NCBI GenBank assembly: GCA_004123355.1
Contig: SCHM01000003.1
Location: forward strand, 7,583,058 to 7,647,057
From: Amphirosellinia nigrospora
Taxonomy: Eukaryota; Ascomycota; Sordariomycetes; Xylariales; Xylariaceae
Direction: 5' to 3'
Length of the DNA stretch: 64,000 nt
Part shown: piece by piece, positions 1 to 64,000 of the stretch
Position numbering within the stretch: the first letter of the stretch is position 1
How the letters are laid out: each line of letters starts with the position of its first letter
Position numbers and translations under genes: made by a program
Notes under the pieces: generated by a model
Told to the model about the DNA's origin: nothing
Databases searched by the model: none
What the model saw: only the letters and a program-made list of their open reading frames with translations

Positions 1-429
1 GAGATTACCGAAAACGGTAAAATCCGGGTGGTCTAAATTCTCCGATTGGATGTCTCCAGCTTCGTCCGCTGTCTCAAAAAATCGGTAACCCATAATCCTG
101 GACCGGTAGGTATACTTCTCCTCCGAGGCATGATGAGAGATCCTTTAGAGCGTTATGCAATAGACGTGTAGAGATGAGCAGAGATGGATGTCACTTCCAA
201 GGCTAGTGTTGCTAGGGATAGGATATTTAGGAGTCTATTCCAATAGCTATATCTCAAGCTGAACAGAGATAGCCATACCCTCTCCGGCTCATACAATTTG
301 AATGCACTTAGTGAAAGTAAGATTTAGCTTCATAGGGTATATAAGTAAGAAATAAAAGAGAATCCTGAGCGTTGGCATGTATCAGAACAACGGTGCACGA
401 TTGATGTCTATGTCTGTCTGCTAAAATCA
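1..429. other. Left-edge spacer, upstream of the P450 gene
   Basis: No coding signal is seen here. The part nearest the P450 start is AT-rich and holds a TATA-like element. It is probably the P450 promoter and leader, cut by the window edge. Confidence 0.5.
338..345 (+). promoter_or_regulatory. TATA-like box of the P450 gene
   Basis: TATATAAG lies about 85 bases before the ATG at 430, a plausible distance for a fungal TATA element with a short leader. It is a sequence match only. Confidence 0.35.
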
Positions 430-2338
430 ATGACAATGGTCCTCTTCTCTTCAACAACATTTTGGACGTTAGCTGTCTTGTTAATTCTTTATGTTGCTGT
501 AGGGCTAGTTCGTAACACCTTCAAGGCCATCACCACCGGGCTACCGTATACATTCACGTTGATACACGAACTCCAGGCCTGGGCCTATGTCACTGATCCC
601 ATCCTGCGACGTCTTTGCCGGAAACGGCTTCTAAGAGGGCAAGGTTGGCCACGATGGGTTCGTTTCATGGTCAAGGATTGGCATTACGAAGATAAGTACC
701 GGGCTCACGATGAGTTCGGCTCCATCTTTCTAGTTGTTTCGCCAGCGGGAATCGTGTGTTATGTAGCGGATGCCAACGCGGCCTTCCATATCCTCACCCG
801 CCGAAAGGCTTTCATTAAGCCACCTGATAAAATGAGTTAGTCTTTCTTTTCCATGCTGAGTATTGTTAAGTCGCTGAGGATTATATACAGAGATGCTTGA
901 GCCTTTTGGTCCCAATATAGGGTCGTCGGAAGGAGACCTCTGGAAATCACACTCTCGCATCGCGACGCCATCATTTAACGAGTCTACTCTACTCTCAGTC
1001 TGGGTTGAAAGTCAGCGACAAGCCCATCGACTGAAGATGACATGGTCGAGGAACAATAATACGGCATTCGAGAAGGAGATATACACAGCGACAATGAAAA
1101 CCATGGGGGCCGTAAGTTTTGGGTTCCATGGGCACTCTGCCAATCCTGAGACGATCGGATCTGAAAAGACATCCGGGCACACGCTGTCCCTTCTTGGGGC
1201 TCTCAATGGAGTTGTAATGCATCTGCCGCATATCCTGCTTGTCCCAAAACTAGTTTTACGCTATTCTCCATGGAAAGCTGCATATACGGCGTACACCGAG
1301 ATGGACAAGTACATGGACGATCTATTAAGTCGGGCAAATCGAGACATCGATTGTGGTATAGAACTACCTCGCGGAAAAGGTAGTCTTCTTGAAGCTCTCC
1401 TCAGACACAGCCGGCAAAGTGCCAAGCTCAGTAGCGAGAAATTATCGGTCAAGTTCAGTTTGACCGACCAAGAGATCAAGGGCAATCTGTTTATCTTCCT
1501 TCTGGCCGGTGCGCGTCTCATCATCCCGTGTTCATGTCCTGTTCTCTTCACTTATACGCGTCTAAGGTTACGATACGACGGCAAACACCATCATTTACGC
1601 ATGCATTATCCTGTCATTATATCCGGACATCCAGGATAGGGTATTGAGCGAGGTAGAACAGTATCACAAGCATTCGCATAAAACTGACGCTTCGGGTGAA
1701 TCGATCCCTCAGCAGCTCGCAAAGTTCCCTTATCTTCTAGCCTTGATGGTAGGATTCCCTTGGACGGTGCCCTCGATGAGTGACAGAGTCTGGCTTACCT
1801 GATTTCTCTAGTACGAAATTCTCAGGGTCTTTCCCGTCATAAGACCAATCGCCCGACAGACGACGTCGGCCCAGCAGCTACTGATGGGAGCACATCAGGT
1901 GGTTCTCCCGGGAGGAACGGATGTGATTGTCAACAACACAGCGCTACATTTCGCCGAGTCGAACTGGCGCTCTGCCGAGATGATCGACCCAGAAGATGGC
2001 TCGTACAAAATCCCAACGCGTTCGATCCCTCGATTCCGGCGACAGAGGAACAGGAGGTCGAGATGCGTCGAAACACGGCGAAGATGCCGGAGCCCCTCAA
2101 GGGTACGTTCATGACGTTTGGAGAAGGGCCGAGGGCATGTTTGGGACGGAATTTCGCCAAAGTCGAATTCGTCGCCTTCTTTTCTGAGCTGTTGCACGAT
2201 AGTAGACTTGTGCTGGGTGGGACGGCGACAGCTGAAGAGGTAGAGCGGGAATTGAGATTTGTGAGTGGTGGTTCGCCCGTCACCTTGATTCCACCATGCA
2301 CTGTGGATATCAGACTCGTGCCCAAGGAGGAATCATGA
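430..2338 (+). CDS. Cytochrome P450 monooxygenase (one apparent frame break)
   Basis: Haem-thiolate monooxygenase of the microsomal type. Four exons fit: 430-835, 891-1508, 1567-1748 and 1812-2338, with introns of 55, 58 and 63 bp and good GT/AG ends; the total is about 576 codons, slightly long for the family. Visible landmarks in order are an N-terminal membrane anchor (about residues 11-28, LAVLLILYVAVGLV), the FGPN..S.EG..WK.H segment typical of fungal P450s, the I-helix oxygen-binding motif AGYDTTANT created by the splice at 1509-1566, the K-helix ExxR in YEILR at the start of exon 4, and the haem ligand loop FGEGPRACLG (cysteine codon 2138-2140). The coding frame shifts once, near 1994, inside the PERW segment: DPE is in one frame and RWL in the next, as if one A were missing. 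All catalytic landmarks are otherwise present, so I read the gene as probably functional with a sequence error; a recent pseudogene is the alternative. The substrate cannot be told from sequence. Confidence 0.88.
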
Positions 2339-2830
2339 GGTGATTAGGGAAAGAAGGAGATTTGGAAATATCCTGTCAATATGTTGTCGGACACAAGGTG
2401 GTGGTAGTGGTGGTAGTAGTGGTGGTGGGTTGCTGCTCCTAGCAAGCATGTATATCTGGGCGGGTACAGTGTAAAATACAGTGTTTACCCTATGTATACT
2501 GTGGTACCACCTGCCCCTCAACGCGCTTTGGGAGGACGCGTGAAGTCAATGACCACTTAAAGCTAAGCACCTGGGGCGTGTAGTCTAACAGTGCCCCTGC
2601 ACTACCTAAAGTACCTAGCGGTTAGTACTGATTCAAAGTGACCTACCTCTAAGTACCATCACCTGCCAACCTACTACTTAGCAACCTTGAAATTATATAT
2701 ATACCAGTATCTTCAATCAACATTCATGAATACTGAACTGGGTTACATAGAGTATTGTTTGAACGCCCTTTTTCCTACCGTCCAGCTTGTATAGATCCAA
2801 TATACATGGAGCATCTTTCTGTCTTTTCAT
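2339..2830. other. Spacer between P450 and SLD3
   Basis: Non-coding spacer between two genes on the same strand. It contains an imperfect GGT/AGT triplet tract at about 2397-2430 and otherwise ordinary AT-balanced sequence. It must hold the 3' end of the P450 transcript and the SLD3 promoter. Confidence 0.4.
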
Positions 2831-5800
2831 ATGTCTACGAGAGTGCAGCGTTCAGACGCGTTGCGTCCTCTCTCCCGCACCGACACTCCCTTTGACCAGA
2901 ATGGCCATGATGCATCCGAACCCGGGAGCTCGCAGGCCATGCAAGAGCTCCTTCGACCCTTGATCGTTATCAAGGTGAGCCAATCGGCATCAATTGCCCG
3001 TCGTGGTGCCGCGTGACGCCTGCTAATGAATTAACCCGCCAGCCACATCCGCCCAAGCTCACCATCAAACCTCGAAGCCTCCAACCGCTGATGCTCCTCA
3101 CGCGCCAACACCTTCGCCTGTCTTTCTTAGACCTCTCTTCGCCCTATGGAAGTTTCGAGTCGTCGGCCGCTTTCGAGGCCAACATCCGCATCCTGGATCT
3201 CGAAAGCCGCATGGGCAACCGCCCTGTCGTCTTGATAGCCCGCCTGGAAAGCAACCGATCTATTTACGCCATCGAACGACAAGGCAATTCCTTATACACC
3301 TTATGCCACTTGGGTTCATGGGTTGATCTCGAACAGCTTTGCAGCCTGGCTATTGTCTCGTGCCCGGCTTTGATACGCAAGCAACCCGTAATACCTCTCC
3401 CGCCAACCACAAAGGTGCCCTTGACAACACCCCAAATATCCCACACGAACAAGAAGAGACAACTCGCTATCGAAGCCATCCAATCCCTCGTTAGGAAGCC
3501 GGCGAGATCCCAGTCTATTTCAGCTCTGTCGCAAACTGGAGAGGTCTCGCGGCCACCCACCCCGTTGCAGGGAGGCAATGTGCGCGGCGAAGGGGGCGGA
3601 GCAGTCTCCAAGATACATCCGCCCCCGACATTTCCGCTGCCGGGTTAGATGTCGAGTCCCAAGTGGGACCAGTACAAGATGAGAATGAGGCCCTCGCTAT
3701 GCCCAGTGCCGAAGGCATATTCGAAAATATTCGAAATCACTATTTTGAAGCGTTATACCACTCGATGGTAAGTATACATTGAGCCATGCTACACCTTTTT
3801 GCTGCTAACGTAATGAAGGGGTCTCTAGCATACTTCGCTAAAGCCCGTTATCTCGGGCACGTGCTGCTTTTCATCTTGATTGTGATTCTACACTGGAGAT
3901 GAGCGATCTAGTAGAGTTTTTGAAAAGCTTGGTTTTAACTACCGTTCAAATTGACAAGAAATATCGCGACACAATCCCGAAAATACAGTTGGCCATGAAG
4001 ACTGCTATCGAAGAGTCTGATGCCGAACAAGGGCAAGGAAAAAGTAAACCGAGAAAACGGAAGACCAAGAAGATGAAAATTGGCAAAGACGGGTTGTATC
4101 CTACTGAAATTGATCATATCCGAAAATGGTGGGCTGTCCACAAACCCCACGTGAACAACCACCAAGAATCGACCACAAAGTCAACCGAACAACAGGATAT
4201 CAAACTACAAGTATCCTTGCTACGATCCCGAGAAACACAGTTGCAGATGATCATTATTTTGGAGATTCTCTCCCTAGAGCCGCTGGTATCCCGCGAAGAT
4301 GCGAACGATTCACAGCTTCCGGGCGTACCTCTCGTTGAAGGGTCTCTTAGCCCACCCAAAACAATGCCCATCAAGAAACGAACGAAGCATAACCTCCCTT
4401 TTCTTCTCGACGTGCACGCAGATCGCTTATGTATCTGGCAATCTACGGCTTTCGATGAATTCAACGCGATAAATGAGTCCCAAGCCCGCCCTAAATTAGA
4501 GTCACAAATATCCTCCAAGTCTACATCAGACTTTTTAAAAGATTTCTGCGTTGATATCATCGTACCATTGTAAGTAAAGCTGAAAACTCTATATAATTAC
4601 GGACCATTAACACAGTCCCCAAAGCTTCTCTGCGAGGCTCCCCGAGCACTGCGACTCAATTAACAGGAAGCTTGGTGGCCCTGTGATGCTGGCTTCTCCA
4701 AAATCAAATCGGAAGAAAACAGAAACGAGTCCCCAAGCCAAGGCGAAACCCGGCGCAGCGGCAAAACGGCCGGCACGTTCAAATTCTAGCCGGACTCTTG
4801 AGAAGTTTCTCTCTAAAGAGACGGAGGAACATCGTCGAAGCATATCCCGTGGTCCGGGTGGCGTTATCGCATTAATGCGATCTGCAAGTACGCCTACTGT
4901 ACCTCTATTGAAGCGAGAAGCAAGCGAGCCGCTGTCCGTGGGGAGTATACCGACAGCAGACGGCAACACATCTCGTGAGAAACATTCGTCTGCCACCGGC
5001 CTGGTGTCTGCTAAACACAGAGCCGAGTCAAGAAAGAAGAGAGACGCGTTCGTAAAGGCGGAGCTACAAACTGCTATTTCCACACTCAGACGGCCTAACA
5101 GAGAGGTCGTCGGGAAAGCCATGGCTGAAGCAGATGAGAGGCGAGCCGTCACAAGCTTGTCCCAGCTTCGTAGTAAGTCGAGTGACCTCGTAGAACAATG
5201 CGCCAGCTGATCAGTACTTTAGAATCCAGGAAGCCGACACAGCACAACCGATTTCAAAATGTTGTCAAAGCCACACCAGTTGGATCCCGATTTCACGATG
5301 TTCTGGCTAAGGGGAATGACTCTCAACCTGCTTTGCTGCAACGGTTTCACACAATAGCAGAGGAACAAGCTCCGCCAACCTCGTCGATCGTTCCATCATC
5401 AGCACCCAAGAAGCGGAACCGAGAGGCAGCTTTCGGAAGTGAACTAGCAGCGCCACGAACACTCGCCCCGTCCAGAACCGACCAAATCATGGCAACGCCC
5501 GCAAAATCGACAAATTTGAATCACAACTTCCTCTCAGCCCCTCAACCCGATGAAGGCGTCGTGTTAGCATCATCGCCCATCATGTCCCGAAAGATAGCCC
5601 AGCCGAGCTTTGTAACTAAAACTAGGCCTGCTACATTAGGGCATCGAGATAGTGGTATCGAAATACCCCCATCGCCAGGGGGGCTCAGTGTCCTAGCCGA
5701 GACGCCTATCAAGCTCCGACAAAACAACTCGATGCACAACTACATAACTGTAACCCAATTAAGAAGAGATTATTAGCAAACAGCGATGATATACCTATCG

Positions 5801-5906
5801 CTGGAGCCGAAACAAACGATGTGGGACACAACAACGAAAACACCCCCAAGAGAAAATTGACCATTTTTGAGCGATTAGATGGGATGATTACGACGAATTA
5901 GCATGA
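2831..5906 (+). CDS. SLD3: DNA replication regulator Sld3 (several apparent frame breaks)
   Basis: Sld3 (treslin-related) brings Cdc45 to the Mcm2-7 helicase at origins after CDK phosphorylation, in the nucleus. I recognise the fungal Sld3 conserved blocks: LTIKPRSLQPLMLL and FEANIRILDLESRMGNRPV near the N-terminus, then SLAYFAK / PLSRARAAFHLD, FLKSLVLTTVQIDKKYRDTI, RETQLQMIIILEILSLEP, FSARLPEHCDSINRKLGG, and the acidic C-terminal end WDDYDELA. Exons by splice signals are 2831-2974, 3043-3767, 3819-4569, 4616-5173 and 5223-5906, with introns of 45-68 bp. The frame changes without an intron at about 3540-3650, at 3843 (AAAGGCCCG expected, one G short), at about 5740 and at about 5885 (LGWDD split, one G short). 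The middle is basic and low complexity, as expected for this rapidly evolving protein. It is convergent with DIS3. The family call rests on recalled motifs, not on a search. Confidence 0.78.
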
Positions 5907-6694
5907 TGGATCTCATAATGAAGGACGAAGCGGAAAGAGAAGAATACTGGGATCATCACGAAAATAGCATAGGTATTGACATGCATAAACTATATGAATC
6001 ACGAAGGGCTACGAAGCGAGAATTTGGGGCTGCGCGTACCTGACATCACGTCGCTAGCAAGCAAGCATTGCATGGTATTGCGGAGTTTGGGTCCTCGAGT
6101 ATTGGGCGTTTTATAAACACGGATACATAAAGTACATTGCATACATCCCCTCGTATATAGGTAGCAGAATTTCTCGCATCATCGTCGTCATAATAGACGT
6201 GGGGGTTGGTAGTCAGAGCTTTGATGAAGCGTTGTATGTGTGTGTATGCTTAGAAATGTATGTACTAGCTTGCCGAGTATGGCTTGATATTGCCCCCTAT
6301 ATAATGTGCTAATTGATCACTTTGTAAAATGAAAATGAGAAAGCATTCGTTCACTTGTTATTTATCATGGTTGTGGTATATATGCTTTTTCTGTTGGCTC
6401 TTCCTGTCTACTTCAATGAGGAGGATGTATAAGTCCACATCGTTCCCGATGTTTTTGCCTAGTTAAGAGATTGCTATGTGATTCTTTCATTTCATCTACC
6501 CTGATCTGATGTACGGTGTTACTTTAAAAACCTCGCATCTTCCAGCACAGAGACCGTTCTATCTCTCATATCGAATCTATCATATGACCGCATGACGACC
6601 GTAAACAACCATCAACCAACTCTTCATCCATTATAAGTAACCCACCACGATGCACTACCTCACCGACTCGACGCCCATCCAGTTATCTAGGAAC
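5907..6694. other. Convergent intergenic region SLD3 / DIS3
   Basis: Spacer of 788 bases between two genes that read towards each other, so it should hold both 3' UTRs and polyadenylation signals. It is AT-rich and no open frame of interest was found. Confidence 0.5.
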
Positions 6695-9600
6695 CTACTC
6701 AGCATGCACAAGCTCCATCTTGGCGCCGCGCTTCCCCGTGGCCTCGTCCTTGACATCACGGATCCGCACACGGACCTTCTGGAACAATTCCACGGATCCC
6801 TCGTAGCTGCCACTAAACTTCAACACGTAATTCTCGGCGTCAAAGACGCTCTCGGGTTCCGGTTCCGCGAGGTCGCGGAGGCGGATGAGGCCTTCGATGC
6901 CGAACCGCGGGACGAGCACGACGAAACCGTTGCTGAAGATGCGCATGACGAAGGCGTCTTCCTCGGCGACGCGGCCTTTGAGGGACTGCCCGACGTAGTA
7001 CGCGACGCTAGCGCGGCCGGCGAGCTGCGCGTTGCGGTGGCGGACGTTGATGTTCTTGCAGACGGCCTCGAGGCGGCCGCGCGCACGCACGGCGGGGTGC
7101 ATGGCCTCGTAGCCGATGGCGGCGGCGAGCTGGCGGTGCGCGACCAGGTCGGCGTACCGGCGGATGGGGCTCGTGAAGTGCGTGTAGATCTCCGAGGCGA
7201 GGCCGTAGTGGCGGAACTCGGGGAACGACTGCGTGCCGGCGCAGAAGTACTCGGCGCTCATCATGCAGCGCGTGGCCATGATGCGGACGAGCGTGTTGAA
7301 GAAGGGCTCGCCTTCGGCGACGCACGTGTCGAGGGAGTCGGCGAGGGCTTTTGACGAGTCGAAGCGCAGCTCCATCCCCCGCTTCACTTTGAGCTGGTTG
7401 GCGAGCTCGTCGAAGTTGGTCTTGGGTGGCGCCCCGTGCCGCCGCAGGATCGCCGTCTGAGGAAAGGCTTCATAGATCTTGCGCGCTACGCTGATGTTGG
7501 CGAGGAGCATGAACTCTTCGACGAGCGAGTTGGTGTCGAGCAGCTCCTTCGTCTTCACATCGATCGGGTCCGACGTCTCGGACTCCATCTGCACCTTCAC
7601 CTCAGGCGACGAGAGACTTAGCGCACCCGCATCCATGCGCTTCTGCTTCAGCTTTTTGGAGAGCATGAGCAGCGTCCGCATCCCATTTGTGAGGTCATCC
7701 TGCTGCGACGCATCGTCAATGCGCAGCTGAGCTTGTTCGTAGCTGAACGCTTCACGGGACTTGATGACGGATTTGGTGAACCGCACATCCACGATGTCAG
7801 CAGAGGGACTTAGCTCCCACAGGACAGAGAAGGCGTAACGCTCTACGTAAGGTTTTAGAGAGCACAGGTCGGTACCTAGGAGCATCGGAAGCATATCAAT
7901 GCGCTTATCGACTAGGTAAACGGTTGTGCCTCGTATACTGGCTTCCGTGTCCATGGCATTGGCTGGCTTGACGAAATGCGACACATCGGCAATGTGCACA
8001 CCGACCTCGTAATTTCCGTTCGGTAACGGTTTCGCATGCAGAGCATCATCGATGTCTTGGCAGCCGATAGGGTCAATACTGCAAATCAGAAGCCCCCTTA
8101 GATCTTCCCGATCTTTCCAACCCGGATCGTCTGTGCTCGTGGGGACTTTCCAATCGTGACCCTCCTTAGGTAAACAATCCAAAACAGTCTTAGGGAATGG
8201 TCGGTACTGTACATCATACTCGAGTAACAGGGCTTCGGTTTCTGCGGCCTTGGTCTCCAATTCGCCCAGCGATCGGACGAAATGACCAACAGGGTTTCTG
8301 GATTCGCGGTCCAGGAATCGATGGTGACCAAAATTCGCTTTCCGAGAAGTTCGCCAGCCTGCCGTGTCCGTATCCGGATCTTCGGGATTTTTGTCCATCG
8401 GGATCAGGAACACACTTTCCTGCTTCTTGCCTTGTGCTGTTTGGCTGACCGAAGACGGATCCACATGGCCAACATACTGACGCCAATTCCGTTTAATGAC
8501 CGATTGACCTTGGCAGTCGGCTGCGGCCTACCTCCGTGGTTTGGCCTTGCTCTTCTTCACTTCTTCCTGCAACCGCCTCTCTTTCTGCGTAACGACATCC
8601 CTGCATTCTCATCATTGTCGGCGTTCTCGTTCTTTGTAATTGCCTCTTCTTCAATGATCTTAGTAGAGGTCTTTCCACTGGTCTTGCTGGTAACACTTCG
8701 ACCACAACCACATCTCCATCTACAGAGCGGTTGATTTATCTCTGCCAAGTACGAGGAGAGGTTTCGGAAAAGCAGGCACTTTGATTGAGCCTTCGAGATA
8801 GTTGTATGGAGATACGTTGAATATACCCTGATGTAACATGCCGCTCTTCACCCCGTCATCATCTTAGACAAGCTGAAGTATTCTGGGTAGAAAAATTCAG
8901 TCTTCTTCTCCTTGGAGGCGACACGTTCCTGTGACTCGGCAATCATGTCTAGTAATCTTTCGGCATCCTTTAAGCCTGAGACGTAGTCGCGCAACCTAAT
9001 ACCAGGGACATCTTCCTGTTTTGCTTTTTCCAGATTACCTCTATCGTCAGATAACATGACTGTGACAGGTATGTTTTTAGACTTTGTTTGGCCTAAGTGG
9101 TCGTTGTACCACTTGACTGCACGCCGGACCGCGCGGTCGTTACGGTCATTGATGCTCTCATCCTGTTCGCGATTTACGTATGTCTCTAATCGAAACTCGT
9201 TGAAAAGACATAAAATCGCTTTTCTTGGCTCTTAGTTAAGCCAATAAGCCGGTTGTACAATGGCAAGGATCTGTTGCGCAGTTCCTCGAGAACAGTTTGT
9301 AGAATGATAACGTCAAAGAAAGCAGACCCTTGCTCAAACAGGTCCATGGCATTCAACAAGGCATTCGTATCTGGGACGAGATAATGCCCTTGCGGATATA
9401 CCTTGGTGCCTGCTGTCTGTGAGCACAAAAGGGCTCACTATGATGGGAGTCAGTCATGGTAAGCTTCTTAGCAATGGGGATAAATGAGATCAGAGGAGCT
9501 CACCGATGCCAGCAGCACTCCTGGGGCCGAAGCAAGGCATGCTGAGCAGAGCCGCGAAGAACACGGTATATCTTGCCGTAAGTAAACCTCACGGACGATT

Positions 9601-9698
9601 TTCTGGACCTTGCCACTCTTGGTTGATCTCACATATACCTTGCTAGAGAGGTTCGACGCAAATGGGTCCGTGTTGACGGATCTCTTGAGACTCGTCAT
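6695..9698 (-). CDS. DIS3: Exosome 3'-5' exonuclease/endonuclease Dis3 (Rrp44), many apparent frame breaks
   Basis: Catalytic subunit of the RNA exosome, an RNase II family enzyme that degrades and trims RNA in nucleus and cytoplasm. From the N-terminus: the CR3 cysteines ([11 protein letters not shown]), a PIN endonuclease domain ([30 protein letters not shown] supply the acidic residues), cold-shock-like segments, the RNB domain with the metal-binding aspartates in [14 protein letters not shown] and the [13 protein letters not shown] block, then an S1-type C-terminus ending KMELVHAE. Usual family length, about 970 residues. One intron fits at 9438-9503. The RNB/S1 half from about 8300 down is clean for 1.6 kb, but the N-terminal half is broken into frames at least eight times, each explained by a missing base in a short run: TTTT near 9213, GGGG near 8860, AAA near 8740, and a two-base plus one-base pair at about 8398 and 8313 that cancel. 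An essential gene with all catalytic residues kept makes sequence error more likely than decay. Confidence 0.93.
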
Positions 9699-10213
9699 CG
9701 CACTCGTTCGGTCTTTAATGAATAAGATATCGTCTCTTTGTATTCGGATTTAGTCCGTGTTTGAGAGATAGATAGAGAGTTAGATGATGCGCTGGGCTGA
9801 TGATGTTCTGACGTGCTGGTTGTAGTGAGTTGTGATACCTAGTAACCTATTTTCATTCCATGAGAGATCAAAAAATGATAGCGGTAAATTGGGCAAATCA
9901 GCAGCAGCTACAGCGCGCCTGTCTGGCGTCTGACGGTCGCCTGTTTGGGCTTGCCGCTTATCGTTATCGACCCCGCCATTAGCTCATCAAGCATGCAGCA
10001 GCAGCCGTCAACGGCCCGCAAGGGTCTATGCACAGGTGCGGCCAACCTTGGAAGTCAATTAAACATTTAAACTGGGTTTAGGGACAAAACGATTGGAAGC
10101 CACTTCACCGGATCACGACGCTGTCGTTGCTGGCTTCGAAAAAAATCTCCGCGAACCCGGATTGGCGAAACGCATGAATGACAGGCTAATTACATACACA
10201 TACATACATAGCA

Positions 10214-10270
10214 CATACATTATACATTATACATTATACATTATACATTATACATTATACATTATACATT
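10214..10270 (+). repeat. Heptanucleotide tandem array (TATACAT)n
   Basis: Seven perfect copies of TATACAT run from 10221 to 10269, preceded by a one-base variant copy and by CATA-type repeats from about 10195. This is a minisatellite in non-coding DNA, probably polymorphic between strains. Confidence 0.9.
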
Positions 10271-13200
10271 AGATACACCTTATACATTTTCCTGGGCTCG
10301 ACGCACATCCGCCATGTACAGTATCATTGATCACTCATCAGCCACCTACCTGCAGCTAGCAATCTGATAAAACTCGCCGAATCAAGGCAGCCCCCATCTC
10401 ATGCCACCCTTTTTTTTCTTCTTTTGAACTTGTTTACTGTCAGCTAAACTAGGAACGCGACTTTGAGGGCAGCACAATGATGCGCGTAGATCGCCACCGT
10501 CGATGCAAACAATCACGGCCATGGTCATGGTCAGCGTCAGCGTCATAGTCGTGGTCATGAACGGCGTCGAGTCACGCCATGATCAGAGACACACATACGT
10601 CCATCCATGGATATACGCCTACACGGCACTATAAGGAATCCTGTTATGTTGTGCCGTGCTGTGCTATGTGATGTTGCGGCGGCCAGCAGCACAGCAGCAG
10701 CAGCAGCAGTGGTAGTAGAGTTATTTGGAAGACAAGACGCGGTAGGCGGGTTATGCTGTGGTGTAAGTCAATTGCAACGATCTCCATCGCGGACTGCAGC
10801 CGGCACGCGGCGCGTTGCAACACCACGAGACCACCCCTCCATCTGCGCCATATGCACCTTATCTGGAGTCCTCCACCATGTGCGCCGCGTCGTCGCAGTC
10901 TTCGCGCGAGACCCGGCTCCAGCTTGCCTCGATGGGGAGTCTTCCGCAGCATCTAGCTCCACGCCCAGGACGCCAGAAGACCCCGTGGAGCCGTATCTAC
11001 GAGTATCCCGCTCCTGATACCTAACCTACTTAGTGTTGATAATACGGTGCGACAGCCGATAATGCAAATGTACGTCCCTCGCCACCGATCCGCCGGTTAC
11101 AGCACCATGCCACTCCATCACAGATGAGCGCTGCTCTTCTCCTTCTCCCCCGTGAATACGAGTACAAGACGTCCGTCATCTGGGGGCTTCTAGTCATATG
11201 ATCGGCGCCATTCAACCGGACATTTCTACCATATTGGTTCCTTCTTGAGGGCATGCAGCACGTTGCGGATCGCCTGTGGCGGTGGCATACTGCAGCCACC
11301 CAATCCACCTAAACAAGCGGAGCGAGATTTGCCCACGCTCTACGCGCGTTTATCTGATGAGTGCGTGTGCGTGTGCCTGGGTGCGCGCTCTGTGGGGGGA
11401 GAGCGGGCCATGAGCCACGAGCTGCCGTAGCTACCACATACCGTCCTATGTTGGACAGACCAGAGAATTTGTGAGAAATGACAAGAGAAACTCGCGCAAC
11501 ATCGCATATCGATCTTTGTGTAATGTGATACTGAGACACCTTGACTACATGTCCTACACCAGCCACGCGCACGACAAGTTGTGCCACCGAGATCGGCCGC
11601 GGTCCGCGTGGAGCAGAGGATCCCGGGGAGGGCTCGGCTGTTCGAGATCGACAATATCTAAATTCGACCTCAACCGTACACATAGGGAGACGCACAAGGG
11701 ACCCGGTCAACGACGCTTTAGTCCCCATATTTGTGTAATGCCTTGGTGCGCGTGACGAGGTAGATTGGCGAGATGGCATGATTTAACCCCGTCGACTTGA
11801 TGTATATCCATTAAAGTACGGGGCGATGGAGAATTCGAAATCTGGCATTTTGGGGCCTCAGAGCGCCACAAGATTCTAAACAAAGATATCGTATCTAGCC
11901 TGTGGTCTCCGTAGCAGCGACCTAGTGGAGCATGATCCATACCATGCCCACGGCAAGTCTCGATATACAGGTCTCCAGGATGATAATTGTGTAGCGCGGC
12001 GCTAGGGCTTGTACTGGCAGGGAATTTTTGGTAAGAATTTTGCTATGTCTACTTATCGACCAGGGGCTGTTGAGTGGCAAAAAGGCTTCGAGACTGATCA
12101 ACAGCTATGTTTCTACTTGAATTCATATAACAGCCTTGTGAGTAGCAGTACTCTTGCTCTTCTGGTTTTAGCACGGCGCTACACAATTATCATCCTGGGG
12201 ACCTGTAGAGAAGATACAATACGGCACAGTATGGGTCTGCCCAGCAGACTTGCACAAAACATTCTACTAAACTTGGTTACTGTGGCGTTCCCTTAAATAA
12301 TGTGGAATATCCCCCCACCAAAACAAATCCCTTATATCATGAATATCATGACCTTGATGAGGCAGGGCAGGGCACCGGGTACTTATCCGCAGACGAGAAG
12401 AGCACATATTTACTTGGTCAAGAGTCATGATTATGTAAGAGGAAATGTACAAACATAGCCTATCTACCATGTACGCTATATTAGAACACGAAGACTTGCC
12501 AAGCTTCCAAAACGTCTGCCTACGATCAGGGTTCTGAAAGGCTATTCGAGGATGCTGTGGCACGATGCGCTCTACATCCTCTTCAGATGACCGTATTAGT
12601 GAGTGCATCGACAGGGCAAGGCGGTGACGGCCGCACCACTTTCTCGAGTCTAGCAAGGGCAGAGGCGCCAACCAAGGGCCGGAGATGGAATGAAGCTCCC
12701 GAGATGCCACCATCCCAACCCAGATGTTGACATGTCGGTGAAGATGGCCGGTCTATTCGAAGGTTTGGCAGTCTTCGCTAATGCGCGGACACTAGCCACT
12801 AGCCGCCATTACGTCACCTCTGCAATGCGGCCGCTGGTGTTAAGATCTGCACGGTATAGCGCTCTCTAGGGCTGGCGGTAGGCGCACAAACAAGGACGAG
12901 ACCCATGTGCATCGGAATGGAGCGAGGGGTAGGGTATCGCATAGCAGGGAGCCAGCCTAAAGGGTAGTGAATCCATGGGTTGGCAGGGCTAGATGGGCTG
13001 GTCTGGTCTGGTTTGACTCATTGCTAATTAGCAGACGTGGGTTTGTGCAAGTCTGCAAGAGCGGGTAGCAGGGGTTCACCCGTGCTGTCGTGATATGCAC
13101 AAGCAACGGGCGAACAGGTAATACCTTAACCCGTGTAGTGTTCTTGGTGGGTGGGTGGGTAGGGTAGCTGGGGAGCCAGGTCGAGTTGGTGGGATGAATC

Positions 13201-16200
13201 CCAGATCGTGGAGTGCACACCTTGCAGCCTATCAATACCGTGTGCAGGCAGACGTCAACCTGAGACTGCCGAAGGAGGGCGGGCGATTAGTATACACCAA
13301 GACCGGGCGTCAGTCGTTCGCCGTTGGGTCCCCCGTGCTCGCTGCGCCGGCCAACGGCCAACCAACCAACCAGCACAGCAACGCCCAGGAGCGCCGGAGA
13401 GGCTGAGACTTCGTCGACGAGCTAGCTCGGCTGGTTCGGGGAGCGCTACAGTAGATGGGACGGATAGGGGACTCGACGAACAAGCCGCAATAACACGAGA
13501 AGATAAGAGGTCCATCTTTCGTGCAGGGTGGTATCGCCAAGCGCGAAGCGACGCAAAGTCATACCGACTTCTGTGCAGGCCGCAGCTTCGCAACGCCGAT
13601 GGGGGTATGCAAGACCATCTGGGAGATGCTCGACTGCGGAGGCGCGATTGGGCAAGCTGCAGCGACTTGCATTTGACGTGAGAGGGGGGTGGGAACGTCC
13701 AGACGCCAAGCTGAACGCTCATTCGCAGGCCGGTCTGGGGTTGGAGCCGGGTTCCCAGCAGCAAAGGGTGTCAGCTGGTTGGATAGCGAGCCCTCGTCGC
13801 AGAGGCTCGGGCCAATGGCCGCACGCCCAAGCCGCATGCCCCTGGTCCATCCTCGCCCTCAGTGGCTGCTGGGATTCCACCTCGACCCCATGCCACACAC
13901 CCTCTCGTGGGAACAGCGCGGGATGGTTGTGTTTCCACGCAAGTTCTGGGCCTTCGACAGAAAAGTCGAACCTCCTCAATCTATCAGAGACCAACTGAGT
14001 CACCTGAGGATGCCCGAACGCGCTCCTGATACCGGCATCTTTCCATGTTCGCGACCGAAGGCGGCGGATGTGGGCTTAGTCCCTCAAGCTCTACGAGGGT
14101 AAGAAGAGGTTAAAGGAATAGGCAAGTTGCACACGGAACCCGCCCGCGGCGTGAGGGGTAAAGGACTAAAATGGAGCCGGGGCAGAGGGAGTGAAATAGA
14201 GAAGTTGATAACACGGCTGTCTTCGGGGTCTCGACTGTCGTCTGTTGGGTCGTACGGTCCGTTATGTTGCCGAATCGGAGAAATTGCCAAGACTGACGGT
14301 CCGGTTGGCTCGACGAAGCGTGATTGGGGGTGGACAGACAACCATGCCTGATGGAAAGACTGCAACTTGAAACGACTGCGACCTAACGGGCAGATTGCGG
14401 AGCCAGGTATCTTGAGAGTAGCTTTCCAAACGGCCTGAAAGTTTGGTAGCCATTCAGCGGTTCGGGCAGGTAGTTTCAACTTTGTGGCATAAAAAGTAAC
14501 CGTGGCCGTTCTTGGTAGGTGAGATGCTAACGACGCTATCGAGAGGCTTGCCTCCTCCTATCAGCAGTCGTATTTCGATTGTGACCTCGTTATTATTCAG
14601 CTGTGGCGTACCAACTATCACTCGTACGGCATAGCATGTTAGTCCTCCTTAGCCAATAGAGTCCGAAGATGACTTCTCCGGACAATACGCCGACATCAGG
14701 TCGGCACGTCAAGGCTAGCTCCTCAATATTTGTCTTACACTACCCAACGATAACATCTTTAGCTCTATCTCATCTTCGACCCAACGCTCGTATACACGAG
14801 ACCTCTACACTGTCTACGCTTAGTCTATCCCCCTCCCACCCCATTGCCGAAGTTCCAGTCCAAAGTACGATCTCGGCGACGCGGTTGGGTATGTGCCGCG
14901 CACTCGCCGCTCCGTGAGTGCATTGGCCCAAGACTTTTGCAGCAGCCAATCCCATTTGAATGCTTATATCGAACACTAGCGGCTACGACGGACGCGGGTG
15001 TGACTTCTTGTGGCTAAGTCCGTAACACCCACTCGCGAGCGAAGGGGGGATAATATCCCCATGCCGAGCTGACCGTCAGTATTTCTGATAGCTGAAACGC
15101 GTCGACCTAGAGCGTCCAGTGGCGGGACTGATCGCCTATCTACGCTTGTGGTTGATAGAGAGCTGCTGCAGGTCGACGAATGGGCAAAGGTGGAAATCCT
15201 TGGCTGCAGCATCATGCAGTAGTCTCCTGTATAAATAAAGACCAGTGCCGTCTAAGCAGAATGGATTCGGTAAATAGCCGATATAATTATTGCTAACTGT
15301 TGAATGGTCATAGTAGCAGTAACATATAAAAAAACATTGGGTCCAAAACATTGTTCGCTAGGAATGAATATTTTAGGTTTTAATTATTTCGCAGTATCAT
15401 CTGGAAATATGATGGCAAATTAGAGAATACTTCACACCACTCTATTTAACCTCATGCCGCGGGAATTGCCGATATGAAAATTTACACAAATAGTGAAACA
15501 TGATACATTATATTGTAATCTTGCGTGACGGTTGATTTCCTGTTCGCATTCATTCAAGACTGTTCAGAAAAGCAGCTTGCTGTATGTATAGCCACCGTAG
15601 TAACACGCAAGACTGAACACCCTAGCTACAATATTAGGACCGCCCCTTTCGCAAATCCACAGCTATATCTATAGATGAGCATCACGGGGTATATATCAAG
15701 ACCTACTTAGGTAGTCTATCGCGCACTGCTTGCCTTTTGGAGAACATTTGTTCGCCAAAGCCCGCTTGACGCCCTCGAGAGGTAGTTCCCGGACAAGTTA
15801 ATGAGACAAACTAATTACATAGTAGTTTTTCAGGCGCGATTTGGGGAACACGGAAAATTCAGAGACATCGGTGCTTGTACTTTCATATGCCAGAGAGGTA
15901 TGTTTAACAGACATGGGGACTGACCAGACTGGCCCAAGTTTGCTCAGCGCAACGTAGCATTCGCATGGCGCGGCATATATCATTTTATGTGTCGATGATG
16001 GGATCTTGTTTCTGCGATTCGTATCTGAAACTTATCTTACGATACATAGTAAGACACAATTTGGAACCTATGAGATAGTAGGTATGTAGTCCAGGTACGT
16101 GGATCGGCCGAGTGCATTAGACTCGCCGTATCCAACAGGCAGGTCGCAGCATCCAGCCCAAAACACTCGTATGTTCCGTCATAATCATATTGAGGATCAC

Positions 16201-19200
16201 CGTTGGGTAGTCAAGTGACTGCAGTTGCGGTGGCTCTAAGTATTAGGCCGTTCTCGATGCTTCTGCTTAGATGCCACAAGCGTTCGTTCTCTCGTGAGGA
16301 GTTTAACTAGAGCAAACCCCGAGCAGACATGCCCCGGCCGATGTAACCGGAGTCTTTGAGAAGACAGTAGCCAAGATTTAAGCACCGGCAGTCGAGCCGT
16401 CCGGATCACCGTCTATCCCCCAGGAGTGATCGAGGCTGTGCAAGGGGCGTAAGCGCTGAGGCAACAATGACAATAAAGGTAAGCACTGGAGGATTTTATC
16501 GTCTGAAGTTTGGCAACATTTCTAACTCGGGAAGGTAAGTCAAGATTTAGGCTCACAACAGCCCGGGGGCGATAGGCGAAAGTGTCAATGCCTAGCAATC
16601 TGGTCCAAGGTGAGGTCATCGAGGAGGTCAGGTGGGATGATCAGGGTCCTCAAGCGGGGCAACACGATGTTACCGGAACCACACAAGCAAGGCTGTATGC
16701 CATAATCGACGCCGCAAAAGGGATGGTCTAAGGGTCGGTAGAGGTCGGTAGAGCCAGGGTGAAGAGGCCGCGAACGAAGTGGAAAAGTTCCACGCGCAGT
16801 ACCGACTGCTGGGGCACTGTATGAGTCAACAACTCCTTGTCGAGGGGGTGTGGCGCTAAGATGGGAGGAGTTGGCGACCTGTGTACTGTAGAAGGAATGA
16901 GACATCGATTTTGCAGTCACTACTTACTTAACATTGCACGCGCGTGCGCTTGTTACAGAGTGGTCCTCTTGACCCGTTTCGACACAGCCGATGTACGTAA
17001 CTCGAGGTATGCGGCAGTCTTCCAAATAATCAATAAGCAGGATGCCGGACGGGTCCCGGTACTTGTCATGTCAACTTTCGAAGACCGATGCTCGCTCCTG
17101 GACGGCATAAATTTGCCATTTTGACACTTTGCCTCGTTTCATCTTGGGAGAAGGACGTAGTCATTGCATTAGGCCGGCGCAGCTGGTGGCTGATTGACGC
17201 GTGTTAGTAAAACCCGAGAACCTCAGCCCAGCTGAAATGCTACTACGGAGAATTAAGTGGTGCCGGTTATAAATGACGAGGCATAGCCCATATAGGTAAG
17301 TGTCTATATCGTTTCCTTTTACGTTGGCAAGTCTCAGATATAGTGCAGAGTATCCCAAGTAGTTGGGAACGGGATAAGAACAAGTCCTGTCACACATCAT
17401 AGTCAAATGTTGGTAAGCGAGCCGGAGGGCTCGCACGGGACGACAAACCGAAATAAGCTAACATACCTAGGTACGCAAGATGGCATCTGTCTATACTCAA
17501 TCAAGTCAAGTGTAAGATCCCTAGTGTATTATGTAATATATACGATGCCAAGGAGCGGGCGTTATACTTACTATGTAGCATTCGCTTTCCGTGAGCAATC
17601 GAAAACAATTCCCAAGAGTCTTTCGGGACGCTGCATATCTTGATCCAGCGACCAAATTACAAAAAGGCTTTGTGGAACGTATAGTATTACGTCAAACGCT
17701 ATAATGATGTCCCATGACATGAGCATTCTATGTTTACGGCCCCGAAAGAAGGCTAATACGAGACGATTAAAACATTATCACGAGTGATCTGCAGTAGAAA
17801 ACGCCCACCCGTTCGTGACCACAGGCGCCAAGACTTTCTTCATCGTTTATGACTAAAGCGCCACGAAGAGCCAAACCGGATGCCTCACCACACGGCCCTA
17901 CCTTTTTTTCTTTCGACAAAATTCCGAATGACATTCACCAGCCTTTTTAAAGGCTACTTGATGGATAATTAATTTCACGATTACCTAGTCCATCTACCAC
18001 TCAATTCAATAATACAGAGTTGGTTAACACGGGCCGATTCGTAATGGACCCAGACGGTCCGTACCCGGGCCGACTATGCTATGTATCTTGAACAAGTTGA
18101 TGGCTATACCCATTGGTTCCACTGTTGAGACTACCAAATAGACTAGTCCAGCATTGCATCGTCCGAACTATATCGCGTGACAAGAATAGCTTACCAGTAG
18201 GTAGCATCGCCAAAACTAAAAACGTCGGACCAGTCTCTTGTGCCCCAATTCCCTGCGCTCAAGGACGGTACAATCCACATACTAATTAATAGCAGAACTT
18301 TTGACGGCTTACAACGTCGCCAAGAAACGACATTTTAGAGCCACTTTCATTTATCCGACTGGGGGATGCCCAGTGGCTTGAATATGGAAGTTTGTAGATA
18401 ATGCACCCAGATTGTACTTGGAGTCAACGGAATCTCGATCTGATTGGATAGATCGAGAATGAGAATTTGAGTCCATATCTATATGTAGTGTAATGGAGAA
18501 TGTGAAACAAGTGCGAACTGTACTATGTAACCGCGCCACAAGGAACTATAGTCGATTGATAGTAGAGCATATAGGCGTACATGGGGTTAAAAGCCACCAT
18601 GAACCTAATCTTAATTGGGCAATTAGGCTCTTCGAAACCAACTCTCGCGATTCGTGGAGTTGAGTAATCATTAGCCATTTCTACCAGCTCTTCAACGTCC
18701 AAGAAGTGATAGTCTGAGATGATAAATACTGGCGCTAGTGCCACATATAGGACGTAACCCTGATAACATCGTTGTGCATGGCATCGCATGGCATCGCATT
18801 ACATGGCCACGCATCGTAATGGAGAAGGGTCTTGTTTCGGCTCATTATAGAGACCAGATGTGCGTGTGCAAAAACGCGTTTCGTTTTCTTTTTCAAGGCA
18901 GAACAACGTGTCCTCGGCACGGATTGTGTATCCATCCATCATCGAACGAAGCGCGTCATCTTCCTCGGGAACCATTACGCATCTCTCGTTACCTACAATA
19001 TAGTGGGATGCCAGGGGTATTCACTCGAATCCCGGACTTTACGCGGCCGGCGCGGCTAGATGGAGGTGTGTATGTCATCAATTCATGTCATCCCCCTCTG
19101 CGGGCATTTCTCTCTCTTGCTCGATGTATGTATTACGCTCGGTAATCTTATGCTTGCGACTATGCATGCCATCGATCCATCATTGTTTTGTTATGGAGAG

Positions 19201-21360
19201 AACCCTATCCCCTCTTGCCCCCCAAACAACCCCATCGTCGTCTTATCTTACTCTCCGACACCTATCACGTATATGGTATGCTTGCAACTCTCTGCATGAG
19301 TCTATTCGAGTGGCTTGAAGAACATCACCTCGACCCCTGTTGTTCCATTCTAGGTTCTTCTTGGCCTGCCCCTCCTTACCGGTTGGCGCCACAGTATTAG
19401 GCGACTCTATTAGGCGACTCTGGCTACTAATCATTAATATCATCATCGTTGTTATTATTGAAATGTCGCGTAGGCTGAGATGCGGTGCGGTGTTGTACTT
19501 TTGTCTAATACTCACTAAACCCTAGTTATACCCGTTTTTAAACCATCTGCTGCCCAATACTGAAAGTACTATAATATGACCCGCGATGGCTTACACCACG
19601 CTACTCTATGTTTAGGTGGCGTGCTAGGAGGTAGTTTTAGACTTATGCATACATCTTCCTTAATTGCTTCTAAGTACTTGACTAGGATGTAGATCTAGTG
19701 CGCGCAATAGCATTGGTCTACCTGATATATGGGTACTTTTGCGTCTGACTAGGGTGCGCCCCGAAGTTAATTGTCTATACATTTATATATACGCTCACCC
19801 CATGCACTCGATCACCGCACACCTGTTCTCGGTACACAGGTATTATCATCCCCTCTCTTCATCTCTACAAGTAGACAATCAGAGCAGCATATGTAATGAC
19901 TATCCAAGTTAACCAACAGTCGATTAACCGGCATGGGCGCATAATTCAAGGATGGTGACTCGAATTCAAGGTCTGTATTGGCTGCCGAAGGAATACAGCA
20001 TCCAAGATGCCCACGCAAGCATCTTGCATACCCCCTGCTGGACTAAGGAACACATTCGCAATATCTCATGAAAGAGAAACAAATGCTCCAACCCAACGCC
20101 ATGATCGGTGGACTACCCGTCCGCCGGTCCACCCACCCACCAACAACCACCCCTCCATCCCTCTCTGCCAGTCTCCCGCTTCTAGCTTCCAGCGTCCAGC
20201 GTCTGGCCTTCCCTCCTGGACATGGCCTGGTTCCGTCAGATCAACATGGCTTCTCTATTGGTGATCAGGGTCCTTCCAAGTCGAAACGTGCTCGTCGTAA
20301 CAGGGAATACAGGAGGTATCACAGCCGTGCACCGGGAAGGCTGTTGATGTACAACTACTGCAGCCGCCCGTCTCCCACACCACACGCCGACCCCAGATTT
20401 TCACCCGCCGCGGCCCTGGCTATAAGATCGTTACGTTGGGCAATAGTTGAGAGACCAACAACAGCCCTACGGTATAAAGGAACAACGAGCCGTTCAGGTC
20501 TGCCGCCAACTATGCCAACCTCATTTCACGGTCTACGCAAGAGTTACCAGTTCGGGCAGACTATCGAAGGATTTCGTGTAAGACGGATTAGTCCAGTACC
20601 TCAGCTTACGGCTATTACCTAGGTAGTCCCAGTTCTGTAATCAAGGTAGCTAATAACACCCCCTCGTTTGCACAGAAGTTCGGAGTGTCTCTTACATAGT
20701 ATAAACTCCCCGCTCAGCTTCGCGTGCTGCCTCTAATTGATTCCGGCCAACGACTCATTTGAGAGTACTTGTTTCTATTATTAAGATTCATACCCTTGCC
20801 TCGCTAGTTCTTTTTGCTTTCTTTTTTCTTCCTCACCTCTGCCTTTTGCTGGCGTTCTTGTGTTTATCGGGCGTGGAAGCCGGCGTAGTTCAAGCACCAC
20901 CTGCACTCTGTTCCCGAATCGAGGCGTAACTGAAGCCGAGGGGGAGATATACCTCACGAGAAGGTCTACCTCGCGAAGGCGAAGAAGATAACGATGAGCA
21001 GTCCAAAAGAAAAGGGAAAATAATTAATTGCACCGAGCTGTTCTCGCGTCCGGTGTTTCGTGTCGATGCCCGCGAGAGCCGTCTACTTGTACAGATTCTC
21101 CGGGGATCCGATAGTGCACTTCACCCATTCATGCGCCCACCTTACTCAAACCAACTGGGACCTCGTTGGATTTCCCCATCATCATTATCATCATCATCGC
21201 CGTCATCGTCACCAACCCCATCATCATTATTACCCAAAGTCATCATCGCTATAACGTCTCATCATCCGCCGCCCAACTGTCCTCATTCCTACATGCACAA
21301 TATCATATCTGCACAATCAGTGTAGGCTATTACAGGTAAGCGTACAAAGCACATGCCGAC

Positions 21361-21380
21361 CCCTGCCCTGCCCTGCCCTG
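21361..21380 (+). repeat. Pentanucleotide repeat (CCCTG)4
   Basis: Four perfect CCCTG units in the gene-poor stretch upstream of RSC7. Confidence 0.85.
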
Positions 21381-22028
21381 ATACCAACCAACTCGACCAA
21401 CTGTATAATCCACATCGAGGGTCCATGCAAGCAAGTAAAGCGCAGTACGTACATTCATTGGCTGCTCTGGTGCTGGTACTGCGCTGCACAGAGTATCGGG
21501 ACCCTCTCCTCTCGCGCGAATACCCACCCCGGAAACCATCATCTGCCACATTGTGGTTTGTTCGCTCGTTTGCCTATTAGTCGAGAGTGGCTCCTAGTCT
21601 CGTCCCTAGTCGCTACCTAGTGTCTAGTGTCTACCTAAGTGTCTGTCCTATCCTGTCTGGTCTGGTCAGGTCTGGTCAGGGTGTGTGCCCCGCGCGACCT
21701 TCACATGAAAACCAGGACGAGGACGGGACCGGGACGCAGCGAACGAACACCACGCCAGGCACATCATAGTGTACATGATATATCCGCGCGGGCCAGCGTA
21801 CAGACCCAACAAGACCCAACACCAACAGGCTGACAGATTCCCCGTTGGCAGGCTAGACGAGCAGGCAGATATAAACAAGGACTTGATTTGGCACTGCGCC
21901 AATCTGCCAATTAGATACGAGAGCAATCCTGCCTTTCAGTCAAGTGGGAGGGGAGAAGAAGCGATACCTCGCCTAGCTGTAAGTAGTACCCCGTGCCCTT
22001 CACTCTCACTGCCTTATCTACCCTGTCC

Positions 22029-22074
22029 ACATACATACATACATACATACATACATACGTACATACGTACATTC
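22029..22074 (+). repeat. Tetranucleotide repeat (CATA)n with CGTA variants
   Basis: About eleven CATA-type units with two CGTA interruptions near the 3' end. Translated, it gives a meaningless His-Thr-Tyr-Ile run. Confidence 0.9.
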
Positions 22075-22981
22075 ATACCTCCTCCATGTCTCCATGCCTC
22101 CAAGCAAGAATCCCTGGTCCCTTGCCCTCCTCGTCCCTTGTCCCTTGTTCCCCCGACCTTGGCCTGGGGTAGCAGAGACCCAAGCCGAAGTACTCAACTG
22201 CACGAAGCAGCAGACGGCGACGTACGCGATACAGGGACTTACACCATCCTGCTTCGGCGGCGGCGTCCTGTATCGTATACACGACGTCCCCGTACTCAGG
22301 CTAGACTATATGTACTGCACAAAACAGTATCCACCAAGATACCTGCGCCCACTTCCACCCACTTCCACTTACACTTACACGCACTTCATGTACAGTCCCT
22401 TGCCCCTGCTAAGTACCTACTACATGACCTACCTAACTCTTACACTACTGTACGAGACATCTTCACTAGCAGACTTGTATACTCCGTACTACTAGCATGA
22501 ACAAGCAAGACTAATTCTCCGTTTAGTACCCTACCCATCTACTGTAGGTAGTTAGTCCAGTGTTCTTTTCTCCTCCCAACTACTATGTCTCTCTCTTGTT
22601 CTCTCGCCCAATCGCGAGGCCTGGTCTCCGGTCCCAAGCCCCCAAAGGCCTCAAGCTCTACTCTACTCTAATCCTGATCCTGGACTGATCCCAGCTCTCG
22701 CAGCTCTCGAGCGCCACCCCCACCCCCCCGGTCTTCCCCATTCATTCGCTCTCCCACGCCCCCTCGAACGCTCACACCCGCTCGACCCTAGCGCGCACTC
22801 CCTCTATCTTCACCCCCGGTCCGGTATATACTGGTATATATAGTACTTTATAAGGTCCATCACAGCCAACCGCTCGTCTTTCCCACATACCCATTCCCAT
22901 CCACCACTCACTCCCCCCGGTCCCTCACCCCCTCCCGCTCGCTCGCTCGAGGCAACCAGACGGAGGCGCATTGCACTACAC

Positions 22982-23052
22982 CATACATATCCACCCATCC
23001 ACCCATCCACCCATCCACTCATCCACCCATCCATCCATCCACTACATCCACC
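22982..23052 (+). repeat. CCAT/CCAC repeat in the RSC7 leader region
   Basis: Imperfect CCAY tetranucleotide tract within pyrimidine-rich sequence 400-470 bases before the RSC7 ATG, so probably in its promoter or 5' leader. Confidence 0.8.
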
Positions 23053-23455
23053 ACATCCACTCACCCACCTGCCTGTCCAGCCCAAACCCAATCCACAATC
23101 CGCATTCCACATTCCACAACCCACCCTGCTGCCGCTGCTGCTGCTGCTTGCTGCGCTTGTCCATACGCCCATACGCCCATACCTCCCCAGAGATCTGCTA
23201 CCTAACCTACCTTACCTTGGCTACCTTGCTGCTCCCAGGCTCGCGCGCGTCATCCTCATCTGGCAGACCAGCAAACCAACAAACCAGCGACCGTCTTCTC
23301 GTCCTGCGGTTTGCTCGTCCATCCAACTATATCAAGACACGTCGCTCTGCAGGCACCGCCCTTCTCCACGTCTTCCCGCCCGCGACGCCGACGACGCCGT
23401 TTGACGCTTGACGTTTGGACGAGGTGCTGCATCGCATCGTCAGTCGCCCGTCCGA

Positions 23456-26321
23456 ATGTATTCCGCCCAGCCCAACGGCACTGAGGGTGCGACCATCAAT
23501 CCCGCAACTATCAACCCTGCCGCCCTCAATCCAGGTACGTCCGAAACCTCGCTTTCATTTAACCCTCACTCACTCTCCGCCGAAATCACCATCGTCATTT
23601 CCGTCGTCTTTTCTGTCTTGTTATTTTTATCTTGTCTTATGTATATAGTTCTGTACGGTCCCCTACTTGTTGTAAAACCCTATTTTTATTTATAGAATTG
23701 CTGCGTTTTCTCGTCTTTCTACAAACTCTCGTGCTGCATCCATCCTCTTGGTCAAATCGAGCCCATGCTGTCGTCGTCGGCCGTGGTTGGCGGGTCTTGC
23801 GCGCGAGCTGCCGTGTCATCTTTGTGCGCCTTCGTTGTGCGCGCTGAGGATATCGAGACTTGATCAGACGGGCATCGCAATCGTTTCTCGCTTCCTTCGT
23901 TGCGTCGCTCGCGGCCGCCACAGCGCTACCAAAGATGACCGGTGCTTTCGCGAAACCCGCACCCCTGTCGCATGGGCCCTTGCGACCGGCATTGGATCAA
24001 TGACCCAGCCGTGGCCGGTTGTCGCTAGGAGTGCGCTCTCTAGCACGGTTCAACAGACGTCTCAATAGTCGCAACAATCGTCGGCTTTCTTGTGTCTTGT
24101 GTCTCTTGCTTGCTTGCTGTGTCTTGCCCCGTGTCACGGCATGTCACCGAGTACAAGCTGGTTGCTGACCTCCCGCTCTCTCATCGCACAGCGATTACAG
24201 CAAACTCCCGAGGTATCAAGCGGAGTCGGTCCCCCGACACCTATCAAGACGCGCCGCCATCTGAAACCCTAGACGATGGTAAGTCTCACCCACACTTCTG
24301 TTTAGTTTCGTGTACCCTGCCTGCACCTTCGCGCTGCTCATGCACTCTGATTACTACGACCACGCCTACTAATTTTAGCCTTCCCCGCGCTGCATGAGTT
24401 CTTTCTTTCTCTCCTCATCCTTTCCATCATTGTTCAAGAACATAATTGCCGTCGCCACCACACGAACAGCAACGGCATGAGACAAACAGCGGCTTTTATC
24501 GCGCTCGCCAATTGATGGGCACGGCCTGTCTACACTTACTAATCCATCCATCAATTTGCAGATTCGCGACAACCAAGGAAACGCGGTCGCCCTATGAAAT
24601 CAACACGAACATCTGATACCTATTCCGAACCAACAAACCATAATACAGTATCCGTACCTCCCCCTCCAATGTCTCAGCCGATACCACCGCAGACTCCCCA
24701 GTCGCAAAATGCGCCGCTGCCGGGACAGCCTACGAGCTACACGCCAGCCCAAGCATCCCCTCCGCCAAAGACCACGCCCAACAAGACGACCTTGAAAGCT
24801 CTCCCGACCGTCCGTGACCACACGACTGATCAGCTGAACGAGGCTGGCGATGAATACATACCGCGCGAAACCGACGACGCTGGTGAAGAAGGTCATGCCC
24901 AATGGGCAGTTGATGGGTGGACGCGAATATAGATGTCGAACATTTCTTGTGCCAAACAGAGGAGATAAGTTGTTCATGCTAGCTACCGAATGCGCCAGGG
25001 TCCTCGGATACCGTGACTCGTACCTCTTATTCAATAAAAACAGATCGCTCTTCAAGATTATTGCCAACCAGGTGGAGAAGGATGACCTGGTCCAACAGGA
25101 AATTCTCCCTTTCTCGTATCGGTCCAGGCAGATTGCCATTGTCACGGCCCGATCCATGTTCCGACAGTTTGGCAGCAGAGTTATTGTTAATGGTAGGCGC
25201 GTGCGCGATGACTACTGGGAGGGCAAGGCGCGAAAACAGGGGTTCACCGAAGCCGACATGGCCGGCGAGAAGAGACCTGGAGCTGCCAAGGCCAGAGAAG
25301 CGGCCGCTGAGGCGAACAACATGCAACCACTTCCGGGCGGACCCCAGGGTGAGATTATGTACACCAACACGCACCCCTTCGGCAGTGCTCCGCAGCCTCT
25401 CGCGCAACCAGGTATGATAGGACCGCCAGGAACCGCGCCCAGAATGCCCATGATAACAAGTATATCACCAGATATGAATGACACGAGGACGCGCGACTAC
25501 AGCAACTTCATCAAGGGAGGTCCACGCCAGGAGATCTCCGGCCCGGCTTACCAGGACAGGACGCAACCGACCCCGCTCAGCGAGATACACCAGCAAGCCC
25601 ATCACGCCGCCGAGTATAACCGCAGCCTGAACCAAAGCCGAGAGATCCGGAGCGAGTACCTGCAAAATCTGTGGAGGAGGCCGCACGAACAGCCCACGAC
25701 CTCGCAACCCGTCGTCTCGGAACCGGCTCTGCCCACCACGAGACCCGGCCAGTCGCCACACGCAGCACCCGCAGGCCTATCGTCTGGACTCCTTCCTAAC
25801 CAAAGCCCTCAGTTGATGATGACCGCCCGCCATATTCGCAACCCATTCATGCTCAACAGCCCATGGGCCAACCTGCGATGCGCGCCATGCCGCAGCCGAC
25901 AAACCAGAAGCAAGCCAGACCACCGAGTCTCCAGTCGACCCCGGGTAGCATGTCACAAGGCGCCCCGGCGTACAACTATGCCTCATCCAATCCGATGTGG
26001 GGACCTCCCCAGACACCGCAAGCTCAACAGTATGGTTATACAACACAAGCGCAGGGCTCGCCTCACCCCCAGCAGTCGCCCGCTCCTCAACTACGCCAAC
26101 CTGGCGGGACGCCTCAGATGCAACCCGGCGCGATGCAATATCCCGGCATACAAGGCCTACCTCACGGTTACCCGGGTCAGGGACAAGGAATGTATCCTCC
26201 CGAACAAACTCCGAGGCAGTTCATGCCCCAAAATCCCGGTTCTGGGCCTGCCGGCACGTCCGCATGGACAAATCCTCACACTCCCTCAAGCGGGAATTGG
26301 TGGCATAATCAGCCTCAATGA
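23456..26321 (+). CDS. RSC7: Chromatin-remodelling complex subunit Rsc7/Npl6 (two apparent frame breaks)
   Basis: Subunit of the RSC/SWI-SNF ATP-dependent nucleosome remodeller, nuclear. Exons fit at 23456-23534, 24192-24278 and 24562-26321, leaving a long first intron of 657 bp and a second of 283 bp. The N-terminus is short and Asn/Pro-rich, followed by GIKRSRSPD and an AT-hook-like KRGRPMK made at the second splice. The Rsc7/Swp82 domain follows: GGREYRCRTFLVP, MLATECARVLGYRDSYLLFN, EILPFSYRSRQIAIVTARS, MFRQFGSRVIVNGRRVRDDYW. The C-terminal half is Gln/Pro/Met-rich and disordered, ending GNWWHNQPQ, usual for the fungal family. The frame changes twice without splice sites: at about 24884 (just before KKVMPNGQ) and between 25800 and 25860. 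The open frame that continues from the domain to 26511 is therefore not the real tail; the repeat-rich Gln/Pro frame ending at 26321 is. The ATG at 23456 was chosen because it yields the NPAALNPG N-terminus next to a good GTACGT donor. Confidence 0.87.
24189..24201 (+). other. Two in-frame alternative 3' splice sites of RSC7 intron 1
   Basis: Acceptors CAG ending at 24191 and CAG ending at 24200 are nine bases apart and both keep the frame after the donor at 23535, so use of one or the other would add or drop three residues (Ala-Ile-Thr region) just before NSRGIKRS. This is inferred from sequence only. Confidence 0.4.
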
Positions 26322-28191
26322 TGGATACGCGCCTAGAATTTCCCATGATGTGCGCTTCAAGATGCACCCATCAATATGGCATTTCCCATTAAGCTGTTAC
26401 GGGTCCCCTTCGGTTTTATTTGTTGCGGTATTGTTTGACCTCGGTGACCATAGAGGCGTCCAAGAGGGACTTTCCGTTACGCATCTAAAAGTCTTGGCGA
26501 TATCACGCTGACGAGGCATGATGACCAATACCGGAGTTAGATGGCATTTGTCATGCACATGATACCACACGAGTTTCTATCAGTTTTATTCATACCGCCA
26601 TAGCTGCTATCCACAGGCGCTTCAGCAGGTTATTGCTATTCTTCACGACGTGCCCGGCCCAGCATCTGGATTTCAGTGGCAAGCCGCCGGGGTCGGTTGG
26701 CCACGAATCAGAGAATGAATGACATGTGTTCGAATATCACACATGATAGGGCGGGTTCGCTAATATACGAACACCCGCGAACATTGGCTGAAATTGTGTC
26801 TGAGGAAGGACGATCCTTGGGGATGGCCCTGGTCCATACTCCATACTCTATCGGGTGGCTTCTCCTGTTAGTAGCCGACGATGACGTATTTAAGAGGGTT
26901 TTTTTGTCGAGGAGGCGTCGTCGTACTTCATTTTTCATCGTCATCTACTGGGATATCCAATTTGGTGAGGCTGGCTTGTTGTTCGTTTTGGCTCTTGCAT
27001 CCGAGCTTGGTCATTATACCCCTTGTGTTTGATTTTCAAGCTGTGTGGCGGTGGGAGTTTTCGATACACGCAAATACGGCAGCATGGACGGAGTTCGCTA
27101 CATATTGGTTTCTACTTCGGCTAATTGTCTCGCATTCGCGATTCTCTCCTCATTCCTAGGTTTCTGGTCATCTGGCTATACCACGTTCATCTCTTCTTTT
27201 CACTTGCAGCGCATCGTTATCCATGATACATAGGGAGGTTGTCCACGTGCACGACTCATTGATTGAGAGGGTACAGGATTGATCACCCAAGCAGGCAGGG
27301 TCTTTATTCATTTATCTATCTATCTATTTATTATCTCATGTTGTATGAGGGTAATTTGCATATGGATACCGGAGACCCGTGCCGGGCGGCAAACTTGCTC
27401 GTTTACGTTTCTCTCCTTCTTGTGGCCTTGATTTTCGGCCTCGTTTTCATTGTGTGGGGACTATTGGATGGTTTTACAAGTAGTTGCGCCCACAGGCAAT
27501 GCATACGAGCAGCAACTTAATACTACTTTTTTCACAGATATGCATTGTCCTCGTGTGTTTTGCCTAGTTTTTTGTGATAAATACTCCACCCACCATATCT
27601 GTAGAACAGCCCAACAGAAGGGTTGAAATAGGCGGTTTCCAAGAAATACTCCGGAGGTGAAAACTTGGTTGACTCGGGAATTTTCGTTCAGCATCCTGTA
27701 TATTCTGCGGTCTTGCTTACTTCTAATCATTATACATTCGACGACGACTCAAAACCTGCCATGGCGTATTCCTACGATACTAACTTAGTCGCCCAGGTAA
27801 CATGCATCTATACACACACGCCCCGGACCTCCAGGTATGTAGGTACGCCTGACGAGGAATGCACGGATAGAGTTTAATCCGCCTCATTTGTTACAAACCT
27901 TCTTTTTAGTTCGGATGGGGCGAGACGAGGCGGAGCGGGGGTTAAGAATAGATTTCTTGGATTCGGGGGAGTTACCTACCTCTACCGTCATTCTTGATTT
28001 TCTTTTGGGGGGGTATTTTGAAATATGAGATATATCCTTGCTTGCTGCCCGAAATCCTTCCGGTAAGGGCAAGGGGAGAGAGAGAAGAGGGTGGCAAATA
28101 TTCAGCCTTGGATCCCGAGGATGTGGTAAGATGCCCTCCTTGGTTTTTTTTTACACTCATACATACATATCTATATACGTACTTACACATA

Positions 28192-28206
28192 CGCGCGCGC
28201 GCGCCC
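28192..28206 (+). repeat. (CG)n dinucleotide run
   Basis: Alternating CG over about 15 bases, next to CATA-type repeats at about 28160-28190. Such runs are rare in fungal spacer DNA. Confidence 0.75.
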
Positions 28207-28471
28207 GCATAGGCAGGCAGGTACATGAGGTAGGTATCAACCTTGTCTCCCGCTCTCTCTCTCTGTATCTAATTTGGGGATTCTTACTTTATGCATGGAC
28301 CACGTTTTTTTTTTCAACGCCGAGCACATACACGTGTTGTACGCGACCACACACGCGTCTGCTGCGTGCCTGGGCCGAGAACAGCGGCGACGGCACGATG
28401 AGTTCCTTGGAAATAATAGATGTGTTTGTGTGTATGTTGAGAAGGTGTTGAGGCTGTGCACTAGTATGGTT

Positions 28472-28502
28472 TATGTATGTATGGGTGTATGTATGTATGT
28501 AT
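28472..28502 (+). repeat. (TATG)n tetranucleotide repeat
   Basis: About seven TATG/GTAT units with one interruption. Confidence 0.85.
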
Positions 28503-30164
28503 ATCGTACTTAAACCTCGGGCAGGTACTAACTAACTACCTAGCGTGGCCTTTTTACACCCGCTACTGTTCGCATGTAGATTCTTGATGTGCCGAGGTAC
28601 GTGGTGGGTAAGTATCCAGGACTTTGGACTTTGGTGGGAGGTTTTGTTGTTGAGATGCCTCCTTGAGATTTCGTGTAGGTGCGTGCCTGCTTATGCGGCT
28701 GGGTATAGTATGTGTGAGAAAATGATGGGGGATAGCCTCGGCATAGGAAAGATGAAACGGGGAAGGAGAGAACGAGATGTGGTGTTGCCTGCCTATTCCA
28801 TCGTCTTGTCCTGGATTTGACCGAGAGCTTACTTCCTTGCTTTTCTCGTTTCTTTATTTACTTCCTGGATGTTAGATGAGAGGGTGACTTCTAAGTTGGC
28901 TGTAATTTATGTATACTCTAGAATCTACTTGGACAACAGGATTGCGGTTGTTAGGTTCTACAAACAAGTTGTGAGAGTAGATATTGAACATAACAGGCTA
29001 AGGGATGGTATAGTAATAGTGTTTACAATGAAGTAGTCTTACTTAACATGCTGAGATGTGTAGTCTAGGTATACTCTGCTTACTTGTTTGCATTGGCGTG
29101 TAGTGTTGTTATAGTAAGTCGACGGACAGTGAGGCGGGTTGAAGGTTTGCTGGCAGCTTTGGTAGTTAACTACTCGAGAGTTGGCGAGTTTCGGTATTTG
29201 GACTAGCAGCTCAGTAACCATTTCTCCCTTGATACTCTTCTAGCACCTCCTAAAAGGTCTGTTCAAATTCTGTTAAATATTTTGGGAATGTTGTCGCTAG
29301 GGAGAGAACGGTCTAACTCGAGTTTTTACTTGAATACATTTAAATGATTTTCAGTGGCAAGTGATGACATGGCGTGTGAGATGCGATATCACAAAGCATT
29401 TCGACGTTATAGGCAATAAAAAATAATGTCTATTCGGATGTGAATGGGTAAAGTACGCTTGGTAATCCAAGTATGATACCAACAGTCTGACGAGAGCGCC
29501 TTCGTATAACACACTTTCTTTCTCCATATTAGCTTACAGGTCACACTTCCTAAGAGAACACAATAAGCTTAATAAATATCCGTAATTTCGTCTCATCCAT
29601 ATCCCGTCATCGTCAGACTCATCATATTCCCAGCACACCTTGTACGCCAGAAGTCAGGTGTCAGAGCCTTCATTCGTCCCGCCCCCATTACCCTCAAAGT
29701 CCTGATCCCGGGGTATGGTTCGGGTTCGGGTGTGCCGGATCCCAGTAGTCCAGGCCATTCCTTCCTCTCTATATCACATGCTGTTCGCTTACTTATGTAT
29801 GATTTCCGTTGTAGGTATCCTTTGCGTCTCACTGCCGGATGCCCGGTATCCCGTCCCTACCTCTACATCAACTGAGTCAAGGCAATGTCTAGAACCTAAT
29901 AACAATCGGACGACAAGGAAGCCGGAGACGTGGTCACTCCGCCGGTATTTGACAGACAGCAAGACTACGGGACATTAATGCCGCTAGACTCTCACCCTCA
30001 CCCTCGCTTGTTTGTCACGACACCTATTCGCTACCGTCGTGTCGGAACATGCGGAACTGGGGACCAGCACGGAATAGGCAAGTATAAATGAATCGGGGTA
30101 ATTTAGATGACTTGCATGTCGTTAGCATAACGAACAATCACATTCTCGGGTCACTACTATCACA

Positions 30165-30179
30165 CCCCCCCCCCCCCCC
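30165..30179 (+). repeat. Poly-C run (15 bases)
   Basis: Fifteen consecutive C residues. The true length is uncertain, since homopolymers elsewhere in the window seem under-called. Confidence 0.85.
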
Positions 30180-32177
30180 TTCCCCTCATACGATGGAGCA
30201 TTCATTTGCATATCTGGACTGGGGAAGCAAGTACACTATACTATACACAGTAATCACGCATAAGCTCATCCTGCCGAAGGAATATATCGACAAGCATGCA
30301 AAAGAAACTAACTTAGTACGTGAGGAAGGAGTCAGCGGCCGGCTAAAGTCAGGAGGAAAGCGAGGGGTTTAGCACGGTTGACGGATTTCAGGAACAATAA
30401 ACAAGTTATTACAAAATGACCTCACAAACTTTCGGAAAAGATCGCGTTCGTTAATACACTAGAGTGATGACATGTCGAGATTCTCTTCATCCGGAAGATG
30501 GAAGAAAAGTCGCAATAATCAAACCAAAAAACCGGCCGAAACTCATCCGCATATCACGAATGGCAAGTTCCGCGCGCGCCCCAGAGTTGAGGGACTTTCC
30601 GGGATGCGTCCCGAACGGGCTTACCTCACCATTCCACATGCGGCACATTATATTACATTACATTACGCTCACCCACTCACTACGCTTACACCTACACACT
30701 ATCCAGCCCTACGCATACATTTCTGGCATGCCGGCCGAGAATGAGTCGTTATCGTAATCTCACCTCGTACGAACATACCGCATACCAGATAGGCAGGTAG
30801 GGGTAACCGCGTACCCAGGCACTAATATCGTGGATTATGCCGTAGGCATAGGAAAACCAAAAATCACCCCCACGGTAACGCGGACAGAATCACACCACCG
30901 CTGTTATTGTTGCTATTCCGAGCCGGCTTGTGGAAAACACTAACCTAGTTCTGACTCAGCCTTATGTGTCTGACTATCTCCCTGTCTATGTATGTATGTG
31001 TGTATGTGGTTATCCTCCGTAGCGTACGATAAATAGGACGCGGGCGGCGCGCGGGATAAGTGTAATTGGAAACATGTTTAGACGTTTCAGAGTGCGTATA
31101 GATCGTGAACCGCGCTTCGGAAAAACGCGGGGTATTGATCTCTTGATGTTTTCCGCTAGACGAAATGATGGAGCACTGGAGTTTTGCGTAACCCAAGTAA
31201 CTCGCACTCTAAATGGTATGAGACGGTGAGGCATATCAATACATAGCATTCCCCTCTTGCAATCTCATATCTGCTATGGACTCTGTATTTAAGGTAGACG
31301 ATAGATACTTATATCGCGCAAACATCTCGAAAACACCACAGTGGGCTGATACGGCTATTGCCAGAATGCTTATAGATATACAGTTTCAAATGGTCCTTCA
31401 CGACACTATTTATCTTAGTAGAGATATGATACTGCGTAGACACACACTTGTAAATACGTGAATTGTCCGAATAAAAGTCTAATATATAGACCGCATACTC
31501 ATACTCACATAAGGGCGCCACGAGTAGACATATAAATGATGCCTTCGATCACCAACATGACTTAAATTCCGTTACTCAGTGTTTTACCTTATCTTCTGAG
31601 ACGACTCCTACAACGCAGAGAACATATAGAAGGCCTCTCGTATCCCCTCTCAAATCAGATTCAAGCTAAGTGTCCTACACACTATTCGACAACTCTATAC
31701 TAATACCAGTTGATATCAAAAGGCCTCTTTCACGCTCTCTATCTAAGACGATTGTCATGAGGATATGCCCTTCGATATCTTTCTCATATCGGAGCCACGA
31801 AAGATATATATGAGTGAGAAACGAGAGATTGCAAGATTGATAGTTATTGAACGTTTTCTTTCACAATCCTCTTCTCTCAAGTATACGTAATGGCTTTTTT
31901 TCGTTGCATAGGGCACCGCTAACTTACAAATGGAAATAACGCAATAACACACTCTAAGTATGCATGGCAACTAGCACAAACGAACGTCTGAAGTTCATGG
32001 CACGGGGACGTAGATATATATATCAATTTTCAAATGCATTTTCATCAAGTTCTACCAGAATCAGCGGGACTTAAGTTCCCTTAGCCGTTTTCCACCGAAC
32101 GCCAGCGAAACATACAGATTGAATAGATAGATAATTGTAGAAGCACCGTGCTACTAATATGAATGTTCATAACCCCA

Positions 32178-33862
32178 TTACTGCTGCATAGCATCGCCGG
32201 CGCTCGTATCGTCATCATTGCCCCACAGACCCTCCAGCTTGAACTCCTTAGCCCACTCCGTGACGATTTCTTTCTGATCCACCAAAGCGGGCGGCGCCGT
32301 CTGGGCACCGTCTTTGGCCGCCATAGTTCCCTTAGTCTCAAGAGAAACGGGAAGTTTAGGCGGTTCCGTCCATCCCTGGATCCGCCCATCCCTCCAGTCC
32401 GTCACGACTGTCATGGCGGCGGCTGGGAGATTAGGAATACCGCCACGGCCTAGCCTTCCCGCTTCCGCGCGACCTGCACTAGGAAATCAGTGGTCACGTC
32501 GCCGTCGGTAGTCATGAGAGGTGGGAGGTCGTAGACATCCATTAGCTTCTGGAGTAACTCCGGTGAAGACGATAGTTTCTTCAGCAGCAACGAGACGGCA
32601 GGCATGGGGTCGTCGATCTGCTTGGGAGGGATAGCGTTAAGAAGGATGAGGTGAGCATGCTCTTCGACTGCGCTCCGCTTGGGATTGTCGCCGTCGGTAG
32701 CAGAGGGGAAAACGATACCAGGCGAGTCGAGTAGTGTGAGTTTGCTATCAATCTTGACGGCGCGGATACTTGTCGTAACACCGGCTTCTGCACCAGCAGG
32801 GCAGGCTGCCTTTCCCCGACCGCCGAGGCCGGCAAGAAGAGCATTGATGACGGATGACTTTCCGACATTAGGATATCCTATCACACCAACGGAGACGGCG
32901 CGCTTCAGCTGCTTCGAGGCAGCGAATGACTTTAGAGATTTAAATAGAGTGGCAGATGTGCTCTGCACAGTGAGATCGCGGTGGTTGAAAGTTTGTGAGT
33001 TCGGGGCGGACTTGGATGCCCGGAGAGGAAGAGTAGGGAAGGATCGTCTGAGATGAGCGAGCCAATCCTTCAGGACCTGAGGGCGGGATGAGATCGATCT
33101 TGTTCAGGATGAGCATTAACCGTTCCCGCCACTGGCGGCAGCCATGACCATGCGCTCGACCCCTCGACCTTGTGCCCTCTGGATCGCGGGCGTCTAAGAT
33201 GTAAAGCACAACATCTGCCTGGTCTACGACCTGCTTGAAGACCTTGTCGTGAGCTTTCCTTGACGAGTCGACGGTAAAATCGGCATCGTTATCGGAGTCG
33301 TCATCATCGTCATCCTCGTCCATATCATCTCCGCTCTGCAGCTCACGGTCGTACTTCTCAGCAGCAGCTCTTGCGCTCGCCAAGAGGGCAGCCATGGGAT
33401 TCGAGGCGTCGACATCCCCATCGTCGTCGGCATCTTCGTCCATCATCTCGCTATCGTCGAAGGCGCCGCCCATGGCATCCTCGTCCACGTCATCTTCATC
33501 AAGGCCCTCATCGTCTTCCGCTGCAGCGCCCGTCTTGGCGGCCTTGGCCATGTCCCTCCGACGCTGCTGCTCTTCCTGCTTCCGGCGGCGAGCCTCCTCG
33601 ATCTCGAGCAGGATCTTCTCCTTGTAAGGGAACAGATTGGGAATACCGGGGTCTTTCTTCAGCTTGGACTTCCATTGTGGGTTCTTCTTGGCCTCCTTCT
33701 TGGCCTTGCGCTGCTTCGCGGCCGACGCTTTCTCGATCTTGTGCCGTAACCGGACCGGTGTCCGCTTGGACTTTGGTTCTACATACAAATCACGGGTCAG
33801 CTGGTTTTGTTGGTGGGTAGAAATGGAATTAAACAGACTCTTGGGCTTGTTGACACCACCAT
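32178..33862 (-). CDS. NUG1: Nucleolar circularly permuted GTPase, Nug1/Grn1/GNL3 (nucleostemin) family, several apparent frame breaks
   Basis: GTPase needed for maturation and export of the 60S ribosomal subunit, nucleolar. The N-terminal basic block (SKRTPVRLRHKIEKASAAK, then KKDPGIPNLFPYK) is diagnostic. A coiled, Glu/Arg-rich segment and a long acidic stretch (around 33290-33530) follow, then the permuted GTPase motifs in the order DARDPEGTRSR, NKIDL (G4), GYPNVGKSS (G1 P-loop) and DSPGI (G3), and a C-terminal tail with GGIPNLPAAAM and DWRDGRIQGW ending in MQQ at 32178. Usual length, about 540-560 residues. Frame breaks without introns lie at about 33130-33190 (two that cancel), about 33080, and about 32460 (KRGRLG split, one G short). 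The start is uncertain: the ATG at 33862 followed by a short intron ending at about 33780 would give a normal N-terminus but needs one more base. It lies head to head with the phosphatase gene. Confidence 0.87.
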
Positions 33863-34500
33863 CTTGCCGGATGTTCAATGGGCAGATATGTAGCGCACAA
33901 TGTCTAATTGTCGTATAATTGTAGTCCAGTCGAGGTTACCACACAAAAAAAGTTGACCATCTCCCAGTAAATGCGGTTCTGCCGCCTTTGACCGCTAGCG
34001 ATAAGCCCCACGGATCCACTGAAACAGCTCGCTATCAGTAGAACCCCGCTGTCCCTGTGCTGCCCGCTGCCCATCTCTACATAGCAGATACATAGCACCG
34101 GAGTTAAGGCAGGTACCTGTCGATTAGCGGTCTCCTCTCTATAGCATACCTTAATTTGAACCGCCGCAATGCGCCTTGACGATGCACTAACAAGCGTCGG
34201 GATGACACCTTAAGGTTAGCAAATCCAGACCTCGACCTTGGGCACCGACAGTCATGATAAAAACCCATTGAGCGGAGCGGAGTTTCCCTATTGGTAAAAC
34301 CACACCGCCGTCTTAACTTCACCTGTCAAAAGCATTCTATAGACGTTTACTCCGTCGGGTTCGTGTATACATAAAAAGATATAGACTCTACATTTGAATC
34401 AAAGACGAACACGCTGCAGCATTGCAATACACAGCATCATCACCAACACTTCCATCTCGCCATCAGCATTCATCGGAAAGGGTACGGACCGGACAGCGAG
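33863..34500. promoter_or_regulatory. Shared divergent promoter region NUG1 / GPP1-like
   Basis: 638 bases between the starts of two divergent genes, a ribosome-assembly GTPase and a phosphatase, so both promoters must sit here. A TATA-like AT-rich segment (TACATAAAAAGATATAG) at about 34369-34385 precedes the phosphatase start by about 115 bases. No operator was identified. Confidence 0.5.
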
Positions 34501-35587
34501 ATGGAGTACGCAGCGCCACCAGAATCCGCCACTTTCATGGTCTCCTGTTCGACATGGATGGCACCATCATCGATTCAACAGCTGCCTCGTCAAGCACTGG
34601 CATACGTGAGCATTCACTCCCCTGCCTGCTCGACTCCCCTGAACCTTGCTGAGTTGTCATAACCACAGCATCGGTAATGAGATTGGCGTAGACCCCGAAG
34701 TCATCCTGCAGACCTCCCATGGCCGCCGAAGTGTACGTGATCTGTGACAGGGTCTTTGATCCTTTCGCCATTGAATCAAGTCTCGGCGGTATAGTTGCCT
34801 GCCAAGCGCATATAAACGCATCCGTTGTGAGATAGCAATTACAGACATAAAAGTACTGACTTGGAACTGTGCAGATAGATATCTTGAAGTTGCTCGCCCC
34901 GAGAAGGCAACTCTGGAATGTAAGTCAGACTATATGCACTTTGTTAGTCGAGGGAGGATTGAAGGGCGAGAGGAAGCACAGACAACTTTCGACAGCGAGA
35001 CTAGACCAGCTCTCCCGGCCTTTCCTATCTTCCAATCTCCTCCCTGGCTGTCTCATCGGGCTGACTGAAACGATCCTTCTTCCTTTGTAGATGTAAGACA
35101 GATGGAAGCACTTCTACCCCAAAAGTACGGCAGCGAGGCCGTCGAGATACCCGGCGCAAGGGCGCTACTGGACCAGCTGATCTCTGCCAAAGCGCCCTGG
35201 GCCATTGTCACCTCAGGCACAGAACCGCTTGTCCATGGCTGGCTTAACGCGCTGAAGCTCCCACACCCGGAGCATCTCGTCACAGCTGAGTCCGTCGAGA
35301 ACGGCAAGCCGGACCCGGCCTGCTACCAGCTGGGATGGTCGAGGCTCGAACTCCCTGCCCACGCAGAAGTCCTCGTACTCGAGGATAGCCCCGCCGGTAT
35401 CAAGGCAGGTAAAGCAGCGGGCTGCAAGGTGCTCGGACTCGTGACGAGCCACACGATGGAGCAGGTCGTCGCCGCTGAGCCGGACTGGGTAGTGCGGGAC
35501 CTGAGCTCGGTCAAGATGGTGTCGTGCGGCGAAGATGGTCGGGTGACGCTACAATTCTCTGATGCCTTGATCGCCAAGGCCAAGTGA
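34501..35587 (+). CDS. GPP1: HAD-family sugar/glycerol-phosphate phosphatase, Gpp1-like (three apparent frame breaks)
   Basis: Cytosolic haloacid-dehalogenase phosphatase. The closest match I recall is yeast Gpp1/Gpp2 (glycerol-3-phosphatase, osmotic glycerol synthesis), with 2-deoxyglucose-6-phosphatase as the alternative. Exons fit at 34501-34605, 34669-34732, 34875-34919 and 35091-35587. Motif I is LLFDMDGTIIDST (first Asp the nucleophile), then VKHW, GNEIGVDP and the HGRRS/IDILKLLAP block joined across introns; motif II is AIVTSGT, motif III the Lys in ENGKPDPACY, motif IV VLEDSPAGIKAG. About 240 residues, the family norm. Three single-base losses are implied: before HGLLFDMDG (about 34540), before VKHW (about 34590) and in the CCCC run of exon 3 (about 34898). 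Exon 4 is clean. The ATG at 34501 gives the MEYAAPPESATF start, which matches the short family leader; an upstream ATG at 34422 gives a less likely extension. Confidence 0.85.
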
Positions 35588-36705
35588 AGCATACATAGCA
35601 TCAGACGGACGGCCCCATGGAGGGAGGGAAGAGATGCATCGATAGTCTACTTGTGGCGGCTGACCGCCACGATCAGGAACGCAACCTAAGAAATCCATAT
35701 CGGTAGTCTGTCGGGGGCTGGACGGAGTGAGAGGTTACCAATATTGGGGCGGTTCCTGGCGATACGCTCATCCATCATCGTCGTCGAAATGGGGTGTACC
35801 ATTACCCCTGGCCCCCAACCTATTAAGCTAGATCTTGCATACATATATCTACGCGACGACAAGAATGGACGACTCATAAGACTTTCCCCACGACGATGGG
35901 GCACAAAAGCGCATAATAGATTCGATAGATAGAGTTGCTTAGACATATCTAATTATTAGACTGCATTTAGACCTATACTACCCCAACTACCTACCTACCC
36001 AGGAAATGGCGCCCTCACAGTGATGTAGATGAATTTGTAAGCCTCCAGGGTTGATTAATTGTCACGACAGAGAACCTAATTTCGTCTAATGATAACGAGG
36101 CGCGTAGGTGAGGATTGCCGGCAAGTCTACGGGACCTAGCTAGGCCAGGCCACACAGCACATCCATGGGGTGGCTTATACAATCTAGACCCTACATATAA
36201 CAGAAAAACCCATACGATGCCGACGCAGGGGTGGGTAAGTAGCCATGAAAAGCTGTAGTCGAGAGCGCATGTAAGGTACCGCGTGGCCGTCGTGTAGTGT
36301 AATTTGCTCAAGCCACGCGGATAGAACCGAGCCAGTATACACACTCACAACTCACCCACCTAGAGATACCGATATTAACTTGCCTAATATTAAGATTAGC
36401 TACATTTAACTCTTTTCGAATTATATTCCGCCCTACCACCACCTACTTTGAAAGATTACTTCAGCTTGGCCCATCTATTATGTTTGGGTAGCATCGTGTA
36501 TAGGTAGCGCCAGGTAGCGACATTTTGACAGGCATCCACCCGCCTCCCACCCCGCGAGAGCCCGGCACCCCGGCTCTGGATGGATAGATGGGTACCCGAA
36601 CGTCAAACCCGCAGGGTCAGTGGGCTTTTTGGGAAGAACGGGTAGTCCAAGCGTTCATCTGAAATGAAGATCTACGAAAAACTATCGGCATTTTCGCAGG
36701 GCGCA

Positions 36706-36722
36706 TGTGTGTGTGTGTGTGT
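36706..36722 (+). repeat. (TG)n microsatellite
   Basis: About eight TG units followed by TAAGTAATG. Confidence 0.85.
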
Positions 36723-39700
36723 AAGTAATGTGCATGTCATTCTGCTTTAAAAAAAAAGATGGGGAATACCCCAAATTTCAAATTTCGATCTGGGAATCTA
36801 CATAGTAAGTATGGATCTCCTGCCACGATTGCGGGTTGCCTATTTCGGCGCGTTAAATTGGCTGTTCATGTTGGGCATGGTCACTCTATGTATGTACTAT
36901 GTATGTATGTAGGTAGCCTTCGTTCTTACAGGACGCTGTGAAAAACGACTACTACGGTGGAACGAACGAACGAACGGGCAACTGCATTACGTCGTATGTC
37001 ATCTCACAGCTGCTGAGGGTGAACTTGATCCAACCAAACGCTCAGGAAGTCAGGATGATAGGCAACGTTAGGCAAAAGTGAAGGTAATCAGCAATGACCA
37101 CGAGATGCGTGTGTCCGCTCCGACCCAGCGAAACCCATAACCATCCATCCATTCATCCCCCCAGCGATCCCAGAGAATTTACCAACACCACGATGATCGA
37201 CGCGCTACTGTAAGCAGGCTACGTTAGCGTGGCACCCTTCCCGCCTCATCGCTCTCACATCTGCGAACGATTTGTTTCTCCTTCAGGTCATGATCATCGA
37301 CGGTTTTTTTGTATGCCGAAACCGTCAAAAGAGGAGGGGGAGAAGAGGGGGCACTGACCAAGAAGTCGAGATAGATAGGTTGTTTACAGAGTAGGGACAA
37401 GAAGGGAAAAAGGAAAAAAAGAGCGTGGATGATGGGTGGATACTTGGTTTACAGCTGGATGGATACACACTTACAAAAAAAGCGCGCCGCCCGCCTGCCC
37501 GCCCCCTTTTTGGCGCTGGCGCGAGAGCCCGGCTGCGCGCTTGTCCCGGGATTTTCTTTCCTGTTCCCTAGCGTCAATGACCCAGAGGTAGATCACATTA
37601 GCCTCACGAGACTAATCTCAGTCCGGTCCTGTCACTATCACGTCACCGTGCCCGGAAACATCACATCCAGCCAGGCGGGTTAGGTGAGGTGGTGGTGGTG
37701 TAAGTGAGGTTTACCCATGGATCCATCACAAATCTCGTACTAACAATTCGTGAGCGATATTCGACTTTGCTTATCTAGATAGAGTGTGTACTATGGTAGG
37801 TATTACGTAGGGCCCTTTTGTGTGTGCGCGTGTGCCGATTCCGTACGCCGGACTACCACGGCTCGTCCGTGCCCTGGCACCCTCCCCCCCCTGCTTGTTA
37901 CCGACAGTCTGTTTTTTTCCGCGTCCCGGGCCGTGGGTAGCGTCGTGTACCTTGTCGTAGATCTCCCTGCTACGCAAGACAAGAAGTCCGTCATTTATGT
38001 GATCGACCGCCTATGATGAACACCAAGTACGCAGGGAACGTTTATGTTATGTTAAGTACCTCGCATGTTTACCGACGAGAAGAAAACTCTTTCACCGAAG
38101 GCAGCGGGTTGTACTGCGGCGGCACCTGGCATGAAGTACCCACCGCGCTGCACGTAGCCCGCGTACTTCACCTCGTAATACATACATACAGTATGGCCAA
38201 CTCAGAGTAAGTTTTTCTAAGGATGAGCCAAACTCGTACTTGCCGTCTTGCTTGCTTGCTAGCTACGAGACTGGGTACCTAATGAGTTGTAGGGCGTCAA
38301 GGACTAACAAGTGTTCGTGTGATATACCAAAAATTTCTCACAATCCCCCGGCTAGATCTGGTGTCCTAAGCTTCTTCCATACCCGCAACCCTAGGTAGTT
38401 TTTTTCCTTGGATCTTAGATTACACTATATCTCAACGCCTAGTCTAGCGCACGCCAGCTACACAGTATACTCTATGCTATGCGGTGTAATGACGAGCGAC
38501 TACTATAGTTGATCAGTAATCCATCCATCTATTCCGCAAGCGCCCAGGATCATATGAGATGTCAAAATCATGGGGTGGGACGGAGGGGAGGTGGGAAATC
38601 ATGGCTACCTGTACCAGCAGATTTGAAAAGAATAATTACAATTTACGATTTCAGTTGCTACCGTGTGGGGAATGCCCAGCCTATGTACGGTCCTTTCTCT
38701 GCACGCCTCGACTGACTACCTACCGAGGCATATAGTTGACTGGTGCGCTAGATGATTAGCTGGACTGTTGTGCGTGCGGTAGATGCTTGACCTAGGTGAG
38801 TGAGACCTGGGCCTGGGCCTGAGGGGTGGGTGAGTGAGAGGAGCGGGGGGAGGGAGCAAAAAAAAAAATAAAGTAAACAAGGAAAAAAAAAACTAAGCTT
38901 CAGCGCAACGAGATGAGGAAAGAGGATATCCGTAGCCCAGTCGATAAGTTGTTTTGATTCGGGCCGCTTTCCCTACGCCAACGCCAACGCCATGCTTCCC
39001 TGTCAAAATCACGGTAGTTGCCGTTTGTCGGATGTGTTATGCGTGAATATCTGCCGCTGGCATATGGTATTTCAGTTCGAGGCCCGCAGTCTGCATTCTA
39101 GCATACCTACTACGTACCCGTCTACTAAGCGCCGTACCAGCGTTGGTCGTGAAGTGTATGAGCGTGGCGTATAATCTAATCTAACCTATCTGAACAAGAT
39201 CGGGGTAACGTAGCGTGGCCTACCTTTGTTCTGTCGTTCGTGTTTAGGAGATCACGGTAGATCTTGATACAGAGGCTATCGTAATTCCCTCTTTTTGTTG
39301 ACTCTAGTGCTGTGACGTCCCTCACGTCCGTGCAGGGATGATCTACGTGTCTAGTTTCCCCGTAAGGGACGAGGGGGGTCTGTTACGTATACCCGATAAT
39401 GCGGATAAAGGACGAGACGTTGTGCGCTGTGCGTTGTCGGATGGGCGACGAATAGCCGGGCGCTATTCAAGGGACACGACGACTCGTCACATCGGATTAA
39501 CAGTCGCGCGCATCTGGCGGTGACAAGCCCTAAAGAAACCGTTTCCAGGGCGAGGGAAAAAAAAACATCTTAGTTTAGTGCAAGGCCAATGTGATAACAG
39601 CGCGCCCCTTTGCGTTCTTTGTCCATGTGGCGTAATCCTGATTGCGATGCGATATGTATGCGGAGCCTCGCGCTGTAGGATTCGTATCATACAAGGCAGG

Positions 39701-39975
39701 TAACGCAGACAGACAGCGCATACATACATACACACATACATGCGTCCGTACAGACACTGGGTTACCCTGCTTCTAGAAAGAGGCTCGAAGAGAGCGCGGC
39801 AACACGAGGTGCGAAATTACATTTTTCGGGTCTGGGTGCACAAGGGCAGTGGCGAGCGAGATTATCTCGCTGTCCGTAGCCGAAACTATGAGATCAAGTC
39901 ACACAGCAGGATCCTGATGAATACGACGAAGATCACGAGGCCGGCCCTGTGCGGTGGCCTCTGTGTGTCGGGGAA

Positions 39976-40005
39976 GGATAGGTAGGTAGGTAGGTAAGTA
40001 GGTAG
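39976..40005 (+). repeat. (GGTA)n tetranucleotide repeat
   Basis: About seven GGTA/AGTA units. The related CTACCTACC sequence recurs in other spacers of this window. Confidence 0.85.
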
Positions 40006-43000
40006 TACACCGCCTCGGATTTTGTGATACAATCATCGAGCGAGTGAGGGGGTGCGTGAGCGGGCGTTGGTGGAAATTCATCAACGATAGGATACATAGA
40101 CATGCAGACAATCACACAATTGGTACACTGATGGTAGCACTACTTATTTGCCTTGTGTGTACGCGGTGAAGTCTATCACGAGGACGTCTCGCCCACACCG
40201 AGCGTCGAGGGGAAGGGGAAGGATGAGACATTCGTCCTCGTTTGCGGTTCCCAGGTCCGTGGCTTCGGCATAACCTTGAGAGACCGTTGGACGAACAATT
40301 CATTTTCCCGTGCCACGACATGTCGTGATAGGTGACATGAGGAGAAACCGGAGATGAGGAATGGGAAATGAACTTTGGGTGGGAGAGCGTATCATCCTTA
40401 GAATTCAGCATTGTACAGGGAATTTCTGCGCTCTCATAATGAAGATGTTCATCGTTTGTGAGATCTTCGCCTGGTCGTCATTTTTCGTCTATCGAGCATC
40501 TCGCTGCAAGGCCCCGATTCCCTGACCGTACAGTGCGCGCGGGGGCGGGATGGGACGGACGGACGGGATGAAAGATAAGATGAGATGAGATGGGCGGATG
40601 ATTGCAGAAAGCGGTACTCGGGATTTATCCCAGGGCATCCCAGTCCCGTGCCACCAAGACATGCAGACTGGGGGAGGGGAGCGACAGAGAGGAGAGGGAG
40701 AGAGAGAGGGGTTGCGTGTGCCCGCGAACGCGAGACTTGGTTCGACTGAGAGTTGGGACGTACAAGGACCCCCTCATCGGGGTTTTGCTCGACGCTGATC
40801 TTGGAGATGGTCGCCGACCTGAGCTACCATGACCAGCTGAAAACCGAAGCGGCGGCGGCGACAGCGAGAGAGGGCGAGCAAGAAGAAGAGATCAAGCTTT
40901 CTCTCTCGTGCTCCCCTGTGGCAATAAAAATCCATAATCAATTCATCATACTCGCTCGAGGAGCGGAGAAGAAGGGGAATCATGACGAGGTCAGCTCTTC
41001 AAAGACAAGGTTTCATTAGAGAGAGCTAAGCCTCTGCTATTCTTATCGTAAGCGATGGATGGATATGCAGCTCTAAACTCTCTGGGTACTTTTTGGCCCT
41101 CGTTTAAATATGTGTGTTCGTATGCATGTACATAATAATTACGGCTGCACGCGAACTGTTTCTTGCGTCTAATGTGGTCTGGACAATTGATGCTGGGAGA
41201 GATCTAGATGTCATTCTCTTAGGCCAGCTTTTGCCACGAGGAGAGAGAACGCCAAGAGCGGTGAGCGCTGAAAAAGGACAGAGGGCAGTGCATGCATCTT
41301 CACTGTACACTACGTAATAAGTAGTAGGGTTACAGTGCTTCTCGCTTCTTTTAGATTATCGTGAGTTTTAAGCGGACACCAACTTGAACTCATTGGGAGT
41401 CGAGAAATAGAATGCGATAAATCAGTGCTGATGGGCTATATCGTTTTTTTTTCTCGTGAGGATGCTTGGCTTATGGTTCAATGAAAGACCCGCAGGTAAC
41501 GCGATAGTCACCGAGGTTACCCAACGTTAGTACGAATAACTCATCCCATTCGTTATTTTACGCATCAATGAATGCAACAATAAGGAGACGAAAGCAATGA
41601 TTATCCCAACGGAGTAGGTGGTAATGATAATCAAGCGATTGAATAACTCTATTTTTGCCTGCCTACCTGATGTACTCCAGTGCGGCGAGGCGAGGCGATA
41701 GTCTGAAGTGACATTCATCGTGGCCCTACTGCAGGAACGGTCGAAGGCGAGACATGGCGAGGGCCAAAAAGCGTAATGTCAGATTCTTCTTGAAGCCAAA
41801 AAACGGTCCAGTACAACTGTCGGTTAGTTCATCGACATGATAGGCCGCCAGGATGCGGCTTGAACGTTATCCGTTCGCGGTCTCACCACGTTCTTATTAC
41901 GCTGGTAAAGTGTGAGGTGGTGGTATATGTAGTATCATATTAATGTGCGGTACTTATAGTGTCGAGTGGCTGAGCCAGGGTCTGTTTCTCACTCTGCCAC
42001 TGGTCCGTGTGGCGTGTCTATTAAGGAAAAGTGACTAACAAAGCAGTGAAGGAGACCTTATTGCATGAACTCACTCATTTCATCTCACATATACATGCCT
42101 TTTGCTCTTGTATCGTGACACCCGCTGGCGAGTAATGAGAGTGTTTACGGCCGATGGTCTGTGGATTTAGCGCCCGAGGTACGGCTCTTATTCCGGCCGT
42201 CATCTATACAGAAAACCGCTCATTCATCTAGTATTTAAGACTTTGCCTCAACAGGAAATTATATGACGAACTACACTAGCTTCTCGACGGTGGGATAGGA
42301 TAACGTGAGGGAGGGGTCCGAACAGGCCCCTTGTTAAGTCTACATTTACTATACTTATATGTGAGACTGCCATCAAGCAGACGATGCTGTGAGGGAACAG
42401 GTGCCTCACGGCATTGTCGATCAGTTTATGACTGAATAGACATCGTGTTCTACGCTATGATTAAAGATAACGTCAACCATGTGGGAAATGATATGTGAAG
42501 TAAAATGGCTGCATACGTGTACGTCGTCATGACTGAGAACCGATGCTGACTGGTCGGCCAGGTCTTTAGCGAGCCAGAGGATAACAAGCTGGTTAGATGG
42601 TGTACAGTAATGTATACAGTGCCATCCTGCCGGGACCATATTATCTCAGCAGCAGAGAGGAGGCTCCGGTCAGTTGGGGAGCCAATGAGACGGACGTCGC
42701 GAAATAAGGTCCGGGTACTAGCCAGGTACTTTTCCTTCCGCGGCGTTAGCCATTCATGCAGTGTTGACAGGGAAGATGCTTGGTGTGTAATCCCATTCCA
42801 CGTGGCTGCTCGGGCCAGCAGAAGGCCCTCATTCCGAATCCCGTTGGTAAGCAACCCCAACGCGCTCAGCTCTCCTAGCAGTGGCCGAATGGGTCTAAGC
42901 GGTCTTCTCAACTAGGGAATTGGGGCATGGTGGTGATGACCTAGTCATGCATGCGAGCTGGACCCTAAGACTCTTACGCCCACACGCACACTAATCGAGT

Positions 43001-46000
43001 CTGCCCTCCTTCGCTCGCCACTCGGTAACTCCAGGACGGGGTTTTTTCAACGGGAGTCCCAACCTCAAAAGGGCATCATCCCCGGGCCCTCATGCTCGAA
43101 ATAGCTGACGGCCTCGCGGGTCGGCGCAGGCTAGAAAGCTGAAAAGTTGGTTCTTGTCCGTTGCGCGCGGCTCATCAACCGGCAGCGAGTCTATGCCTGA
43201 TGCGGGAGAGTGACAGTTGCCCGTCAACGTGCTACACACATATCCCCGACGGCATGAGTGGTGATGGTGGAGTTGGCCACGAGGTTCACTTGCCGAGGGC
43301 AAAAGCGTCGGTCGCTTAACTCTTGGCCAATGGAGGGCAGCGCCAAGGTAAGCAGTTGCATCTACTAGTACATTGAGGAAGCTTGTATGAGATGCGAGGC
43401 CATTCAAATTCTCGAGGCATTTATGTTCGTTGAGGGGTTTTGAAAAATAAGATCGTCTCTCGGCCGGTGGTTTCGGTAGCCACACCTAAGAGCCAAGTAT
43501 TCTGCTGGGAGCCGGTTAAGGCTATGCATTGTGTGAGAGACTACCCCATCCGCGACTTGGTGGATTGATTTTGTGAGGCCCATTCGTGTTACTACTGTGA
43601 ATGTTGGACAGCATCAAGTTGTACAGATACTTGACCCTTCGGCTTAAACGATGACCCGCCTACGCTGGGGGTCATGCACGATAGATGCCCCGAGCATAAT
43701 CTAGAACCAGACGAAATTATGTTCGAACGAGGTCTTCGGACCTTGAGTTCAGTCCTGCTGGTGATTCGTCTGACTGGTGGGACGTACAGCAGTTCCTTGA
43801 TGAAGTGATGATGATAAATCTACTGGAGCGACCAAGTGATGCTTGGGGAGGGCCCTGGATATCGTCAAAGTGGTTAAGAGGCGATAAAAGTGTAGCGTCG
43901 TAGTGGGCGCTCCGCGGTCTACCTGAGCTGTGCAGCTTGATGTAGCCTACCCCTTCCTCCAACTCGGGTGATGGTTGGCCAGAAGACCACGGGGGTCCAA
44001 AAACGTGCACGTCGATTCGACGGATCTCTCTACACCGGTCTTGTTCTAAGAGACTTTAAGGTATGTATAAGCGTACAAATCGGTACAAGGGAATCGAACT
44101 CCCGATTGCCAACCCGCTCAGTTACTGTAGCGCTTTGTCTCGCGCTGGTTCAGCGGTTAAGATATCAGCAACGCAAGATGATGGCGAGAATGGGTCCATC
44201 TACTTCAATCGCCCCATATTATAGAGATAATAGGACGTACCATTCATGTCACCGCCGTAGTTATCGGGAGGGGAGAGATGTTATGCTTATCCATTACCAT
44301 TTAGAACGTGGTACTATGTATGCTGTACAGATTTCGAACATGTGTCATTGGACAAATATGGGGAAGGGTCCAGACGTCCACGATACATACGGTGGTAGTA
44401 TTTCCGGCCGCGGAAACGGCGGAAAGAAAGCATACCCACCTACAGATTGAAACAACGGACTGATAGGGCACATATAGTACATTCAACCTTGAGGCTCCTA
44501 CATCTCATCCAAGTTATGAATAATACTTGCGTATATCGGACAGTTCACTGTATTGATGGCCGAGAGAATCTGGGGTCACTCTGCGGCATACTGAGTACCA
44601 TGCAGGTATTATCACCCGGTGCTACTCGACTCGTCTCCAGGGTTGCTATAAGTGTCTAGACGTAGATAAATGACTCGGTTAGATGATAATCGTGAGACAT
44701 CTCGATGTACACTACGCAAGATCGGTGGACCATCCAGTATCAAGGGCCCAGTTCTACGGCACAAGCCTAAGGAGATATCCGATTCCGACAGCCTGGAGAG
44801 ATCGATGTTTCCTTAAGAGGTTGTTGACACTGCCCTACAGAGAGTACTATGGCTCCGCTGTCCTCGGCATTCGTACATATCGCTTATATTTCAGCAACGG
44901 CACCCATTATTCTTTCATTAACATGTCGTATCATTCAAATCTTTCTGATAGGTTAATCGGTTTACGCCAGCTGTGTTTCTTTGAAGTTGTTCCACTTAGG
45001 TACCTAAGGCAGAAGGTCTACTGTGTAAGAGGTTATGTTGCCTACAGTGTTTAGTACACACTAGCTGTTCGGAGCAAGGATCTAGATTCGTGGCCCTGGC
45101 TGAGCCGGCGTCCAGACTGCTGGGCTCATCTAGTCAGGTACTTTATCTTTAGTGTTGTAGTGTAGTAAGTAGAGCTCTGTGCCTATCAATTACGTTTAAG
45201 CGAGAAGGGAACTAATGCACCCCTTCAGTCGTCTTTAGCTGTCCCAATCACCTGGCAGAGCATGGCTATATTGCACATCTTAAGAAGATCTTCCGAAGTC
45301 TACTATCATAGCGTGGTATATCAGACGCTATAATGATCTCCGCAAAACACTCGCCGGACGCTTATCGGGACAGCATTCCCCATTACAAGGAAAGGCAGCA
45401 CAAATTGGATCATTGATGTTTTGGGTGGATGTTGAGCTTGACTAAGATGCCGAAAAAGCAAAATGCCCCCAATGCGACTTACAGAGAAAGGCTCGACCAC
45501 CTGTAAGAGCCGAGCTGCATCGTATCCCCCGCACGAAAGGGCAGTGCTCCGGTGCAACTGAATGAGATATCGGTGGACTATTTTGAAGATAGTATTGAAT
45601 TAAGATAAGAATAGAAACCGCACCGAAAGCATACATGATTCTGTTAGTGCAGACACGAGTCATCGCCGTCTCGGAGCTTACAAAGATATTGAACTAGAGC
45701 GTTTCGTGCGGCACTTGTTCTAGTTCTTTTCCCGCTCGGCACCGACATCTCGGGTCCTCGATGGCGTTAAGTCGCACCTTATTGGTGCTTTCATATGGAA
45801 CTAAAACGCCACCTACTAGGTGCTCCTATCTCGCGGCCCAGGAACTCTCAGCTATCTCGTCTTAAGGGAGATACCAGTGGACGCCGTTGGATGGCCTCGT
45901 CGGGGGTGTTTTCAAAGTTAGGTACCTCAAGCCTAATTGCTCACAGTGCCGAGATGCTTGCGTTTTACACAACCGGTAATACTATACACCTGGTTGAGGT

Positions 46001-49000
46001 GGGGAAGAGATGCGCCAGGCATGCCAAGTGTACAAGCAATGTAACTCTGAGCTCTGCGCCGGAAAGAGAGACGAATTATTCTCCCCATGGTGCCGATGTT
46101 GTTGAGAGGGACGAACCCCATGTGAGTGTCAGAGTGGTGGTAGCTGCGTGCCTATTTTGGTGGACTTTGCGGCTGTGCAGCATGTGCTTTGCCGGACGTG
46201 TATGCGGTCAGCGCCGTATGCTTAGGTTGAAGATGTTGGGAGAAACGAAAATAGCATCAGTAGAATATCGTGAAGAAAATAGGTGGTCGAGACTACTTGA
46301 GGCTCATCTATGATTGACGTTGGCTATTGATTCTAAGCTATTGCGACTACGCTGCATTCATGATGAGTGACTAGATATTCTTGGTACAATACTGAATAGT
46401 ATGTCTAGCAGACGCGGCGTCGCATAATACTCGTCGGCAGACCGTATCATAACTATTTCACGGTTCTCGGGCCAAAATGCACCTGCAGGAAGGTCCGAAT
46501 TCTGCTTCGTCACCGACAACAAAACCAAAGATGCATCACAACAACTCTGCCACAATCGAGCGGACTTGCCATCACACCATCTTTTTACGCATGCACGCAC
46601 TGCGGCTAAAACAAAGCTGATGTAGCAGCAATAGTCGATGACAATAGTCAATACTTGCTGTCAAATACTATCAGAATATTTGGTGAGATGTTGTAAATAG
46701 CACAGATTATGACATTCAGCAACGCGATAACCGTCTAGGAGGGATTGACATAGACGAGCGTCATTCTAAAGCAACTGATCATTATGCTGCGGAGAGGCTC
46801 CCGCTGTCGGTACCCGGGAGATCTAAGAAGTGAGTCGTTGTCTCTAAGCCAATGGCCGTATTCGCTGTATTGAAGATCTTGCAGAATTAAACAGTGTATC
46901 CAGGTTAGGTGCTACACACGGTTGTTGGAACTGGGCAAAGCTTCTTTTACTTCTTCTCACAATGACAACTGAGCCATGCATGGGTTCATGTCTTGTGTGT
47001 CGATACAATGGACGAAGTCACATTAAGCGACAAGAGTACCATCTCTGCCGCTGTAACAACTGTTACAATACCAGCTACTAGCAGTGGTGATGATGGAATG
47101 ATGAACCGCTACACTAAAAGTCCCGACCAACCTGATGATGAGTGTCGAGGTGATATTGACACTGTAGCGGGCAAGGGTTGACGCTAACACAAGCGAAGAA
47201 AATTGAAGCCCATCTGTAGACCCCTGCCTTTCCCATGTCAAGCTCAGTGTAGTCTAGTGTAGAAAGTACTGTGCGTGTAGGGACCAATCTGGGCAGTCCT
47301 CCCTCCTCCCTGTCTCTCCAAATTGGTCCCCGGCCACCCTCTATCGCGAGAGAGAGCGTGTGCCCGCCCCTGCGTTGCAGATGGTACTACTTGGTGATCC
47401 GTCGCTTGCTAAGTACTTATGTAGGAATTAAGATGAATGTGTCGTGAGGGCGGGCGTCCCTATTCACCGATGTCTTGTACTGTATGTCCCTTATTTATCA
47501 TATATCTCTTTCGCCGATAGGACGGGGGATGCGACATGACGTCTTGTCTCTCCTCGCCTTGAGACGTCTTTCCTGAATCGACTTAGACTGCGGTATCTGC
47601 ATCGTCCTCCTACCGCCCAACTGCGGGCTCTGTGCGAATGTAGAGAGACCCGAGCGAAGCACTGTGTTTCCGCATTCAGCTCCGACAGGGGTGCTTTTGG
47701 AGAAGACGACAGGGGGCCACGGCGCAATACGGTAGCGGCAGGATGCCCCCAAGGACCCCAGCTAGCACAGTGAAGAGTGAAGCCGGTGTTCTCTAGCAGC
47801 AGACTCTGCTCTCGCCTGGGAGAGGAGAGGTAACCAGTCTGAGTCTGCGAGCTTGTCCCGAGCCCTCCCCCCTTGCCCCTGTCCCCTGCCCCCTAACCCC
47901 TGCTCCTTGGCTCTGGTGGGAAACACACGGTTGGAACAGGCACGCCCACCAAGCCCAGCCAGGAACCCTCGTCATACATCCCCACCAGCACCAGCGGCGA
48001 CCTGATGATCCGTCAGGGTGCATGGGTGGACGGCCCACTGGGCGCTTGGCCTGCTCTTGGCCCCATACCTAGGCGTCGACTTGCCTGCAGCTGTCGAGGG
48101 GGGACGAGGAGGAGGAGGAGTGGACGCTGCCCAGTGATGTGCTGGTGGCCTGGCCTGGCTGGCTGGACCATTGTCACCCTCAACCCTCACCAACATGCGG
48201 TAGCGCGCCCAGACCCGCCACAAATCTCTGCGCTTTCGACGACCCCAATGCTAATGCTCCGCGCGCGGCGTCTGCTGGTCATCGTCGTTGCAAAAGCAAA
48301 GGGAGCGGCATGAGATCAGAGCCTTGAGGGTCACAATGGTAGTGGCTTCGCTGCCTCTGCCTCCTGTGGTAGGGGGTAGAGCCGTCGGGTACTAGGCATG
48401 TACCCGTCGGCCCCCAGCTGGTGACCATCGGCCGGTCCCAAGTGGGCTCTTGTCTTTTCTTCTCGAGAGTAATTTCGTCGTACCGCAGATGTACAGATGT
48501 ACCTGCAGCCATAGCCGTCCTGGCCGACAACTCAACGCACCCACAGGCCGGTCATCATCGTGCAAAGCTCCTTCAGAAAGGAGACCCACCGCTAAGTAGT
48601 CGGTAGCTGGAGAACTACTTGTACTGCCACCCCCTCCTTTCCCATCTCTTGCCCTCTTGTATTGCTTCTTGTTCCACCCCGACTACTAGTTGTCTCTACC
48701 TCAAAGAGAAACTTGAGTAGTGTAAAGTGAGGTTTGTCTCACTACAATCTTGTACGTAGCCATTGGGTTTTCCACCTGGCCGTTTGCTCTTATACTCGAC
48801 GTCTCCCCTGCCCACAGAGCCCCTGACCTTGTTGGGTGCAGGACCAAACCTCCCACGTTCATTCTCAAGATATCATATTCTTAGTCTGGTCTATCGACCT
48901 CTGACCCCAAGTCGTTCTTTACTTTGGGCCCTCGGAATCATCATTGGCAAAATTGGCGGATGCCCAGTATATATCAACAGCAGTGCCTTTACACCTAATA

Positions 49001-49140
49001 TTCGGTTTGGCCTACGTTCGACATCGAAGACACGCAACCAATATAATTACACATTAGACCCACCCGAGAAGTTGCCGCCATCCTAATCCTGGACATAACA
49101 TATATACGTAATAGCAAACCGTTCGGCAATCTTCGACACC

Positions 49141-51131
49141 ATGAACATGCAATTCTGTGCGCCACCGGGCTTTGCCTCCCCATACAGCTTCTCTCAAGGA
49201 CAAGGAGCGAGCATGGCCTACGCAGAACCCCAATACCAGGTCCATGCAGCCTATCCTGGCCTTCAGTACATGTATGGTTATCAAACACACCGCCAGCCTA
49301 TGATGGTCGATCGAGGAGGTCTATGTGATGGCAAGACGGAATCTAAGCCGCGGTTATCTAAAGAAGAGGTTGAAAAGCTTGAAAAAGTATTCCAAGAAAA
49401 CCCTAAACCCTCGAGCTCAGTGAAAGCTCAATTGGCGGACGGCCTCGGCTTGGAACGACCTAGGATTAATGTAGGACACCCCCTGCTAGTGTTAGCCTAT
49501 ACATGCTAACTCAGGATGTCAGAACTGGTTTCAAAACCGCCGTGCCAAGGCGAAACAAGAAAGGAAACAGGAAGAGTATGAGGCTCGGAGAGCGGCTGAG
49601 AAGTCAGCTTCTGAGCCTTCGTCCCCAGACGAAGATTCATATTCGGGGCTCTGGATTCTTTGAGCGAAGGGTCTCACAAACGTACGCAGCCTTCCTCAGC
49701 TGCGTTCCCTGACGTTTCTTCACCTTCCCAGATCACCGATGCGTCACATGAAGATGAAGAGGATGATGAGGATGAGGATGAAGACGAGGATGAAAACGAT
49801 GAGACTGTTGAACACGGAATGAACGATGCGAATTCTGTTTGCATGCAATCTGCAGTGTCAACCCAAGCTGACGTCGCCGATACCTACCAATCCCCGCTCT
49901 CAATTGACTTTTCACAGCCAAACCCTACAGGCCTCACTCATCCTCACGGTGCTGGAGGCTACACACAGACGAGGTCAATGAGTGACTTTGGACTCTTCAC
50001 GTCAATAGGCCATGGCCACAATGCGGCTTTAGACGGCAGGACTTTGGAGCTACACCACGGCATTCCTTCACGCGTGGAGCGAAGCATGAGTATCGAGAGC
50101 CACAGCTCCCAACACTATGCTGGTATGCATAGCGCAGCGATTCCGAGCTCTTCAACAACCGCAATGTTTTTCTCGCCGGTGTCAAATGGTGACGCTTGTG
50201 ACATGTCCGAGAACCCATTCGATTGTAATGCATCTCCCGATTGCCACAATGATCTCGCATCCCAGGGTATGCCGACACCTACAGACTCTTTCAGATCCCC
50301 CCTCCTCCGGCCAATCTTGCATCCAGGCGGAACATTCCCCGCCCAGCCGCACTTCAAGCTGCTTCTTTGCGAAGCCGCTCCTACAATATACCAAAAACAG
50401 CCTTAGACGTATCGAAGCGAATGGATGTCTCGAGCCCAGTCAAATCAATACGTAGGATCTCTTCAGCCTCCGGGATGGGTCCCGGTAGAATTCAGAAGTC
50501 CACTGCCGGCCCGCGCTCGCCATTCTTCGGACGTGCTGAGGCTCTTCTGCAATATCACAATCGTTCACCAGTTGGCTCGGGAACACCTACTTTTTCGGGA
50601 GCTCCTCCGACCCCGATGACACCAGCTGTCTTTGACCAGCGCCATATTCAGGAACCGACTGTTATTTCGGCTTCGCCAGATAACGGGTCGTTTTTGGGAA
50701 TGGGCATTACTTCCAACTATGTACAAGAGATGAAGGAAGAAAACGATCTCAAAACCCCACCCACAACACCTGGCATGATGACCGAATTCAGCACACACGG
50801 ATTCGTCGGCAATGCATTCAGTGGTGGCTTCAACATCACTACAGACCAGCCGCTTCTCACCCCTTACTTCAATTCCGAATTTCCAGACCTGTCCATGCAG
50901 CCTATCCCTAGTTACGTGGAGACAAGCGGTGGCAGCCCATCGACACCGGTATATCATACCATGATGAACTCGAACCTAGAGCATCCCACATATCCTAGAA
51001 ACGTTGTCGCCAACACTCAGTATGATTGGGATGCCAACGAATCCGTCGTGTCATCAAGGTCCTCGCCTGGCTACCCAAGGTCGAAGCAGATTCAATTCAC
51101 ACCCAACATAACCCCTCAGGATTACCACTAA
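49141..51131 (+). CDS. Homeobox transcription factor (two apparent frame breaks)
   Basis: Nuclear DNA-binding regulator. Exons are 49141-49470 and 49523-51131, with a 52 bp intron (GTAGGA..GCTAAC..CAG) that falls inside helix 3 of the homeodomain, between RPRIN and NWFQNRRAKAKQ. The homeodomain spans roughly residues 60-125: LSKEEVEKLEKVFQENPKP, QLADGLGL, then the recognition helix with the invariant W, F, N and R of WFQNRRAK. A basic, Glu-rich helix follows, then an acidic Asp/Glu run (49752-49800), a long Ser/Pro-rich region with SPVKSIRRISSASG and PRSPFFGRAEALL blocks, and the C-terminus QIQFTPNITPQDYH. Total about 645 residues. The frame moves twice: at about 49643 (GGGG, one G short) and near 50345. 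It resembles fungal homeobox regulators of conidiation such as Htf1/Hox2, but I cannot confirm orthology. CACC before the ATG supports the start. Confidence 0.85.
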
Positions 51132-52072
51132 ATAGAATCCTTTATCACCAGTAGCCCTCCGTACTTGGGTCTCCTTGGTCCCAAGGTTACTGAAGTTCGC
51201 GGAGGCTACCTGTACTTATAGCCTTCATTATTACCGCAGCATTTTCGGTTTACAGTTGGCATATACTTCCTCATGTATAAGGCGGGAGGAGTTGTTCATA
51301 GACTTGACGGACTTGGACTAGCATATAACTACCCCAAAATCTTGGCATTTTCATCAATCGCTAGTTCTTCTTCCTTTCTTTCCCTCTTTACCTCTCTTTT
51401 TTTGTAATGTAATGTCAAGGGTTTAGCGCGGCGGAAACAGGGAACAGTGCAGATTACACAGATACCCCGGGGATCGGGTACTCATCGGAGTTTCGTCAAT
51501 TTCGTTTGTCTCGTCCGTCCAATTCTTGCTGCTGCTGATGAAAAGCCTTTGAGCAACTTCATCCAGAAAAAATACCCACAAGATCTTTGTATGTTATCAG
51601 CGTTGAGAGCCAGCGACATTTCGACTGAACGAGGGGGGTTCACGGCAAGGTGTTGCGGGCAAAATGGCGGATTTCTCTATGTCGAGACATGGTGGTTACG
51701 GGTGGTGCGTCGGTGGTAAGGTCTAAGGTGGCTGCTTGTCTTTTTTGGATCTGGGACTCCTAATAGCCTCGGTGGAAGCAAAACGGAATGGTATACCACC
51801 ATACGAAATCGCTAATTGTACATCAAATCTTGTCATATCTGATTAAAAAAAATCTATCTGTATAAACTCAACGTCCTTGCGTGGTCCCAAAGCGTGCAGT
51901 CTAATGTTAATGTTGTTTTGAGGATGCTCATAACTGCCATTTACACATTTCCTTGTTTAGAAACCTTCTGTCCCGCTCATTCCGCCACCCTTTGACCCTT
52001 GCTGGGCGTTGCCGAGCGATCTCGGATTACATCATTACATAATCGTCCGTGAACGCGTCTCAAAAACATCCG

Positions 52073-52108
52073 CCGTCAATGTCGCCGTCAATGTCACCGT
52101 CAATGTCA
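52073..52108 (+). repeat. 12-bp tandem repeat, three copies (CCGTCAATGTCR)
   Basis: Three head-to-tail copies differing only in the last base of the first unit (G versus A). The unit length is a multiple of three, but no coding frame around it is convincing. Confidence 0.85.
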
Positions 52109-53827
52109 CCTACTGTACCACTTTTTTATGGCCAGGCCTCGCCCGCTCAAGTAAATGTGTGGAGAAGACGCGAGTTCCGTTAACCCGGTATCTACTCGGT
52201 GCTTCGAAATCACCACGAATTATAACTCAATTATGGTAGTACGTTACACCCTCTCGGGAGGTCTACCCACCTTGGGCGGCAGAGTAGTGTAAGTAACTTA
52301 CCACTCGCTTAAATCTCCGCGTATACCCTCCTCTATGCCTCCTCCCTCGCTCCACATCCTTGGGCGGCCAGACTAGTCCGTGTCCTAGTCAGGTACGGGG
52401 TCGAGAACAAAAGGGGTGATAAGCCCAGATCCCAATTCACATGAATCAAGACGGGTGATCCTTGAATCGCGCATGTTAGATACTGTAGGCTATCGGGTGG
52501 ATATCTATGTGAGCTACTATTTTTACCCCGTATTTCCGTCCCTAGGACGGCAGATTACAACTATGCCCAGTACCGACATGTCCGATGGTGGCCGTTGTAA
52601 AACGGGTCTCACCTCACGCCATTATCGGCCAGTCATGAACAAACGCAGGACTTCTCTCCGAGCATACCCTGCACTCAAACAAGCGTATATACGTGTTAAT
52701 ATTGCTGGGAACGGCATATGGCGCGAAAAACGCAATAGCTTGCTTGAGTCGTCATGTCGGGTATACGAAGGATGATATAAGCTATGGGCTTCACGAGGAC
52801 TCAATGGCAAGGCCCACGGGGCCGCGTCGGACAGTCAACTCTCCTTGTCCCTGTGGTGGGATGCCGAGATCCGAGATCTAGTCGACCCTAGACTTCATCG
52901 TCATCTACAAAAACTGACGAACGCCACGCTCATTATAGGCCCAATTCGAAACTAGGGTCTTTTTGAGAAGTCACAGTTGGTGGAGAGGCTCTCAGTATAG
53001 GGGTGGCTGGTATCGGATATTGCTCTCACCATTGCGACGTGATGCGCCACTGCACTTGTTATAGCATAGTTGCTTTTGGGTGTTTCATGTATTGCCCCTA
53101 ATGGAAGCTCAGAAGCTAAGGCGTTCGTGGCTCAAATACTTTGCTGTGATGTGAAGTAATCATGTATGAAATGAGGTGTGCCTTTTACGAAGCCACGGCG
53201 CGGTACGCTTAGAGAATCTATATTCGGCCGAACCGATGGGTTCACAGATCAAGGACAATGATGCAGAGTAAAAGACACTTATTACTTTGTATCATGTCCT
53301 TATTGCTCCTAAGCTATGAGGAAAAGCAGGCTCCGTCTCGGCGCCCTTACTGGTAGGGCCGAATTAACAAAGGGACGCGCTTTAATACTGTGTGAGATCT
53401 GAGGAGACTGTCATCACCAAATGCTCCGAATCTTGGGTACGTAGTGGTGGGCTGAGAAGTTATAATCATGTAATCCGACTTTCGTCAATCATATCCTGAA
53501 CATTCGGGCTATAATATCCACGCCGTGTATGGAAACTGGCGCCGCCAGGAGGGGTTGGTGGTGTTTCTGCATTTTGACGCTACCCTACGGCCAAGACACC
53601 GAAGTTGACCCAAACGTAAGTGTCTGTCGCAGGAACGATTTAGCACCTCGACTTCGCCGAATACGAGGTTGTCGTATAATAGTGAGACCGGTTCGCTTTG
53701 CCGAACTAGCTGAAGCAAACAACGCCTATATTCAAGTCTGTCTGGGGGAGTTAGTCGTCCCTATCAGGTTACAGCAGTTAAGATCATAGTTACAACCGAA
53801 CATGGCATCAAGAAGTCATCGGCGATG

Positions 53828-53842
53828 AAAAAAAAAAAAAAA
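53828..53842 (+). repeat. Poly-A run
   Basis: About 15 consecutive A residues, roughly 145 bases downstream of the minus-strand regulator's stop codon (seen as T on that strand). Confidence 0.8.
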
Positions 53843-53985
53843 TCTAGTCATGAACTCGTTTCTCTCGTTACCCGCCTATGATACGCCAGGTAAGATTTCT
53901 GTCTTTCTTTATAACTTAAGACATGAAAAACATTTCGAAATGAGGAGGAAGAGAGACCTATGTATGACCCAAGATAACGCCTCGC

Positions 53986-56950
53986 TCATGATTGTGGCCC
54001 CCAATCCATCGCTATATTCGCGTCGCCCATGGCGCCGTTCCCATATCCGATGTTCGTCGTGTTCAAGTAGCTATCTATGTCGGCCATGCCCTCGTTTTCC
54101 AACACCCCCATGAGCTCGATCTGCTGTGCCTGGCTTAGACTTCCTTGTCGATCTGGGGGTAATCCGTGCGTGGGGTTGTAGTTCCCGGCTCCAGGCCGTC
54201 GAATCCGTTCATGCCGGAGGTGTTGTTGCCCCAGAAACCTGCGCCCATGCTGCCAAATGCATAAGGGGATATGAATGGTGGCGGGGGGTTGAACCAGTCG
54301 TGGACTGTGCTGGATTGTGGTAAAGGTCGCTGGCCTTGGGGAAGTTGCCCTGGCGGTAAAGATGGGATGGTGAAGGCGGGGAGAGGTGGTCGTTGTTGCG
54401 TTTGGGGAAGACCATGCATTGGCTCAGGAGAGGGCCGTGATGCCGTCGTTGGAAGTAGTGGGGTCGATAGCAACGGTGTGCTCATAGATGGTGTACCGAC
54501 GTGCATGGAGGCTATGGACTCGGGGGGCGTTTGGGCAAGCGGCGGTGATGACACAAAGGGTGGAGATATAGTAGATTCCGAAGGAGGTGGACTGGGATCG
54601 ACCCCGGGAAGGCCATCGGCTTGAGTAAAATCGGGGGAAAGTAGCTGAAACGACGACCTGTTGGTCGTTGGAGGCCGGATTTAGGAAGATAGAGTTAGAT
54701 CGGAAGGTAGGATGTGGCGGAAAGTTGCTGTCAAGACTGTAATTCTCTATAGATTCGGGCGCTGAACCGAAGACATACCCAAATTGGGGTGGGTTGAACG
54801 CGGGCGCACCAGGCTTAGACGATGGCCCCGGCCCTGATAATTCCATGGCATTGGGGGAGCTTGTCTCCGCCTGTGATGGTGGTGTATTGAGGGAACCTGG
54901 GCTGGATAAGTTGGGAGTACCATTCGAGTCATAACTCTGAAGGCAAGCTTTTGTCAAGATAGAGTAGAGCTCAGATGCCGAAGCGGTGCCTGGCCACCGC
55001 TCAACGCATTGGTCGATTATATCCAATGCAACGTTTACGAGCTCTTGCACTTCCTCTCTGGAATGCGCTGCGCGGACATCTGGGTACCTTGCTATGCACC
55101 ACAGAAGGTGTTAAGCGACATATATAGAGTCAGTAGGAACACCCATGTTATATCTACGGCAGCCGACATCATCTGCTTGCTCGATATATCTATTACAAAT
55201 GCAGCCGAGTCGAAGCACTTAGTAGCAGACTGCACCGACGGCCGCGGCACTTGTGGCGAAGGGCGGTGTAGAGACACCACCATTGTGTGATATCTACCCG
55301 TGAACCTGCAGAAGGAATTAGTCTACTTCGTGATGTTGAAGAACGGACGAAACTCACCATGGCTTACACCACGCGGGCTTCTCCGGGTGACCTCAGCCAT
55401 TGGTCCATCCTTGCCTCCATGGCAGCGAACCAAGGATGGTGAGCGTTTCTTGGTTCAGGGCGCTTCATCTCATATAATGTGCGACGGATCTCAGCTTGAA
55501 CCAGTCGCATCTTGCAGAAGTGAAGCGACGAGTTTCTTTTCATCCGGTGGCCCGGGTACAATACCATTCTCCGAAATGTTCGCGTCGGGCACAGTCTCAA
55601 ACCATTTGATGTCAATGATATCATCAGTCTTCGCAAAGCCGTTGGGGCGGCCCATTGAATGCGATAATCCCAATTCGAGGGTGCTCACGATCCAGCTGAG
55701 CCGTCGACGCATATCCAAAGACATTGGGTCGCTGGCACCTAAAGCGATCGTTTTCTCATCCGCAAGGCCGAGCTGCTGGCTGATCCTTGTTGCGAGACCA
55801 ACCACATAGTATACAGCTGTTCGAGTCGGCGTTAGTAGAGAATACTGACCTATCAATACGAGGCACTGGAGTGTTTTGATATCCTTGGGTCGAACGACTG
55901 CTTCAAAATACTGCATTGCTGCGAGGTAATAGCTATCGGCAAGCCCAGCGTAATTAGAGTCGAGCTTTTGCATGCTTATGGCCATAACCAGGCGAACCAC
56001 GAAGTTTTGATACGGGTCCTGGCTACCAGCATAGGCATCTTCAAGGGCCTTGGCGAGTATCTTTTCATGAAGCGCTGGGCTAAACACTTGAGCTGCGTTC
56101 CAAAGTTAGATTTTCCCTTGGCTGGGGTATTGGGCATTACATGACATACCCCGTTGATGGAAACTTCGACGAGCTTATCAGCTATAGGCTTGCTGGGAAG
56201 CCCTGACGCTGCTACTGCACTGACCATGGATAGCTCTTCTTCCTAGGGTTCCCGGCCGGCATACTAAACGACTGCGATCTATTCCCCGTGGTTGCGATGC
56301 CTATAGTGTTCCGCCTCCTTTCACGTCCGGTATGAGCTCTGAAATCCGACCGTCTCAGTGTACCGCTTCGCCTCTTCCATCACGATGCGCGTCATGGCAA
56401 TCCCGCTAGATGGGCCGAGATATCGAGGGGTCTCATCGGTTTCATTCAGCCTTACTAGACCGCCGGGGCGAATAAAATCTTCATGGTCTTTGGCATAGGG
56501 GTCCTCTTCTTCGTCGATATACTGGCCCAGTTCCGCATCTAACGCGCGAACTCTTTCTTGGAGCTTGACGACATAAAGCCGACTGATCTTTTTTCCTTTC
56601 GTTGTGTCGAAATATTCGCATATCGAACCGGATCGCTCGCAGGGAAGGCATCGTGGGAGGGGGATCGCATCGAGTTTTCCTCTAGCCAGGCTACGTTAAC
56701 TATCGAAACAGAAATTCCAAAGAGAGCGATACTCGACATCGCATCATTGAACAAGCAAGTATTGGAAAGTGCGCATTACTCACCTGGCGAAACGGCAACA
56801 AGCCGTTAAAGTATGCGCGATGCGATGTGAATTCCCATGTTCTCCTTGTTCATCGTCGTTCGCTATCTTCCTCGGTGGGAATTCTTGGTACGGCCGTGGA
56901 ATTTGGCTGCCAAAGCCTTCCACTTGGCGAAAGACAATGGAGGCATCCAT
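53986..56950 (-). CDS. Zn2Cys6 transcription factor with fungal-specific (MHR) domain, many apparent frame breaks
   Basis: Nuclear binuclear-zinc-cluster regulator, roughly 880 residues. The start is the ATG at 56950 (MDASIVFRQVEGF). The zinc cluster reads HTLTACCRC-RQRKTRCD then LPRCLPCERSGSICEYFDTT, canonical C-x2-C-x6-C-x6-C-x2-C-x6-C, split by an intron at 56682-56783 exactly between RQ and RKTRC. GKKISRLYVVKLQERVRALDAEL (linker and coiled coil), NETDETPRYLGPSSGIAMTR, and the MHR core (VFSPALHEKILAKALEDAY, IKTLQCLVLIGQYSLLTPT, MRRRLSWIVSTLEL, GLSHSMGRP) follow. Further introns fit at 56093-56149 and 55306-55357. The C-terminal part is Pro/Ser-rich, ending GDANIAMDWGPQS at the TGA 53986-53988. 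At least six frame changes occur, two of them inside the zinc cluster (CCRC-RQ, one G short; CCCCC, one C short), others near 56160, 55500, 55410, 55115, 54645 and 54135. The blocks look like a family conserved across filamentous ascomycetes, but I cannot name its target pathway. Confidence 0.85.
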
Positions 56951-59195
56951 CGGTAGGGTCTGTTGTTATTCCTCCGCGTCGCTTTCCTGGAATGTATGAA
57001 TAGAGTCGTTCGTGATCTCAGCTTCGTAAGCACGCGGGGGAATCAATGGTCGCTTGGTCGCACAACGTCGCCGCACTTTTCGAGGCCCTGTTTGTCGGGT
57101 TTCGCGGGAGTAATGCCGTGACGGTAAACGAACACAGGGAGGATGGTTCACCCAACCAGTTCGCTACACGACCATGTTGTCTCGTCCGTAGTGTCATGTG
57201 AGTTTGGTCTTCTTATTTTATTCGTCAACAGCAACAACAACAACAGCTCGATCGTCAACAGACTTGTGATATCATGGTCCATGTGCTTCAGGAGAGCGCT
57301 AGATCCCTGACTTTACTGTACTTTAGTAGATAGACGACGGGTCGCGGGCACTCTAGCAGTCAGCCAAGTCAGCCAGTCCAAAACGTTGATTGGTCCTATA
57401 AAATGCAGACGTTGTATTCTATATTCCTTCCTGGCCGAATCTCGATGGCTCTTGGGGCTAGAGTTGGATTTCAAGACTTCCAAGGGGCCATTATAGACAG
57501 TACGCGGGTTTCAGGGGCTTCCAATGCTCAAACAACCTCTTCAGCCTCTTCCCTTCTCTCTGATTTGCGTTTCCACGTGGCGAAGACCCAACCCTCGAAA
57601 GTGGAAAAGCGGTGCTGATTACACTAAGTATTTAATTACAAGGGATTCGATAGCAAGGGACTTGTTTAGGTAGTACCTAAGCTAGCGCAGCTGCGGGGAA
57701 ATAGAATCGTTGGGCGAGTAGGGCGACATGTACGTAAGCCTATCACGCTTATTAGGTGGATTCTCCGCTTCCCATACAGTAGACTCGGTTGGTACCAGGT
57801 TAACATTTGACACATCTTAATGCCGAAACATCCATGCCGATGCTAGGGTTTATCGTCGTGTCTTTCGCTGGATGTGATCCAGATAACCGTATATATTGTC
57901 CACGATAGCCAGAGCTTGTCTCAGCTGCTCAGAAACCTGAGAGTCTGGAACTAACAATTGATTTAATTTAGTCCGCCATAGTGTCGTCTATAACATAGAC
58001 TAGCATGAAGATGGAGTACTTCTCCTATTACCAAAAATACTAAAATGTTCTTAGGAATCTGTTTCAACAGGCTGCAGCCTACCGCATGAGCATCGTGAAA
58101 CGTTGTTATATCCGAACGTGGTATTGCTGACGCTGTCTTGACGTGCATACGTGTTGGGTTTTGTTCAAGCCAAAAGTCATAACAAAGGTATTTTATATGG
58201 ACAAAGACATTGTGAATTTGGGTATTGACTATCTAGTATATGGCGTTATCCCCTTGAATTCGAAATTAACACAACACAGCGCTTCCCGACGGCTCCAATC
58301 TAAGGAGAGTTAGCGGCTTGATGCAGCCTGATTCCCCTTGCGGCTTGGTTGAGGCTTGGCCAAGCGTCAGGCAACAAATGCGCTTATTTACTGGGATCCC
58401 GGTGCTCGTCTTCTCTCTGTCCCGATGCCGAGATCGCCGCTGCATGAAAGGGATTTAAAAGAGTTCTAATTTTGTAGAACGAACCCCAGATTCGAGAATA
58501 GATTTGTCCCTTGTCAAAGTTTCAGCAACTTCACCGATGTCACCAAGAAGTAAACCCCCCACTCGCAGTTAACCTTAGTGTACTTGTCCTGCCTTGGGTA
58601 ACACATTCTAGACCGGGTTCTGCAGCCTTCTGATTCCTGACTGGTGAGAAAAGGGGCATGTCAATACTTCCTAGTGGTCGATAACCAAGACCCCGCAACC
58701 CGCCCGCTGTCTTTCTCGAAACCCTCAACTACAACTCTACTTTTATTTATCCTAATCGGGATCTCCTCGCAGGTGACATGAGGCTCGTGGCTTCATTTAG
58801 CAGAGCATATTCTCACTTGTCCGTCTTCTGCCTCAGCTCATCGTTCGGCAATAGCTCAAACCCTGTTAGCCAAGCACACAGTATTTAGAGCCTGCCTACT
58901 TCTGTACATCTCGGCCCGCGCCAAGCTAACTCGCCTGCCAAGCCTAGGAATAAGGACTGTACATTGGCGGGGCTAACGGCTGTCTCACTGGCGCAAGTGT
59001 GCAAGTTGCGCTTCGGCGCTTATATTCTCAGGCACGGAGACTGCGTATCTTTACAGCGGACCGTTATCATAATCGGACGGTGACGGGGTTATTTTTTCGG
59101 TCATCGCTCGGACACCTTGTCGGATAGACTCGATCAGTATTAAAGACACACGGTGCGCTGCTGCTGCTGCCGCTGCCGCCCGCCTGCCTTGCATC
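56951..59195. other. Divergent promoter region between the two Zn2Cys6 regulators
   Basis: 2.2 kb between two regulators that point away from each other; it should hold both promoters. The single moderately long open frame (57403-57618) has no recognisable motif. CTG/CCG triplets at about 59157-59185 lie immediately before the plus-strand ATG. A CAACAACAACAACA tract lies at about 57228-57245. Confidence 0.45.
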
Positions 59196-61374
59196 ATGCC
59201 ACGGTCGAGTTTCTCGGATAATCCGCTGTTGCGGGTGTCCCGTCCAGTATCGGCTTGTTCCCGATGTAAGTTCCACTCCTCTCACATATGCGACGCATCG
59301 CGGCCCGTGGAGATCCTCAACTAATGAGCTGCGCATAGGTCGGTCCGCCAAGGTCAAGGTCTGTCTGTAATGCCGTCCTAGGGTTCTCATCGTGTTTGGA
59401 CTCTCTAACATCAACAGTGTGATGGCAAATTACCAGCGTGCACGGCTTGCGAGAAGGCCGGTCGAGAAAATGAGTGCTCGGCAGCTAACGACCAGTTCGC
59501 CAGGGGTAAAGAACGAAGGCAAGACAGCTCTGAGCCATGCGAAGCAGGCCTCCCATTATAACATATGTGGACTAACCCACTAGCAGCTACGTGGCAGCAC
59601 TCGAGCTTCGGATAGAGAAGATGGAGAGGCGCTTGGCTTTTGCGCGATCCAGAAAGGCGTCGCTTGCCGGGCATGCGTCGGGGCCGTTGCCTCCCATCCC
59701 TCAAACGGACCGAAGGGACTCTCTTGCGAATATCCAGGCTGCCATGTATCGCAAGGCCGCAAGGAGTCGCGAGAATTCAGATGTGAACTCGCTCATGTCT
59801 GACTTTGGTTTTCTGTGTGTTGGGAGTCTCTCTTACATCAGTCTATATACTAATCATTGCAAAGTTCCGTTAATGCGACAACAAGACTTCGAGCCATCTA
59901 CAAGCAACATGACCTTCGCTCGGCTTGTATTGGCTGCTGCCACGAATGATCCCCTACCTAGAGATAACAACTGGAATATGCCATCGAGGCAGACCGCCAT
60001 TACTTTGATCCAATATTATATGACTAACATATACTGTCTCTACCTGCCTTCTCCGAGACTGCCATCTACAATGTTCTCGACCAGGTATATTCAATGCAAG
60101 ATCGCGTTATAAAAGACAGCGATTATTGGCTCTTATACATGGTCTTAGCCATTAGCTCTAGTGCCCAGAGCCGGGTCAAGAACGATCAATATTATATCGA
60201 TGGCCTTTACTTGGCTTCACGGGCTCTCAGACACGCCGACCAAGCCCTCATGCCCGGCTACACGACTCAAATACAATCGCTCATCCTTTTAACACAATAC
60301 TCGACCCTAGACCCAGGTCATTTCGACAGTTGGCATTTGATCGGGTTTACTTGTCGTGCAGTCATAGACATGGGTTTTCACCAAGATCCTCCAGAGCAAA
60401 TGTCCGACAAGTCATTGCTGGACATGCGGCGGAAGACCTTTTACTGCGTATATTCGCTAGATCGGTATGCTAGATGACATGGTTGAATATAGCAGGGCGA
60501 TTACGCTGACATATTTTCAGTTCCATAAGTATGGTCCTCACCCGGGCATTCTCTTTCACTGACGCGGCAGCAAACGTGGCATTTCCGAGATCCTCATCCT
60601 TTAGCCGGAGGGCCTCGATAAGCGCCAATATCTCTCGGGCTGCGAGCCGGCCTTACTGTCTTTCAGCTCCGCCGGGCGCAGTCGCACTGGTACCAGTCAC
60701 TATCTCAATCCGACTCTACGCCTCTGCCCGATGCGACGTTTATCTGGCAGATGTGTTATCAGATGCAGGACTGGGCCGAGAGACTCCCCAACTCGCTCCC
60801 TATAGCGATAAGAGAGCTCTTCGATCTCGAGCTGCGCTACAGCTTCGTGTATTGCATGTCGCCCTCGCCAAATCGCCGCCTCTGACGGATTACGACCGAC
60901 TGTTCATCTTCGAGCACGCGCTCGCTTATCTAGACCGCATCTACGAAATCGCACACACATGGGCATAACACGGGGTTCTACTCGTACCACGACGCACTGC
61001 GCGTCTTCTTCATGGCGAGCCAATTCGTAGCGGTCGTGCGTGACGCCGAGGAGCTGCTTCTCTCCGGCATAATGCCCCCGCCCCCGCCCTACTCGGTCGA
61101 CAAGGCGATGCGCCACCGCTTCCACCTCGGATGGGGGCCCGACTTTCGATAACCTCGAGAGAAGTATCGGGTGTCTGGAGCGCACCGCAAGTACGTTGGC
61201 GAAATACGGCGAGAGGTGGACGATTCCGTGTCGTTGAGGAGAGGCTTCGATGTGATATCCCAAGATGTCATTGAGCGATTACGCATGAGACGGCAAATCA
61301 AACAGCAACCGCCCCCGCATCCGAATATGCAGGCCCAGATGGGGAGAGATATGCGATGGGTGACGTCAGTGTAG
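59196..61374 (+). CDS. Zn2Cys6 transcription factor with fungal-specific (MHR) domain; micro-exon in the zinc cluster
   Basis: Nuclear regulator, about 640 residues. The exons fit well: 59196-59265, 59339-59358 (20 nt), 59418-59518, 59587-59813, 59865-60462 and 60530-61374. Joined, the first three give ACSRCRSAKVKCDGKLPAC, then TACEKAGRENEC, a canonical zinc cluster close to the N-terminus (residues about 19-50). A GC-AG intron (59519-59586) follows, completing GKERSYVAALELRIEKMERRL, the dimerisation coiled coil. The MHR domain holds DYWLLYMVLAISSSAQSR, IQSLILLTQYS, MRRKTFYCVYSLDRSISM and AFSFTD. The C-terminal block FIFEHALAYLDRIYEIAHT and a tail ending RDMRWVTSV complete it. Frame breaks without introns occur at about 59890, 60055, 60590-60700 (one or more), 60885 and 61215. 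It is divergent from the other regulator and 1.5 kb before the sugar transporter, on the same strand, so control of that transporter is a reasonable guess only. Confidence 0.85.
59339..59358 (+). other. 20-nt micro-exon of the plus-strand Zn2Cys6 gene
   Basis: Bounded by AG at 59338 and GT at 59359. It completes the second zinc Cys and adds RSAKVK. Skipping it changes the frame and destroys the zinc cluster. The introns on both sides (73 and 59 bp) have plausible branch sites (CTAATG, CTAAC). Confidence 0.7.
59519..59586 (+). other. GC-AG intron of the plus-strand Zn2Cys6 gene
   Basis: Donor AAG|GCAAGA and acceptor TAGCAG|CTAC. Using the GC donor restores GKERSYVAALE, the expected join between zinc cluster and coiled coil, with no frame problem. 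Using the GT at 59506 instead would lose GKER and shift the frame. GC-AG introns are a small minority in fungi. Confidence 0.65.
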
Positions 61375-62861
61375 AAGCTATGATGGAGAGGGAATGTTGG
61401 TGGCCCGAGACCTGACTTTATAAGACGGAGCGGCATATATATATATATATACATGTATAGACATAGGTAGCTAGGAACTTGCTATTCTGGAATTGTCCAA
61501 GGAATGGAGCGCGGTGTCTGGTATGGTAATCCGATGTATTGTCAAGGATGTATTTTAACGACTGGGACACGAGGTTTCGTTTGAATACATACCTATTTCC
61601 TTCGACTCGAATTAAGTGCAAAAACTTTACGGGTATATCGACCAAATTATCCGTGCCATCAAGATCATTTTCCGTAAGCGTCCTAGATAACACATAATTA
61701 CAGAACTATAGAGGCAGACTTCTGCACAATAGCATGATGCTAGATCCTAGGATTTGAGAATGGTGAAGCATACAGCTCATCAGATTTCGCAGTAGGCGAT
61801 GGCTGGCCACGATAAACCAACCCATGACCTGGACCACGGCGTTCTGAACAGTGGAACCTGTGGATAGACGGGCCGTCCCTTGAATTCTGGAGCCAGGGCA
61901 GATAGTTATAAGCCTCCAGAAATTCGAATAGCCAAGACAGTAAACCAGCGGTGACAATGAATCCCAGCGTGTGGATAGGGGATACCGGAGCCGGATTACT
62001 GCTACCATATTACAAGCCAAGCGTATCACCCCATTTAATTCCACCGTCTCTCTTACGGGGATCGTACAACGGTAGCCTAGAATAGACATAAGTGCGATGG
62101 CAAGATGGGCTCAACGCCCATGTGCCATAGCCCACGGTGAAACTCTGATTGGTGGAAACTAGCTTTGACAGATTCTCCGCAAACCGTCTCCCCAGCCTTC
62201 TGAACTCCCTGCTTCACCCCCCCGCTAAACATGGTCTGGGGGAGATTCCACATCTGTGGGGAAGGAACTTACCGGTAATATTGAAGACGAACTTGATAAA
62301 AGGAGACCGTTGAAACTAAGAAGGTTTGGGAATCACAGAAGGTCGGGAGTATGTGGATGGAACGAAACAGGTAGTTTATAGACCCCGGGCAACCTTCAGT
62401 TACGAGGTCTTGGAGGCTCTCGCTATGCGGTTACAACGAACAGGCTGACTGGGACCCTGCCTGCATGCACTGGGGTCCGTCTGTCAAGGTGCTACGACGC
62501 TCGCTAAGACTATACCACCTCGAGCTGCCTACCCGAGGATGGTCAGATATGGGGCTACCGGGTTGGGTGATGCGCCACCAATAACCACGGCGTATGGTGT
62601 AGGGAAGGCAAATTCGGGACGAAGATGTCGAGTTGACGTTTGCATCCCAGCAACGCGGTACCACACCCAGGGAGGCCGTTGTGGGAATAGGGTGTTGGCT
62701 GACTACCTATTCATATACTCGCACACCCTCCTCCTTGCTCTCCTCTACCTCTTCTTTTCCTCTTCTTTCTCCTTCGCCTAGCTTGGTTGATAACTTGCTT
62801 GTCAAGTTTCCCCCAAAAACATCACTAGAGCAACTTGAGGACTGAATCGTTAAGCTTCAAG
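61375..62861. other. Spacer between regulator and sugar transporter
   Basis: 1.5 kb with no supportable gene; it holds the regulator's 3' end and the transporter promoter. A (TA)n run lies near 61435-61451. A CT-rich tract (about 62725-62780) lies about 80-140 bases before the transporter ATG, typical of fungal promoters. Confidence 0.45.
61435..61451 (+). repeat. (TA)n microsatellite
   Basis: About eight TA units about 60 bases after the regulator's stop codon. Confidence 0.85.
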
Positions 62862-64000
62862 ATGCCGAGCTCGAAGAAGCTCTATAACTGGTGAGCTGTC
62901 CTTAGCTTACATACCCTTACCCAAAGCCAGTCGTTGCTAATACATGGGGCTTATAGGTACATCGCCTTGGTGGCGGCGATGTGCATGGTGTTATATGGAT
63001 ATGATGCTTCAGTCTTCAACGCTGCCCAAGGCTCCGAAAACTGGCTCGAGTGGTTTGACCTCAACGCTGTGAGTCTTTAAAGTAGTAGCTCTTAAAAAGA
63101 AAAATTTGTCTAACCGTGATGAATCCTATAGAAAACGATGCGTACCTAATAGGCCTCGTGAACACCGCGTACACTATCGCGCCATCGTCTCTGGCTTTTT
63201 CTTCGGTGGGCCAGTTGTACGTGCTTCCGCGACCAATGCTCTGCCAGCTGTGTCTAACTTTGATGTAGCCGACTATTTGGGCGACGTTGGGGAATGGGTC
63301 TCGGCTGTTTCCTCACCATTATTGCCACATTCATCCAAGCCTTCGCTCCACGACATAATCTAGGCGCCTTCATCGGAGCCGTGTGCTGATCGGTCTGGGC
63401 CAAGTCTAGCACTAAGTGCGTCTATCATCACTTACTAAGTCTTTGTAGCTGTACTAACCATGACATAGCCGCCGGACCGATCTACATCGGCGAAGTGTCC
63501 CTCCCCGAAGTTCGCGGCAGCGTCATGACATTCTGGCAAACGTTCTACAGCGTCGGCAGCTTCATCGCCTACTGGATCGCCTACGCGGCCAACATCCACC
63601 GGAAGACGCTGGGCAACTGGGACTGGCGGATCGTCGTCATCTTCCAAATCCTGGTGCCCCTGATCATCATTATTCTCTTGCCGTTCCAACCCGAGTCGCC
63701 GCGTTGGTGGGTCAAGCGCCACAACAATCTCGAGGAGGCCAGAAAGGCGTTACGCCGGATCCGCGAGACGGAACAGGATGTTGAGGACGAGATTCTGGCG
63801 ATCCGTGAGGCTATCGAGTACGAGAACGAGGCATCAGTGGATCCTACAAGGCTGTTTAAAGACCCGTCCATCCGCAAGCGCCTCGGGCTCGCCTGCGTCA
63901 TTAATGTCGGCCAGCAGCTCTCTGGTCAGGGTACTCTCAACTCGTACTCGAGCGCCATCTACAAGAAGATCTGGACCTCGAGCGAGACTATCAACCTGAT
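62862..64000 (+). CDS. MFS sugar transporter, N-terminal part (cut by window edge)
   Basis: Plasma-membrane sugar:H+ symporter of the major facilitator superfamily. Exons fit at 62862-62890, 62957-63068, 63132-63216, 63269-63415 and 63469 to beyond 64000, with short introns of 52-66 bp. The protein begins MPSSKKLYNW, then transmembrane segment 1 (YIALVAAMCMVLYGYDASVF), LIGLVNTAYTI, DYLG followed by RRWGMGLG (the GxxxDxxGRR loop between helices 2 and 3), GPIYIGEVSLPEVRGS (helix 5 entry), WRIVVIFQILVPLIIIILLP, the PESPRWWVKR sugar-porter signature, and NVGQQLSGQGTLNSYSS in helix 7. About 330 of an expected 500-550 residues are in the window. Single-base losses are implied near 63132 (AAAA), 63180 (GCGCC), 63285 (GGCGACG), 63377 and 63403; exon 5 is clean. 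The overall look is close to lactose/hexose permeases of filamentous fungi; the substrate is not determinable. Confidence 0.9.

Follow-up and report, generated by a model that had tools for sequence, protein, structure and literature searches.

Frame changes in conserved genes of a 64-kb Amphirosellinia nigrospora contig segment are probably uncorrected small indels of the assembly

In a contig of the fungus Amphirosellinia nigrospora (GCA_004123355.1, SCHM01000003.1, positions 7,583,058 to 7,647,057; this whole stretch of 64,000 nucleotides is referred to as the window) the conserved protein sequences of recognised genes run across different reading frames. This raises the question whether the genes are broken in the organism, interrupted by introns, or intact and misrepresented by the assembled sequence. 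The window has a G+C content of about 50%, and the recognised genes, among them two Fungal_trans regulators, are the following:

349 to 2338, plus strand: cytochrome P450; PF00067 in four of five pieces, profile positions 87-434.
3899 to 5912, plus strand: SLD3; PF08639 in three pieces, profile positions 27-268, 270-456 and 443-540.
6695 to 9698, minus strand: DIS3/RRP44 exoribonuclease; phmmer E 8e-293 to 6lqs_R4 with the joined pieces as query.
24543 to 26321, plus strand: RSC7; PF08624 (E 1.4e-48) and 23fj_T (E 3.5e-137).
32181 to 33935, minus strand (true gene ends may differ): NUG1 GTPase; 8pv1_CL (E 2e-189, joined pieces as query), PF08701 and PF01926.
34520 to 35587, plus strand: GPP1-like HAD phosphatase; 2qlt_A (E 1.1e-30) and HAD_2.
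49099 to 51131, plus strand: homeobox gene; PF00046 in two pieces, profile positions 6-46 and 45-57.
53986 to 56700, minus strand: first Zn2Cys6-type regulator; PF04082 (E 4.1e-15) and a cysteine motif seen by eye.
59409 to 60968, plus strand: second Zn2Cys6-type regulator; Zn_clus at 20.0 bits (cut-off 21.0) and PF04082 (E 6.9e-12).
62895 to 64000, plus strand, truncated by the window end: sugar transporter, the MFS gene of an earlier, sequence-only reading; PF00083 (E 7.2e-36).

NUG1 and RSC7 each match a fungal-type homologue best, the gene content as a whole is in keeping with an ascomycete, and intact homologues of DIS3 and NUG1 are present in the PDB set. In the first Zn2Cys6-type regulator the two upstream pieces searched gave no Zn_clus match, and the motif listed is one that we take to be the cysteine cluster. 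SLD3 and DIS3 (3899-9698) are convergent neighbours whose ends lie close together. Upstream of RSC7, the plus strand from 22001 to 24000 shows a strong pyrimidine bias (GC skew -0.369) and includes an ACAT tandem repeat at 22029. A tRNA search of the window returned no genes. To look for broken genes that single frames would hide, 24.6 of the 64 kb (9800-19700, 27000-31800 and 36000-45900) were scanned with Pfam in all six frames; no domain rose above cut-off, and the one sub-threshold match was to NrsF (17.5 bits, cut-off 26.8). Such a length of scanned, Pfam-free DNA is long for a fungal genome; these stretches may be intergenic or consist of repeats or lineage-specific genes.

Frame changes were counted with an aligner that takes a protein along the DNA by way of codons, gaps, introns of the GT/GC..AG type and frame changes, all of which carry their own cost. 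It was applied to DIS3, NUG1, RSC7 and the GPP1-like gene against their solved homologues, and robustness was assessed with six parameter sets. At default settings the raw alignments placed 17 frame changes (12 in DIS3, four in NUG1, one in RSC7 and none in the GPP1-like gene). Two of these, at 9430 and 9402 in DIS3, were dropped as artefacts of a misplaced intron because the adjoining intron 9503-9417 was recovered in three of the six parameter sets. The remaining 15 lie in 2676+1596+1001 = 5273 aligned nucleotides of DIS3, NUG1 and RSC7, a density of 2.8 per kb (2.6 per kb when the GPP1-like gene is added, 5762 nt), and even the strictest penalties still required 12. Applied to 24 simulated genes that were intact and contained introns, the same procedure produced one false frame change in 42,924 nt and recovered 68 of 72 introns. 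The frame changes are thus far beyond chance, and there are no introns to account for them.

The DIS3 alignment extends over 876 codons (identity 0.588) and contains ten frame changes after removal of the two artefacts; the raw counts over the six parameter sets were 12, 10, 7, 9, 9 and 12. Nine of the ten are found in 0.56 kb (8856-8301), and the next 1.4 kb is clean. NUG1 (522 codons, identity 0.672) shows four, of which three lie within 33161-33080. In RSC7 (326 codons, identity 0.718) the one aligned change near 25.83 kb was present in six of six parameter sets, and inspection by eye adds a second near 24.89 kb. Altogether nine further changes were placed by eye: the first Zn2Cys6-type regulator has four of them, the GPP1-like gene two, and RSC7, P450 (near 2.0 kb) and SLD3 have one each. 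Some of these calls lean on motifs presumed for the protein in question. The C-terminal change in SLD3, near 5.88 kb, is based on what we assume to be a GWDD-type SLD3 ending, and a second SLD3 change between 5.70 and 5.78 kb is possible. In the GPP1-like gene, for which a VKHWH stretch presumed for such proteins served as a guide, the two changes lie in the first half; the second half is clean, and the alignment of this gene, with 163 codons only and an identity of 0.399, required no frame change. A phase model built on the codon usage of clean stretches (1,822 codons) assigned 14 coding segments (8,167 bp) and was dropped for counting because it missed most gene pieces.

The total therefore reaches 24. 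It leaves out the homeobox gene, in which additional frame changes were seen, the second Zn2Cys6-type regulator, which is likewise split, and the sugar transporter, which has changes between 63.1 and 63.4 kb and a single open frame over its final 0.6 kb. The claim of the sequence-only reading that there are well over thirty split points is plausible, but our tally, which covers seven of the ten genes, stops at 24. That reading had also attributed the splits to residual assembly indels rather than gene decay, and this remains the best explanation in view of the density of changes in essential genes and the excess of losses. We consider it highly probable that the genes are intact and that the frame changes represent small consensus indels left uncorrected in an error-prone assembly, one that was probably built from long, nanopore-like reads.

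The 15 aligned changes comprise nine one-base losses, four two-base losses and two one-base gains, that is 13 losses out of 15 at default settings. Over all 24, 15 belong to the frame class in which one base is lost and nine to the class in which one is gained or two are lost, and in some cases of the latter the sign depends on the gap penalty. The predominance of losses claimed earlier is therefore borne out by the alignments and is less certain for these nine. The sequence context was examined for 16 sites, the 15 aligned changes and the RSC7 change near 24.89 kb. The longest run near these sites averaged 3.06, as compared with 2.45, 2.61 and 2.74 in clean stretches for half-windows of 6, 8 and 10 (P 0.0036, 0.024 and 0.079). 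A run of at least four was found within six bases of four of the 16 sites and near none of the other 12, so that the claim that the losses come mostly from homopolymers is weakly founded. Throughout the window, A and T runs of at least seven bases are in excess (11 and 11 versus about 2.2 and 2.4 expected) and run lengths up to six match simple expectation. Homopolymer truncation was rejected as a signature, since long A and T runs are over-represented and not depleted, a comparison that has this simple expectation as its only reference. A homopolymer account is partial at best. The frameshift-aware alignment with its tally of sign and context that the earlier reading had called for thus confirms the majority of losses and leaves a weak tie to homopolymers.

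Drafts produced by 454, Ion Torrent or low-pass Sanger sequencing also yield indels, and the window carries no record of the platform; an origin from one of these technologies instead of long reads is improbable, though it fares better than any of the other alternatives. On flow-based platforms errors occur almost only in homopolymers. The 12 of 16 sites that have no run of at least four within six bases are unlike the output of such platforms.

It appears very unlikely that the genome has intact copies of these genes at other sites and that the region itself consists of pseudogenes or of a degenerate duplicate. The changes are clumped by stretch, as decay would allow, and a second copy elsewhere is compatible with an analysis of the window alone. 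Yet DIS3, NUG1 and RSC7, three unrelated core genes, are all hit and nevertheless 59-72% identical to their solved homologues. Furthermore, the 1,724 aligned codons include no stop at default settings, one stop appearing in DIS3 in two of the six parameter sets; this result and the lack of a motif common to the sites agree with the earlier reading of the changes as assembly errors. If each indel is assumed to come with 5 or 10 substitutions, decay would have produced 2.7 or 5.4 nonsense codons (P of zero stops 0.067 and 0.0044), whereas with 2 substitutions per indel 1.1 are expected and the probability of none is 0.34, so that the stop test is weak. Decay by RIP is not indicated either, as indices of 0.834 and 1.121 are not RIP-like by the thresholds that we assume.

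The changes are unevenly distributed. Nine of the 16 sites fall within 600 bp of DIS3, a concentration reached by 0.075% of uniform placements (P 0.00075) with a window size that was set after inspection of the data; the longest clean gap, 1,381 bp, is not significant on its own (P 0.074). No frame changes are present in the DIS3 alignment from 8300 to 6920, a stretch of the conserved catalytic part, and RSC7 is clean for 0.94 kb between its two changes, from about 24.89 to 25.82 kb. The window-wide effect described before is accordingly a patchy one. Such clumping is unlike a uniform error process and counts against plain assembly error. It is, at a slightly lower probability still than decay in general, conceivable that the clumped losses are real and belong to a segment that is degenerating or was recently duplicated, or else to one kind of nucleus in a mixed culture, where small deletions precede substitutions.

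A number of the splits are normal introns and no breaks at all. The 13 candidates are:

836-890, 1509-1566 and 1749-1811, plus strand: P450 candidate introns; all three keep the frame, two of the three without a CTRAY-like branch site.
4570-4615 and 5173-5222, plus strand: SLD3 introns of the type GTAAGT..AG; frame kept, joining the three PF08639 pieces.
9503-9417, minus strand: DIS3 intron; frame kept.
34606-34668, 34733-34874 and 34920-35090, plus strand: GPP1-like candidate introns; two or three keep the frame.
49471-49522, plus strand: homeobox intron within the homeodomain; frame kept.
56149-56093 and 55367-55306, minus strand: candidate introns of the first Zn2Cys6-type regulator; one of the two keeps the frame.
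63069-63131, plus strand: sugar transporter candidate intron; frame not kept.

Ten of the 13 keep the frame across GT..AG, which is not so for the 15 aligned frame changes; since the candidates were chosen by inspection, and in part because they preserve the frame, this count is no independent measure. The frame is not kept by 56149-56093 or by 63069-63131, and a frame change therefore adjoins each of these introns. The third GPP1-like intron loses the frame with the tested anchor and keeps it with the neighbouring piece in the alignment path, which has a single residue ahead of the intron. The earlier statement that every gene is split at points with no intron signals is thus upheld by the 15 intron-free changes in DIS3, NUG1 and RSC7 and contradicted by frame-keeping introns in SLD3 (two), P450 (three) and the GPP1-like gene (two or three) and by one each in DIS3, the homeobox gene and the first Zn2Cys6-type regulator. 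Introns account for the splits of the SLD3 Pfam domain, across which no frame change is needed, and for nearly all of those in P450. That most splits are missed introns and the sequence is largely sound is nonetheless hardly credible: an alignment that permits introns still requires 15 changes in three genes, conserved residues are adjacent on either side of many of them, and the explanation is refuted for NUG1, whose four changes recur unaltered in six of six parameter sets.

Programmed frameshifting or other recoding in many genes, which nothing favours besides the frame changes themselves, can practically be dismissed, given that no 4-, 5- or 6-base word is enriched at the 16 sites (P 0.978, 0.88 and 0.996), the two frame classes are both represented (15 and 9 changes) and long stretches are clean.

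The preferred reading is therefore that of genes probably intact in the organism and of an assembled sequence that would retain consensus errors of one or two bases, for the most part losses, left behind by an error-prone and probably long-read, nanopore-like procedure. It is supported by 15 changes in 5.27 kb as against one in 42.9 kb of simulated sequence, by identities of 0.588-0.718 across the breaks and by the canonical, frame-keeping introns, ten of 13 candidates, that these genes contain. On the other side stand the weak tie to homopolymers, the excess of long A and T runs and the two of 15 changes called as gains. Excerpts from the literature on long-read assemblies describe a similar pattern. 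In one long-read draft most indels were false deletions (PMC12007338, as excerpted), and polishing with Racon led to fewer insertions and more deletions (PMC8011154, as excerpted). As far as these excerpts go, the window resembles long-read consensus error in its small coding indels, mostly losses, and in protein conservation that spans the gene splits, and differs from it by the weaker homopolymer tie and the strong clumping. For nanopore assemblies of filamentous ascomycetes, an excerpt of PMC9453082 reports that low coverage results in indels outside homopolymers and that, for three genes, there were none above 50x. The likeness to the low-coverage assemblies of that excerpt, which is one of sequence, lies in indels in and outside homopolymers of conserved single-copy genes. 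Read against these nanopore assemblies, the clumping and the off-homopolymer sites suggest that read depth was locally low, and this, more than pure homopolymer miscalling, may have been the source of the errors.

On this account the frame changes tell us nothing new about the fungus, and their bearing is on the sequence record. An intron-aware review is needed, lest true introns be tallied as errors, and single-frame gene calls on the record would break up DIS3, NUG1 and other essential genes.
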